DNA from: Basidiobolus meristosporus CBS 931.73
Lineage: Eukaryota; Basidiobolomycota; Basidiobolomycetes; Basidiobolales; Basidiobolaceae
Reading direction: 5' to 3'
Length of the DNA: 64,000 bases
NCBI GenBank assembly: GCA_002104905.1
Contig: MCFE01000402.1
Location: 1 to 64,000, forward strand
Part shown: in pieces, positions 1 to 64,000 of the stretch
Position numbering within the stretch: the first letter of the stretch is position 1
Layout of the letters: each line of letters starts with the position of its first letter
Notes under the pieces: generated by a model
Told to the model about the DNA's origin: nothing
Database searches by the model: none
The model's input: only the letters and a program-made list of their open reading frames with translations
Made by a program: the position numbers and the translations under genes

Positions 1-604
1 GTATTGGAGGTGTAAATCAACAGTACACAAGCAATAAAATTGCTCATTAGGTGCTGGAAGTCGCATACTAGCTTAGTAATCATGATCTAAAATTTCATCA
101 CTTTCTGGATGCACACACACCACAGTATATCTGGCGTGTGCTTTGGTCTCTTCTTGGTAAAACCTAAATGACGTATATTTTCATCCAACTAAGACGTTGA
201 CATCTGGGGCCTTGTAAAAACTCCCACCCCTTGAGTCACTTGATAGGTGAAGTGGAGGCGGTAAGCATCATTTATCCTCGGCTTAATAAGATAATATATC
301 CGAGTGCTGTGCGTATTTACCGAATATCTACGTTCTCTATGAACTCTACATTGTTGACAATTCATGATTTTAATTTGAAGGGTAATCCAAATCTTACAAA
401 TTAGAATTTCAATATACTCAGCGGATGACTTGGAAAATTCTCAAGGATCAAACATCTGCTGCCCAACTAGTATCAGTCACAATCGCCATGTCAAGCTTAT
501 ATATACATGGCAATTATGAATTTAAGCTTTGCCCTGCGGCTCACAACTGAATATAAAAGCGATGCATGAGGTAAGATTCACTCTCTATAACCTCGATTTG
601 AGTT
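1..604. other. intergenic, upstream of the monooxygenase
   Basis: AT-rich sequence in which I see no supported gene on either strand. Its right end holds the promoter of the monooxygenase gene, including a TATA-like element. Confidence 0.6.
552..559 (+). promoter_or_regulatory. TATA box of the monooxygenase gene
   Basis: TATAAAAG lies 46 nt before the start codon at 605, a normal distance for a fungal TATA element with a short leader. Confidence 0.55.
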
Positions 605-2564
605 ATGCCTACCAAAAAATACTCCGACGGAACTACACCGCAAATTGCTATCCTCGGTGGAGGGTATTTGGCATTGCTTCTGATTTTACCACTTAATTTT
701 TAACATTGCATGTAGTGTTTCGGGCATGTGCATTGCTATCCAGTTAAAGCGCACTCTCGGTTTAGACTCCTTCACCATATATGAATCGGGTGACGACCTT
801 GGGGGAACATGGCTTGCGAATAAATACCCCGGCTGCGCCTGTGATATACCTTCGCATGTGTATTCTTTCTCATTCGAACCTAATCCCGGTGAATACGTAT
901 AATGGCTTTCATATGCCGAATTTTATGCCTAACTGAAATGGAATAGATTGGAGTGAGAAGTTCTCGCAAGGACCTGAGATCCTAAACTATTGTAGAAATG
1001 TGGCGAAAAAATACAACCTTTATCCATACACCAAGTTACGTACAACTGTTAACTCCGCTTTCTGGGATAAAGAAGCCCAGTTATGGAGAATAAAGATTCA
1101 GGAACGCGACGGTGACGAGAAGGAAGTATCCGCCAATATCATGTAGGTTATTCATCAATTACTACCAGTGCGAACAGGATTAATGAGAGTTTTTTCGCAT
1201 ATATAGAGTCAGTGGAGTAGGATTGCTCCGTACTCCAGCCATCCCGGAAAAATTCACGAACTTCAAAGGCCCATATATTCACTCTGCGCAGTGGAATTCT
1301 GAGTTCGATGTTGAGGGAAAGGATGTTGCTATAATCGGCAACGGTGCTAGGTTTGACATATATTCATACATAGAAATAATTGATCATTATCGAATTTTCA
1401 TCATATAGCGCGATTCAAATCATCCCGGAGATCGTCAACAAAGTAAAGACTTTGTACGTCTATCAGAGAACACCTAGTTGGATCGTTCCACGTAACAACT
1501 ACAGATATAACGGAGTGGTTAAATGGATCTTCCGATATGTTCCATTTGTACGACGAGTGTATCGTTGGTTCTTATTCTTGAATGTAAGTGTTTATATTAT
1601 ATATATAAATCAGATGCTAATAGCAAGAATCTTTAGCTTGAAATGCGGTTTGGCATTACCCAACCTGGAACCTGGATATCACGTATGGGAGCACGCCGGG
1701 GGCTATTGCATATGAAAAATCAAGTGACCGATTTGAACAAACGGTCTCTCCTCACTCCCCATTATGCGATAGGTTGCAAACGTATTGTGGTTTCGGATGA
1801 CTATTTCCCAGCACTAGATCAGCCCCACGTTCATATTGAAACCTCCCCAATTACTGGTATCGAGGGACACACCGTTCTCACTGAATCTAACAAGCAGACA
1901 GTAGATGCAATGATCCTTGCTACTGGATTTAGGGTCCAGGATTTCCTTGCTCCATTGAAGGTGTACGGAAAGGGAGGTAACGAAATCAGTGAGGTATGGC
2001 AGTCGGAGCCAAAATCGTACCTTGGTATCATGAGTACTGGATTCCCTAATATGTTTATGCTACTTGGGCCAAACACTGGACTAGGTATATTTCAATCTTT
2101 ATATATATTTATATATTTACCATGCGCATTACCCCAAAACTGCCAATTCCTAGGACATAACTCGGCCCTTTTCATGATTGAATGTCAGGCAAGTAGTGTC
2201 CATTTGTCAAGCGTATGCCCTACACCCAACCCTAACTTCGGCAAACGTAGGCCAACTATACTGTAAAAATGGTATCTGAAATGATGAAACGCAATTGTAG
2301 GTCTGTGGAGGTAAAGAAATCCGCCCAGGAACAATTTGACTCCAAGGTTCAGAAAGAACTGAGTCGCAGTGTATGGGCAACGGGCTGCCGTAGCTGGTAC
2401 AAAAACCATAATGGAATTGTGAGTAAATTGCTGGCATGCAATACGTTGGTCATCTTAGTCTAATCATTAAACTTTAGATAACCGCCCTATGGTCAGGGAA
2501 CTGTATAGACTACTGGAGAGCCACCAGATCATTGAAAGTCTCTGATATTCAATTTGTGAAGTAA
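605..2564 (+). CDS. Baeyer-Villiger / flavin monooxygenase
   Basis: Flavin- and NADPH-dependent monooxygenase of the type I Baeyer-Villiger family, which inserts oxygen next to a ketone; the substrate cannot be told. Nine exons join in frame (605-663, 716-888, 947-1142, 1207-1350, 1409-1583, 1637-2084, 2154-2188, 2251-2418, 2478-2564) to 494 aa, the usual length. Visible are the FAD Rossmann motif GGGVSG (residues 18-23), GGTW and YPGCACD, the family fingerprint FxGxxxHxxxW (FKGPYIHSAQW, residues 162-172), the NADPH motif GNGASA near 190, the ATGF motif, GPNTGLGHNS, and a C-terminal SWYKN.NG segment. Intron 7 (2189-2250) uses a GC-AG donor. No break seen. Fungal members often work in secondary metabolism, but no cluster partner is visible here. 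Confidence 0.9.
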
Positions 2565-2904
2565 TTGATCTATTGGATCCACTAGATCCTCTGACTCGTT
2601 CCCACCTGGAGTCTATTCAGTTCAAATTCGAATCAGTAAACAACACATTGTCCAGGCCTAGTGGGTTTTCACCAATTGGTGACTATTTTCCAATTATTTA
2701 TGCTACCACTTGGCAACATGTTTTCAACTCATTATACCGTTGATATGTCCGTATTAAGATGAATGTGTGTATATGAGTATAGGAATGTAAGTAACACGGA
2801 TCTTGGAGATGCATTCAAAGATATAAACCACCCATATTTATTCAATATACTGGAATTGAATCTTCAAGAAACGTGGGCCATTCCAATGGAGGAAAAGGCA
2901 TTAG

Positions 2905-3192
2905 GAGACTCCTCATGCTCCTTCACCTCCTGTATGGTATGAGTGTGCCCCGACTGACCGTATAAGAACCCTTCCAGCGTTCAAACCACTGTCGGCGTTG
3001 CTTCAGAAGTTGCCTACGGTCCAATCAGCAGAAGAAGTTGAACAGGTCATCTTAGAATTCCCACACAGATAGCGTAGTAAGATCAGTTCGCTTCACTCTA
3101 AGTAATCTCGAGGCAACTCCATTGATGACATTCAGCTGTTGGATAATTTGCTCACTTGGGTTGTCAGAGTGGTGTTTGGCCTGAAATCCCCT
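2905..3192 (+). pseudogene. decayed coding relic, unidentified
   Basis: One frame reads as protein-like sequence (WYECAPTDRIRTLPAFKPL, then LPTVQSAEEVEQVILEFP, then NSIDDIQLLDNLLTWVV) but is interrupted by two internal stops before ending at TGA. I do not recognise the family. The rest of 2565-3379 shows no supported gene. Confidence 0.3.
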
Positions 3193-3379
3193 GAATGATA
3201 GTCAGGATTGGAGCAACAGGAATTCTTAGGTTTAAAAATGATGTAAGAAATTCCGATGACTTCTTACATTTCAAGGGTTTCTTGGTTGAGATAAAAGCTT
3301 GTATGCTAGTTAAATGAGCCCATAAGCTTTTAGATTAGAGAAATGCATGAATATTTATTGAAATAGAGGATATTAAAGG

Positions 3380-4195
3380 CTAACTCAAAAATACAAACCA
3401 AGCGCGCCCCACACGAACTTCGGTATCCCCACCGTACCCAGTTCGCGATTCAGCATTCTCGCTTTGGGCAAAGTATCCATCTTTCTTGCGACCGTTAATC
3501 ATTACCTGCGTACCAAAGTATATCTGGCGAGAATGGCACTCTCTCAGCGTCATAGTTCTTGTTCGAGGGAATAAGATTATCTCATTTTGGTCATCGGCAA
3601 ATCTTATGTCTTCTTCGACCCCTTTACCATCAGGCTTCATGATGTTGGCCTCTTTTACAAAGATTGGGTTGCTGCTGCTGGTATAAATGGGTTTGGTCGG
3701 ATCATACCTGCACCCGCTTCTAGGACACGGTATTTCCCTAGTGTTAATGCATGCGTAGGCATAACGAAAGCCGGCATTACGTGTGTTGTCGCGGAAAAGA
3801 TTCTTTTCGATGAAATAGTTGGAGCATTTTTGAACTTGTTTCCGGAATTGCCCGTAGATTCGACAACCTTCTTGGTTTGTATCGTAGTTCTCCTGCCATT
3901 CATCACTCTTGTATGCCTCTTTGTTGTTGACGCTGAGAGAAGCGATGTAATTCAGCTGGTTTTTATCCCGTAACAGCTCGCTGGGAATTAGATCCGTATT
4001 CTTGATCCGTAGGTCGTTCTCCGCTTGGACTATCTCCTTGATGATATTTGCCCGTATACGACTATCTTTAAAGAAGGAATCAGATCGCTTTTCAAATTGG
4101 GCGGGAAACACCACAGGTTCAACCAAGCCTTGGCCTCGAACAAGGTTAAGAGTATTGGCCAGAAGTAAGCAAAGGAGGGGAGAAGCAGTAACCAT
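3380..4195 (-). CDS. secreted cysteine-containing protein, unknown
   Basis: Single-exon gene of 271 aa from the ATG at 4195. A longer in-frame start at 4276 exists, but the inner Met begins a clean signal peptide (MVTASPLLCLLLANTLNLVRG, cleavage expected near G/Q), so I prefer it. The mature part is hydrophilic, with scattered cysteines (EGCRIYG, KCSNYF, YACINTREIPCPRSGCR, ECHSR) consistent with disulfides and extracellular location. I recognise no family or catalytic motif. It ends with RVGRAWFVFLS. It is not related in sequence to the tandem array at 31-58 kb. Confidence 0.7.
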   Translation of the reverse strand: MVTASPLLCLLLANTLNLVRGQGLVEPVVFPAQFEKRSDSFFKDSRIRANIIKEIVQAENDLRIKNTDLIPSELLRDKNQLNYIASLSVNNKEAYKSDEWQENYDTNQEGCRIYGQFRKQVQKCSNYFIEKNLFRDNTRNAGFRYAYACINTREIPCPRSGCRYDPTKPIYTSSSNPIFVKEANIMKPDGKGVEEDIRFADDQNEIILFPRTRTMTLRECHSRQIYFGTQVMINGRKKDGYFAQSENAESRTGYGGDTEVRVGRAWFVFLS

Positions 4196-5698
4196 TTTTC
4201 GTTGAATTCCTTGAGCAGCAATTCTTGGCCATTTATATCCTTTGCTATTGTAGTCGGGCGCATAAGTCAAAGCCAATTATGGTAGCGGCTAAGGGAACTC
4301 ATGATGTTTACTTATTGCTAGAGCATCTATAGGGGTGATTTACATTCCTGTCTTTATGAGCTCAACGTAACCTTGGAACACTAACCAGTTGTTTGTGACA
4401 CATCGCAAAATCATTATCTGCCTAGTATGAATAATCATGGGTGTGTTGTTGATCCATAGTTTGGTAGTGCTAGTGTAGCCCTAATGCCATAATTCTATTG
4501 CCTTCAACGGCTAACAATGGAATTGAAAGGTGAACTATGTTTGAATTTTCTCTAATATTAGTGACAATCACACTCCATCCTTCTTGCGTCACGATTCCTA
4601 CAAATACAATCAGATCTGTTAGATTGTTACTACAACTACCAAGGTACCATCAGGGCTATACCGTTCGCAGAATTGGCCATGAATAGAACTAAGTGGCTGT
4701 TTTGTTCCAGTCTTGATCCAATAACTCTCACTTTGATGTATACACTGCCCCAGGTCTGTCGTAAGTATTGAAAGTGGCTTGTAGAATATTTCCTTGGCTG
4801 TTTACAGAATTGAAACGAAGTACCGATACCTTCTATATGGTATTATAAAAAGCGACGATAAGAAATTCCAGGAAAGGCTCAATAAGAAATATACAAAATT
4901 TCGGTTTTTTTGGTGAAGTTGAAGTTTCTTGATGGTCTTGAAGCTTTCTATTTGAGATATAGAAGATCTTTTGGCTTCAGGGTATCGCTGACTCGCATAT
5001 GGATACCTTGACTCAACTTTTAAAGAAGGTGTGGTTGTGAATAGTCACCTAGGGGCGGTCAAAATGAGTGATCCTTACTTGGTTATCCGGGTCGCAAAAT
5101 ATATTAAGCCATGCAAGTCTTGACGCAAGCTACTGATGCAAACGGGAATCTACTAAATCCTTTGGGAAAACCAGCGGTATCCAACGATAAGATGCCCCTG
5201 GAGGTGTTTGAGAATTTGTTCTTGGTATCCCATCTCAACTTTTGCATTGTTAATAGAGCCACAGTCATGCCAGAATTTGATGATATAGAGGCGGTTTGGA
5301 TAGCACATAATATTCTACGAGGAGTGTTCCCTTGAATATAAATTTTATCATAACAAGTGGAGGTAGAATTCATTGTGCAACTAATATTTAGATAAGCTTT
5401 CCTCGTTGAGCGTGCAATCTGAATCCGAAGTGCGGCATACATTTTTGAGTTATATGCATGCTTAAGAGCGCATAAAGACACAAATTGGAATGTCAAATAT
5501 ATACTGTAATGCTAATCAGACATGATCATTTAGGGTATTAAAAAATTCTGCTCTATTCTTCCCAATTATTTGAAGTGCCAGAAGGACACTGCACTGTAAT
5601 TGTGTATTAGCTTCATTTCAACTATTATATTAATAGTGTTAGAAGTAAATGAGACTTATTAAATACGAATCCAATGAGGTCGAAAAAATCGGATGCAT
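4196..5698. other. long intergenic region
   Basis: About 1.5 kb between the secreted-protein gene and tRNA-Thr. A 74-codon plus-strand frame at 5111-5335 contains an F-box-like stretch (MPLEVFENLFLVSHL), but it is short, isolated, and lacks clear splice signals, so I do not call it a gene. I see nothing else. Confidence 0.4.
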
Positions 5699-5770
5699 TG
5701 CCTACTGCCAGGATTGAACTGGCGACCTTTAGTTTACGAGACTGACGCGCTACCACTGCGCTAAGCAGGC
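5699..5770 (-). tRNA. tRNA-Thr(CGU), Met-like body
   Basis: The reverse complement folds as a tRNA: acceptor GCCTGCT/AGTAGGC (one G-U), D stem GCGC/GCGC, anticodon loop CTCGTAA (anticodon CGT), T stem GCCAG/CTGGC with loop TTCAATC. The anticodon stem TCAGT/ACTAA has one C-A mismatch. A T6 run follows the 3' end on the minus strand and can terminate Pol III. The loop and the start GCCTGCTTAGCGCAGTGG also resemble elongator tRNA-Met, so a mutated Met gene is an alternative. Confidence 0.75.
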
Positions 5771-6178
5771 CTGCCATAACTCCTTTTAAGTATAAAGGTG
5801 GAGCTAGATTACATCAAAATTGTAGCATATACGCAGGATTCTACTGTGGCTCAATAATATTACAAGGAGATTCGGAACTAGAAATCCTATGTCGATACAC
5901 TTACAACCGCATATCAATAGCTACCGAGCAAAATGATCAAAGTAACGTTTTAAATGAAAAAGAAACATACGTCAGCATATGCTGGTCCGGTCTCTGAATT
6001 CACCAAAGACATCTCGGAATGATATAAATGACTTCACAAATACTTATACCTTTGAATATTCGCAACGTAAATATAGAGCGAGATTCATCACTCTCAAAAA
6101 TTTGTTTCTTCCATTCCAAACTTAATTCAGTCACAATCTCATTCTTGACGGTTTAATGGGCATTGTATTCATGAAAAT
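5771..6178. other. inter-tRNA spacer
   Basis: AT-rich spacer between two tRNA genes; no gene or repeat recognised. Confidence 0.5.
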
Positions 6179-6251
6179 TAACCAAGCCAGGGGTCGAACC
6201 TGGGACCTTCCGCTTAGGAGGCGGACGCTCTATCCACTGAGCTACGAGGCC
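6179..6251 (-). tRNA. tRNA-Arg(CCU)
   Basis: The reverse complement has D stem GCTC/GAGC, a perfect anticodon stem TCCGC/GCGGA with loop CTCCTAA (anticodon CCT), and a perfect T stem CCAGG/CCTGG with loop TTCGACC. The acceptor arm is weak: GGCCTCG against CTTGGTT gives two G-U pairs and two mismatches. A TTTT lies just after the 3' end. It is either a functional gene with a poor acceptor stem or a decaying copy. Confidence 0.75.
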
Positions 6252-6585
6252 GCTTTGCGATTGTTACAGAGTAACGAGTCACTCGATGTCAAGTGACATC
6301 AACGCATACAAAGACAACTTAGTAGCCAAGGAAAAGCAAAACAAGACAAATTACCAGACTCACAATAAGGTATAAATACCAACCAAGCAATCAAATAAAA
6401 AGGGAGTTTGGTTATAAACAGAAAGAGCAGTAGAAACAAATATTAATCTGAATATATTTCTACAAAGTCACCATCCTAACCTTTTAAGAGATATTCTTAC
6501 ACTACCCCATCGAATCTACAAGATAACATACACATTATCCATTTTTGTACTCTCTAAAGGGCATTACTCTTTAAGTACGTAACAC
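6252..6585. other. spacer upstream of tRNA-Arg
   Basis: About 330 nt of AT-rich sequence between the 5' end of tRNA-Arg(CCU) and the solo LTR. No gene seen. Confidence 0.5.
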
Positions 6586-6589
6586 GATT

Positions 6590-6892
6590 TGTTACGCTTG
6601 TAGAGGCAAATCCCGGCTAAACAGTAAATCTCTTGGGACTCAGGTGAAAGTAAGAGTTAATCCAGGATACAAGGGAGAAGATAATTTATACGTGTACAAG
6701 TCTGTCTACAATAGTTGTTCATGGTGTGCTTTATATACTGTGTGCTAAATTAGGTTTTAGTGATAAATTGGTGATAAATAGGGTTTTTGTCAGAGTAACT
6801 CTATTTGGTTGCAGATTGGTATGATTGGTCTTATATCAGTACAGATGATTGCCCTACTACTTATTACTACTGGTATAATATACTCTGTAGCA
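6590..6892 (+). mobile_element. solo LTR, Ty3-like, copy 1
   Basis: This 303-bp segment begins TGTTACG and ends TGTAGCA and is flanked by a 4-bp direct repeat GATT (6586-6589 and 6893-6896). It aligns along its whole length with 9371-9696 (shared blocks include AAATCCCGG, AGAGTTAATCCAGG, TAGGTTTTAGTGA and TAACTCTATTTGG). TG...CA ends plus a target-site duplication mark it as an LTR left by recombination. It lies about 340 bp upstream of tRNA-Arg(CCU). Small open frames inside it are not genes. Confidence 0.75.
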
Positions 6893-6896
6893 GATT

Positions 6897-7310
6897 TTCA
6901 TGGTTAGGTCATCAGCATCCTCAAACCGTCACAGTTGGAGACCTACCCCTGAGCCATCTGTTGCTTATTACTAAATTTGGTATATGGCACAAAGACCTCA
7001 GAGTAGCAAATGTAACTCAAAAGTATAAAACAGCAAATAAATTCTGGATAATAAAGCAGTTTTCCTTCCTTTCAATTTTGCCTATTGATTCCCAATCTCT
7101 GGCCAGTATTGTTGGTAGTACATACTGCATCAGTGGTAGCAGCAACTTGACAAAAAATCCAAGGTAACCATGCCCTACCATGAGTGAGAGCAGATTTGTA
7201 AAACAGTTACTCAACATCCAGAACCTTATATGAGAGCATCTTACAAGAACCAAATTAACAAGACATCCAAAAGTCAGGTTACCAACCCCAGATGTCTATT
7301 GTAGACAGAG
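6897..7310. other. degenerate repeat DNA
   Basis: Sequence between solo LTR 1 and the Gag remnant. It reads like decayed retroelement DNA with many stops; no defined feature. Confidence 0.35.
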
Positions 7311-7314
7311 AGTA

Positions 7315-7750
7315 GCACATGAGATCAAAGCATGGTTATGTGCAGTAGACCATTATGGTGAAGCTATGCAATCAACACCAGTATAGAAGGTGATTATACT
7401 ATATCATTACTACAGGATGATGCAGCTATATGGTGGAGATGTAATCACCCAATGGAGCTACAGGAGGACTGGGAATATTTCAAAACAAAGTTATATACAG
7501 AATTCAAGCTCTCAAATTACTTGCAGTTGGCTTAGGATATATCAGCCACTATGCAACAAACAGCCTTGGTTGCCCATTATGTCCCAGAATTCAGGAATTT
7601 CATCCTACAGATTCCAACAATATCACATGATGAAAAACCTGATTGATATGTATATGGACTGAAAGCATGCACCAAAGCAGAAGTTAAGTAACAAGACCCT
7701 GCAACATTTGAAAAGGCTGTTAGAATGGCAGATGTTGTAAAAATTTGGAA
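7315..7750 (+). pseudogene. Gag remnant of an LTR retrotransposon
   Basis: One frame reads as a Retrotrans_gag-like domain: AWLCAVDHYGEAMQSTP, SLLQDDAAIWWR, WEYFKTKLYTEF, HYVPEFRNFILQIPTIS, YVYGLKACTKAEVK, DPATFEKAVRMADVV. It is interrupted by several stop codons (for example after STPV, QLA, KPD and EVK). The order (WWR, then F...EFK, then EFRNF.LQI, then GLK) matches the Ty3/gypsy capsid region. It is dead. No protease, RT or integrase is visible nearby, so most of the element has been lost. Confidence 0.75.
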
Positions 7751-7753
7751 TTC

Positions 7754-7922
7754 CACCTAAATATTGACCTAACTTAGTCACTTAGATCATTACCTTCAAA
7801 TCCTAGAGAATACTGACCAAATTCCTTGTTGGGATTTACTTAGAATATTTTCACCATAATACCAGGTACGCAGAACAAGAAAATTCTCAAAGCTGTCCAA
7901 ACAGCCCCAATCTTTGCACACA
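7754..7922 (+). repeat. direct repeat R1, left copy
   Basis: About 170 bp starting CACCTAAATATT and ending TTTGCACAC. It is diverged but colinear with 8380-8547 (shared CTAACTTAGTCAC, TGACCAAATT, GGATTTACTT, AATATTTTCACC, TCTCAAAGCT). Probably an LTR part of the element that supplied the Gag remnant. Confidence 0.6.
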
Positions 7923-8239
7923 TGTTCTTGGGACCTTCCTTAATCTATTCTACGTGCTTGTTATGCCAAGACCATGTAAAAGTATAAACACTACTTTTAC
8001 ATTCAATAAATCATTCAGTGAAAACCACATAATCTACTTGTTCTCCCAATCACTTCCAATATCTCCAAGACTCTTACAACAGCAGAGAGGGTGAATCCAA
8101 TGCTGTTTCAATCCAAAACAGGTAGAGTCCACTTGCCACCTTAAGTATTTGCCATGCCACCAATTAGGATGATTAACAAGATCCAATGGAGAAAGTATCA
8201 CGGGTAGCACAGTCTGACCTGCCCAAGGTGAGTGAAGAG

Positions 8240-8325
8240 TTGCATGAGGAATATAGAAGAAAAGGCTTTAGTTTCTGGTGTAGCCAATCCAAACACATTC
8301 CAGGAGAATGTCCCAGGAAGTAAAA
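8240..8325 (+). pseudogene. zinc-knuckle remnant of Gag
   Basis: The frame reads KGFSFWCSQSKHIPGECPRK and then a stop. The spacing C-x4-H-x4-C matches the end of a CCHC knuckle; the first Cys position is Ser (AGT for TGT). It lies downstream of the capsid remnant in the expected order, with repeat R1 and unidentified sequence between them. Confidence 0.5.
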
Positions 8326-8379
8326 TAGTGCAAGGTGACAATTATAGATAGCCTGGTTATTGTTGTATTATTAAGTTGT

Positions 8380-8547
8380 CACCTAAATATTCATGCTAAC
8401 TTAGTCACATAGATCTTACTCTTTGATTAGCACTCTGTCCTGACCAAATTTCTTGTTAGGATTTACTTGAATATTTTCACCAATATATCAGGTACCCAAA
8501 TGATGAGCTTTCTCAAAGCTCTCCAAAAGCCCCCAAACTTTGCACAC
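8380..8547 (+). repeat. direct repeat R1, right copy
   Basis: Second copy of the repeat at 7754-7922. It is preceded by TTGTCACC, which is mirrored by GGTGACAA about 40 bp upstream, as expected for LTR-type ends. Confidence 0.6.
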
Positions 8548-9287
8548 TACTTGGAGTAGAAATGGCAAATGCTCAAACTAAGCTAACCAACCAAGCAGCT
8601 CAGGCTACACCGGAAATTGGCACCTATGTTGCTTGGCTGAGGCTTGATCCTAATCTGGGCTTGAGTGCTAAGACTTTGAGGGCAAAGTTGTAACACATTG
8701 AAGCTTACACTATGGCAACCAAAGGCTTAGCACTTAAGACCATATTAAGAACAAGCCTCAGCCCAACAATACAGTATTTAGCAACAGAGCCAAAACATTG
8801 ATAAAACACTTAAGACCCAACCTTTCCTGAACCTTGAATCTTTTACAAATGTTAAAGTTCCTACTTCAAGAATTGCCTTGACCCCTCAGATTCCCGAGAC
8901 AGGCTTACAATAAATAATCTTGTAAGAAAAGATCTGTTATGATTTAAATCATAACTGGATAAACCATATAAGCGTCTAGATTAGGGATCAGTACCACACA
9001 GATATAGCACTATCTCCTGTGCATTCCCTTCATCTTTGCTATAAATCCATTTTTATATTCATGTAAGCGATGGTAGATTTGGCCTTGTAGGCTAGTAATA
9101 CAAGGGTCTCCTATAGGTATACTTGATTTCTTTACTAACGTATCAGTGATTCCACTTCCATCGCATGTATGTCATCCACAAAATCTCGCGGTGATTGTAA
9201 CTTGAACGGCATCAATAGCCTCGGTACCCAAGATTGATAGTGCAAAACGTTAAGTTTCTGATAATACTTTCTGATTCAATAAGTTTA
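8548..9287. other. degenerate repeat DNA, short relic frame
   Basis: Holds a 43-codon frame at 8562-8693 (MANAQTKLTNQAAQATPEIG...) that resembles the N-terminus of a retroelement Gag and stops early. No other gene is seen up to tRNA-Arg(UCG). Confidence 0.35.
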
Positions 9288-9360
9288 CGAGGCGCATGGG
9301 ACTCGAACCCACAATCCCCAGATCCGAAGTCTGATGCCTTATCCATTAGGCCAACGCCCC
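9288..9360 (-). tRNA. tRNA-Arg(UCG)
   Basis: The reverse complement folds well: acceptor GGGGCGT/GCGCCTC, D stem GCCT/AGGC, anticodon stem TCAGA/TCTGG with loop CTTCGGA (anticodon TCG), T stem GTGGG/CCCAT with loop TTCGAGT. No intron. Its 5' end lies 10 bp from a solo LTR. Confidence 0.9.
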
Positions 9361-9370
9361 GCATATACCT

Positions 9371-9696
9371 TGTCAAACTCGTAGAGGGAAATCCCGGTTA
9401 AGCAGTATATCTCTTGGGATTCCGGAGAGGGTAGAGTTAATCCAGGTTGCAAGGAAGAAGATACTTTATTTGTGTACAAGCCTGTCTGCAATCGTTATTC
9501 ATGGTGTGCCTTTTATACTGTGTGTGCTAATTAGGTTTTAGTGACAGATTAGTGATAAATTGGTGCTAGATAGGGTTTTGGTCCGAGTAACTCTATTTGG
9601 GTGTAGATCGGCATGATTGCCCTCATATCCATACAGATGGTTGTCTTTTGCGGAGTACCTACCACTTATCCTACAGGTATACTTTACCCTGTAACA
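9371..9696 (+). mobile_element. solo LTR, Ty3-like, copy 2
   Basis: This 326-bp segment begins TGTCAAAC and ends CTGTAACA and is flanked by a 4-bp duplication ACCT (9367-9370 and 9697-9700). It is homologous to 6590-6892. It starts 10 bp upstream of the tRNA-Arg(UCG) 5' end, the position favoured by elements that target Pol III genes. Confidence 0.8.
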
Positions 9697-9700
9697 ACCT

Positions 9701-10871
9701 GTCGTTTTTGGATTATCCAATCGTACAAAAGGGAGAAGATCTAACGTAGCCACTTCAATCGTCAAAAGAAAACTGCTTTATTAACTGTGCCTCGCATAGT
9801 TTATATCATAACTTACATCCCATGTGATAGTTAATTTTATAGCGACTCGGTTCCAAATAGACTGATTACTGTGCTGTACTAACTATTATTGCATGCCATT
9901 TTTGCAGTACTAGGGTGTTTCGACCGTTCGAGCTTCTTGCCACAACATACTGCTGTTGATAAATCAAAAGATCAAGCACATCAAACAGCCACGTAAACCC
10001 CAATGAGAATAGCAACAAACACCAAACTTATTAAATACAAAGATGAACCATTCTTCAACATGTATAACAGTTCCGATTCTAAACAACCGTCTCACAAGAG
10101 TTATAGAATTATTTGAAAATTTCTGCGCGAATTCCTAGAAGTAAATAACTATAACCCAGCACTCAAATAAAAGATAGGCAGTTTTCACAGTCCGAAGATT
10201 GGTCAAATTCACCAATCAAAGTTAACCGCTCCGATCTGAGTTTATTGAGCTTAACACTGAATTTTCTAAAAATCGAGGAGTATGTATCAGATAAAAATTT
10301 GACATTAATAAAAACGCATATGCTTCATGCCAACTAGGGTTGAATAGCACGCGATATATCATACACTTAGATGTACCAGGCCACAGTATAGTGGGGTTTC
10401 TTTCTCCAGAAAGTGATAGAATCCCTCGAAACGCTTGCTGAGCTTTAACGGTCCTCAATACATTGTGAGTACTTTGAATATGCCCACCGCTGAAAGGTTT
10501 GTCTCTACCCTACAATGATACTTTTGCGAGATTCGCCTGTTTAGTTCTACGAATTCAATTCCTATTGATGATTGGATCCATAAATACGCATTAATGTAGC
10601 TGAATAGTGCACCTCCATACTAACAGATCTCAAAAGTGAACGACACAAATAAACCGCTAAAGACTGACAATTGCAAACTGAATAAATAGCCATAATATCA
10701 TGTATATGGAAATCGCTTGTAAAAATGCTCGAGAAATATGAAACATAGCATGTATGCATATTATATCAACATGACATCTATTTAAACAACTGTTTGATCA
10801 TTATACCTTTTAACAACTCTTCATATAGTTCTTAAAGGCCCTTTTTCAGAGGAAACCTAATTCTAGAAGTC
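9701..10871. other. intergenic, no gene seen
   Basis: About 1.2 kb of AT-rich DNA between the LTR and the RING gene. Only short frames without protein-like composition. The right end must hold the RING gene promoter. Confidence 0.5.
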
Positions 10872-12485
10872 ATGCTCTCTCCGACTACTGCTGAATCTGC
10901 AGAATGGTTACATTGCAACAGCTGTTTTCGTGATCCCCTATCTTTTGATAAAAGTCTTCACATAGCCCTTCAATATTTGAACGTTACCGAATGTGGACAC
11001 ATAATCTGCCAACAATGCTTTAAGAAGGGTATTTGCTTAACTACAAGCAGAGCAAGCAATGATAGTAACTTTTATTTGTTAAAGATGCCAATAATATGTC
11101 GTCTCAATGTCCTGTGTGCCTTACCATGTGCGCAGCTGTACCACTCGGAGATAAAGTATCTATAATACTTATGATAGTACCCCAAACTATGACCAACTAT
11201 CCAATAGTTCCCTTCCAAAATCAAGCATTTCTTTCGCTCATCAATATCGCCACTTGAGGAGACACTTGAAGTCATGAAAGTACTGCAATGGCTTTGCATT
11301 TGATGTGGCACAAAATTATAAGTATTCAATCATTGATTCTTTAGTTTCAGCACACGAATATGCTGGGTTTGATACGGTTTCTGAAGTCGAAAGTTTCAAA
11401 GCAAAAGGAGGTATTGAACAAGGCAAAAACAGAATTATTAAACATTAAGGACCTTCGCAAGTATGTATACTTTATACGACACCTGTCTATATGCTAACTG
11501 CTCTTCAAGATCAATCCAAACGTTGACTAACGAAAATGAAGCACTGAAATCTCGTTTGGCTGGAGTTCGCAATGCAGTATCAACAAATGATGGGTACATT
11601 TCGTAGTTATATATATATGAAATCGATAAAAATCAATTATATAAACCACATTCTTCCTAGAGGACAAGCTGTCAACCATAAGATTCCCATTACACTACCA
11701 AGCAACTCACAATTTTCGGATAAAGTAACAAATATGTATATCATTGTTCATATGAATATAATTAACCATATTCTTACACAAGACACCTGCAGAAGAAACA
11801 TCTCAACCTAGCAATATATCTCGATTATCCCTTCCAGCACGTGGGCGAAGTTTCACTCCTTCTCCTTTACTCTCGACATCTCCACACTTCAATAGACTGC
11901 CATCTCGTCATACAATAGAGGAATTAGGGGGCTCGAGATGGACTAGAAATTCTCCAAGTTTGATTGATCCGTATGGAGTGTCTGCACAACCTAAAGAGTA
12001 CCAAGCATCAAAGTATCAGCGAAGGTAAAGTCAGGACAGCACCAGCTATGACGGAATATTGACATTATTCTTTGAAGACGCCTGCCAGCTCCGTATGAGG
12101 GTTCTAGGCCCTTAAGCCGCATGTCGGAGCATTCACAACCATTACTTTCTTACCCTGGTAGTTCCAAAGTTCGCAGGCCATGGGTTTATAGTTCTCGTTC
12201 AGACTACAATCAATCTGGAGACGACTTTGATTTGGGCGGAAAAGGTCTGAGGCCCTATACATCTACGACAATACCCTCCCTCCATGAGCCTGGCAAGTAT
12301 CAACGACCCACTAGTGAACGATATTTAAATAGCCAACAGTGTAAGTATTATGACCCCAGCATCTGATTCTACTGTCATTAATGTGCATTCAAGCTCCTTG
12401 GCATCAGCAAGATAGAAGTCCAAGAATAATACGAACACCAATTCTAAGAAATCGTTCGGCTTTTACTAGCAGAGGATATGGTTAA
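10872..12485 (+). CDS. Zip3/RNF212-like RING protein (meiotic crossover E3)
   Basis: Nine exons join in frame (10872-11028, 11085-11155, 11208-11279, 11345-11460, 11510-11593, 11661-11724, 11783-12024, 12078-12340, 12394-12485) to 386 aa. The N-terminus holds a RING (WLHCNSCF..., TECGHIICQQC, SQCPVC) of the Zip3/HEI10/RNF212 group, which acts as SUMO or ubiquitin ligase at meiotic crossover sites. The segment PSKIKHFFRSSISPLEETLE and a coiled coil (FLKSKVSKQKEVLNKAKTEL, then SIQTLTNENEALKSRL) follow in the family order. The C-terminal 200 residues are Ser/Arg/Pro-rich and probably disordered. The acceptor of intron 3 could be 6 nt later, which would drop two residues. Family placement rests on the RING plus coiled-coil layout. 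Confidence 0.8.
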
Positions 12486-12859
12486 TACTGTTATACACTT
12501 TGATATCTATGTCAAGTTCAAGTTCTTGGTTTTTGCTTAGTTTTGTTGTAATAAACGTTTTGTTCAAGTTGCTAACAAAAATTATGACTACGAATGTAAA
12601 GAAACTCGCAACGAGTAAAAAGTGGATAAAGGTGGGAGTCGAGGAAATTTTGAACATACATGGACCACCAAAGGGCCTTGTTTCTATTTACACTCTCATG
12701 ATGAATTGATAAAATGCTCGAGTACTGGATGCTACGAACTAACAGTCACGGGACCAATATAGCATTGAAGCCTAAATCTCCATCACAATGCCAAGCCTAA
12801 TAAATATATATTAGGCTTATTCAAAATTATCGTGAAGGTACAAACGAATATCTGCCCTG
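12486..12859. other. intergenic
   Basis: 3' flank of the RING gene and promoter of the P4-ATPase. Two overlapping 60-70 codon frames on opposite strands at 12466-12709 look fortuitous. Confidence 0.5.
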
Positions 12860-15800
12860 ATGAGCAGAGATTCACTTTCTGTAGTTGACATGCCACTTTC
12901 GGGTAGATCCAGAAAAGATCGGACCTCTGATGACCAGGAACATGCCGCATTACTGATCGATGATAATCCTGAAGTAATTAATACTTGGGGATCTGACTAT
13001 AAATAATCTTATTAATTCTACTATCAAAACCTAGATTTTACCAAGCACAAGTAGTAAGCAGAAAGGGTCCAGGACAATATTTCTCCCCAGGAATGGTAAG
13101 CATCATGTAGATAGAGGATACAATTTGTCCGGCCATTAATCTGCGTTCTTGAAAGGTTCTTCTGGAAATAAATATCCACCTAATGTCATTCGCAATCAGA
13201 AATACAACGTAGCGACTTTTCTACCCCTGGTTCTTTACGAACAGGTTAGTCGACTCGACACGATATGCTAACTGTATAAGACAGACAACTGACCATACTG
13301 TTGTTAGTTCAAATTCTTCTTCAATCTTTACTTTTTGCTGGTCGCTCTATCGCAGTTCATTCCAGCGTTAAAAATAGGTAAAGGGATTTTGTGGTAGAGT
13401 GGATAAGGTATGAATGCTGAAATGTTTTCTGGTACAACAGGCTATATTGTGACATATGTCGGGCCTTTATGCTTTGTGCTTATTGTGACCATAAGCAAAG
13501 AGGCCTATGATGACTGGAAACGCCACAAACGAGACCAAGAGGCAAACTCACAACAATATGAGATATTGACCCAAGATGGATATCAGTTTATCCCAAGTGC
13601 CAAGATAAAAGTTGGAGATATGGTTGTCCTCAAAAAAGATCAACGGGTAATTGCGGAGCCAGCGTTTTTGCTGAATAGTAATTGATTCCAACGTGCTTTC
13701 AGATTCCTGCCGACTTGATTCTTCTTCGAACTAGCGAAAGCAACGGTGCTTGTTTCATTCGAACTGATCAACTGGACGGTGAAACAGACTGGAAACTAAG
13801 GTACTGCTTTCAGACCAGACAAGTCGAGATTTCAATTACCAAGCCCTATCATAACAGACTAGCCGTTCCTACTTGCCAAAAATTGCCAAACGATAACAAC
13901 TTGCAACAAATCGAAGCCTCCGTTTATGGTTAGATAGCAAACGGCTTAAAGCTTTTTCGCCTACGAATCAATTAACACTAAGGCTTGGTTTAGCGGATGC
14001 GCCTCACAAAGATATTCACAATTTTTTGGGCACATTTACCAGATATTTTCCAAACAATATGGTAACTTCTGTGTATGCATGCGGTGGCTTGATTGCAATT
14101 CGTTAACTCCGTTGTAAACCAGCCTCCCCAGGTAGAAGCCCTCAGTGTCGAAAACACCTTATGGACCAATACTGTGCTGGCTTCCGGTACCGCAGTAGGT
14201 CTGGTCGTTTATACCGGAAAGGAAACTAGGGCTGTCATGAACACAAGCCACCCAGAAACCAAAGTCGGGCTACTGGATATGGAAATGAATAGGATGTCTA
14301 AGGTGATAGTCAATATCCTCGCTTGAACGCTATGCATTTCTCATCAAGGCAAAAATAGATACTTTGCGCGGTAACATTCGTTTTATCCCTGGTGATGATT
14401 GCTTTGAATCAATTCCGAGGCGCTTGGTACATCTACCTCTTCCGCTTCCTTATTTTATTCTCGTCCATCATTCCAATCAGGTAAAGTCCCTTTCTTCTGC
14501 AGCGGTAACTAAAATCTGACGTGACCTTCATATAGTTTACGAGTCAACCTGGACATGGGGAAAACATTCTATTCATATCAGATCACCAAGGACAAACAGA
14601 TCCCTGATACAATTGTGCGGACCAGTACAATTCCGGAAGAGCTTGGCAGAATCGAATACCTGCTCTCGGATAAAACGGGCACCCTCACTCAGAATGGTAC
14701 TTTGATTATCTTAGCCACCTCCCTGTAGCAATATTACTAACACATGAACTGCAGAAATGGAGTTAAAGAAGCTTCATATGGGCACAATGTCATACGGAGA
14801 TGATTCGATGGATGAAGTTCTGCGTCATCTATCCACATATTACGAACGGCAACAGAGTATGATCTGTCGACATTCCACAACGCTGTAAACCAGCTAAAAA
14901 CTCGTTCACTTTAGGCACCGCAGAAAATTCAGTAAACCGCACCAAGAGAACCCCTAGTTTCTCAAACACTAAAGCCCGACGGGATATTGCAACACGTATT
15001 CAAGACATAGTCCAGGCCTTAGCACTCTGCCATAATGTAAGTATATCCCGGGATTTTTCGCATGACTACAGCATTGACTTGGGGAAATCCACTCTATATT
15101 CAGGTCACCCCAGTGGATTCTGATGACGGTTCCATTACCTATCAAGCCTCATCCCCTGATGAGGTTGCAATTGTTCGTTGGACAGAGAAGGTCCAAATGC
15201 CATTAGTTTTCAGGGATCTAAACTCCATGCATATAAGAACACCTGGAGGAAGCACACTTGAATTTGAGATTCTCCAGGTGTTCCCCTTCACTAGCGAGAG
15301 TAAAAGAATGGGCATCATCGTCCGCAACAAGTCCACTAACGAGATCAACTTCTACATGAAAGGCGCTGATGTAGTAATGGCCAAGATCGTACAGTACAAC
15401 GATTGGTAAGCCATTTTACAATAGCGCTTCATACGGAGGAGACTAACGTCCTTTATTGAAGGCTTGACGAAGAATGCGGGAATATGGCTCGTGAAGGATT
15501 GCGCACTTTGGTGATTGGCCGTAAGCGGTTGACGGAAGAAACATATCGTATGTTTGAGAGAAAGTAAGTAGTTCCATTCCATTCCTAATGTGGCCATCTA
15601 TCGCTAACAGCATATTACAGGTACCATGAAGCCAAGGTCAGCATTCACGACCGAAACACTGCTGTACAATCTGTCATATCAAGCATACTGGAGCATGACC
15701 TTGAACTGCTCGGTCTCACCGGTGTCGAAGACAAACTTCAGGTACCAAGTATCCCTCCACCCGCTGGCAACCTCTTTATTAACTGGGTTTTCAACTAGAA

Positions 15801-17744
15801 TGGGGTCAAAAACACCTTGGAATTGTTACGAAACGCCGGCTTAAAGATATGGATGCTTACAGGTACGCGCAAGAATGGCTAGAGGAATTGATAGAGTTGC
15901 TCATATATATTGAAGGGGATAAAATTGAAACGGCCAAGTGTATTTCGGTGTCCTCGAAGTTGGTCCATCGGAACCAAAACATACACATTATCTCCAAACG
16001 TAAGTTCTCGATTTTTTCATGAACGGCTCTCCGTACTAAATAAGATTGGTAACCACCAGTGAAACATCCATCTGCCGTCCCCGATGAACTGGATATCTTA
16101 AGAGTACAAAGCGAAAGCTGCCTGATTATTGACGGCGAATCATTACAAGTGAGCCCATGAACCACGTATTGCACATTCTTCGTGATTACTCATTATCTCC
16201 GCAGGTTTGTTTGGATTTTTGGAAAACAGAGTTTATCGAACTAGCGGTTCGCCTTCCGGTTGTTGTTTGTTGTAGATGCTCGCCAACACAAAAGGAAAGA
16301 TTGGTTTTGGGAGAGCCGACCATGGATGCTTGGGCTAATTTGACTATTGTACAAATAGGCTGACATCACTAGATTAATCCGAGAATACACCAAAAAGCGC
16401 GTGTGCTCCATAGGAGATGGCGGCAACGACGTGAGCATGATCCAGGCTGCCGATGTAGGTTTGTATCATTTTGAAACATGGTTCGCTTGCTACGTGTCTT
16501 TGTTGATTCTTGTGTCTAGGTGTTGGGATCGTCGGAAAAGAAGGAAAGCAAGCTTCGCTGGCCGCTGATTTTTCGATCACCCAATTCAGTCATATCACAC
16601 GCCTACTCTGTAAGTTCGTTTTCTTGACACCTCCGGCTACCCTCTACTAACCCCTTGTGCTAATTAGTGTGGCATGGAAGAAACAGCTGTATCCTTGCAT
16701 GCATTTTACCGCTGTCCTAATTCCTACGCAATCATCAGTTCTTAACTCAGCCCAACAGATAAACGCTCCGCCAAACTCAGCCAGTTTGTCATTCACCGTG
16801 GTCTTATCATTTCCATTATGCAAGCTGCCTTTTCGGCCATCTTCTATTTCGCTCCCATCGCGCTTTACCAGGTATTTCGGAGTTGATTGATTGCCCGGCA
16901 CCTCGTGTACTAAGTATATTATCCCCATCAACACAGGGCATTCTTCTTGTTGGGTGGGTTTGCATACTCTAGTCGTAGCGTAAGGAACTGTTGCTGACCT
17001 TATTCCAAAGATATACCACTTGTTACACGATGTGGCCAGTTTTCTCACTTGTTCTAGACAAAGATGTTAGCGAAGATATTGCCCTTCTCTACCCAGAGCT
17101 ATATAAGGATCTCACCAAGGTGGCTGACAGCAGTGCATATGAGCCATGTCAGTACTGAAACTAAATGCTTGATACTAGGGACGCTCTTTGTCATACAAGA
17201 CATTCTTCACTTGGCTGCTCATTAGCGTGTACCAAGGTTCGTTTGTTCTATCTGATTGTATGTGGCTCAATCGCTCATTCTCGTTATAGGCGGAGCTATT
17301 ATGATGCTTGCCATTTGGCTGTTTGACGCGGAATTTATTCACATTGTATCGATCTCATTCACCGCCCTCATATTCAACGAGCTGCTCATGGTCGCATTTG
17401 AAATTAATACCTGGTACCGTTGACTTGTCTTTTCTTGGGGATTTGCAGATCGATTAATTCCGTCGAGTTCATTAGGCATCCATTTATGATATACTCGGAG
17501 CTTGCATCGATTCTCATTTATATCACGTCCATGATGTTTTTGAAAACTGATTTTGGTAGGCGGTTGTGGTTGACGGCCGGTTTGAAAATTGCTAACGATT
17601 TTTTGGTCAGATCTGGACTTTATCCTCACCTGGGGCTTCGTATGGAAGGTCTCGCTGATCACAGCTGTCAGCAGTCTGCCGTTGTATGCGTTCAAGCTCT
17701 TCAGTAGATGGTACGCTCCTCCAAGCTATTCGAAATTGACGTAG
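12860..17744 (+). CDS. NEO1: P4-type ATPase, Neo1/ATP9 class lipid flippase
   Basis: Aminophospholipid flippase of Golgi and endosomal membranes; Neo1 keeps PE and PS on the cytosolic leaflet. Thirty exons splice in frame to 1056 aa, close to human ATP9A. Visible in order: the Neo1-type N-terminal membrane region ([37 protein letters not shown]), the actuator loop [10 protein letters not shown] (DGET), the M4 motif PISLRVNLD, the phosphorylation site DKTGTLTQN, the nucleotide-binding KGAD, the hinge [10 protein letters not shown], then [18 protein letters not shown] and six C-terminal membrane spans. All 29 introns are 53-70 nt with GT-AG ends. The longest exon is only 302 nt. It converges on SGT2, 133 nt away. 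Confidence 0.93.
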
Positions 17745-17877
17745 ATAGCACAAATTTCAGTGATGTACACTTGTTTATTTTATTATTTTTGATATCGATC
17801 ACCAAAATAAATCCCCACTTGCCAGAATTCTGGGTAGACATCACTTACGTGCAGCATTATTACATAAAGTATCTTGT

Positions 17878-19384
17878 TTAACTGGATCCATTGTTTCCGC
17901 CTTGGTTACCCATGAATTGTCGAGCCCTATATTCATTGTGGGTTAGCACTGCAAATAATAATATAATAACAACGTGTAGTCAAATCTTACATATTCATAA
18001 GCTCAGGGTTGTTCATCATGTCAGCCAATGGGTTGTCACCGCCGGCTGCGGGGCTACCACCAGCCCCAGGGTTGCCGCCACCCATCATGTTTTGGGCCCT
18101 AAATTCTGTGTTAATAGGAAGCTGCTGGTCAAATTGAAATGAGACTCATACATTTGGGCAATATTGGGGTTGCTAAGAAGTCTTTCCAAGCCACCATTGC
18201 TCATAAGCTGATTCGCCATGTTCATGAAGGCAGGGTTGCTCATCATGGAAGCAAAGTCCATGCCGCCAAGGTTGGGCAGGCCGCCGGCACCTGGTGCAGA
18301 GCGAGCTTGGCTTTGAGGGCCAACCTCTTGCAACTTTTGACGAGCGGTAGCCAAGGCACTCTTCATAGAAGCATTCTCAGGGTCTAGCTCTAGGCCCTTT
18401 TCATAAGCCTCAACCGCCTCCTTGTAGGAGCCTTTAGAGAAGTAAGCGTGGCCCATACGGCTATAAGCCTTAACATAAGTAGGGTCGATTTCTGATGCTT
18501 TAATCGAATCAGCAATGGCACTGTCGTGATCACCTAGTTGGCCGTAAGCAGCAGCTCTTTTGGGGATATCAATTAAAGGGCGAGAATAGGGTAAAGCTTC
18601 GTCAAGGATCTACCTGTTGGCATAGTATACGGAGTTGTTGCTGTCGAGCTCGATAGCTTGGCTATACAACTTGATGGCTTCTTCATAATCTTTCTCCGAC
18701 ACCTTCTTATTTCCTATTGGAGGAAAAGGTAAGTATTGTTGGTCTCATTCAGTTCACTTGCAATACCTACCAGCTTTCTTCAACTCTTCGGCCTTGCTCT
18801 TATCCTCTTCACTGTTTTCGGCTTTCTGTTGGTAAGCGTAGACTGTATCAGAGAAATAGGATCAAGCATTCCGATTGCAAGCAAACAAATTTACCTTGGT
18901 AACTGTTATCGGAAGGAGAATATTACAGCAAAAGGATGGAAGGCTGTTTAACGTAGTTATCCTATAAGAAGAAGGGATGATCTACAAACCTGGCACTTGT
19001 GGTTGGGATGTTGAGCTAGCCTGCAAGTGGTAGATATCTTAATACACAGGAGAGCGACAATCAAGAGGACACAATCTCCACATACTTGCTTTGAGGACAT
19101 TCTGTTTTGTGTCTTGATGAAAACGTCAAAAATACTGGTCAGGGTCGCGGGCTTGGTGGTGTACATAGCTCTCTGTGTCTCATCTTGGGCATCTACGCCA
19201 AATGCTTCACCGATGCACTGCATGGCAACTACGCAGGCTAAGTAAAAAAATCAAAACACTCAACATATAAGAGAAAATTACCTTCAATGCCTTCGACATC
19301 ATCAGCTTTGATGGTACCGTCGTTGACGGATTGTTGTAAAAATTCCAGGATGGAGAAAACCAAACGTTTCTTATTATCACTCAT
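17878..19384 (-). CDS. SGT2: Sgt2/SGTA TPR co-chaperone
   Basis: Co-chaperone that receives tail-anchored proteins from ribosome-associated factors and passes them to the GET pathway, also binding Hsp70/Hsp90. Translation starts at 19384 with MSDNKKRLVFSILEFLQQ, the N-terminal dimerisation domain that binds Get4/5. After a linker come three TPRs (AEELKKAGNKKVSEKDYEEA; YYANRAAAYGQLGDHDSAI; AYSRMGHAYFSKGSYKEAV) ending in LELDPENASMKSAL. The C-terminal part is rich in Met, Asn and Gly (FASMMSNPAFMNMANQLMSN, NPLADMMNNPELMNM), the substrate-binding region. Several short introns; the last exon encodes ARQFMGNQGGNNGSS. It diverges from NDC1. Confidence 0.9.
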
Positions 19385-19657
19385 TTGTATGGAAAGAGCT
19401 TAAGCTTAAGAGTGAGGTGGGAGATACGGGGAATTAGGCTTTAATATTCTCGATTTCAATCCAACAATTGGCATGGAATCATCCAGAATATCCGGGTGAT
19501 CTCCTGTTCAGAACTATATGCTTAAGTTAGTGATCATGCCAGTGTTATTGAGTGATGCGCTAGGGAAAATGGTGGTAATTTTTTTCCATATAACTTTGTT
19601 TATTTCTCGTCTCCGACTTTAGCTACCATACTGTGTACTTTCACGTAAACAAACGCT
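19385..19657. promoter_or_regulatory. shared divergent promoter, SGT2 / NDC1
   Basis: The two start codons lie head to head 273 nt apart, so this segment must carry both promoters. No clear TATA element on either side. Confidence 0.6.
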
Positions 19658-22036
19658 ATGGCTGTTAATTCGTATTATGAGCGATGTAGCCCGATCTTAC
19701 AGCGTCGGCTGTACTCCACCGTTTTCCTTATAGTAGCATACGTATATACGTTGCTGTACCTCTGGCAAGCACGTTTTTCGGATGGATTAGGTAGACCAAT
19801 TCACACCTGCCCTTGTTAGCTTATTGTACCTAAACCAATTTCCCTCAGGTTTCTTTTGGAAGTTTTTCTCCATCCGACTTATTTGGTGGTCAGCACTCGT
19901 CTCCTTTTCCCTTGTGACTCTAGTGTTTGCTCGAAAGGTGTTACTTCAGGGTAAACGCATTCACTCTTTGCTCAAATTAGCTGTTAGTCATAGCTAACGG
20001 ACCCTGCTAGTCAAGCGAGATACCGATTCCAGTCTTCTTTCCTCCTTCCTGAGAATCTTCCAGAAGCGTTTCTTGATCATTGGCGCCTTGCATTCCCTTT
20101 CGGCCTTCCTCATATCGTCATATTATTTTGGACTCAAGCGAAATGAGAAATATTACGAACTGTTCAAATATCCTGAAGGGTAAGAGAGGCAAGTCTATTC
20201 AAGGAAACAGGCTGTACTCATTGAATCCAACTTCACAGCAAATATGAGCCACCTAGAATCAATGAGCTCTACCTAGTGGTGTTTTTACACAGCTGCGGTC
20301 TGGCCCTTTACTACACCAGCATCTTTGTTCTGCAAGAGAAGAGCCAGCTTAGATTCCCCATCATCCAGGTATTGTGCCGATGTTTCCTTGCGCCTCGATC
20401 ACGAACTAATCCCAGGCCGATAGCAATCGCGCTTCTTTGCGCTGAAAGGCCGCCTACCAACAATCCTGTATACTAGCGTGAGAATCTCGCTTGTTTATCT
20501 CCGCGGATTCTTCGTCCTGTATCTTCTTTTCGGGCATACAATTCAGAATTGCATCACTTTCGTCCTGGGAATCTTTGTCACGTAAGCACACTCGATCCAA
20601 ATTGACATCCACTCGTGTCTAACACACCACAACAGCGTCACTCCTTACCCGATCTCGAGGGGGATCCTCTTCGACTTTGGCCTAATCACCCGAGTGATTC
20701 TGAGCGGAACCTTGATCACGCTGTGCTGGGAAATTCAAAACCACATCTTCGAAATCTGCTTTACCGAGGTATTTTCAAAACTGCCGCATATCGACATCTC
20801 CATGCTAACAGCCCTCTCTAGCATGTCAACGTTAGTGATATGAATGTCAACCCCAATGCCTGCCTTATATCGGGACTGCAATTGAATTCAAAGCCATACA
20901 TGCAGGTATGTGCCGTCCCTTCGCTCGCAACCATTCATGGTTAGCATATTGATGGTTTTTTGGTTAGCATTTGGCGTATCTGGAGCTCTGGAGGATAGCC
21001 AAGTTTAGCCCTACTCGCCGCTCTTTGATCTTCCGAGACATCGAGAAGAACCCGACCTCCTGGCAACAAATTTCTTCCGAGTGCATTAAAGCAGTCGATG
21101 GACTGACTAGCTCAATCAAGCAACACATGAACAAGCATAAGCCTGGTAAGCTGGCGTTAGCGCATATCTCAGCAATCAGTATCTTAGGCTAACTACCTGT
21201 GTTCCTAGATACTTCCAAGCCAGCTGCTAGCCACAAAGCAAATATCCAGCAGAACTCCTTCTTGAACGATGCATTCCCTCAAAAACACAAAATCGCCAAC
21301 CTCCCTAGCGCTATCCCTGCCAACCCAGGAAGATCTCTTCCCTCCATCTTTGCAAAGCCTGCTGACCCCTTGGTCCAGAAGCCTGAGCATTCACGAATCT
21401 TGGGCCCCAGCGATAACATTTATCAGCCAGTTAATGCTACCACCCAGAATTGGGAAGGAAAGATTCTGTCTCTGATCACCACTCTTATCAAGCGCTGGAA
21501 ATGGGGTCAGGCATTGCTAGTTCAGACCGAGGAAGAGCAGGCAAAGGCGCTTTTCGACAGTATTCAGTTGCAGATCTGGGCTATCCAAGGTATTTGACAG
21601 AGGCTGATGTGACCCCCAACCAAACGAAAGCTAACTTCATTGAGCACAGCTCTCTCTCGCTTCACCGCCACCTCCCTTACCGAAGATTTATATGGCACAG
21701 TCCAGAGAGATATTCCAAGAATTCTGGAGTGCCTGTTGGCTTGTTTGATCACCATTGAGACATTTATCCAGGCCCCACCCATCCATTCCAATCCAGGAAA
21801 GGCACGCGATACTCATCAGCGCCTACAAAGACAGTCGTTCGCAGTTGTCAACGGTAAGCCCCAGTCACTTCGCAGCAAGCGCTCACCTATTGATACTGAA
21901 TCTCGTGCATACATACATAGCCCTGCAAACGTCCATCTACGAGATCACCACCACATTCTACGAGAACCTTTCTGGCTACAAGTTCCCGCCCAAATATGCC
22001 TTAAGACTTCAGTCTTTCATGGACTTCAAGGAGTAA
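19658..22036 (+). CDS. NDC1: Ndc1-like transmembrane nucleoporin
   Basis: Pore-membrane protein that anchors nuclear pore complexes and, in fungi, spindle pole bodies. The gene starts MAVNSYYERCSPILQRRLYS and has about eight short introns. Hydrophobic spans appear in the order expected for Ndc1: STVFLIVAYVYTLLYLWQ, LIWWSALVSFSLVTLVF, LIIGALHSLSAFLISSYYFG, LYLVVFLHSCGLALYYTS, GFFVLYLLFGHTIQNCITFV and GLITRVILSGTLITLCWE. A soluble C-terminal half follows (LAYLELWRIAKFS, then RSLIFRDI) ending FPPKYALRLQSFMDFKE, which matches the conserved Ndc1 C-terminus. I joined the exons by eye and did not verify each boundary to the base. Confidence 0.8.
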
Positions 22037-23095
22037 AATGTACATTCACAGCTTGAACAGACCCATTAAATAGACCTCCCATCAATGTTGCGGGTTGACA
22101 ATGCCAATAAACGCCGTGGGTGGGTGAGATAATGCGAACAGCACTCTTCCTCTCTTATCTTGCCTAACATGATGGTAATGATGCGGATTGGTTTGGCCAT
22201 TAGTTTCTGGCCAATCGATGGAGATCACACCTCGGGCCGGATATGGCAACAGCACGTCACCATATTCTCAGGACGGCAGGACATCCGAAAAGCTCGGCCG
22301 TAACCAGCCCACAACTAGCCACTCAGTCAAACCTTATTATTTGTCAATTGTACAATCACGGTAGTGTTGTTCCGAAACCTACTGCTGTCAAAACATCCTG
22401 CTGGTTGGCCAGGCATTCATATAGATCACATATACAAAAGCATTTATAAGATAGAATACATACAGATAGGCACATTGACACTTGGTGTAACCGGCGCGGC
22501 TAATTCAGCAAAGAGTTTCGGTATGAGATACAGAAACAGCGAATCTGTGCCATGCAGGAATAACTCCCACCATGGGTGGATGGTGGATGGTGAATGGGTT
22601 ACGCTCGCCGTGGATCGAACTGAGCCATTTGGTTTGGTTTGGTTTGGAATTTACTAATCTTCATATGACTGTCATTGTGTATGCATACTCCGGATGTGAT
22701 TCATTCGCCGTGCATTCCGATAATTCACCCAGCAAGTGCACCAGTCCCCCGCTGAAGCGTGGAAAAGTTATCAAATTGATGGTTACCCACAATGAGAGGG
22801 GGGTTAGGTAGGTGAGAAATTACTGCTTTCTTGGCCGGAAATTAATCAGCAATCCGTTGAAAACCCATCGGAAATATCCCTGTCAATACGGACACATGAT
22901 AACCAACTCTGCCAAACCTCGGCACATGACGTTGCTTCAGGTGGATAAAAAGGGGCTGCTTCTCCGTGGATGGTTGTATTTCCAGCTATCTGTGCCTTCT
23001 TCTGCTACGGCAACCGTAACTGTAGCGACCAACCACCCCAACCGGAAATCCACTCCTAACTCAGCGCTCGGTTCAGCCTTCCCTTCATCTACACC
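22037..23095. other. intergenic, promoter of the carrier gene
   Basis: About 1.06 kb without a supported gene. Contains a short TTTGG tandem run (22629-22649) and GGTGGAT repeats near 22575. The right part is probably the promoter of the succinate-fumarate carrier. Confidence 0.5.
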
Positions 23096-24152
23096 ATGTC
23101 CAAAGATAACCAGAAAAAGTCGATCTCCACCCATTTGATCGCCGGTGGCAGTGCCGGTTTCGTCGAGGCGTTGACATGCCATCCGTTAGATACGATTAAG
23201 GTTAGAATGCAGTTGAGAACAAAGTCCGCCGCCCAGGGACAGCCTCGCAACTTTGTTGGCGTCGGCATTCGCATCATCAAGAAGGAGGGTGCCTTGGCGC
23301 TTTACAAGGGTCTTGGGGCGGTTGTCACTGGTATCGTGCCCAAGATGGCCATTCGATTCTCCAGTTTCGAGATCTACAAGTCGTGGTTGGCCAATAAGGA
23401 AACCGGCAAGGTTTCTACTGGTGCCACCTTCATCGGTAAGCCATCCTTTTGAAGGATTTGCGAGGCGTTACTAACTTTCGAGTGTCTAGCTGGTCTTGCC
23501 GCTGGTGTGACCGAGTCTATCTTTGTGGTGTGCCCAATGGAGGTGGTTAAGATTCGCCTACAAGCTCAACGCCATTCCATGATGGACCCATTAGATGTTC
23601 CCAAGTATCGTAATGCTGGACATGCCGCCTACACCATAGTCAAGGAGGAGGGTATCGGCGCTCTCTACAAGGGAGTCACCCTGACTTGTCTGCGTCAAGG
23701 TAACTAATACGCTGCTGATGATGCATAAGAGCGGAAACTCAAACTGACTTATCTTTTTAGCTACCAACCAGGGTGTCAACTTTACTGTCTACCAAGAGGT
23801 CAAGAAGGTACTCTTGGCTAAGCAGGACTTGAAGGAACTCCCCAGTTACCAAGCCTTGATCGTCGGTGGTCTTAGTGGTGCCATGGGGCCTATCAGTAAC
23901 GCACCCATCGATACCATCAAGACTCGTATCCAACGTGCTCCCAACCCAGCTGGCCAATCTGGTTGGACTCGCTTCACTTCGGTCACCGGCAGCATCATCA
24001 AGAACGAGGGCTACAGAGCTTTCTACAAGGGACTGACCCCCCGTCTCCTTCGTGTCGCCCCTGGCCAAGCCATCACCTTCATGGTGTACGAGAAGGTCCG
24101 GCAATGGATTGACCTTTGGTCCAGTTTGATGGAGCAAAGCCAGCAAGCTTAG
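23096..24152 (+). CDS. SFC1: mitochondrial succinate-fumarate carrier
   Basis: Inner-membrane antiporter that imports succinate in exchange for fumarate, linking the glyoxylate cycle to the TCA cycle during growth on C2 compounds. Exons 23096-23435, 23490-23699 and 23761-24152 give 313 aa, with three carrier repeats. The PxD/ExxK/R signatures are CHPLDTIKVRMQ, CPMEVVKIRLQAQ and NAPIDTIKTRIQ. Segments LALYKGLGAVV.GI.PKMAIRFSS, RQATNQG.NFTVY and RVAPGQAITF are diagnostic of Acr1/Sfc1 rather than other carriers. Intact. It converges on the deubiquitinase gene. Confidence 0.93.
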
Positions 24153-25250
24153 AGTAGTACCAATCATCTCCAATGCACTTCTTCCCCCCCCAATCATTCA
24201 TAATGTATCACCTTCCGACATCTTCCTTGATTTGCTATGAACACTTCATACACAGGCATATATATACCGCAGAATGCACTTAAAATAAACTGCTATTCAT
24301 GAACCAGCCACGCGGAACCGACTGAAACCCATCCAAATCCAGCAGGTAACCTCATATACTTGCAATGTTTCTCAGGCGCGCCTTTAGGCATGAGGCAGTA
24401 GCTGAAGTCAGGAATCGAACGATCGCAATGGAACCTTCCATTTCGGATACATGTCCTAGCCCAACCCAGCTTTTCGATTGTACAGCATCCACAAGGGAAT
24501 AAATGTGCCCAACTGATCGTTGAATTAGTGCTGGGTCACTTATATGCCAGCACTCGTATCTACCTTACTTGGCGGTCGGGTTCATTTCCTAGCCTAACGA
24601 CATCTCCATCATCAATATAATATGTTGATCAACTTCTGCATGAATTCTGGTTGTTCAATTACTTGGATGCTACACCAATCAAGATGACCCATCATGTTGT
24701 TCAGCATGCTCACCTGTTGACACAGGACTGTCACCTCACCAAGAACCGCCAAATCATCTTCGGCAGAGATTCGCAACGATCGTTTAGTGAACATTGGGGG
24801 GGGGTGCACAAAGACATGAGAGGGTACTTTTCTATCATTTAGTTGTAAGCAAGTTCTCATTGGTTTGTTGTTGATGATAATAATAATAGGTAATAGAGGT
24901 GAGAGCTTTCTACTAAGAATCACTGGATTAGCTGGGAAAATAGGAGAATTCAGAAAAAATAAAATCGTTCTAGGAATCGCCCGCGCGCGCATGTGGGGGA
25001 AAAGAAAAGCCTGGGAACTGATCCGACCGTACCACCAGGACACCCCGGTGCTGGGTAGGCTCGGTTTGGTTGATGGTAGGGTCGGGGAGGCAAAGACAAA
25101 ATTTAAATGTGTAGCTATCTTGAGTGTGAATGGGTTTTGGTTTTAAACGTGGGGTTGATGGTTGCTTGTAAACAATCAGAGGGAAATCAAGGCGATGCGA
25201 TATCCCCTCTCGGATCGGCGCATCCCTGGCATCGCTCATGGCTTCTTGGC
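24153..25250. other. intergenic between convergent genes
   Basis: About 1.1 kb. A minus-strand frame near 24612-24800 reads KRSLRISAEDDLAVLGEVTV and could be a last exon of something, but no upstream exon or start could be tied to it. An inverted repeat 24410-24471 has a tRNA-like look but no T stem. Confidence 0.4.
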
Positions 25251-27594
25251 TCAGGAGTCTATCAAATTCGATCTGCCGTAGAAGAACAGGTAAGCCAGGC
25301 GTTCGGGGTGTTCAGCAACCACTTCTGACTCGGGGATGCGTGTGATATTCGTGTCGTCCATATGCAGCCATTCGCCGTTTTGTCGGAGAACGTCACAGGT
25401 ATAATGTCCACCGGCTGCGAGCATACCATGGTGATAAACCACTAAGAAAATTCCCGCCTTAGAGCTGATGCAACATAAAATGGTGGATCTCAAAATCAAT
25501 TACCTCCAATTAACTTGTAGGAAATAGGCTTGGTAACTGCTTTCGACGAAGACATGATTTCTATCCCAACAGTTAGTCATGGTGGTTGCATTCGGATGGA
25601 CTTGTCCTAGTTACCTGGTGCGATGTTAAGGTCGGTTGAGTATTGAATGTGCTTGTGAACTTTTTGGATCCCGCCGACGCTGTTGTACTCGAAACGCTTG
25701 AGATGAAGGATCAACACCGGTGGAAGTGTCTCGATAAACGTTTGTCGTGTGGCCTCGACCTGAATGCCTTGACTGGTGGTGAACCCATCAATATGATCTA
25801 GCTTGGTCACGTTGAGCAAGGCATCTTCAATGGTATGGATTCCGTCAGGCTACAACGCAATATCGTGTTAGACGTGGTTACAGCTATCAAAGATAACGAG
25901 CATGCCTCTTCATACCGCAATGTCAAGTTGAAGAGCTTGGAATGGCTCGAGTGTAACAGAGTCTTTGGAGCCTGGGCATCTCAAGATTGATCTAACTTGG
26001 CCACCGAAAATCTTCTTGATTGGTGTTTCAATAACTTCGGTCTAAGTTGTAACAGTTGCGATTAATATGGTGAAGTCCACTACATAGGGTTGAATAAATC
26101 GTACAGCTCGTGTGACGGATGTTTTGTTGCGTGGGCCGACTTCCATCCATTCACTTCCGGCTCCTGTGCCATTAGTGCCCTCGTGGCTGGGCTCGGAGGG
26201 ATCTTCTTGCGAATCGGTAACTTGTGGAAGGACTAATGCAGCATAAACGTTGAGCATTTGATATCAACTAGATTTTCATACAATGCTTACTTGACATGCA
26301 TTCTTCGTGAAGCCCATCCAAGAGAAATCCCAGAAACTCCTCAGCATCTTCCTGTCTTCCCTGCAGAAAAGGAAATGGCCGTCAGCGTACGATGAACAAA
26401 ACCAAAGTGGTTGGAAGACATACTCTCATAGAATTGAATCGCTTGAGACTGCGAAGGGCATCGTAGACGTATTCGGGAACGAACGCATCTTCATACTCGA
26501 CCACACCTACGTATATCTTTAGCTCCACATTCTATCAATCAACAGTCGATCCGTGCTCATTTACCTTGCGACTCCACATCGGGCCCTTCTTGAAACTCAT
26601 TGATGAACATTACTCTATACATAATTGATCAGAATCAGTCGGAATAAACGAGGGCTACGAATTCAATCTTACAATGAATCAATCAAGGGCGTTTTACTTT
26701 TGAAGCTGTGGACCACATTCTTGCTGATGTCTTTGACCAGAGTGTAGAAAGGCGCGATGTGTGCAAGAGGCTGCAAGATCTAGATTGAGCCAGGTTGGTG
26801 AGTACAGTGGGGCAGAGCATCGCTCATGATGGAACATACCGCATTCATAAAACATGTATTGCCATTGTTGACCAAGCCTCTAGGCCTGATCAATTTCCCG
26901 TCAAAGGAAACCTTGAAGTTGTGAAGTACGTCTGAGACGCAAGTATGGTTAGTAACCGACCGGTTTCGGAGTGGTATGCTGTTCACTCACTGTCAATCCC
27001 CTGCAAAGCGACCCGTCCATTCACTTTGGGTGTTTTGGTGATGTCTTTCGAAGAAGTGACTGCTCTGGTTGAGTCTTGTCCTTCGGGGTTGGTGGTTTGC
27101 GAGTTGGCAGCATTCTCTGCTGCTTGGGCTTTGGCTTTATTCTTGTTTCTCACCAAGTCAGCCCAACTTTTGGCCGCGGGAGGGGCGGTTTCAGTGGTGG
27201 TGGTGGTGGCGGCGGCGGCGGCGGTAGTATGATTAAAGATAGTAGTGGTATCTTGCGATAAGGCTAACAGACTGGTTTTAGTAAGGGGTCGCTGAGTCAT
27301 CGCAAACATATGCTCTTACTCGGTAAAGGTTTGATTTTCCACGGTAACTATCGCGTCGATAAGCAGAGACAAGTTAACACAAGGTGAATCGAAACAGGTT
27401 AACGAGAAATATAGATACCGAAAAGGTGACGTAACTGTCCACGACTTCGTTAATCTCTTCACGGCTCAAGTCTCCAAGCGTGTAATAAGGGTGTGTGATC
27501 TAGAATACAGGTACCCAATGGGAGGATAGAAACAACTTTGAATTAGACGACCAGGCAATCTACAGAATAGTGAGAGGGCTCGTACAGTTTTCAT
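25251..27594 (-). CDS. UBP3: Ubp3/USP10-type ubiquitin-specific protease
   Basis: Cysteine protease that removes ubiquitin; Ubp3 with Bre5 controls COPII traffic and ribophagy. I start it at 27594 with a 9-nt coding exon (MKT) spliced to ITHPYYTLGDLSREEINEVV and then LPWKIKPLPTLSQD. This uses an intron at about 27256-27311 with a TTACTAA branch site. A Thr/Ala-rich linker and KSWADLVR follow (compare the KSWA motif of USP10). The catalytic domain shows the Cys box RGLVNNGNTCFMN (Cys codon near 26852), RQEDAEEFLGFLLDGLHEE, PPVLILHLKRFEYN and the His box HHGMLAAGGHYTCDV. It ends EHPERLAYLFFYGR. Many short introns, joined by eye. Mid-protein regions (25.8-26.7 kb) were assigned only roughly. Confidence 0.85.
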
Positions 27595-28305
27595 GGGTCC
27601 GAAGTTGCGATAAATAATGAACAGAGAAGGCGATGAAATTAAAAAAGTCTAACAGTCAAGATGAGCCGAATCAAAGGAAGTAAAATGCGAGTGAGTTATA
27701 AGTCAGTATGTGGAATGCAACATGCTCCAGGAGAAGAGGTTCGATTGAGTTGGTATAAGCGAGGTGTTGTGGTGAACTCGAGGGATTGCTTTCAAAGAGT
27801 TTCTATGCTGTATAGGTCGATGTCTTTTCCAGTCGAAAAAAAGTAGCAAACTGGGAACCCAACGCTTCCGAAATAAAATTACAAAGTCCAAAGTTTGAAC
27901 GAATTGGTGAGATTTGACGATATTGCGTGTTGAAGAATTTGCTAGCAGGGTACTGATGTTTGATGGTCAATGATAGGTGGAATCTTGGATCCCGCTTTTT
28001 TCTTTTTTTCTGAACCACAGCATTTAGTGTGAAGTGGTGGTTAGCCATCATGGGGGATGAAGCACGTGCTTTCAATTTGGGTTAATTTAATCCAACATTT
28101 GATTTTGTTGCGGGGTAGGAGGTGAAGGTATGGTTGATGAGGATGGTAAGAGTTGCCATGTATGTAGAATGGCCTACTTCTATAACCGGATTCAGAGTGC
28201 TGTGAGGGAAGGGCTACATTTACACAAAGTAGAGCAGGGGAATAGTGAATGTGATCTGGAAGATGTGCTGTAACAAGAGTCTGTATCCAAACATGCCATA
28301 TTTTC
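27595..28305. other. intergenic between UBP3 and YDJ1
   Basis: 3' flank of YDJ1 and promoter of UBP3, both on the minus strand. Short frames on both strands are not protein-like. No TATA box identified. Confidence 0.5.
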
Positions 28306-30241
28306 TTATTGCTGACTGCATTGAACACCTGGTCCACCTCTGCCTTCGTCTTCCTCATCCTCCTCGTATGCGTTTCCGCCAGAGGAGCCTGTGGTACCGT
28401 ACTAGACACGCAAGGTAAGTATTTCCAATGTTACTGCCGATAGCCGTTGAAATGTTACCTGTGAGATGTTAGAGTCATGCAGGTGAATCTCATCAATAAC
28501 CTCCGGACGGGCCGCTTCGGCAGGGCGAGGGGGGAGTACGCTTTCCAGAGTCTTTGAAGATCATTAGCCACCAAAAACGGGTCTCCAGCTAAATAAGTGA
28601 TTTCATACCTTGTATTCGGGGTTTGAGAGCCATCCATTAGGTGGGAACTCAACATCGAATTGAACATAAAGGTTTCCTTTGTCGAAAGGTCTCTTGTACT
28701 GAGGCATACCTTCGCCCATGATGCACTTGACATCCCCTACACCAAACAGTCAGCATTGCAAGGTGGTGCTGTATATTCAATAGAAAGCATTTACCAGGCT
28801 TGATGACCTCTCCAGGTGGGTGGTTCACAACCAAGCCACGACCATCCAAGTGAGTTACTATACATTTGGAGAATCCGCAAAGCGCCTCTGTCAAGGTGAT
28901 TTTAACATGGGCCAACAAGTCCGCCCCCTTTCTTTCGAAAGTGTCGTGGTCCTGTTGCTTCACAACTAGGACAACATCACCAGTTTCAATTCCAGGCTAT
29001 TGTGATATTCGATAAGTGTCTGCTTTGCTGAAGACGTGTCGAGCTTGGTTACCTCTTGGTCAGCTTCTCCTTTCACGACGATCTTTTGGCCGTCTTTCAT
29101 GCCCTTGTCGATGAATGCCTCAAGAATCTTGCGTTCGTTGGTGACCTTCTTGCCCTTACATTTCTTGCATCTATCTTTCTCCTTGATGATCTCTCCTTTA
29201 CCGTCACCTGGTAGTAATGTGTGATGAATACCATAATGCAACCAACAAATGCAGCCGAGGACTACACTTACATGAGGTACAAGCAACTTGCATCTGTTGC
29301 ATCATGCCAGGAGCGATCTGGCGCATGGTCATTTTGACACCGTGACCATCGCAGCTGGTACATTTCTTGACTGCGCCGGATTTTCCACCCTTGCTACATT
29401 GATAGGAAGATCAGTCCCCACCACAAGCGATCGGCTGTTCTATGCTTTACTAACCCATGACAGTGCGAGCAGATAACGTTCCTTTGGAGAGCCATCTTGG
29501 TGGCTTTACCGTTATAAAGGTCCTCAAGAGTTACTTTAAGAGGGTGTACGATATCCTCGCCACGTTGCTTCCAATTACGAGGGCCACCGGCTAACAACTT
29601 GATCAATCAATGCAATATGAGAAGCAAATAGGTGCGCCTTTTACCTCCAAATGAAGGACCCCCAAAGCCGCCACCGAAGAATTGAGCAAAAATGTCTTCG
29701 GGGTTCATTCCGTAGTCACCGCCTCCATTGCCGCCTTCTTCACCAAAGCGATCATAATGTTCTCTACATTTTTCTCCCATTGTTAAACCCGCTCCTGGAC
29801 AATCCAATTTTTCTTTCTGGTAAAACCAACCTCTTATCAGGATCGCTCAGAATCTCGTAAGCGTGGCTGATTTCCTTGAACTGGAATTGGAGAAGGTGTA
29901 TTAGTCAGCTGATTGAAGCCCTCGAAAGTCCTTTCCTAACCGACTTGCCTTTTCTCCTTCATCGGGGTTCTTGTCAGGATGGAATTTCATAGCCTGCAAG
30001 GGATGGGTCAGATAGAGCATGGTGTACGAGAGTGCCGGTTTCAGCGAGCTGTCTGGCTATCTATCTATTCGAGCGGGAATATCTCCCAAGTGAAATACTG
30101 ACCAATTTACGATAGGCCTAGAGAATTGGGATCAATACTTGTCTTGACTCGAGAATACTGGTGAATACTCAACGGTACCTTTTTGATTTCTGAATCAGTG
30201 GCATCTCTCTCGACACCCAAGATCTCGTAATAGCTAGACAT
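28306..30241 (-). CDS. YDJ1: Ydj1-type DnaJ (class A Hsp40), farnesylated
   Basis: Cytosolic/ER-surface Hsp40 that stimulates Hsp70 ATPase and delivers unfolded clients. It starts [21 protein letters not shown] at 30241. The J domain carries HPD ([13 protein letters not shown], near 29.97 kb) and is followed by a G/F region ([16 protein letters not shown]). The zinc-finger domain has four CxxCxG repeats ([14 protein letters not shown], a third split by an intron, CKKCKGKK), then the two client-binding domains ([28 protein letters not shown]). The C-terminus [10 protein letters not shown] is a CaaX box of the farnesyl type (compare CASQ in yeast Ydj1). At least seven short introns. Confidence 0.92.
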
Positions 30242-30412
30242 GGCACGAACAAAAAAGCTATGTATTCCAAAGCAAAGATACTATTAAACCAGTTTTCGCC
30301 CAGTCTATGTAAGGTGGGAGCACCGGTGATTAAAGTGAAATATTGTTAACGATCTATAACCAAATCATATTGTTCACCCTAGATATCAAAATAACTCTCC
30401 CATGTACATGAG
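30242..30412. other. YDJ1 promoter region
   Basis: Short interval upstream of YDJ1 and 3' of the pseudogene on the same strand. No element recognised. Confidence 0.4.
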
Positions 30413-30413
30413 A

Positions 30414-30825
30414 TCAAAATTTTCCATATTTCCCTTCGGGATTTCCTGGAGCAAGACGAATCAACAGTTGTTCTCCATGCCCACTTGAGGCTTGTGTTAC
30501 CCAATTCTTTCCAGCGTCGCAGTAAATTGAAATGCCCAAATTGGTTCGAAAAGCCACTTGAGTTGTTGATCCATAAACAATCCTAAAAAGGCGCATCCTC
30601 CATATGAACCCAATACATCATTGGCTTGCCTTGCGGCTCATACAAGGATAGTAATGTCTCTAGGAAGGTAGATTTGTTACCCTCTTTGCCAGCGCTACGT
30701 GAATGTCTACTTTGTCTCTTAGCCAAGCGAATACATCGTTATAGTCTCAATCTCCTGTGAAGCATGCACCAAACTTGGCTGAGTAATGCCGTCCATTGTA
30801 AAAAGTAGAGGTCATTAAATCATCT
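30414..30825 (-). pseudogene. broken unidentified gene fragment
   Basis: Protein-like sequence runs through more than one frame on the minus strand. In order: MTSTFYNGRHYSAKFGACFTGD then a stop; DYNDVFAWLRDKVDIHVALAK; KEGNKSTFLETLLSLYEPQG; KPMMYWVHMEDAPF; and, after a one-base shift in a T5 run near 30587, RIVYGSTTQVAFRTNLGISI through to EGKYGKF and a stop. I do not recognise the family. At least one stop and two frameshifts make it non-functional. It sits at the left border of the array. Confidence 0.55.
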
Positions 30826-30902
30826 GCCTACAAATATCCAGCCTGCTTCGTATTGAATAGCAAAACCAACACATTTGCAATTGATTCCCTTATCCATAAA
30901 AG

Positions 30903-31378
30903 TTGAATCGCTTGTCCATAGTCTGCACGCTGTTGATGGTCACTTTGGCCAATGGAGATCACTTGCGGTTCACGAAGCCAGCTAGCAGTGGCCATATAGC
31001 TAGTACTTCAGTATCCAGCTACAACTTCAACCCGTTCCCTACTTAATGATAAACAAGGAGGTCGAGCTTGGTCACAAAAAAACAGAAGCACAGCTTCACC
31101 GCTTGAATTTTGGAACACTAATTCGGCGCTTGCTCTCACTGGAGCCTGCAGAGTTCCAATATGAATTTGGATTCAGGGACGCGAGATTTGTTCAGATGGA
31201 GCCTGGTGTAGCTGATCGGAAATATGATACCACTGGCGTTAAAGCACTAGACGATGACTCAGATTACTTCAGATAATGAGGATGAAGATGACGAGGACAC
31301 CAACCTAGAGGAGGCCGAGTTGTGGGGAAGGTTTGGCGGTCGTGGGCGATGGGACGTGGTAGATGGGGAAGATGGTAA
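30903..31378 (+). pseudogene. GRW family A0, broken copy
   Basis: First member of the array, clearly dead. The signal-peptide region is recognisable (VCTLLMVTLANGDH) but no in-frame Met precedes it. KFFKPA is changed to RFTKPASS. After NFNPFP the frame stops, the segment up to INKEVEL is deleted, and reading resumes as LHRLNFGTLIRRLLSLEPAEF. The acidic part (EDEDDEDTNLEEAELWGRFGG) is again in a different frame, and the tail is shortened to one or two GRGRW units before TAA. It is the most diverged A-type copy. Confidence 0.8.
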
Positions 31379-31805
31379 ACTACAGTGAACTTCACAATTT
31401 GCTCACAAGTCTGGATCATCACCAAGATTAGGCCTAATAAATGCCTAGAGCGATATGTGAAATGTAACATTAGCACTAACTGCTTTAATAAAGCCTACAA
31501 CAATTGTAAGACACTCAAATTCACTATCCTACCATTTCATAGCAATAATATACAGCTTTCAGCAAGGCCGCAAATGTTAAAGCAGTATTCACCTGCAGAT
31601 GACTGCCAAAGAATCACTTATCCCTACTATGCCTACTCATTAGGTAGTACTCTGGAGTTTTCTGGTAACAGAATAGCCACTTGCAACATTCAAAGGATCG
31701 TGAACTAATTCACTTTGCTGGCTACTTATTAGGCTACTCAAGCTTAGTGACCGATCTATATCCTATTTGTTGCGTTTATTATCCCAGCATTCTGATGACG
31801 GTGAG

Positions 31806-31878
31806 TATAATAAACCATATCTGAATTGAGTGAATTGAATGATAATGAGTCTAACTAAGCAATTCAACCAGAATAAAA
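31806..31878 (+). promoter_or_regulatory. promoter of GRW A1: TATAATAA, dyad, TATA box
   Basis: TATAATAAAC at 31806 is followed by an inverted repeat TGAATTG (31831-31837) / CAATTCA (31860-31866) enclosing GAGTCTAACTAA, and then the TATA element AATAAAAGCGC at 31872. The start codon is about 75 nt further on. The same arrangement recurs before A2, A5 and A6. Confidence 0.55.
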
Positions 31879-31948
31879 GCGCATCAAAGAGTCTCCAAAA
31901 ACTCAGACTTGAGCTCTCCAAAGCAACTACACCCAAAAGTACCCGAAG

Positions 31949-32515
31949 ATGTTTCCTAAAATTGCCATTGTCGGTTCGCTCTTGATGGCCACCCTGGCCT
32001 ATGGTGACCATTTGAAGTTCGTTAAGCCAGCAACCAGCAACAATGCAGCCATTGCCTCCGTGTCCAACCATGAATTCAACCCATTTTACAACACTGGTCG
32101 TGGCGTCCTTATTCCAAACTACCTGATCAATAGGGACATTGAACTTGCACCAGAAGAAATCCGTCGACGCCACCTGAATATTGGTGCATTGATTGATCGC
32201 TTACTCTCGCTGAAGACCTTGGGGTTCGCAAACGAGTTTGAGTTCAAGGGGGCAAGATTCATTGACTTGGAGCCAGCCCATGAGTTTGTCACCAAGAATA
32301 CCGACATGAAGTATGGCACTACAAGTGATGAAGCAGTGAACGACAACTCCGACATTACTTCAGATAATGAGGATGAAGATGACGAGGACACCAACCCAGA
32401 GGAAGCTGAGCTATGGGGAAGATTTGGTGGTCGTGGGCGCTGGAGACGTGGCAGATGGGGCCGTGGACGATGGGGACGCGGTCGCTGGGGACGTGGTAGA
32501 TGGGGAAGATGGTAG
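31949..32515 (+). CDS. GRW family A1, secreted Trp/Arg-repeat protein
   Basis: Intact single-exon gene, 188 aa, function unknown. Signal peptide about 1-17/19 (MFPKIAIVGSLLMATLAYG), then KFVKPATSNN, an N-terminal domain (FNPFYNTGRGVLIPNYLINR), the core LAPEEIRRRHLNIGALIDRL and LSLKTLGFANEFEFKGARF. An acidic stretch (SDNEDEDDEDTNPEEAELW) leads to the basic tail of RFGGRGRW, RRGRW and GRGRW units ending GRW. There is no cysteine in the mature part, no membrane span after the signal and no GPI-like end. It is unlike its neighbours A4-A7 in reading FYNTGRG for FHNTGHG. Its 5' spacer matches that of A6 and its 3' spacer that of A4. Confidence 0.88.
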   Translation: MFPKIAIVGSLLMATLAYGDHLKFVKPATSNNAAIASVSNHEFNPFYNTGRGVLIPNYLINRDIELAPEEIRRRHLNIGALIDRLLSLKTLGFANEFEFKGARFIDLEPAHEFVTKNTDMKYGTTSDEAVNDNSDITSDNEDEDDEDTNPEEAELWGRFGGRGRWRRGRWGRGRWGRGRWGRGRWGRW

Positions 32516-33150
32516 ACTGCAATATGCCGCATTCTTCGCTTCACTCACCGAGATACTTCCTGGGATGGCATCTGAAGAATACCTCAGTTGTATTTTCAAG
32601 TAATGATTGAACCGGTCATGCTAAATAAAGACTTCTCATCTATGCAACAGTTCCTTCATTTTGTTATCTGAATATTCTAACAGATGCTCTAGACAAGTTT
32701 GGCTACAACAACATGCCTCAATGTCAATTCCATGTGTATTGGTCAATGCGAAGCCTTCTTCCCCCATAATTGCCTCTAATGTCGTCATGATGAATATGCT
32801 ATAGCTAAAATGCCGACTTGCGAGTCAGGTACTAGCTATGTATCCTGCAGCTCTCTGGAGTTTCCAGCAGCAGAATAGTCACTTGCGGTATACAAATTTC
32901 CAAGAAATACATTCACTTAGCCGACTATATGTAGTCTACTCAAGCTTGACACCCGATCCATTTATTATTTGTTGTGTTAGTTACGTCGATGCTCCAAAGG
33001 CAATGAGTTTAATAAAGCATGCCTGGATTGGGTGAATTGAATGATGACGAGTCTAACTAAGCAATTCAACCAGAATAAAAGCGCATCAAAGAGTCTCCAA
33101 AAACTCAGACTTGAGCTCTCCAAAGCAACTACACCCAAAAGTACCCGAAG
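32516..33150 (+). repeat. array spacer B, left copy
   Basis: This spacer, including the AATAAA-containing 3' region of A1 and the promoter of A2, is nearly base-for-base the same as 50742-51375 between A4 and A5, about 18 kb away. The two differ at scattered single bases. Promoter dyad at 33033-33039 / 33062-33068. Confidence 0.85.
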
Positions 33151-33718
33151 ATGTTTCCTAAAATTGCCATTGTCGGTTCGCTCTTGATGGCCACCCTGGC
33201 CTATGGTGACCATTTGAAGTTCGTTCAAGCCAGCAACCAGCAACAATGCAGCCATTGCCTCCGTGTCCAACCATGAATTCAACCCATTTTACAACACTGG
33301 TCATGGCATCCTCATTCCAAACTACCTGATAAATCGAGAGGTTGAGCTCGCACCAGAAGAAATCCGTCGACGCCACCTGAATATTGGTGCATTGATTGAT
33401 CGCTTACTCTCGCTGAAGACCTTGGGGTTCGCAAACGAGTTTGAGTTCAAGGGGGCAAGATTCATTGACTTGGAACCAGCCCATGAGTTTGTCACCAAGA
33501 ACACCGACATGAAGTATGGCACTACAAGTGATGAAGCAGTGAATGACAACTCCGACATTACTTCTGATAATGAGAATGAAGATAGCGAGGACACCAACCC
33601 AGAGGAAGCTGAGCTATGGGGAAGATTTGGCGGTCGTGGGCGCTGGAGACGTGGCAGATGGGGCCGTGGACGATGGGGACGCGGTCGCTGGGGACGTGGT
33701 AGATGGGGAAGATGGTAG
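33151..33718 (+). pseudogene. GRW family A2, frameshifted copy
   Basis: Same layout as A1, but one extra base near 33226 (TTCGTTCAAG against TTCGTTAAG or TTCTTCAAG in other copies) shifts the frame just after the signal peptide; the shifted frame ends within about 20 codons. From 33263 the frame is open again through core, acidic block (NENEDSEDTNPEEAELW) and an undamaged GRGRW tail. The body has few other changes, so the break is recent or could be an assembly error. Without it the length would equal A1. Confidence 0.8.
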
Positions 33719-34765
33719 TCTTCAATGTGCTTCGCTCTTTACATTAATGGCGAAAACTCTCCCGGGGTTAGCGGCAAAGAAAAAACACCAGAGTCGAGTT
33801 TTGTAGCTAGGCTTGAATTGATCATACTAAATAAAGACTAGTCATCTATACTACAAGGCTATTGTCGTTTTCTGTACATTCCAACATAAAAACCTACCTC
33901 AATGCTAACCCCATACACAATGTCTATCATGAGGTCTTTTTGCTTACCGTTTCCTCGAATGCGGTCGGTTCGGAAGAAGATGCTGAATTCTGGCAAAGCA
34001 GTTGCTTTACCAAACGTTCAGTGATTTTCCAGTTTTTCCGGAAGAGGAGTCAGTTTTGAAGCGAAATGTAATATCGGCATTAGCACCAATAAAGCTCGAG
34101 TTTATGTTATGTAATGATATAGCATTCTCTTCCTGGTATTACAATTTCATGTTGCAATTAGATGAAGGTACATACTTTAAAACAGTGGCTTATATCGCTG
34201 CCAGTTGGGCTTGTAAGGGCACGAATGGAAATGGCTTCTTAGCCTTCCCACCATCAGAATCTGGGATGAACCATTGATCAATCGTGGCTTATGTTGCTCC
34301 ATAATTTTTCGTTGGTTTCTCGAGGGAAAATTAAAAAACATCGAATGCGTAATGTTTATCTCATAACATATATGCTCTCTGTGAAGAACATAAAAAGTAC
34401 TTTCTAATACCCGAATACGAATGGTGACTGCTCTTCAGCCCACATGAAATCCTGATAATATGGGAAGCTTCAGCACCGACATTCATCAATCATGCTTCGT
34501 AACAAAGCTCGCTGTAATGTTGCAATTTTCCGCAATGTTTCAAATGGATATATTTGGCACTGCGAAGCGTCATTACCACTGACATCGCCAGAGAGATTGT
34601 GTATCCTCCCAAGTACTGTAAATTTGAAAAAGTGAGCCCAAAAGCTTATGCATGATGAAATGGTGGACCCGGAGCTCAACATGTCACTTTATGCCTGATA
34701 AAAGAGCAATTATCAGGCTCTGGGAAGTAAGATTCGAAATTTCCAGACCAACAACAGCCTTGAGG
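33719..34765. other. intergenic, A2 to B1
   Basis: About 1.05 kb of AT-rich spacer unlike the other array spacers. Short frames at 33862-34277 have no family resemblance. The right end has CTGATAAAAGAGC at 34697, a plausible TATA element for B1. Confidence 0.5.
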
Positions 34766-35405
34766 ATGCTTCTTAAACTATCCATTTTCTATTCCTTGTT
34801 GATGACCACTCTGGCTTATAGGGACCACTTGAGGTTCTTTGAGCCAGTCCGTAGTAACAATGCGGCCATTGCCTCCGTGTCTAGCCGTGCATTCGGACCA
34901 TTCTACTATACCGATCAAGGTGTAGTCTTACCCTACTTCATGCTGGGTGAAAATGTCGATATCATCCCAGAGGAGGCTCGAGTTCGTCGTCTGAAGGTAG
35001 GGAGCGTAATCAAGCGTTTGCCACACCGCAGGTACAAGAAAGTGCCTCGGAAGCATGGGCACAGGTATATCAAGAAGGCTGATGTGGAGCCAAATACTGA
35101 GCCTGCCACTAGTGAGAATGACGTTGGGCCTATATCGGAGCCTAAAGCTGGGAAGCCCATTGATGAGCCCGCTAAAGAACCGAAACAAGAGCTTGTAGAA
35201 GAGCCAGCCACTGGTGAGACAGATACTAAGACCACTGGCAACAATGAGGCTGTAAAAAACAACCCAGACATCGCATCTGATGAAGACAGCGAGAATGATG
35301 CTGACTCTGAGGAAGCCAAGCTCGGGTAGATGGGGCCGTGGAAGAGGAAGACGTGGCCGCTGGGGACGTGGTAGAAGAGGTCGTGGCAGATGGGGAAGAT
35401 GGTAA
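34766..35405 (+). pseudogene. GRW family B1, divergent, tail frameshifted
   Basis: Starts MLLKLSIFYSLLMTTLAYRDH. It has the B-type FYYTDQGVVLPYFML segment and the core IPEEARVRRLKVGSVIKR, followed by a shorter basic block (RRYKKVPRKHGHRY) and a unique Pro/Glu-rich insert (KPIDEPAKEPKQELVEEP). The open frame ends after 187 aa at 35329 (SEEAKLG). Two bases are missing at about 35324 relative to CTCTGGGGT in other copies, so the basic tail (with RGRRGR variants) lies in another frame up to TAA at 35405. It is intermediate between subfamilies A and B. Confidence 0.75.
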
Positions 35406-35941
35406 ATGTGAGGTGGATTCAATCGCATCCTCACAAACAACCTATCCACAAGATATGCTTATTCCTGCCGATCTTTACACAACAAATAAAATTTAGGAGC
35501 GATCATACCCAGCTTTGTTTCAACTTTGATTTATCACATGTGTTAATATGATTTTGAAAATGGTCGGTTAACGCTGGGCTAATAAACAGCATACCCACAC
35601 CTCACGCTCGAGATACCAATGAAAAATATACCTTCAAGTATCTAAACTATAAGTTATCTTGGGAGCGTTAACGGTTTTCAGGCAGTACTTGCAATTCATA
35701 TATGTAGCGGACACCAATTATACCGTCAGTGTCTTATGAGCTGTGGGCGCGTATCCAAGGGTGAGAATTCCATGATGCGAAAGAATTCGGAGTCGTGAGT
35801 ATAATATAATAGGGTTAAGCAATTATAAGTGGCTTAATGAGCTTAATTGGTTGTTAAAGGTTTGTTGTGTATAAGTATGCCGCCTAGGCACTCTCAACAA
35901 TCAGACTAGAGCTTCAAAAAGCCCACACTAGCTACTCGAAG
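35406..35941. other. array spacer, B1 to B2
   Basis: Carries a 3' AATAAA signal (ACAATAAATCAA-like in sister spacers) and the B2 promoter, with TATAATATAATAGGG near 35800. No gene. Confidence 0.5.
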
Positions 35942-36517
35942 ATGCTTTTCAAACCTTCCGTTCTTTGCTCGCTACTGATGGCCACTATGGCCTATGGAGA
36001 TCACGCAAAGTTCTTCAAGCCAGCTGCCAGTAATACTATGGCCGTCGCTTCCGTATCTGACCACGGATTCAGTCCAATCGGCTACACTGATCAAGGTGTC
36101 ATCTTCCCCTACTACATGCTGGATGAAGATATCGAGATTACCCCAGAGGAGGCTCAGCTTCGTCGTCTGAAGATCGGGAGCATGGTGAAGCGTGCATCCC
36201 ATCACAAGTCCAAGAAGGTGTACAAGAAGCATAGCAAGAAACACCACAAGAAGACCAAGCATAAGGTTGGAGAGAAGACCGATGTAGAGCCAATGACTGA
36301 GCCAACCACAGGTGAGGGCGATGTTGATGCTCCTGTCAATGATGAGGCAGCCGAGGATGACTTGGATATTGCAGCTGACGAAGACAACGAGGATGACACT
36401 GACCCTGAGGAAGCCGAGCTCTGGGGTCGCTGGGGCCGTGGAAGGTGGGGACGCGGTCGGTGGGACGAGGCGCTGGGGACGTGGGAGATGGGGCCGTGGC
36501 AGATGGGGACGTGGTAG
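35942..36517 (+). pseudogene. GRW family B2, scrambled tail
   Basis: Open frame of 191 aa. Signal peptide MLFKPSVLCSLLMATMAYG, AKFFKPAASN, YTDQGVIFPYYMLDEDIEI, core TPEEAQLRRLKIGSMVKR, Lys/His block (KKVYKKHSKKHHKKTKHK) and acidic block are all normal. In the tail two single-base losses (near 36464 and 36470) shift the frame after three repeats, so it ends DEALGTWEMGPWQMGTW in place of GRGRW repeats and stops at TAG. The protein could still be made and secreted with a non-basic tail. Confidence 0.75.
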
Positions 36518-37111
36518 ATGGGGAAGAAGATGGTAAATCCATACGTGGATCCAACCATATCCTCAATACCAAAGCAACAGCAAGACTTCTAGTTCATGTA
36601 TTGATATGATTAGGCAGTGCGCATCCCAGCCAATCATCATACAATAAATCAATTTTAGGAGTGATCGCATCCACTATTGTTTCATTTTCGATTTATCACA
36701 CATGGTATAATGATATGAAAAAGATTGGGTTCCTCTGGGCTAATAAGCAGCATACCCTCATTTCACCCGCGAGATAACAATGCAAAGGGTTTTTGCAAAT
36801 ACATGAATTAAGGGCCACCTTGAGAGCGTGTACGGTGGTTTTCAGGCATTGCTTGCATATTTGGCGGACACCAATTATACTGTCTCTTAGGCTGCGGGCG
36901 CGTATCCAAGAGTGAGAATTTAATGTGGCTGAAGAATTTGAAGTCGAACAAGCAATATAATAAGGTCGACTCAATATAGGTAGCTCCATGAGCTAAATCT
37001 AGTATTGGAAGGGCTCTCATGCATAAAAATAGCGCCTTTGCTGTCTCGAAAATCATACTAGAGCTTTCCAAAGTCGCTGTAAACCACTCTAGCAACACCT
37101 GCCACTCGAAG
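36518..37111 (+). repeat. array spacer type II (first copy)
   Basis: Spacer with CATACAATAAATCAATTTTAGGAGTGATC (its 3' signal), a TATAATAAGG element near 36957 and the TATA element GCATAAAAATAG near 37022. Close relatives precede B4, B6, B8 and B9, with more diverged ones before B11 and B12. Confidence 0.75.
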
Positions 37112-37709
37112 ATGATTTTCAAGCCTTCAGTTCTTTGCTCGCTACTAATGGCCACCCTGGCCTATGGCGATCATGCGAAGTTCTTCAAGCCAGCTGCCAG
37201 TGGCAGTGTGGCCGTCGCTTCCATATCCAACCACGGATTCAGTCCAATCCGCTACACTGATCAAGGTGTCATCTTCCCCTACTACATGCTGGATGAAGAT
37301 ATCGAGATTACCCCAGGAGGAGGCTCAGCTTCGTCGTCTGAAGATCGGCAGCATGGTGAAGCGTGCACCCCATCATAAGTACAAGAAGGTGTACAAGAAG
37401 CATAGCAAGAAGCACCACAAGAAGACTGAGCATAAGGTTGGAGAGAAGACCGATGTGGAGCCAATGACTGAGCCATCCCACGGTGAGGGCGATGTCGATG
37501 CTCCTGTCAATGATGAGGCAGCCGAGGATGACTTGGATATTGCAGCTGACGAAGACAACGAGGATGACACTGACCCTGAGGAAGCCGAGCTCTGGGGTCG
37601 CTGGGGCCGTGGAAGGTGGGGACGCGGTCGGTGGGGACGTGGCCGCTGGGGACGTGGGAGATGGGGCCGTGGCAGATGGGGACGGGGTAGATGGGGAAGA
37701 AGATGGTAA
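37112..37709 (+). pseudogene. GRW family B3, frameshifted in the core
   Basis: Starts MIFKPSVLCSLLMATLAYG. An extra G near 37316 (CCAGGAGGAGG against CCAGAGGAGG) shifts the frame inside TPEEAQL and leads to an early stop at 37378. Downstream, the correct frame is again open through the Lys/His block, acidic block and seven GRGRW-type units to TAA at 37709, so this is a single recent lesion. Confidence 0.8.
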
Positions 37710-38294
37710 ATCCATAGTGGATCCAACCATATTCTCAGTACCGAAGCAACAGCAAGACTTCTAGTTCATGTATTGATATGATTAGGCAGTGCTCATTCCA
37801 GCCAATCATTATACAATAAATCAATTTTAGGAGTGATCACACCCACTGTTTTTTCGATTTAGATTTATCACACATGGGATCATGATATGAAAAAGATTGG
37901 GTACCTCTGGACTAAAAAGCAGCCTACCCACATCTTGCTCACGAGACATTGATGAAAGAAGTACCATCAAGAATCTAGTATTTAAGCTATCTTTATGGCG
38001 TTTACAGTGCTAGCAGGTCGATGAGTGTAATCCATACGTGCAGTGGACACTTATTACAACAATTAGGCTCAATAGGATATGGGCGCATATCCTATAGTAA
38101 GACTTCAGCGGGTGAAGAGTTTGAAGTGGAACAAGCAATATAATAAGGTCGACTCAATATAGGTAGCTCCATGAGCTAAATCTAGCATTGGAGGGGCTCT
38201 TATGCATAAAAATAGCGCCTTTGCTGTCTCGAAAATCATACTAGAGCTTTCCAAAGTCGTTGTAAACCACTCTAGCAGCACCTGCCACTCGAAG
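37710..38294 (+). repeat. array spacer type II (second copy)
   Basis: Between B3 and B4. TATAATAAGG at 38139 and TATA element CATAAAAATAG at 38205; the start of B4 is 90 nt downstream of the latter. Confidence 0.7.
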
Positions 38295-38897
38295 ATGATT
38301 TTCAAACCTTCCGTCCTTTGCTCGCTACTAATGGCCACACTGGCCTATGGTGATCATGCGAAGTTCTTCAAGCCAGCTGACAGTAGCAATATGGCTGTCG
38401 CTTCCGTGTCTGACCACGGATTCAGTCCAATCCGCTACACTGATCAAGGTGTCATCTTCCCCTACTACATGCTGGATGAAGACATCGAGATTACCCCAGA
38501 GGAGGCTCAGCTTCGTCGTCTGAAGATCGGGAGCATGGTGAAGCGTGCACCCCATCATAAGTACAAGAAGGTGTACAAGAAGCATAGCAAGAAGCACCAC
38601 AAGAAGACTGAGCATAAGGTTGGAGAGAAGACCGATGTAGAGCCAATGACTGAGCCAACCACAGGTGAGGGCGATGTCGATGCTCCTGTCAATGATGAGG
38701 CAGCCGAGGATGACTTGGATATTGCAGCTGACGAAGACAACGAGGATGACACTGACCCTGAGGAAGCCGAGCTCTGGGGTCGCTGGGGCCGTGGAAGGTG
38801 GGGACGCGGTCGGTGGGGACGTGGCCGCTGGGGACGTGGGAGATGGGGTCGGGCAGATGGGGCCGTGGCAGATGGGGAAGAAGATGGTAAATCCTAG
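38295..38897 (+). pseudogene. GRW family B4, tail switched to an acidic frame
   Basis: Frame of 200 aa, normal up to the tail (signal peptide, VKRAPHHKYKK, KKHSKKHHKKTEHK, acidic block, PEEAELW and five repeats). A single-base loss near 38850 (GGGGTCGGGCAG for GGGGTCGTGGCAG) then reads the repeat in another frame as ADGAVADGEEDGKS, which is acidic. A longer frame from 38202 exists, but that ATG lies in the TATA element, so the start is at 38295. Confidence 0.75.
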
Positions 38898-39505
38898 GTG
38901 GATTCAACCATATTCTCAATACCAAAGCAACAGCAAGACTTCTAGTTCATGTATTGATATGATTAGGCAGTGCGCATCCCAGCCAATCATCATACAATAA
39001 ATCAATTTTAGGAGTGATCATACCCGCTATTGTTTCATTTTCCCAATTTTAGGATTCATTTCATCCAGTATTGTTTCTTTTTCGATATGTCACACATGTT
39101 ATTTTGATCTGGAAAACTGGGGTGCCTTTTGACTAAAAAGCGGTTCAGCCTCTCCTCTCTTTCAAGATAACAATGCAAGGAGGGCTTTAAAGTGCCTAGT
39201 CTATGAGCTATCTAGAGTACACTACGAGAAGTGTCTGTCTGTGTTTATGATACATGTGACATGTACTGACTGAGCCAATGCTTCCTACGGTGTTTGCACA
39301 TGATCAAGAGTAAAATTTAACGGATGAAGAGTTTAATGTCGAAGAAGCAACATAATATAGTCAAGCCAATATAGGTAGCTCAAAGAGTAAAGTCTAATAT
39401 TGGAAAGCTCTTGTGCATAAAAGGGTCCAGTGCGCACCTTCAAGAATCATACTAGAGCTTTCCAAAGTAGCTGTAAACCACTCTAGCAACACCTACTACT
39501 CGAAG
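38898..39505 (+). repeat. array spacer type I (before B5)
   Basis: Different from type II: contains CCCAATTTTAGGATTCATTTCATCC, GGAGGGCTTTAAAGTGCC and the TATA region CATAAAAGGGTCC. The same spacer precedes B7 and B10. Confidence 0.75.
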
Positions 39506-40099
39506 ATGCTTTTCAAACCTTCCGTTCTTTGCTCGCTACTGCTGGCCACCCTAGCCTATGGAGATCACGCAAAGTTCTTCGAGCCAGCTGCCAGTAGCAA
39601 TATGGCCGTCGCTTCCGTGTCTGACTACGGATTCAGTCCAATCCGCTACACTGATCAAGGTGTCATCTTCCCCTACTACATGCTGGATGAAGACATCGAG
39701 ATTACCTCGGAGGAGGCTCAGCTTCGTCGTCTGAAGATCGGGAGCATGGTGAAGCGGGCGCCCCATCACAAGTCCAAGAAGGTCTACAAGAAGGTGACCA
39801 AGAAGCACCACAAGAAGCACCACAAGACGACCAAGCATAAGGTTGGAGAGAAGACCGATGTAGAGCCAATGACTGAGCCAACCACAGGTGAGGTAGATGT
39901 CGATGCTCCTGTCAATGATGAGGCAGCGGTGAATGACCCAGATGTTGCAACTGACGAAGACAACGAGGATGACACTGACCCTGAGGAAGCCGAGCTCTGG
40001 GGTCGCTGGGGCCGTGGAAGGTGGGGACGCGGTCGGTGGGGACGTGGCCGCTGGGGCCGTGGCAGATGGGGACGGGGTAGATGGGGAAGAAGATGGTAA
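39506..40099 (+). CDS. GRW family B5
   Basis: Intact, 197 aa. Signal peptide MLFKPSVLCSLLLATLAYG; KFFEPAASSN; core ITSEEAQLRRLKIGSMVKR (Ser for the usual Pro); Lys/His block KKVYKKVTKKHHKKHHKTTK with the KKHH unit twice; acidic block VNDPDVATDEDNEDDTD; then WGRW and five GRGRW units ending GRRW. A KR dibasic site before APHHK could be cut by a Kex2-type protease. Function unknown. Nearly identical over its length to B7 apart from the B7 frameshift. Confidence 0.88.
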   Translation: MLFKPSVLCSLLLATLAYGDHAKFFEPAASSNMAVASVSDYGFSPIRYTDQGVIFPYYMLDEDIEITSEEAQLRRLKIGSMVKRAPHHKSKKVYKKVTKKHHKKHHKTTKHKVGEKTDVEPMTEPTTGEVDVDAPVNDEAAVNDPDVATDEDNEDDTDPEEAELWGRWGRGRWGRGRWGRGRWGRGRWGRGRWGRRW

Positions 40100-40607
40100 A
40101 TCCTACGTGGATCCAACCATATCCTCAATACCAAAGCAACAGCAAGACTTCTAGTTCATGTATTGATATGATTAGGCAGTGCGCATCCCAGCCAATCATT
40201 ATACAATAAATCAATTTTAGGAGTGATCACACCCACTATTGTGTCATTTTAGATTTATCACACATGGTATCATGATATGAAAGAGATTGGGTTCCTCTGG
40301 GCTAATAAGGGCGTTTAGCGTTCTGGTCGGTCTCTAAGTGTAATATGTATTAGCAGTGGACACTGGTACTACTAATTTGGCTCATTGGACAGTGGGCCCA
40401 TATCCAAGAGTAAAACTTCAACGGGTGAAGAGTTTGAAGTCGAACAAGCAATATATTAATGTTGACTCAATATCTGTAGCTCCATGAGCTAAATCTAGTA
40501 TTGGAAGGGCTCTTATGCATAAAAATCGCGCTTTTGCTGTCTCGAGAATCATACTAGAGCTTTCCAAAGTCGCTGTAAACCACTCTAGCAACACCTGCCA
40601 CTCGAAG
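40100..40607 (+). repeat. array spacer type II (before B6)
   Basis: Shorter version with AAGGGCGTTTAGCGTTCTGGTCGG. Matches the spacer before B8 almost base for base. It has ATATTAATG in place of TATAATAAGG. Confidence 0.7.
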
Positions 40608-41264
40608 ATGATTTTCAAACCTTCCGTCCTTTACTCGCTACTGATGGCCACACTGGCCTATGGTGATCATGCGAAGTTCTTCAAGCCAGCTGCCAGTAGC
40701 AGTGTGGCCGTTGCTTCCGTATCTGACCACGGATTCAGTCCAATCCGCTACACTGATCAAGGTGTCGTCTTCCCCTACTACATGCTGGATGAAGATATCG
40801 AGATTACCCCAGAGGAGGCTCAGCTTCGTCGTCTGAAGATCGGGAGCATGGTGAAGCGTGCATCCCATCACGAGTCCAAGAAGGTGTACAAGAAGGTGAC
40901 CAAGAAGGTGACCAAGAAACATAGCAAGAAACACCACAAGAAGCACCATAAGAAGCACCACAAGAAACACCACAAGAAGACTAAGCATAAGGTTGGAGAG
41001 AAGACCGATGTGGAGCCAGTGACTGAGCCAACCCACGGTGAGGGTGATGTCGATGCTCCTGTCAATGATGAGGCAGCCGAGGATGACTTGGATATTGCAG
41101 CTGACGAAGACAACGAGGATGACACTGACCCTGAGGAAGCCGAGCTCTGGGGTCGCTGGGGCCGTGGAAGGTGGGGACGCGGTCGGTGGGGACGAGGCCG
41201 CTGGGGCCGTGGGAGATGGGGCCGTGGCAGATGGGGACGGGGTAGATGGGGAAGAAGATGGTAA
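40608..41264 (+). CDS. GRW family B6, longest Lys/His block
   Basis: Intact, 218 aa. Standard signal peptide (MIFKPSVLYSLLMATLAYG) and core. The Lys/His region is expanded: KKVTK is repeated and KKHH occurs four times in a row (about 40915-40985), giving a histatin-like stretch of roughly 40 residues that could bind metal or polyanions. Acidic block DDLDIAADEDNEDDTDPEEAELW and six GRGRW units follow. The extra length relative to B5 lies in this block and one extra tail repeat. Confidence 0.88.
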   Translation: MIFKPSVLYSLLMATLAYGDHAKFFKPAASSSVAVASVSDHGFSPIRYTDQGVVFPYYMLDEDIEITPEEAQLRRLKIGSMVKRASHHESKKVYKKVTKKVTKKHSKKHHKKHHKKHHKKHHKKTKHKVGEKTDVEPVTEPTHGEGDVDAPVNDEAAEDDLDIAADEDNEDDTDPEEAELWGRWGRGRWGRGRWGRGRWGRGRWGRGRWGRGRWGRRW

Positions 41265-41879
41265 ATCCTAGGTGGCTCCCACCACATCCTCAATACCGAA
41301 GCAACAGCAAGACTTCTAGTTCATGTATTGATATGATTAGGCAGTGCGCATCCCAGCCAATCATTATACAATAAATCAATTTTAGGAGTGATCATACCCG
41401 CTATTGTTTCATTTTCCCAATTTTAGGATTCATTTCATCCAGTATTGCTTCTTTTTCGATATGTCACACATGGTATTTTGATCTGGAAAACTGGGGTGCC
41501 TTTTGACTAAAAAGCGGTTCAGCCTCTCCTCTCTTTCAAGATAACAATGCAAGGAGGGCTTTAAAGTGCCTAGTCTATGAGCTATCTAGAGTACACTAAG
41601 AGAAGTGTCTGTCTGTGTTTATGATACATGTGACATGTACTGACTGAGCCAATGCTTCCTACGGTGTTTGCACATGATCAAGAGTAAAATTTAACGGGTG
41701 AAGAGTTTGATGTCGAAGAAGCAACATAATATAGTCAAGCCAATATAGGTAGCTCAAAGAGTAAAGTCTAATATTGGAAAGCTCTTGTGCATAAAAGGGT
41801 CCAGTGCGCACCTTCAAGAATCATACTAGAGCTTTCCAAAGTAGCTGTAAACCACTCTAGCAACACCTACTACTCGAAG
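41265..41879 (+). repeat. array spacer type I (before B7)
   Basis: Second copy of the type I spacer, offset by about 2.37 kb from the copy before B5. With B5-B6 it shows a two-gene tandem unit. Confidence 0.75.
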
Positions 41880-42542
41880 ATGCTTTTCAAACCTTCCGTC
41901 CTTTACTCTCTACTGATGGCCACACTGGCCTATGGAGATCATGCGAAGTTCTTCAAGCAAGCTGCCAGTAGCAATATGGCCGTCGCTTCCGTGTCTGACT
42001 ACGGATTCAGTCCAATCCGCTACACTGATCAAGGTGTCATCTTCCCCTACTACATGCTGGATGAAGACATCGAGATTACTCCAGAGGAGGCTCAACTTCG
42101 TCGTCTGAAGATCGGGAGCATGGTGAAGCGGGCGCCCCATCACAAGTCCAAGAAGGTCTACAAGAAGGTGACCAAGAAGCATAGCAAGAAGCACCACAAG
42201 ACGACCAAGCATAAGGTTGGAGAGAAGACCGATGTAGAGCCAATGACTGAGCCAACCACAGGTGAGGGCGATGTCGATGCTTCTGTCAATGATGAGGCAG
42301 CCGAGGATGACTTGGATATTGCAGCTGACGAAGACAACGAGGATGACACTGACCCTGAGGAAGCCGAGCTCTGGGGTCGCTGGGGCCGTGGAAGGTGGGG
42401 ACGCGGTCGGTGGGGACGTGGCCGCTGGGGACGTGGGAGATGGGCCGTGGCAGATGGGGACGGGGTAGATGGGGAAGAAGATGGTAAATCCATAGTGGAT
42501 CCAACCATATTCTCAATACCAAAGCAACAGCAAGACTTCTAG
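41880..42542 (+). pseudogene. GRW family B7, tail switched to an acidic frame
   Basis: Frame of 220 aa. Normal to the fourth tail unit; then one G is missing near 42443 (AGATGGGCCG for AGATGGGGCCG), so the rest of the repeat reads AVADGDGVDGEEDGKS and runs through the usual stop into the 3' region, ending PKQQQDF. The body is otherwise undamaged (KQAASSN for KPAASSN is a private change). The product would carry a half-basic, half-acidic tail. Confidence 0.75.
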
Positions 42543-42996
42543 TTCATGTATTGATATGATTAGGCAGTGCGCATCCCAGCCAATCATTATACAATAAATC
42601 AATTTTAGGAGTGATCGCATCCACTATTGTTTCATTTTAGATTTATCACACATGGTATCATGATATGAAAGAGATTGGGTTCCTCTGGGCTAATAAGGGC
42701 GTTTAGCGTTCTGGTCGGTCTCTAAGTATAATATGTATTAGCAGTGGACACTTTGTACTACTAATTTAGCTCATTGGACAGTGGGCCCATATCCAAGAGT
42801 AAAACTTCAACGGGTGAAGAGTTTGAAGTCGAACAAGCAATATATTAATGTTGACTCAATATCTGTAGCTCCATGAGCTAAATCTAGTATTGGAAGGGCT
42901 CTTATGCATAAAAATAGCGCTTTTGCTGTCTCGAGAATCATACTAGAGCTTTCCAAAGTCGCTGTAAACCACTCTAGCAACACCTGCCACTCGAAG
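42543..42996 (+). repeat. array spacer type II (before B8)
   Basis: Near-identical to the spacer before B6, including ATATTAATGTTGACTC and the TATA element CATAAAAATAG at about 42907. Confidence 0.7.
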
Positions 42997-43653
42997 ATGA
43001 TTTTCAAACCTTCCGTCCTTTACTCGCTACTGATGGCCACACTGGCCTATGGAGATCATGCGAAGTTCTTCAAGCCAGCTGACAGTAGCAATATGGCTGT
43101 CGCTTCCGTGTCTGACCATGGATTCAGTCCAATCCGCTACACTGATCAAGGTGTCATCTTCCCCTACTACATGCTGGATGAAGATATCGAGATTACCCCA
43201 GAGGAGGCTCAGCTTCGTCGTCTGAAGATCGGGAGCATGGTGAAGCGTGCACCCCATCAGGAGTCCAAGAAGGTGTACAAGAAGGTGTACAAGAAGGTGA
43301 CCAAGAAGGTGACCAAGAAACATAGCAAGAAACACCACAAGAAGCACCACAAGAAACACCACAAGGAGACTAAGCATAAGGTTGGAGAGAAGACCGATGT
43401 GGAGCCAGTGACTGAGCCAACCCACGGTGAGGGTGATGTCGATGCTCCTGTCAATGATGAGGCAGCCGAGGATGACTTGGATATTGCAGCTGACGAGGAC
43501 AACGAGGATGACACTGACCCTGAGGAAGCCGAGCTCTGGGGTCGCTGGGGCCGTGGAAGGTGGGGACGCGGTCGGTGGGGACGTGGCCGCTGGGGACGTG
43601 GGAGATGGGGCCGTGGCAGATGGGGACGGGGTAGATGGGGAAGAAGATGGTAA
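42997..43653 (+). CDS. GRW family B8
   Basis: Intact, 218 aa, sister of B6. The Lys/His block is arranged differently: KKVYK twice, KKVTK twice and KKHH three times, then KETKHK, so total length is kept while the units differ. It reads APHQESKK where most copies have APHHK. Six GRGRW units and GRRW end. Acidic block as in B6. Confidence 0.88.
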   Translation: MIFKPSVLYSLLMATLAYGDHAKFFKPADSSNMAVASVSDHGFSPIRYTDQGVIFPYYMLDEDIEITPEEAQLRRLKIGSMVKRAPHQESKKVYKKVYKKVTKKVTKKHSKKHHKKHHKKHHKETKHKVGEKTDVEPVTEPTHGEGDVDAPVNDEAAEDDLDIAADEDNEDDTDPEEAELWGRWGRGRWGRGRWGRGRWGRGRWGRGRWGRGRWGRRW

Positions 43654-44238
43654 ACCCTTGGTGGCTCCCACCACATCCTCAATACCGAAGCAACAGCAAG
43701 ACTTCTAATTCATGTATTGATATGATTAGGCAGTGCTCATTCCAGCCAATCATCATACAATAAATCAATTTTAGGAGTGATCACACCCACTGTTTTTTCG
43801 ATTTAGATTTATCACACATGGTATCATGATATGAAAAAGATTGGGTACCTCTGGACTAAAAAGCAGCCTACCCACATCTTGCTCACGAGATATTGATGAA
43901 AGAAGTATAATCGTAAGGCTAGTAGTCAAGCATTCTTAAGGGCGTTTACCGTTCTGGTCGGTTTCTGAGTGTAATCTGTATAAGCAGTGGACACTGGTAC
44001 TACTAATTAGGCTTATTAGGCTGTGGGCGCATATCCCAGAGTAAGACTTCAACGGTTAAAAAGTTTGAAGTCGAACAAGCAATATAATAAGGCCGAATCA
44101 ATATAGGAAGCTCCATGAGCCAAATATAGTATTGGAGGGGCTCTTATGCATAAAAACAGCGCTTTTGCTATCTCGAGAATCATACTAGAGCTTTCCAAAG
44201 TAGCTGTAAACCACTCTAGCAACACCTACAACTCGAAG
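43654..44238 (+). repeat. array spacer type II (before B9)
   Basis: Contains TATAATAAGG near 44083 and CATAAAAACAG at about 44149. No gene. Confidence 0.65.
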
Positions 44239-44835
44239 ATGATTTTCAAGCCTTCAGTTCTTTGCTCGCTACTAATGGCCACCCTGGCCTATGGAGATCA
44301 TACGAAGTTCTTCAAGCCAGCTGACAGTAGCAATATGGCCGTCGCTTCCGTGTCTGACCACGGATTCAGTCCAATCCGCTACACTGATCAAGGTGTCATC
44401 TTCCCCTACTACATGCTGGATGAAGACATTGAGATTACCCCAGAGGAGGCTCAACTTCGTCGTCTGAAGATCGGGAGCATGGTGAAGCGTGCACCCCATC
44501 ACAAGTACAAGAAGGTGACCAAGAAACATAGCAAGAAACACCACAAGAAGACTGAGCATAAGGTTGGAGAGAAGACCGATGTGGAGCCAGTGACAGAACC
44601 AACCACAGGTGAGGTTGATGTCGATGCTCCTGTCAATGATGAGGCAGCGGAGGCTGACCCGGATATTGCATCAGACGAGGACAACGAGGATGACACTGAC
44701 CCTGAGGAAGCCGAGCTCTGGGGTCGCTGGGGCCGTGGAAGGTGGGGACGCGGTCGGTGGGGACGTGGCCGCTGGGGACGCGGGAGATGGGGTCGTGGTA
44801 GATGGGGGCGGGGTAGGTGGGGAAGAAGATGGTAA
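44239..44835 (+). CDS. GRW family B9
   Basis: Intact, 198 aa. Signal peptide MIFKPSVLCSLLMATLAYG, TKFFKPADSSN, core as in B8. The Lys/His block is short (KYKKVTKKHSKKHHKKTEHK). The acidic block has private changes (EADPDIASDEDNEDD). Six GRGRW units; the tail DNA uses GGGCGGGGTAGG, slightly different codons from its neighbours. Confidence 0.87.
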   Translation: MIFKPSVLCSLLMATLAYGDHTKFFKPADSSNMAVASVSDHGFSPIRYTDQGVIFPYYMLDEDIEITPEEAQLRRLKIGSMVKRAPHHKYKKVTKKHSKKHHKKTEHKVGEKTDVEPVTEPTTGEVDVDAPVNDEAAEADPDIASDEDNEDDTDPEEAELWGRWGRGRWGRGRWGRGRWGRGRWGRGRWGRGRWGRRW

Positions 44836-45408
44836 ATCCATAGTGGATCCAACCATATCCTCAATACCGAATCAACTGCGAGACTTCTAGTTTATGTACT
44901 GATATGATTAGGCAGTGTTCATTCCAGCCAATCATTATACAATAAATCAAATTTAGCAGTGATCAAGTTCATTATTGTTTCATTTTCGATTTATCACACA
45001 TGGTATTTTGATCTGGAAAACTGGGGTACTTTTGGCTAGAAAGCAGTTCAGCCTCTCCTCACTTTCGAGATAACAATGCAAGGAGGGCTTTAAAGTGCCT
45101 AGTCTATGAGCTATCTAGAGTACACTAAGAGAGGTGTCTGTCTGTGTTTATGATACATGTGACATGTACTGACTGAGCCAATGCTTCCTAAGGTGTTTGC
45201 ACATGATCAAGAGTAAAATTTAACGGATGAAGAGTTTGATGTCGAAGAAGCAACATAATATAGTCAAGCCAATATAGGTAGCTCAAAGAGTAAAGTCTAA
45301 TATTGGAAAGCTCTTATGCATAAAAGGGTCCAGTGCGCGCCTTCAAGAATCATACTAGAGCTTTCCAAAGTAGCTGTAAACCACTCTAGCAACACCTACT
45401 ACTCGAAG
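44836..45408 (+). repeat. array spacer type I (before B10)
   Basis: Third copy of the type I spacer (GGAGGGCTTTAAAGTGCC, CATAAAAGGGTCC). Confidence 0.7.
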
Positions 45409-46005
45409 ATGCTTTTCAAACCTTCCGTTCTTTGCTCGCTACTGATGGCCACCCTGGCCTATGGCGATCATGCGAAGTTTTTCAAGCCGGCTGACAGTAG
45501 CAGTGTGGCCGTCGCTTCCATATCCGACCACGGATTCAGTCCAATCCGCTACACTGATCAAGGTGTCATCTTCCCCTACTACATGCTGGATGAAGACATC
45601 GAGATTACTCCAGAGGAGGCTCAACTTCGTCGTCTGAAGATCGGCAGCATGGTGAAGCGTGCACCCCATCACAAGTACAAGAAGGTGACCAAGAAACATA
45701 GCAAGAAACACCACAAGAAGACTGAGCATAAGGTTGGAGAGAAGACCGATGTGGAGCCAATAATTGAACCAACCACCGGAGAGGTCGATGTCGATTCTCC
45801 TGTCAATGATGAGGCGGCGGTGGATGACCCGGATATTGCAGCTGACGAAGACAACGAGGATGACACTGACCCTGAGGAAGCCGAGCTCTGGGGTCGCTGG
45901 GGCCGTGGAAGGTGGGGACGCGGTCGGTGGGGACGTGGGAGATGGGGCCGTGGGAGATGGGGCCGTGGCAGATGGGGACGGGGTAGATGGGGAAGAAGAT
46001 GGTAA
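45409..46005 (+). CDS. GRW family B10
   Basis: Intact, 198 aa. Signal peptide MLFKPSVLCSLLMATLAYG; Lys/His block short, as in B9; private residues EPIIEPTTGEVDVDSP before the acidic block VDDPDIAADEDNEDD. Six GRGRW units, in which two successive DNA units are identical (GGGAGATGGGGCCGT), suggesting recent repeat duplication. Confidence 0.87.
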   Translation: MLFKPSVLCSLLMATLAYGDHAKFFKPADSSSVAVASISDHGFSPIRYTDQGVIFPYYMLDEDIEITPEEAQLRRLKIGSMVKRAPHHKYKKVTKKHSKKHHKKTEHKVGEKTDVEPIIEPTTGEVDVDSPVNDEAAVDDPDIAADEDNEDDTDPEEAELWGRWGRGRWGRGRWGRGRWGRGRWGRGRWGRGRWGRRW

Positions 46006-46589
46006 ACCCTAGGTGGCTCCCACCACATCCTCAATACCGAAGCAACAGCAAGACTTCTAGTTCATGTATTGATATGATTAGGCAGTGCGCATCCCAGCCA
46101 ATCATTATACAATAAATCAATTTTAGGAGTGATCACACCCACTATTGTGTCATTTTAGATTTATCACACATGGTATCATGATATGAAAGAGATTGGGTAC
46201 CTCTGGACAAATAAGCAGCTCACTCACATCTTGATCACGAGATATTGATGAAAGAAGTATAATCGTAAGGCTAGTAGTCAAAGATTCTTGAGGGCGTTTG
46301 CCGTTCTGGTCGCTCCCTGAGTGTGATCTGTATTAGCAATGGACACTGATAATACTAATTAGGCTCATTGGGCAGTGGGCCCATATCCAAGAGTAAGACT
46401 TCAACGGGTGAAAAGTTAAAATTCATACAAGCATTATGATAAGGTTGACTCAATATAGGTAGCTCCATGAGCTATATCTACTCTTGGGGGGCTCTTATGC
46501 ATAAAAATAGCGCCTTTGCTATCTCGAGAATCATACTAGAGCTTTCCAAAGTAGCTGTAAACCACTCTAGCAACAACTACCACTCGAGG
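46006..46589 (+). repeat. array spacer type II variant (before B11)
   Basis: Type II-like with local divergence (GCTCTTATGCATAAAAATAG kept; GCATTATGATAAGG in place of the TATAATAAGG element). No gene. Confidence 0.6.
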
Positions 46590-47186
46590 ATGCTTTTCAA
46601 ACCTTCCGTCCTTTACTCGCTACTGCTGGCCACCCTGGCCTATGGAGATCATACGAAGTTCTTCAAGCCAGCTGACAGTAGCATTATGGCCGTCGCTTCC
46701 GTGTCTGACCACGGATTCAGTCCAATCCGCTACACTGATCAAGGTGTCATCTTCCCCTACTACATGCTGGATGAAGACATCGAGATTACCCCAGAGGAGG
46801 CTCAGCTTCGTCGTCTGAAGATCGGGAGCATGGTGAAGCGTGCACCCCATCACAAGTACAAGAAGGTGACCAAGAAACATAGCAAGAAGCACCACAAGAA
46901 GACTGAGCATAAGGTTGGAGAGAAGACCGATGTGGAGCCAATGACTGAGCCAACCCACGGTGAGGGCGATGTCGATGCTCCTGTCAATGATGAGGCAGCG
47001 GTGGATGACCCAGATGTTGCAACTGACGAAGACAACGAGGATGACACTGACCCTGAGGAAGCCGAGCTCTGGGGTCGCTGGGGCCGTGGAAGGTGGGGAC
47101 GCGGTCGGTGGGGACGAGGCCGCTGGGGACGTGGGAGATGGGGCCGTGGCAGATGGGGACGGGGTAGATGGGGAAGAAGATGGTAA
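46590..47186 (+). CDS. GRW family B11
   Basis: Intact, 198 aa. Signal peptide MLFKPSVLYSLLLATLAYG; TKFFKPADSSIM; short Lys/His block; acidic block VDDPDVATDEDNEDD as in B5. Six GRGRW units and GRRW end. A long leader frame (MSYIYSWG...) exists upstream but runs through the TATA element and is not taken as coding. Confidence 0.87.
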   Translation: MLFKPSVLYSLLLATLAYGDHTKFFKPADSSIMAVASVSDHGFSPIRYTDQGVIFPYYMLDEDIEITPEEAQLRRLKIGSMVKRAPHHKYKKVTKKHSKKHHKKTEHKVGEKTDVEPMTEPTHGEGDVDAPVNDEAAVDDPDVATDEDNEDDTDPEEAELWGRWGRGRWGRGRWGRGRWGRGRWGRGRWGRGRWGRRW

Positions 47187-47770
47187 ATCCTAGGTGGCTC
47201 CCACCACATCCTCAATACCGAAGCAACAGCAAGACTTCTAGTTCATGTATTGATATTATTAGGCAGTGCTCATTGCAGCCAATTATCATGCAATAAATCA
47301 AATTTAGGCGTGATTACAAACACTATTGTTTCATTTGCGATTTATCACAAATGGTATTGTGATCTGACAAAACTCGGGTAACTCTAGTCTAATAAGCAGC
47401 CTGTCCACGTCTTGCTCACGAGATATTGTTGTAAGACTTACTATCGATAGACCAGTCTACAAGCTACCTTGAGGGCGTTTTCAGTACTATTCAGTCAATG
47501 AGTGTTATCTGTATTAGCAGTGGACACTGATAACACTAATTAGGCTCATTAGGCTGCGAGTGCATAGCCAAGAGTAAGACTTCAACGGGTGAAGTATTTG
47601 AAGCAGATCAAGCAATATAATAAGGTCAACTCAATATAGGTAGCTCCATGAGCTATATCTACTCTTGGGGGGCTCTTATGCATAAAAACAGCGCCTTTGC
47701 TATCTCGAGAATGATACTAGAGCTTTCCAAAGTAGCTGTAAATCACTCTAGCAACAACTACCACTCGAAG
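47187..47770 (+). repeat. array spacer type II variant (before B12)
   Basis: Diverged in its centre but keeps TATAATAAGG near 47617 and CATAAAAACAG near 47681. Confidence 0.6.
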
Positions 47771-48352
47771 ATGCTTTTCAAACCTTCCGTTCTTTGCTCG
47801 CTACTGCTGGCCACCCTAGCCTATGGAGATCACGCGAAGTTCTTTAAGCCAGCTGCCAGTAGCAGTGTGGCCGTCGCTTCCGTGTCTGACCACGGATTCA
47901 GTCCAATCCGCTACACTGATCAAGGTGTCATCTTCCCCTACTACATGCTGGATGAAGATATCGAGATTACCCCAGAGGAGGCTCAGCTTCGTCGTCTGAA
48001 GATCGGGAGTATGGTGAAGCGGGCGCCCCATCACAAGTACAAGAAGGTGACCAAGAAGCATAGCAAGAAGCATCACAAGAAGACCGAGCATGAGGTTGGA
48101 GAGAAGACGGATATGGAGCCAATGACTGAACCAACCACCGGTGAGGTTGATGTCGATGCTCCTGTCAATGATGAGGCAGCCGAGGATGACTTGGATATTG
48201 CAGCTGACGAAGACAACGAGGATGACACTGACCCTGAGGAAGCCGAGCTCTGGGGTCGCTGGGGCCGTGGAAGGTGGGGACGCGGTCGGTGGGGCCGTGC
48301 GAGATGGGGCCGTGGCAGATGGGGACGAGGTAGATGGGGAAGAAGATGGTAA
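47771..48352 (+). CDS. GRW family B12
   Basis: Intact, 193 aa, last B-type member. Signal peptide MLFKPSVLCSLLLATLAYG; short Lys/His block with TEHEVGEKTDME (two private changes); acidic block standard. Tail has five units, one altered to GRARW. The 3' flank (AATCCGAAATGGATTC) leaves the B consensus and marks the border to the next A block. Confidence 0.87.
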   Translation: MLFKPSVLCSLLLATLAYGDHAKFFKPAASSSVAVASVSDHGFSPIRYTDQGVIFPYYMLDEDIEITPEEAQLRRLKIGSMVKRAPHHKYKKVTKKHSKKHHKKTEHEVGEKTDMEPMTEPTTGEVDVDAPVNDEAAEDDLDIAADEDNEDDTDPEEAELWGRWGRGRWGRGRWGRARWGRGRWGRGRWGRRW

Positions 48353-48915
48353 ATCCGAAATGGATTCAATCAAGTCCTCAAAATTCTTGCCACAAGAACA
48401 GTTCTGGTACATGTATTGATATGATTAGGCAGTGCTCACCTTTGCCAACCATTATACAATAAAGTAGATTTTAGGAGTGACTGTTCCTCTCGATGATTCG
48501 TAACGATCATTTCAGGAATTATGACCTGTCATGCTTTCTGTATCGCAGAATGGGTTAGCAATAATCTCCAGTGTATAAACATGTCAATTCGCTTCATTCA
48601 TTTGGTAAGGTGATACAGTATCATAATAGTGTTTGTTATCTATGTTGGTAATCGCGTGTCTGACATCTATTCCATGGAATATTAGATCATTTTAAAAAAT
48701 ATCGACCTGTGTTGGTGGCCTTTTAAGTCGCGAATGATTTTGTGGTTTCTGAATTTGATGTGGCTTACGAGGTTAGATTTGAAAGAACGATATAATAAGG
48801 TGATGCTAGCATTTAGTTCTCAATGAGCTTATTTTGGTGCTAGAATTTGCTCATGAAAGCACCACATCTGTTCTCCCAAGAAGCAGATCTGAATTTTTTC
48901 AAGAGAAACGGAAAT
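48353..48915. other. intergenic, B12 to A3
   Basis: Spacer unlike the others except for GATATAATAAGGTG near 48791. No clear TATA box, in keeping with the broken state of A3. Confidence 0.5.
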
Positions 48916-49477
48916 ATGCAAACCTTCAATTCTCTGCCCCCTATTGATGGCAACTCTGGCTTATGGAGACCACTTGAAATTTATCAAGCCTTCCGCTAGT
49001 AATAATGCGGCCATTGCCTCCGTGTCCAACCGCGAATTCAACCCATTCCACAACACTGGCCATGGCGTCCTCATTCCTAACTACCTGATCAATAGGGAGA
49101 TTGAACTCGCACCAGAAGAAGTCCGCCTGCGTCGCTTGAATATTGGTGCATTGATTGAGAGCATACTCTCACTGAAAGCCTTGGGGTTCCCAAATGAGTT
49201 TGAGTTCAAGGGTGCAAGATTCATTAGCTTCGAGCCAACCGGTATATTCGACACAGGCGAGACTGGCATGAAATATGACACTACCAGTGATGAGGCAGTT
49301 GAAGATAACCCCGATATTACCGCTGATGATGAGGATGAGGATGAAGATGCCACTGACCCAGAAGAGGCCGAGCTATGGGGCAGGTTTGGTGGCTGTGGAC
49401 GTTGGAGACGAGGAAGATGGGGCCGTGGCAGGTGGCGTCGCGGCCGCTGGGGACGTCGTAGATGGGGAAGATGGTAG
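48916..49477 (+). pseudogene. GRW family A3, damaged signal peptide
   Basis: Relative to other copies, about five bases are missing just after the ATG at 48916 (ATGC-AAACCTTC), so that ATG is out of frame with the rest. The next in-frame Met (48946) would give MATLAYGDH only, without the hydrophobic core, so secretion is unlikely. From there the frame is open to TAG: IPNYLINREIELAPEE, LSLKALGFPNEFEFK, ISFEPTGIFDTGETG (shared with A8), acidic DDEDEDEDATDPEEAELW, and a tail with variants GGCGRW, GRRRW and one Cys. Confidence 0.75.
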
Positions 49478-50171
49478 ACTGCAGTGTGCCTCATTCTTTG
49501 CTCTAGTGGTGGATAAGGCCTAGAATGATATGTGAAATGTAACGTTGGTAACAACTACTTTCATAAAGCCTACGACTATAAAGAAGACAATAAAATTCTC
49601 TATTCCACAATATCTTGGTTACATTATACAGCTTTTGATGAGGTCTTAAATATCTAAACAGATTCCACTTTACATCCAATCCAAAGAACATGTTGATTAC
49701 TGTATATAAATATAACGGTCACGCAATAGCAACAGTAATTAATGAGGATGAACAGCTTGAAATCGAGAGATCAACCGTGGTAATACAGTATGTGAAATTC
49801 TCGTGTCATCATCTGCATTCGCAATACAAAAATAAACGGGTTGCTAACGAGGGCGAGAGTAAAACGATTGAAGGACTGGGTAGTATCTAATTAAAATTGG
49901 ATGGCAGATAACGGTGGTGTGAAGTATTCAAATAACTAACGATGGATCGAACTCTATTCCAAATGAGAATACTCGCTATGCTTCCTATTTGCTGCACCAT
50001 ACATCGCGAAGTATAGAGCTATAAATGGGCGAAGAGCAAAATAGAGATATATTAAAGTGAACGAAATGAACTCGAGTCTAAATAAGTAACTAGATGGCGA
50101 TAAAAAACATTAAATCCGCATCCGAAAAATCGTTATTCGACAACAACGCCTAATTACCCAATCGCAAAATA
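49478..50171. other. intergenic, A3 to A4
   Basis: AT-rich. A 66-codon frame at 49690-49890 has no family resemblance. Near the right end, GAGTCTAAATAAG (50074) and GATAAAAAAC (50099) match the promoter layout of other A copies. Confidence 0.5.
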
Positions 50172-50741
50172 ATGATGTTTCTCAAGTCTTCCGTTTTCTC
50201 CTCGTTCCTAATGGTCACTTTAGCTTACGGGGACCGTTCAATATTCTTCAAGCCAGCGACCAGCAACAATGCGGCCATTGCCTCCGTGTCCAACCGCGAA
50301 TTCAACCCATTCCACAACACTGGCCATGGCATCCTCATTCCAAACTACCTGATAAATCGAGAGGTTGAGCTCGCACCAGAAGAAATCCGTCGACGCCACC
50401 TGAATATTGGTGCATTGGTTGATCGCTTACTCTCGCTGAAGACCTTGGGGTTCGCAAACGAGTTTGAGTTCAAGAGGGCGAGATTCATTGACTTGGAGCC
50501 AGCCCATGAATTTGTCACCAAGAACACCGACATGAAGTATGGCACTACAAGTGATGAAGCAGTGAATGACAACTCCGACATTACTTCTGATAATGAGGAT
50601 GAAGATGACGAGGACACCAACCCAGAGGAAGCTGAGCTATGGGGAAGATTTGGTGGTCGTAGACGTTGGGGGCGTGGCAGATGGGGTCGCGGAAGGTGGG
50701 GACGCGGTCGCTGGGGACGTGGAAGATGGGGAAGATGGTAG
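50172..50741 (+). CDS. GRW family A4
   Basis: Intact, 189 aa. Signal peptide is distinct (MMFLKSSVFSSFLMVTLAYG), followed by RSIFFKPATSNN. From NREFNPFHNTGHG onward it is nearly the same as A5 and A6, so the divergence is limited to the N-terminus and promoter. Acidic block DNEDEDDEDTNPEEAELW; tail RFGGRRRW then GRGRW units ending GRW. Confidence 0.87.
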   Translation: MMFLKSSVFSSFLMVTLAYGDRSIFFKPATSNNAAIASVSNREFNPFHNTGHGILIPNYLINREVELAPEEIRRRHLNIGALVDRLLSLKTLGFANEFEFKRARFIDLEPAHEFVTKNTDMKYGTTSDEAVNDNSDITSDNEDEDDEDTNPEEAELWGRFGGRRRWGRGRWGRGRWGRGRWGRGRWGRW

Positions 50742-51375
50742 ACTGCAATATGCCGCATTCTTCGCTTCACTTACGGAGATACTTCCTGGGATGGCATCTG
50801 AAAAATACCTCAGTTGTATTTTCAAGTAATGATTGAACCGGTCATGCTAAATAAAGACTTCTCATCTATGCAACAGTTCCTTCATTTTGTTATCTGAATA
50901 TTCTAACAGATGCTCTAGACAAGTTTGGCTACAACAGCATGCCTCAATGTCAATTCCATGTGTATTGGTCAATGCGAAGCCTTCTTCCCCATAATTGCCT
51001 CTGATGTCGTCATGATGAATATGCTATAGCTAAAATGCCGACTTGCGAGTCAGGTACTAGCTATGTATTCTGCAGCTCTCTGGAGTTTCCAGCAGCAGAA
51101 TATTCACTTGCGGTATACAAATTTCCAAGAAATACATTCACTTAGCCGACTATATGTAGTCTACTCAAGCTTGACACCCGATCCATTTATTATTTGTTGT
51201 GTTAGTTACGTCGATGCTCCAAAGGCAATGAGTTTAATAAAGCATGCCTGGATTGGGTGAATTGAATGATAATGAGTCTAACTAAGCAATTCAACCAGAA
51301 TAAAAGCGCATCAAAGAGTCTCCAAAAACTCAGACTTGAGCTCTCCAAAGCAACTACACCTAAAAGTACCCGAAG
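50742..51375 (+). repeat. array spacer B, right copy
   Basis: Near-identical to 32516-33150 (see there). Dyad TGAATTG 51258-51264 / CAATTCA 51287-51293 and TATA element AATAAAAGCGC at 51299 serve A5. Confidence 0.85.
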
Positions 51376-51942
51376 ATGTTTCCTAAAATTGCCATTGTCG
51401 GTTCGCTCTTGATGGCCACCCTGGCCTATGGCGACCATTTTAAGTTCTTCAAGCCAGCGACCAGCAACAATGCGGCCATTACCTCCGTGTCCAACCACGA
51501 ATTCAACCCATTCCACAACACTGGCCATGGCATCCTCATTCCAAACTACCTGATAAATCGAGAGGTTGAGCTCGCACCAGAAGAAATCCGTCGACGCCAC
51601 CTGAATATTGGTGCATTGATTGATCGCTTACTCTCGCTGAAGACCTTGGGGTTCGCAAACGAGTTTGAGTTCAAGAGGGCAAGATTCATTGACTTGGAAC
51701 CAGCCCATGAGTTTGTCACCAAGAACACCGACATGAAGTATGGCACTACAAGTGATGAAGCAGTGAACGACAACTCTGACATGACTTCTGACAATGTGGA
51801 TGAAGATGACGAGGACACCAACCCAGAGGAAGCTGAGCTATGGGGAAGATTTGGTGGTCGTAGACGTTGGGGACGTGGTAGATGGGGTCGTGGACGATGG
51901 GGACGCGGTCGCTGGGGACGTGGTAGATGGGGAAGATGGTAA
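51376..51942 (+). CDS. GRW family A5
   Basis: Intact, 188 aa. Signal peptide MFPKIAIVGSLLMATLAYG; FKFFKPATSNNAAIT; LINREVELAPEEIRRRHLNIG core. Acidic block carries DNVDEDDEDTN, shared only with A6. Tail starts RFGGRRRW. It ends TGGTAAACTACAG, the same 3' junction as A0. Confidence 0.88.
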   Translation: MFPKIAIVGSLLMATLAYGDHFKFFKPATSNNAAITSVSNHEFNPFHNTGHGILIPNYLINREVELAPEEIRRRHLNIGALIDRLLSLKTLGFANEFEFKRARFIDLEPAHEFVTKNTDMKYGTTSDEAVNDNSDMTSDNVDEDDEDTNPEEAELWGRFGGRRRWGRGRWGRGRWGRGRWGRGRWGRW

Positions 51943-52512
51943 ACTACAGTGAATTTCACAATTTGCTCACAAGTCTGGATCATCACCAAGATTAGGCCTA
52001 ATAAATGCCTAGAGCGATATGTGAAATGTAACATTAGCACTAACCGCTTTAATAAAGCCTACAACAATTGTAAGACACTCAAATTCACTATCCTACCATT
52101 TCATAGCAGTAATATACAGCTTTCAGCAAGACCGCAAATGTTAAAGCAGTATTCACCTGCAGATGACTGCCAAAGAATCACTTATCCCTACTATGCCTAC
52201 TCATTAGGTAGTACTCTGGAGTTTTCTGGTAACAGAATAGCCACTTGCAACATTCAAAGGATCGTGAACTAATTCACTTTGCTGGCTACTTATTAGGCTA
52301 CTCAAGCTTAGTGACCGATCTATATCCTATTTGTTGCGTTTATTATCCCAGCATTTTGATGACGGTGAGTATAATAAACCATATCTGAATTGAGTGAATT
52401 GAATGATAATGAGTCTAACTAAGCAATTCAACCAGAATAAAAGCGCATCAAAGAGTCTCCAAAAACTCAGACTTGAGCTCTCCAAAGCAACTACACCCAA
52501 AAGTACCCGAAG
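51943..52512 (+). repeat. array spacer A, right copy
   Basis: Near-identical to 31379-31948 (between A0 and A1). A 107-codon frame present in both spacers differs at replacement sites between them and is treated as chance. Dyad 52395-52401 / 52424-52430. Confidence 0.85.
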
Positions 52513-53079
52513 ATGTTTCCTAAAATTGCCATTGTCGGTTCGCTCTTGATGGCCACCCTGGCCTATGGTGACCATTTGAAGTTCGTTAAGCCAGCAACCA
52601 GCAACAATGCAGCCATTGCCTCCGTGTCCAACCACGAATTCAACCCATTCCACAACACTGGCCATGGCATCCTCATTCCAAACTACCTGATAAATCGAGA
52701 GGTTGAGCTCGCACCAGAAGAAATCCGTCGACGCCACCTGAATATTGGTGCATTGATTGATCGCTTACTCTCGCTGAAGACCTTGGGGTTCGCAAACGAG
52801 TTTGAGTTCAAGAGGGCGAGATTCATTGACTTGGAGCCAGCCCATGAGTTTGTCACCAAGAACACCGACATGAAGTATGGCACTACAAGTGATGAAGCAG
52901 TGAACGACAACTCTGACATGACTTCTGACAATGTGGATGAAGATGACGAGGACACCAACCCAGAGGAAGCTGAGCTATGGGGAAGATTTGGTGGTCGTAG
53001 ACGTTGGGGACGTGGCAGATGGGGTCGCGGAAGGTGGGGACGCGGTCGCTGGGGACGTGGTAGATGGGGAAGATGGTAG
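52513..53079 (+). CDS. GRW family A6
   Basis: Intact, 188 aa. The 5' part follows A1 (HLKFVKPATSNN) and the 3' part follows A5 (FKRARF, DNVDEDD, RRRW tail), a mosaic that suggests gene conversion. Tail of five units ending GRW. After the stop the flank changes to a type seen also after A2. Confidence 0.88.
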   Translation: MFPKIAIVGSLLMATLAYGDHLKFVKPATSNNAAIASVSNHEFNPFHNTGHGILIPNYLINREVELAPEEIRRRHLNIGALIDRLLSLKTLGFANEFEFKRARFIDLEPAHEFVTKNTDMKYGTTSDEAVNDNSDMTSDNVDEDDEDTNPEEAELWGRFGGRRRWGRGRWGRGRWGRGRWGRGRWGRW

Positions 53080-53710
53080 ACTGCAATGTGCTTCGTTCTT
53101 TGCCCCAATGGTGCAAACAATTTCTTGGATGGCAGCTAAAGAACGCCTGTGTTATATTTTCAAGCAAAGATTGATCCAGTTGTACTAAATAAAGACTATT
53201 CATCAACGCAACAGTACAATCATTGTTATTTGAAGATTTCAATAAATGTTCTTGATATAAAAGACACCTCAATGGTAACTCGATATACAATATTCAACAT
53301 AAGACCTTTCTCCTTATGAGTACCTTAAATGCTATAGTAATATATATGTGACTACAAAGCCTATCCGTGAAACTACAAAAAATTTACTCTCCCGGTTGTA
53401 CTCCAAGATTTACCAGCAGCTCAACGTTTGCTTGCGACATTTAAATGACTGAGATATCGATGCATTTACCTGATTACTCGTTTGTCTACTCAATCTTGGT
53501 ATTCAATCTATTTCTTACTTCCTGTGCTTACTTTCCCTACGCCTTGAATACGATGAGTATAATAAGGCATATATGAGTTGAGAGAGCTGACTGATAACGA
53601 GTCTAACTAATCAAATCAGTCAGAATAAAAGCACACCAAAGAGTCTCAAAAAATTCAGATTTGAGCTCTCGAAAGCAAGTGCAAGTACCTCAACTGACAA
53701 GTTACTAAGA
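53080..53710. other. array spacer, A6 to A7
   Basis: No gene. Promoter of A7 with TATAATAAGG near 53558, a 9-bp inverted repeat CTGACTGAT (53587-53595) / ATCAGTCAG (53615-53623) around GAGTCTAACTAA, and AATAAAAGCAC at 53624. Confidence 0.6.
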
Positions 53711-54277
53711 ATGTTTCCTAATATTTCTATTGCCTGCACAATACTGATGGCCACCCTGGCCTATGGCGACCATTTTAAGTTCTTCAAGCCAGCGACCAGC
53801 AACAATGCGGCTATTGCCTCCGTGTCCAACCACGGATTCAACCCATTCCACAACACTGGCCATGGCATCCTCATTCCTAACTACCTGATCAATAGAGAGA
53901 TTGAACTCGCACCAGAAGAAGTCCGCCTGCGTCGCTTGAATATTGGTGCATTGATTGATCGCTTACTCTCGCTGAAGACCTTGGGGTTCCCGGATGAATT
54001 TGAGTTCAAGGGGGTAAGATTCATTGACTTGGAGCCAGCCCATGAGTTTGTCACCAAGAACACCGACATGAAGTATGGCACTACAAGTGACGAGGCAGTG
54101 AATGACAACTCCGACATTACTTCAGATAATGAGGATGAAGATGACGAGGACACCAACCCAGAGGAAGCTGAGCTATGGGGAAGATTTGGCGGTCGTAGAC
54201 GTTGGGGGCGTGGCAGATGGGGTCGCGGAAGGTGGGGACGCGGTCGCTGGGGACGTGGTAGATGGGGGAGATGGTAG
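53711..54277 (+). CDS. GRW family A7
   Basis: Intact, 188 aa. Signal peptide MFPNISIACTILMATLAYG is the most changed of the A type after A4. Core EEVRLRRLNIGALIDRL follows A3/A8, while LEPAHEFVTKNTDMKYG follows A4-A6: another mosaic. Acidic block and RRRW-type tail as in A4. Confidence 0.88.
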   Translation: MFPNISIACTILMATLAYGDHFKFFKPATSNNAAIASVSNHGFNPFHNTGHGILIPNYLINREIELAPEEVRLRRLNIGALIDRLLSLKTLGFPDEFEFKGVRFIDLEPAHEFVTKNTDMKYGTTSDEAVNDNSDITSDNEDEDDEDTNPEEAELWGRFGGRRRWGRGRWGRGRWGRGRWGRGRWGRW

Positions 54278-54480
54278 ACTACAATGTGCCGCATTCTTAG
54301 CTCCAATGGTGGAAACACTTCGTGGGATAGCAGCCAAAGAACATTTATGCTCTATTTTCAAGTAAAGATTGTACCGGTCACACTAAATAAAGACATCCCA
54401 ATTACGCAATAGTACAATCACTGTTATTTGAATACTTTGGCATATGCTATCGGCATGGCTAGCTATAAAAATGCACACCA

Positions 54481-54675
54481 ATGCTTAGAACACCGCAAGC
54501 CAATGCAGATACAAGATCAGAGCGAAATGGGGATTCTACAGCAATTGAGGAGGAGGAGGCCGATTCTGGGGCAAAGTGCTTACAAAATTCCGCCAAGATT
54601 GACCGTGGCCACAAGTATCGTAGTGTCAGAGGGTATAAACGTGGGCATGGACATAAACACGGGAACAGGACATAG
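54481..54675 (+). pseudogene. possible GRW-like relic
   Basis: A short frame with an acidic run (STAIEEEEADSGAK) followed by a basic Arg/His/Gly/Lys end (RGHKYRSVRGYKRGHGHKHG). The order of charges resembles a family tail, but there is no GRGRW unit, signal peptide or core. It may be a very old remnant or chance. Confidence 0.25.
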
Positions 54676-55841
54676 GTAGAGACGCAGACATGAACACAAA
54701 TGCGGGCAACGGTAGGAGTATGAGTATGAGTATAAGTATGAGCTCAGTCAATAATGATAAATCACCTCCCTTATCGTGAGTGAAAGTAAAGCTGAATTTA
54801 TCAACGACCTTCAATTGCCCCACCGGTAAGTACAGCAAATGCAAATGTCGATTTTCACTCTACAATAAACTGCATTCAGCTGTGACCACTCCATTTGTTT
54901 AAAAAGATTGGGAGAAAACAGAATGGAATTGTTGCGAATTGGCTAAATTTCTGGGTGCTGTTTTAAAATGCATCACCGTATGCAACATTGACCAATATAA
55001 TACAGCGTTCCTCAACACAACTCTAAGATATTGACCAACTTTCAAATCCAAAGAGTGCAATAATTATTTTCATTAGTAAACAATATTTGCCGGTGTAAAC
55101 AAGGTAGCTATAGATATTCACGTAGAGATTGTGAAACCACTGGCGAATTCTGCAATAATGGTATTAACATCGCCAACAAAATTTGTTTCCAAACTCCAAG
55201 TGATTATTTGTTGAGACAGAATGGAATATATTTTTCGATTCATATCAATGTTGCAAATTCATTTCATCGAAATGGAATGCTCAAAATACCACAGCACTGT
55301 GGCAAGGGTCTATGTGCGATATGTCGACTCCAATTTATGATTGTTTGAATTGGAGTTATGAGATATAGGATTAGCCAATTCCTCAAATATGAGATGAAAA
55401 ATAGATACAATATACTACTATGTGCATCCTTACAAAGACCGAGTTACCGTAATACAAAAGACTTTTCAACAAGCTTTACAAATATTGATATTGCTTGATG
55501 GGGCGCATAGTATGTGGCCAAAACATTATCCGCACGTCCGATGAATAAGGATCCAAACGGGATCATCATTACTGGGAAAGCATAGCCGACATTCAAATAA
55601 TTGCAAACCCCCTCTACATACCAGAGCTCCTACTGTACTACTCGGCTTAGAGATATAATTCCTGTCGTTTTAGCAAACGAGAAAGTTAAATAAACAATAA
55701 GTGAGGTAGGTCGAAGTATAATAAACTAAGAGTGTAAAAGCCAACTACCAATGAGTCTAAATAAGCGATTCGTTTGAGATAAAAGCGCACAAAGTAACCT
55801 CCAGAAAGTCAGTAGTAAACAGCTCCAACAAATAACCAAAG
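54676..55841. other. long intergenic region, A7 to A8
   Basis: About 1.2 kb, AT-rich, no gene. A short AGTATGAGTATGAG repeat lies near 54716. The A8 promoter at the right end has TATAATAAACTAAG (55718), GAGTCTAAATAAG (55753) and GATAAAAGCGC (55778). Confidence 0.5.
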
Positions 55842-56411
55842 ATGTTTCCTAAACTCTCCTTTGTCTGCTCGCTCTTGATGGCCACCCTGACACATGGTGA
55901 CCATACGAAGTTCTTCAAGCCAGCCGCCAGCAACAGTGCGGCTATTGCTTCCGTGTCCAACCACGAATTCAACCCATTCCATAACACTGGCCATGGCGTC
56001 CTCATTCCTAACTACCTGATCAATAGGGAGATTGAACTCGCACCAGAAGAAGTCCGCCTGCGTCGCTTGAATATTGGTGCATTGATTGATCGCTTACTCT
56101 CGCTGAAGACCTTGGGGTTCCCGGATGAGTCCGAGCTCAAGGGTGCAAGATTCATTAGCTTCGAGCCAACCGGTATATTTGCCACAGGCGAGACTGGCAT
56201 GAAATATGGCACTACCAGTGATGAGGCAGTTGAAGATAACCCCGATATTACCGCTGATGATGAGGATGGGGATGAAGATGCCACTGACCCAGAGGAGGCC
56301 GAGCTATGGAGAAGATTTGGTGGCCGTGGACGTTGGGGACGAGGCAGATGGGGTCGCGGACGGTGGGGACGTGGTAGAAGGGGCAGATGGGGAAGATGGG
56401 GTAGATGGTAG
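55842..56411 (+). CDS. GRW family A8
   Basis: Intact, 189 aa. Signal peptide MFPKLSFVCSLLMATLTHG, TKFFKPAASNSA. The middle follows A3 (ISFEPTGIFATGETG), the core is EEVRLRRLNIGALIDRL, and the acidic block is DDEDGDEDATDPEEAELW. The tail is rearranged: RRFGGRGRW, GRGRW, GRGRRGRW, then GRWGRW, i.e. shorter spacing at the end. Confidence 0.87.
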   Translation: MFPKLSFVCSLLMATLTHGDHTKFFKPAASNSAAIASVSNHEFNPFHNTGHGVLIPNYLINREIELAPEEVRLRRLNIGALIDRLLSLKTLGFPDESELKGARFISFEPTGIFATGETGMKYGTTSDEAVEDNPDITADDEDGDEDATDPEEAELWRRFGGRGRWGRGRWGRGRWGRGRRGRWGRWGRW

Positions 56412-57406
56412 GTTTTGGTAAAGAGGCACTGCTGCGAACTTGGCCAATATAAAAGTAGGGCTGACAAAGGAGCATTATAGTTCCCTATAAACAGTATCGA
56501 TGTATTCTATGGCCGAATTCGTTCCATACCTTCTGAATAAATGTGCTTGCCGCAAATATAGGCAGTGTAACAATCATATTTCATGGATTTTCCATTTCTC
56601 AGTAGCAGATATGGGCGTACGCATCATTTTGGCAATGACAAGGTAGCTCAACTTCCAACTGGTGATGAAGAAGCTTGATTGAAAGTTAAGCAATATGTTG
56701 AGTCTCCTGTCAACAGCAATGAAGCTACAGGTGATAACACTGGTAGTACTAGATAACCTTCAATATACTGTGTTCTGCTCCACTTGTAAGAAGGGATGGA
56801 TGTGATAGGCTCTGGCGGGCTTGACAGGAGAGCAATTCAAACGTATATCAAGCGTCAGCCATATCGTCACGAAGCGGTCAGATGAAAGAGTGACTATGTT
56901 TCTAAATGGCTCAATTTATGAATGTTGTTTCAAAATGTATCACCGTATAAGATTCTAAGAGATTGAAAAGTTTCCAAACCCAAGGAGTGCTAAGGTTACT
57001 ATTACCGTATAGGGTACAAAACAAAGACCCTTGGTTGTGACAATGGGATTACTCCACCTCTTGTTTCTTATACGACCCACTTCGAAAGTAAAATAAACAA
57101 CAGTGTGAGGATCCATACTACACCATCGATCTCCTTCAGAGTGCGATAAAGCATTGAACAACGGAGCGACAGTGTTGGTCAAGCATACATTTTCAATCGC
57201 CAATGGGCATTATTGATGGCATAGTTGATATTTTCGGTTATTTCACACGAGTGCTCATTGCAGTATGGAGCACGGTACTTTATTCAATCTACAAAAGTCT
57301 ATTTTACAGAAGAGAGGCTAGATAGATTGATGGAGTTGAAAGAAACAACTATAAAAGAGCAAGCCACTTGCACTCTGGCTAATCAGTAAATCAGTCCTCT
57401 TCGAAT
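56412..57406. other. intergenic with a possible family relic
   Basis: About 1 kb. Near 56697-56757 a frame reads VESPVNSNEATGDNTGSTR and then a stop, faintly like the DAPVNDEAAEDD segment of B copies; too short to be sure. The C1 promoter has TATAAAAG at 57350-57357. Confidence 0.4.
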
Positions 57407-57961
57407 ATGCTTCATAAATTCACCATCGTTTGCGCTCTCTTAATGGCCACCATGGCTTATGGCGACCACCTTCAACCTGTTAACCCAGCTGTTGGGAGTA
57501 GCGTGGTTAGTGCCGTGGCATCATCCCGTACGGACTCTAGCCCATTTCTCTACAAAGGGAGATATTTCGAGCTAGATAACATGCTCGAAATCACGCCTGA
57601 GGAAGCCCAATTGCGCCGCCTGAAAATGAAAAAAATCCAGAAAAGTAAGCACATCGTCAAACACAAGAAAAAGAAGTACAAAGGCATCACCCGCTTTGCT
57701 CGCCCGGATGAGCCGATGACTGAGGACATTGGGCCTGAAATGGGTGTCTTCAACGACGAGGCTGCTGATGACGATGCTGACAACGACGACAATGCAGAGG
57801 AGACCGAACTCTGGCGCAGATTTGGCCGATTTGGAAGATTTGGTCACTTTCGCCCATACAGAAGATTTGGCCCTTTCCGCAGATATGGTCGATTCAGAAG
57901 ATTTGGGCCTTTCCGAAGATTTGGACCCTTTAGACGTTACGGTAGATTTTATCGCTGGTAA
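57407..57961 (+). CDS. GRW family C1, Phe/Arg/Tyr tail variant
   Basis: Intact, 184 aa, the only member of its type. Signal peptide MLHKFTIVCALLMATMAYG and the core ITPEEAQLRRLKMKKIQK place it in the family. The N-terminal domain is different (SSRTDSSPFLYKGRYFELD). A Lys-rich block (KHIVKHKKKKYKG) and an acidic block (DDDADNDDNAEETELW) keep the same order. The tail then replaces GRGRW by RRFG.F/RRYGRF units (RFGPFRRYGRF, RFGPFRRFGPF) and ends FYRW. The aromatic-plus-Arg pattern is kept while Trp and Gly are largely lost. It has about 50 nt between TATA and ATG and lies at the right border of the array. Confidence 0.85.
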   Translation: MLHKFTIVCALLMATMAYGDHLQPVNPAVGSSVVSAVASSRTDSSPFLYKGRYFELDNMLEITPEEAQLRRLKMKKIQKSKHIVKHKKKKYKGITRFARPDEPMTEDIGPEMGVFNDEAADDDADNDDNAEETELWRRFGRFGRFGHFRPYRRFGPFRRYGRFRRFGPFRRFGPFRRYGRFYRW

Positions 57962-58235
57962 CTGAGATTGTTGGTGAATGTATGGAGGTTTCGACGAATG
58001 GCACTGGCCTTTGCCCAAGATTCTTCCAATAAATGATATCAAATATCCATACATCACTATTGGCTGATTCTTATATGAATGCCCGCTGCTGAGGTGGGTT
58101 AGTGGGATGTCCTTGGCTGTACCGCTCGCACTATGCTGTCCCCAACTGGGTGCAATGGGTTTCATATTATGTACTAGAAGACACATTTCATCTGCAACAA
58201 GCATAGATCTGGCAACAGATAGTTTATAAAAGCGT

Positions 58236-60568
58236 GTTATGAAATCAATCGAGTTGAGGTCAGAGCAAATGTATACAATGGAATGATGAGGTTATCATTT
58301 TGCAACGAAACAGCTTCTAGCAGGCCTAACAAACCATGTTTCAGTATCCACCAACACATAAGGATTCATTCGAAAGCACTAACCTGTCACACAGATCACG
58401 GTGAAATATCTCCACGTCTATAGCAAGAAATTGACTTAGAATCACGACTCCAGTATCTCTCGATGACAAGAACATGGTCCACTCACCTCCCACATCGAAA
58501 GAGCTGCGGATCCGCTCAGCACGCCGATTACCAACGACCCAGCAAGCATCGATGCAATAAAAGCGGCGGTCCCTTCAACAGTTTTTGAGGTCCCAGGCCA
58601 GTGGGTCTTACCGAAGCGCTTTCCCACTATGGAGGCCTTGATGCTCAGTTAGCGAAAACCATTTACCATCAACGAACAACAATGAAGTGTATACCATGGC
58701 ATCGCCCAAGCCTAGAGTAAAGATACCAGAGAGATTGGCCACCGCGAAATGGCTATGACGTCCAAAATATTTTAGAACGCTACCGAATTCAAAGACTCTC
58801 TCGGCCGCTTACCCATTGAGCCAGATAGGAACAGCACACCCTAGCAGTAGATACATGTGGGATAGAATCACCGGTCCTGAATCACGATGATCCAGAAAAG
58901 TCACCAGGAACCCATGCAAAGTTCGACCAAACGGTGGGATGGTGAAAGACCTCAAATACTCAACATATATGATGCCGCATAAAGCAACGGTGAATGCCAG
59001 ATGCATGAATGATTTCTTGAGGGCAAATATCGATCAGCAAAGGCGATAGAAGAATAGCAGCATGGGACGTACCTCGTATATATAGCCAGGTACAAACATC
59101 AAAATCGCCAGTCCATGAAAGTATTTCCGCTTCAAATTGAGTCCAGCAGAAGTGGTGGTGCTATAAGTGAATTGGGCAATAAGCGCCAACGCTATCGCAA
59201 GGATCGAAACCCAGTAAAGGCAGAGCCCAAGGTGACTCCACTTCGAGAAGAGGAACGAGAGAACCCTGATCACATGCAAGGGTGAGGACTACATTTTCCC
59301 ACACCGTAGAGACCAATTATCTTACCAAAATATGGCGTTCTGGCCCAGGGCTAGAGAAATCCAGGGTACGATTGCTGCTAGAACCACAGCCACAGTGCCG
59401 AGGTAGAAAACGACTGAACTGATTAACACTTGCCAGTCTCTGGCTTCATCCTCAGGTATATTACTATTCTTGCGCAAAATATATAAGCATGGCGATAAGA
59501 CCAGGCCCAGAAAAGTCATCCCTAGCAGTAGCCCCTGTAGCCATATGTAGAAAGGATCCCGCTCGGCGTTCACAAAATCAGGAAGATACCAAAGGTCGAA
59601 CTAGAAATATGAAAGCCGGGTGAATAAGCCTGGCTTCAACGCTGGCCAGTTTCAGGAGACAAGATGTACCTTTTTGACAGCCATGTGTAGCGCATCCAAA
59701 AATATCAAGGACATGCCTTGAGATACTACAGCCATCTCTCCAAAAGTAAAGCTTCTACGTAAAACGCTAGTAATCAAATACATCGACGCCTGGTAAGCAC
59801 AAATAGAGATAAAAATATGCATTGTGGAGAATGCTAAAACATTACTGGTTTAGTCTCTAAGTCAAACACTTCAATGACGCACTTGGATCCCTACCTCGCA
59901 AGTGGGGGAATATTTCCTTGGCACAAAATGCTGTAGCTAGCAACCCGGAAGAGAGAACCCCAAAACTCAGATTCTTCTGGTGAATGAACCCTGTAAGGCT
60001 ATGTACCAAAACTGTATAGCCAAAAACAATGCTCAATTCCAAGAGTGCGATGTGATATTCTGCATTAAAGAAAACTTGGTCATTCCCACATCAAAATACA
60101 CAAACAAAAGCGAAAATCCACCTAAAGGAGTGCTTGAACGGTGTCCAGCTGAGTGCATGTCCAAAATCTTTGCAACCAATACAAAAGGCACTAATAGGCA
60201 GCCATACAAAAATCCATCGTCAGCTCGAGGACTAGTGAGGGGCAGGAACGGATCTGTTAGCGGTTTAAATAGACACATTTAGGACGGAAGCACATACCGA
60301 TACCACGTGCTCTGCGTCCTCCACAGCTTTAGTTGGCCCAACTCAGCTACCTGAGTGACTGACCAAGCCAATATTGATAGCAATGCTAATGCTGATATAT
60401 TGAACTCAGAACTTAATACATTAGACCGACAAGAATTTTGGGTTAGAGACACTCACCAATACATAAGTCTATGGTTAGGAACTGATATGCTTTACATAGC
60501 ACGTAAAGCACAGAGACAATGATTATGAAATGTTCAGCAGGCAAAGAACTGAAACCTTTCCGATCCAT
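58236..60568 (-). CDS. SEC59: dolichol kinase (Sec59)
   Basis: ER membrane CTP-dependent kinase that makes dolichyl phosphate for N-glycosylation, O-mannosylation and GPI anchors. It starts at 60568 (MDRKGFSSLPAEHFIIIVSV) and has about ten short exons, most being membrane spans. The conserved C-terminal catalytic half is clear: LKRKYFHGLAILMFVPG, SFMHLAFTVAL, VEYLRSFTIPPFG, LDHRDSGPVILSHMYLLLGC, LGLGDAM, GKTHWPGTSKTVEGTAAF. The last exons encode ETWRYFTVICVTG and LLEAVSLQNDNLIIPLY and end at TAA. No break seen. It converges on GRW C1, 274 nt away. Exons were joined by eye. Confidence 0.9.
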
Positions 60569-61138
60569 TCTGTTCGACTTTGGTGAGCAGCTTTTCACGG
60601 AGGATTGTCAGAATTATATGAGGTGCTGCTCATGAGAGAGAGAGCTATTTTTAGGATTGTGCAAAATCGAGTATTCTAATAAATTCATATTTTAGTCATA
60701 TTGCTTGGATGACATGACATTTTCTCGGCTTATCACATGTTCTTCAGCTTTTCCTAGCCCAGAACGTCAGTAAGGTTCAGCCAAACATCAGATTGGTGAA
60801 TTCTGAGCAGAAACACCAGGAATTGTATTGGTTCAGCATTCTATAAAGTACACATATAGTTAAGGCCGCAAACCGGTCGAAGGATAGAGTTGGTTTCTAT
60901 ATAGATGGTTCCTGTACAGATGTTCACAGCCATGACTGCTTCCAACTTATTGGTTACTGTCGTCATTAGCACATGGCTGCGATTAAGGGATTATCTCGGA
61001 AATGATCACTTGAAAATTGTTACCCAGCGTCACCCCTCCTTTTGCATATACCCCCGCCGTCTTTTTATATTTTGTAGCTTGATAGGGAAGCTTCTCATCT
61101 TGTTCGTTCAGTGCCACACTTAGTAGTCCTTGTTAAAA
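60569..61138. promoter_or_regulatory. divergent intergenic region, SEC59 / YPT1
   Basis: 570 nt between two divergent starts. A 72-codon plus-strand frame at 60905-61123 lies in the probable YPT1 leader or promoter and is not convincing. Confidence 0.45.
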
Positions 61139-62013
61139 ATGAATCCTGAATAGTAAGTATTCTACTCTCCTGTGTTGCCGCAATATGATCCCGGAAGCTT
61201 ATTGTTTATGTGGATTGTTTCCATAGCGATTATCTGTTTAAGCTCTTACTTATTGGCGACTCTGGTGTTGGTAAATCCTGCCTTTTGCTTCGTTTTGCGG
61301 ATGACACCTATACAGAGAGCTACATCAGCACTATTGGTGTAGACTTCGTAAGTATTTCTTTCGCACACCCCTTACCTCACTATCGCCAGCAATATTGACC
61401 CCTTGACTATAGAAAATCCGCACAATCGAACTGGAGGGCAAAACTATCAAACTTCAGATCGTAAGTGAGGCTTCTCAGTAGCTCAGTGGATACCAAGGCT
61501 AATACGGCGTCTTATCATTTAGTGGGACACTGCTGGACAAGAGCGTTTCCGCACAATCACCTCTTCCTACTATCGTGGAGCACATGGAATCATCGTTGTT
61601 TACGACGTTACCGATCAGGATACCTTCAGCAATGTAAAGCAATGGCTACAGGAAATCGATCGCTACGCCTCAGAAGGAGTCAACAAGCTCCTTGTTGGCA
61701 ACAAGAGCGACTTGACTTCCAAGAAGGTGGTTGATTACACAGCCGCTGAGGTGAGTCGTTTAGCGTTAGACGCCACTATGCCCGTACTCTAACCAAACGG
61801 TCTTGACATCAGGAATTCGCCAACACAACCAACATCCCATTCTTGGAGACCTCCGCCAAGGACTCCACCAACGTCGAGCAAGCTTTCTTGACCATGGCCA
61901 AGCAGATCAAGGATCGTATGGGTACCAACACTATGGCCCCAGCTAATAAGCAGAACATCAAGATCAGCCAAGGCAGTTCAGTTCCTGCACAATCCAGCGG
62001 TGGTTGTTGCTAA
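61139..62013 (+). CDS. YPT1: Ypt1/Rab1 small GTPase
   Basis: Rab GTPase for ER-to-Golgi transport and autophagy. Exons 61139-61152, 61227-61347, 61413-61460, 61523-61750 and 61813-62013 give 203 aa. It shows [20 protein letters not shown], the P-loop GDSGVGKS, switch [43 protein letters not shown] (usually NKSDL/NKCD) and [14 protein letters not shown], and ends SSGGCC for double geranylgeranylation. The effector loop is identical to Rab1 consensus, which separates it from Sec4/Rab8. Confidence 0.95.
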
Positions 62014-62896
62014 TTTAGTGTATGTCTACCAATCCCCTTCCAATCACGTATCTCTTGTAAATCCTGAAACCGAACATCTCCAACTTAATTTGTCACCCAA
62101 GTGTCGAAGTTTAACAGTGATTTATTTGCATCCTTTTGGACAAGTGCCACCCCAATTCCCTCTTGGAAACCAAACAAATGATAAAGTTAGTTGAACGTTG
62201 TGTTCATGGCGTTTACCTGGTTGTTGATATGTTCTATGGATTTGGGTGACGTAACCCTGATATGTTGCAATGGATGATGATGACTCCGTGTGATAATATC
62301 GGAATCCAAGAAATGCGCCAACGTCGGTCGAATCGGACGAACGCACATGCTGGATGTGAAGTGAATATCTCCTCGTTTTGCCCTAATTTATGCCAGATTT
62401 TTCCAGTCACAAGAGATCAACAATTTGCATAGACTCAATCACTTATACATTGAGATATCTCCCTCATCTCTGTTTAGTTGACTATTTTCCGACCTGGAAG
62501 ATAATTCTTGCTTTCTGTCCCTTCCCACCACAGATCCTTGCTACACATTGTTTCTCATCAAAGAGGTATGTTTATGGACTTTCTTGTAGCTTTGAGCGAT
62601 AGGTGCAAACAAAGCCCCTGTTTTGTGGGTGAAGTGATCAGCTGGGTTCTAGATCTCGTGAATACCTGTTTGTGTTGCCATTCTCCATTTGTGTCTCAAC
62701 CACCGTTCTGTTAGGAATCCAAAGGAGGGCCGTTCTACGTTAACCACATTCACTTGAATCCAAGGACATTGACTTCAAAAAGGTTCCAACAGGTCTGTAA
62801 TTCCATTTCTTCTTCACCCGGCAGGATTTCAATAGTAACCGTGACCCACTCTTGGACAGGACACCTATTATTTACACTAACGTATACATCGATTGA
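62014..62896. other. intergenic, YPT1 to GID7
   Basis: YPT1 3' region and the GID7 upstream region. I could not find a convincing first exon for GID7 here, though an ATG near 62568 precedes a possible donor. Confidence 0.4.
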
Positions 62897-62923
62897 TTGA
62901 CGTACCTTTTGAAAGTACGTCAA
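62897..62923. repeat. 9-bp inverted repeat around a CRE-like half site
   Basis: TTGACGTAC and GTACGTCAA are perfect inverted copies separated by 9 nt. Each arm contains TGACGT, the half site of bZIP (CREB/ATF-type) factors. It lies at the 5' edge of the GID7 open frame. Confidence 0.45.
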
Positions 62924-64000
62924 CAACTGTATTTCGATTTTACACTGGACTCGTGGCTTGAAGAGAGCAGCAGGAGGTCCCACGGCAGTAATACTCAAGG
63001 TAATCCGGATACTTCAGAACCAAACGAGGTTGCTTCCACACCTCCTGAGAATCCCAATCCTGTTGAAGAAACAACAACCAGTGTAGAGGCGAATACGACG
63101 AATCGGACCACAAATCTGCTTTCCATCCAACCGTTTACTGAGGAAAGCGTCAATATTTCGAGCCCCGAAAGCAATCCCCCACTTTCACCATTGCCACCCC
63201 GCAAACGCATTAAATTACCAAACACCATTCTCAAAGACTCACAAACGGGGATGAGAACCAAACAGACCGGTATGAATGGATTAAACGGACATTCCAATAA
63301 TATTAGAAATCATGATAATAGTAATAATAGCGAGACTACAGAGGAGGGTAAATACAAAAGAGAGGAGATCGTGAGAATAGCTATCCAGGCACTTCAAGAT
63401 TTAGGATACGGGTCAGTCTCCCTTCCGTTAATTGTACAATTCCCAACTGTGCACCTTGACTAAACATGCTTCTTCTTGACAGTCGAACTGCCCAGCTGCT
63501 AGAAGAGGAGTCAGGATTTAATCTAGAAAACCCTCAGGTCACTCAGTTCCGTAAAGGTGTGATGGATGGGGATTGGGCAATGGTGGAAAGTTTGATACCG
63601 GTGCTGGAACTCGATCAGAAGAAGGACGTGCAGAAGGTCCAGTTTTTAGTAAAGCAACAGAAATTCCTGGAGTTGCTGGAAGCCAGAGATGTTGCGCAGG
63701 CTTTATCGGTTTTGAGGAACGAATTGGCACCGTTAAGCTACGATACTGCGAGACTGCACAAGCTATCAAGCTTCTTGATGTGCGCAGATGCAAACGATCT
63801 AAGAAAGCAATCCTTGTGGTCTGGTGCTAATCGAGAGTCTAGAGAGCTGTTGCTCGTCCAATTACAAAGTTAGTGGGCTGTTTGTAGATTCAGATATCGA
63901 TATGGGATCGGGATTTATTGAACTTTACTTTGCCTTTACCACAGACTATATCTCGTCGTCAGTGATGATCCCAAGCCATCGACTAAGGTCATTGTTTGAT
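62897..64000 (+). CDS. GID7: Gid7/WDR26-like LisH-CTLH protein, 3' cut by window
   Basis: Subunit of the GID/CTLH ubiquitin ligase, which in yeast degrades gluconeogenic enzymes. Exons: open to 63411, then 63483-63868, then 63945 to the window end. After a disordered Ser/Thr/Pro/Asn-rich part with a likely nuclear signal (PRKRIKL) comes LisH (VRIAIQALQDLGYGRTAQLL), then CTLH (FRKGVMDGDWAMVESLIPVL, FLVKQQKFLELLE, ALSVLRNELAPL) and SSSVMIPSHRLRSLF, as in WDR26. The WD40 domain lies beyond the edge. The start is unsure: the frame is open from 62897 but its first ATG is at about 63250, within the disordered part, so an upstream exon or an N-terminally shorter protein is possible. Confidence 0.8.

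Follow-up and report, generated by a model that had tools for sequence, protein, structure and literature searches.

The window analysed here is a stretch of 64,000 nucleotides of contig MCFE01000402.1 from Basidiobolus meristosporus CBS 931.73. Its positions 30903-57961 carry 22 loci on the + strand, which were read singly and lie at a spacing of 1.05-2.13 kb. Their common layout comprises a hydrophobic N-terminus, a variable pro-region, an acidic stretch, a junction of the form E-E-x-(E/Q)-L-W-x-R and a tail, which in types A and B consists of glycine, arginine and tryptophan. The loci and a duplicated stretch within the array are as follows (all on the + strand):

30903..31376 (right end approximate), +, copy 1: B-like, broken relic (stop after 47 codons, ATG absent)
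31949..32515, +, copy 2: type B, intact, 188 aa
33153..33718, +, copy 3: type B, frame broken past the signal peptide
34766..35406 (right end approximate), +, copy 4: diverged A-like, open 34766-35329, stop precedes the tail
35942..36517, +, copy 5: type A, tail frame shifted
37112..37709, +, copy 6: type A, mid-gene frame break
38295..38897, +, copy 7: type A, tail frame shifted
39506..40099, +, copy 8: type A, intact, 197 aa
40608..41264, +, copy 9: type A, intact, 218 aa, longest HHKK insert
41880..42542, +, copy 10: type A, tail frame shifted
42997..43653, +, copy 11: type A, intact, 218 aa
44239..44835, +, copy 12: type A, intact, 198 aa
45409..46005, +, copy 13: type A, intact, 198 aa; tail 37 aa, charge +15
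46590..47186, +, copy 14: type A, intact, 198 aa
47771..48352, +, copy 15: type A, intact, 193 aa
48923..49477, +, copy 16: type B, open through the tail, ATG absent at the usual place
50172..50741, +, copy 17: type B, intact, 189 aa
51376..51942, +, copy 18: type B, intact, 188 aa
52513..53079, +, copy 19: type B, intact, 188 aa
53711..54277, +, copy 20: type B, intact, 188 aa
55842..56411, +, copy 21: type B, intact, 189 aa; junction ELWRR
57407..57961, +, copy 22: type C, intact, 184 aa; tail units RRFGPF/RRYGRF, GRGRW absent
38577-43804, +: duplicated stretch covering roughly two units of the array (38577-41414 against 40950-43804, 95.8% over 2857 bp)

Fourteen of the 22 loci, marked intact above, are open from the ATG to a stop with the tail in frame. 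The tail is lost or shifted in four loci despite a frame from ATG to stop (34766, 35942, 38295 and 41880), two loci are broken mid-gene (33153 and 37112), and two lack the ATG at its usual place (30903 and 48923). As several tails break within G-rich runs, assembly error may explain some of the broken ones. Copy 6 corresponds to the public gene model K493DRAFT_357305 (P0001), which omits the broken stretch, and copy 4 shows a DNA identity of 49-68% to the other copies across its first 481 bases. Inspection by eye of six frames revealed no recognisable copy in the 1.56-kb gap at 54280-55840.

A search for inverted copies gave no minus-strand match at E 1e-10; open frames on the minus strand across the tails were taken as mirror images of the G/R-rich repeat. 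A degenerate pattern representing two GRGRW units at the DNA level matched the 89-Mb genome 75 times, always forward (64 matches on C650, the contig of the window, and 11 on C184), and the pattern read backward gave no match, which places the GRGRW pattern far beyond chance. Contig C184 seems to lack two array units. The array is genuine, and the first-pass annotation had correctly described it as about 22 intronless, here single-frame, genes of one orientation with some 14 intact members. A Pfam scan of part of the flanks detected TPR and LisH/CTLH domains in three of ten open frames.

Type A copies (35.9-48.4 kb) are characterised by a His/Lys-rich insert, which comes after a conserved V-K-R, and by PEEAQLRRLKIG, with SEEAQLRRLKIG in one intact copy. 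Type B copies (30.9-33.7 and 48.9-56.4 kb) carry PEEVRLRRLNIG or PEEIRRRHLNIG and are devoid of the insert. The single shared plan proposed earlier thus holds for the layout, but the copies fall into two main types and copy 22 lacks GRGRW altogether. A hydrophobic stretch (Kyte-Doolittle at least 1.83) was found within the first 25 residues of all 19 proteins and is the maximum of the protein in 18 of them; in agreement with the proposed signal peptide, the N-termini are predicted from this hydrophobicity to be of the secreted type.

The tails of the 13 intact A/B copies comprise 32-37 residues with 13-15 arginines and 6-8 tryptophans, and glycine, arginine, tryptophan and phenylalanine make up 97-100% of them. 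Tryptophan, tyrosine and phenylalanine swap between types, and the make-up of glycine, arginine and an aromatic residue is kept. The junction E-E-x-E-L-W-x-R is invariant across the 14 members of set A1, which cover five types, and it persists where identity to the first member drops to 30-45% outside type Y. Its third glutamate is replaced by glutamine in nine of 16 Y frames. Most junctions read W-G-R and are not dibasic kexin sites; W-R-R occurs in copy 21 (55842) and in type C. Structure predictions for type A (17 aligned sequences; mean pLDDT 48.9, two helices at 6-17 and 68-83) and for the Basidiobolus ranarum protein P0008 alone (mean pLDDT 40.0) yielded models that are both too poor for a fold search.

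The acidic stretch and the tail carry opposite charges. In the 13 intact A/B copies the last 35 residues of the pro-region sum to -14 to -18 versus +13 to +15 for the tail, a mirror that rests on the chosen 35-residue cut, as the whole A/B pro-region amounts to -4 to -17. The corresponding values are -15 and +18 for copy 22, -6 to -11 and +7 to +9 for 15 type Y proteins, and -8 and +16 for P0011 of B. ranarum; P0008 is left out of this comparison, as an upstream motif had been taken for its junction.

Selection was found to act most strongly on the tail. Its dN/dS was 0.03 in type A, 0.08 in type B, 0.06 in group Y139 and 0.08 in group Y149, compared to 0.15-0.59 in other regions, and values stayed below 1 for every region tested (A/B 0.03-0.33, Y 0.06-0.59). 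A column test of the tail against the rest gave Fisher p values of 0.012 (A) and 0.0033 (B). No other part of the protein is as constrained as the tail, and the segment previously regarded as a core behaves like the pro-region. Together, the 13 intact A/B copies contain 62 GRGRW units in 24 DNA versions (pS 0.71); as the units differ silently, the peptide and not the DNA repeat is kept.

Copy 13 (45409) served as query for a genome search and a protein search. The Tyr-tailed type Y accounts for 93 further merged matches on 17 contigs, and more than 100 matched superfamily loci are present in the assembly, with fragments and possible alleles counted in both figures. Judged by these matches, the array forms a single branch within a superfamily found solely in Basidiobolus; it is not isolated, and other members of this larger group carry different tails. 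Three relatives were identified in B. ranarum, which keep the pro-region and end in Y/D/R (P0006), G/R/F (P0011) or a Lys/Gly-plus-Cys stretch (P0008); pro-region and tail therefore look like separate modules. The junction tryptophan is replaced by tyrosine or arginine in P0006 and P0011, and P0008 has no junction. The Cys-rich end of P0008 was unmatched in the B. meristosporus genome, where all 30 matches fell inside residues 1-161, and a search with this protein that covered 295 candidates (E up to 1) gave no match but itself. Three protein searches of limited sensitivity, one of which scored 7994 candidates, revealed no relatives outside Basidiobolus except for one match judged spurious.

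Comparison with known families was negative. None of the 14 members of set A1, scanned singly, exceeded a Pfam cut-off, the nearest being a partial profile match of Phosphodiest in 38295 (21.8 bits versus 23, E 1.7e-4). The best NCBIfam score was 15.7 bits versus 1400 (14 members scanned together, ten of them also singly), and a PDB profile search gave no match at E up to 1. The absence of a named family is borne out by these databases, but proteins of CBS 931.73 are already catalogued as 'hypothetical' under K493DRAFT names. RNA-seq data of this strain exist (PMC7466969). Among the CC-licensed PMC papers listed for Basidiobolus, GRGRW and K493DRAFT, no title or abstract opening pointed to a description of the family.

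With architecture, junction charge balance, selection and duplication as observed, the proteins are best explained as prepropeptides in which the acidic stretch would mask a cationic effector tail, most likely an antimicrobial one, a reading to which we assign a probability of roughly 0.4. A signal peptide would direct the protein into the secretory pathway, where the acidic last 35 residues of the pro-region, ending at the junction, may neutralise the Gly/Arg/Trp tail. The tail, as the putative active part, would be freed at or near the junction, probably as a peptide with antimicrobial or sticky properties. With its charge and regularly spaced tryptophans it could bind and perturb the membranes of microbes or further anionic surfaces, an action suggested by analogy with Trp/Arg-rich antimicrobial peptides. 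The His/Lys-rich stretch of type A may represent a second cationic piece, and growth of the array by unequal crossing-over might raise the dose. The junction invariance in set A1, the apparent modularity of pro-region and tail, the charge mirror, the lowest dN/dS in the tail, the silent differences between units and kexin-type P-domain matches in the genome speak for a prepropeptide. The imperfect fixation of the junction, its mostly W-G-R rather than dibasic sequence, the variation of the mirror with the 35-residue cut and the unequal values of P0011 speak against it.

Nematode NLP/CNC proteins are Gly/Tyr-rich defence peptides encoded by clustered secreted genes, and type Y tails (GRYGGYGG) are similar to them in composition. 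Like the precursors of Trp/Arg-rich antimicrobial peptides (indolicidin, tritrpticin, cathelicidins), the array proteins, as presumed precursors, end in a cationic segment with much tryptophan and arginine; the array proteins differ by a strict GRGRW repeat, more than a third of glycine and a charge between +13 and +15, and no sequence kinship was found. Antimicrobial peptides usually have 8-50 residues and a general charge of +2 to +9 (PMC6017362). As predicted peptides, the A/B tails are linear, Trp/Arg-rich and within this length, and their make-up fits the Trp-rich antimicrobial class described there (PMC6017362). Type Y lies within the charge range, but the A/B tails exceed it, which argues against an antimicrobial role, as does the conservation of tails among paralogues without diversification.

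The main rival to the antimicrobial prepropeptide, possible although doubtful, is a coacervating adhesive or wall protein. The proteins would then be secreted uncut as polyampholytes, in which Arg/aromatic stickers, Gly spacers and the acidic stretch might drive phase separation or complex coacervation and build up a layer of adhesive, slime or wall material, for instance at the sticky tips of capilloconidia, which are described as adhesive (PMC10964425). The charge balance suits such a polyampholyte equally well, the tail composition with its interchangeable aromatic residues points in the same direction, and many co-oriented copies suit bulk production. Droplet formation is known from WGR-1 and two variants, designed peptides of WGRGRGRGW order (PMC12954654); they have nearly the same sticker-spacer order, W-G-R-G-R, but are synthetic, single, short and without an acidic partner stretch. 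GAR/RGG motifs likewise combine RG repeats with aromatic spacers, but fibrillarin, the example given for them, is nucleolar (PMC9957100), and the array proteins have a signal-like N-terminus. The conserved junction and the swapping of modules resemble a processing boundary and thus argue against an uncut protein. A further possibility, likewise doubtful, is that Basidiobolus has a sticker-and-spacer material of its own, encoded by a very large gene family: a secreted protein with an acidic counter-block and an Arg/Gly/aromatic tail that might phase-separate outside the cell as an adhesive or antimicrobial slime.

Cutting of the repeats by kexin or trypsin into many short pheromone- or hormone-like signalling peptides appears unlikely. 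RR does precede most short tail units in type C and P0006, P-domain matches are present, and CBS 931.73 is reported to have 43 Kex2-processed repeat proteins (KEPs), the most among 1461 strains surveyed (PMC7329392); but inspected GRGRW and Y tails contain 0-2 dibasic sites. KEPs resemble the array proteins, whose N-terminus is predicted to be of the secreted type as well, in being fungal and in their tandem repeats, and this strain is the richest in KEPs; but the Basidiobolus type S-3 is Tyr/Asp-rich, unlike types A and B (PMC7329392). The KEP rule demands three or more tandem repeats, each no shorter than 8 aa, between KR/KK/RK/RR sites (Umemura 2020, PMC7329392). A script proxy for it, which looked for three similar fragments of 8 aa or longer bounded by dibasic sites, found none among the 19 proteins; membership was accordingly rejected. 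For a UstYa-cyclised RiPP, the cyclised branch of KEPs, PF11807 (UstYa/DUF3328) gave no genome match, and control genomes were silent too. A peptidylglycine amidating enzyme, whose absence would also weaken the signalling reading, was not recognised in the genome, where an intron-split enzyme could escape the search. The idea of an amidated RW-peptide (RFamide/RWamide type) was set aside, as the sole Cu-monooxygenase locus found, in one 73-aa piece, is nearer to dopamine beta-hydroxylase (E 2e-7) than to the amidating enzyme (0.16).

Improbable as well is a secreted effector that would bind surfaces or nucleic acids of an animal or insect host and not act on microbes: the genes are genus-restricted among the matches, multicopy and of secreted type in a fungus described as gut-associated (PMC10964425), but the tail is under strong purifying selection in all groups tested and gives no hint of an arms race. 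That the array grew by unequal crossing-over and that most copies have scarcely any function or none, as eight broken copies of 22, the block duplications and the apparently two units shorter C184 might suggest, is very unlikely in view of dN/dS below 1 in all regions tested.

In an early-diverging fungal genus, and among the matches in this genus alone, a family of more than 100 matched loci (fragments and possible alleles counted) has a tail under very strong selection. If the tails are defence peptides, a fungus living among gut bacteria would possess a large ribosomal antimicrobial arsenal. If they form a coacervate, the array would encode a natural, genetically encoded W/G/R adhesive, and a Basidiobolus slime of this kind would be the natural counterpart of the designed WGR coacervating peptides.

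The window spans bases 1–64000 of contig C650 in an 89.0-Mb, 1311-contig assembly, the one genome analysed. The first-pass annotation had proposed about 22 copies on one strand, some 14 of them intact, and this count was borne out. We read 22 loci at 30903–57961, all on the plus strand (22/22); 14 have an open frame from ATG through an in-frame tail to the stop, and in four others the frame also reaches a stop from ATG but the tail is lost or shifted. Frame shifts in the G-rich tails may be assembly errors. DNA comparison within the window revealed no inverted copies, and a degenerate pattern of two GRGRW units matched the whole genome 75 times (64 on C650, 11 on contig C184), always forward, while the reversed control pattern gave 0 matches. 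The layout is nested, with type B (GRGRW tail without a His/Lys insert) at both ends and type A (with the insert) between:

Left block, plus strand: three type-B copies, one intact and two broken
Middle block, plus strand: 11 copies of type A, of which seven are intact, plus a diverged A-like copy
Right block, plus strand: six type-B loci, five intact
Last gene, 57407, plus strand: type C, without GRGRW

Over the first 481 coding bases, identity is 90–96% among A copies, 56–64% between A and B, and 49–54% between C and every other copy. TATA-like motifs upstream of the genes were spotted by eye only. Elsewhere the window carries three tRNA genes (Thr, Arg, Arg; 5699–9361, minus strand) and ordinary flanking genes with exons encoding a TPR domain (18088–18456) and LisH/CTLH (WDR26-like) domains (62897–63873).

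Inside the array, a segment roughly two units long occurs twice (95.8% identity over 2857 bp), and 32018–33717 matches 50244–51941 at 95.7%. Bases 1971–10000 of C184 (14.9 kb) match window 52582–60596 at 99.3% over 8030 bp; its first 10 kb also match 48273–50902 at 95.1%, skipping the intervening stretch, so that two array units appear, from this alignment, to be absent from C184. The skipped stretch, together with a hybrid gene on C184 (P0003, 1899–2468) whose beginning resembles copy 50172 and whose remainder resembles 51376/52513, is the expected outcome of unequal crossing-over. C184 may be an allele, a second locus or an assembly product, and a copy-number difference between haplotypes is possible.

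All 19 proteins analysed begin with a hydrophobic N-terminus (hydropathy), followed by a variable pro-region, an acidic stretch, a junction and the tail. AlphaFold2 with 17 aligned sequences gave a mean pLDDT of 48.9 and weak helices at 6–17 and 68–83, suggesting a disordered pro-region. In type A, a conserved V-K-R precedes an H/K-rich stretch with a variable HHKK number. The A/B tails are 97–100% G/R/W/F, with one Phe in B and one Ala in 47771. The junction E-E-x-E-L-W-x-R is invariant across an alignment of 14 proteins of five types; its third E is Q in 9 of 16 intact type-Y (Tyr-tailed sister type) frames from 14 fetched stretches, and adding three Basidiobolus ranarum relatives (17 proteins) brings in Y or R at the W position, while the motif is missing from P0008. 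Charges of the last 35 pro residues and the tail mirror each other: −14 to −18 and +13 to +15 in 13 intact A/B copies, −15/+18 (57407) and −16/+17 (contig C25) in type C, −9/+7 in P0004, −11/+12 and, less evenly, −8/+16 in the B. ranarum proteins P0006 and P0011, and −6 to −11 and +7 to +9 in 15 type-Y proteins (139 or 149 residues). Taken over its full length, the A/B pro-region carries −4 to −17, a range that reflects the basic A insert.

The tail is also the most constrained part. Pooled pairwise dN/dS (Nei-Gojobori; pairs not independent) for signal, pro-region, acidic stretch and tail was 0.20, 0.22, 0.33 and 0.03 in type A (seven copies) and 0.26, 0.28, 0.15 and 0.08 in type B (six copies); for signal, pro-region and tail it was 0.59, 0.34 and 0.06 in Y139 (n = 4) and 0.56, 0.23 and 0.08 in Y149 (n = 11). 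Variable codon columns, silent/replacement, were 38/34 in the rest and 12/1 in the tail for A (Fisher p = 0.012, uncorrected), and 34/56 and 14/4 for B (p = 0.0033, uncorrected). Since tail pS exceeds that of the N part of the pro-region in A (0.245 and 0.181) and B (0.295 and 0.217), values that repeat slippage may inflate in the tail, gene conversion alone is insufficient to explain tail conservation there. In Y149, pS is half as high in the tail (0.077) as in the pro-region (0.151), and conversion may therefore contribute.

In database searches the array proteins matched K493DRAFT 'hypothetical proteins' of B. meristosporus CBS 931.73 best. The earlier statement that no named family with this plan is known agrees with our searches: the 14 aligned members gave nothing over cut-off in Pfam (nearest 21.8 bits against 23) or NCBIfam (best 15.7 against 1400), and a profile search of PDB sequences gave no match. 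Against 5.8 billion proteins, where scoring covered the 7994 candidates with the most words in common, the profile matched 15: 10 named B. meristosporus proteins, one encoded in the window, three from B. ranarum and one metagenomic Tyr/Gly repeat (E = 2.3e-3), judged spurious. According to Umemura 2020, CBS 931.73 has 43 Kex2-processed repeat proteins (KEPs), the most among 1461 strains, and the Basidiobolus type S-3 is Tyr/Asp-rich (PMC7329392). None of the 19 proteins satisfied a script proxy of the repeat rule given there; the 43 listed KEPs may overlap with other superfamily members. The genome also holds a dopamine beta-hydroxylase-like copper monooxygenase locus (C868:111800–112400).

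A type-Y query had at least 127 matches in the genome; with 27 rows on C650, C184, C792, C870 and C25 set aside, the remaining 100 rows merge (<300 bp apart) into at least 93 loci on 17 contigs, fragments counted, and some of these contigs may be alleles of one another. Matches share one orientation on 16 of the 17; 47 of the 100 rows span query residue ≤3 to 139, 39 of them without a stop. Stretches fetched from C1207, C966, C390, C136, C1065, C584, C640, C1123 and C356 belong to this expansion of mostly 139/149-residue proteins, which end in a Gly/Tyr/Arg tail and C-D-W-G-C. Type-C relatives sit on C184, C25 and C870, and type D on C792, C34 and C702. In B. ranarum, P0008 (K7432_017454) has the same pro-region, here fused with a Lys/Gly linker and a Cys-rich end. 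A protein search and the CBS 931.73 genome yielded no relatives of that end; the P0008 gene model, from a 2.1-kb contig, may be wrong.

A prepropeptide ending in a cationic effector tail would be consistent with the exchange of modules between species, the conserved junction, the mirrored charges and the strong constraint on the tail, and the array proteins would be such prepropeptides. The same four features also fit a coacervating adhesive or wall role, which comes close behind and is in itself rather unlikely; designed WGR peptides form droplets (PMC12954654) and capilloconidia are sticky (PMC10964425). We tentatively favour antimicrobial action of the cationic tail (probability about 0.4).
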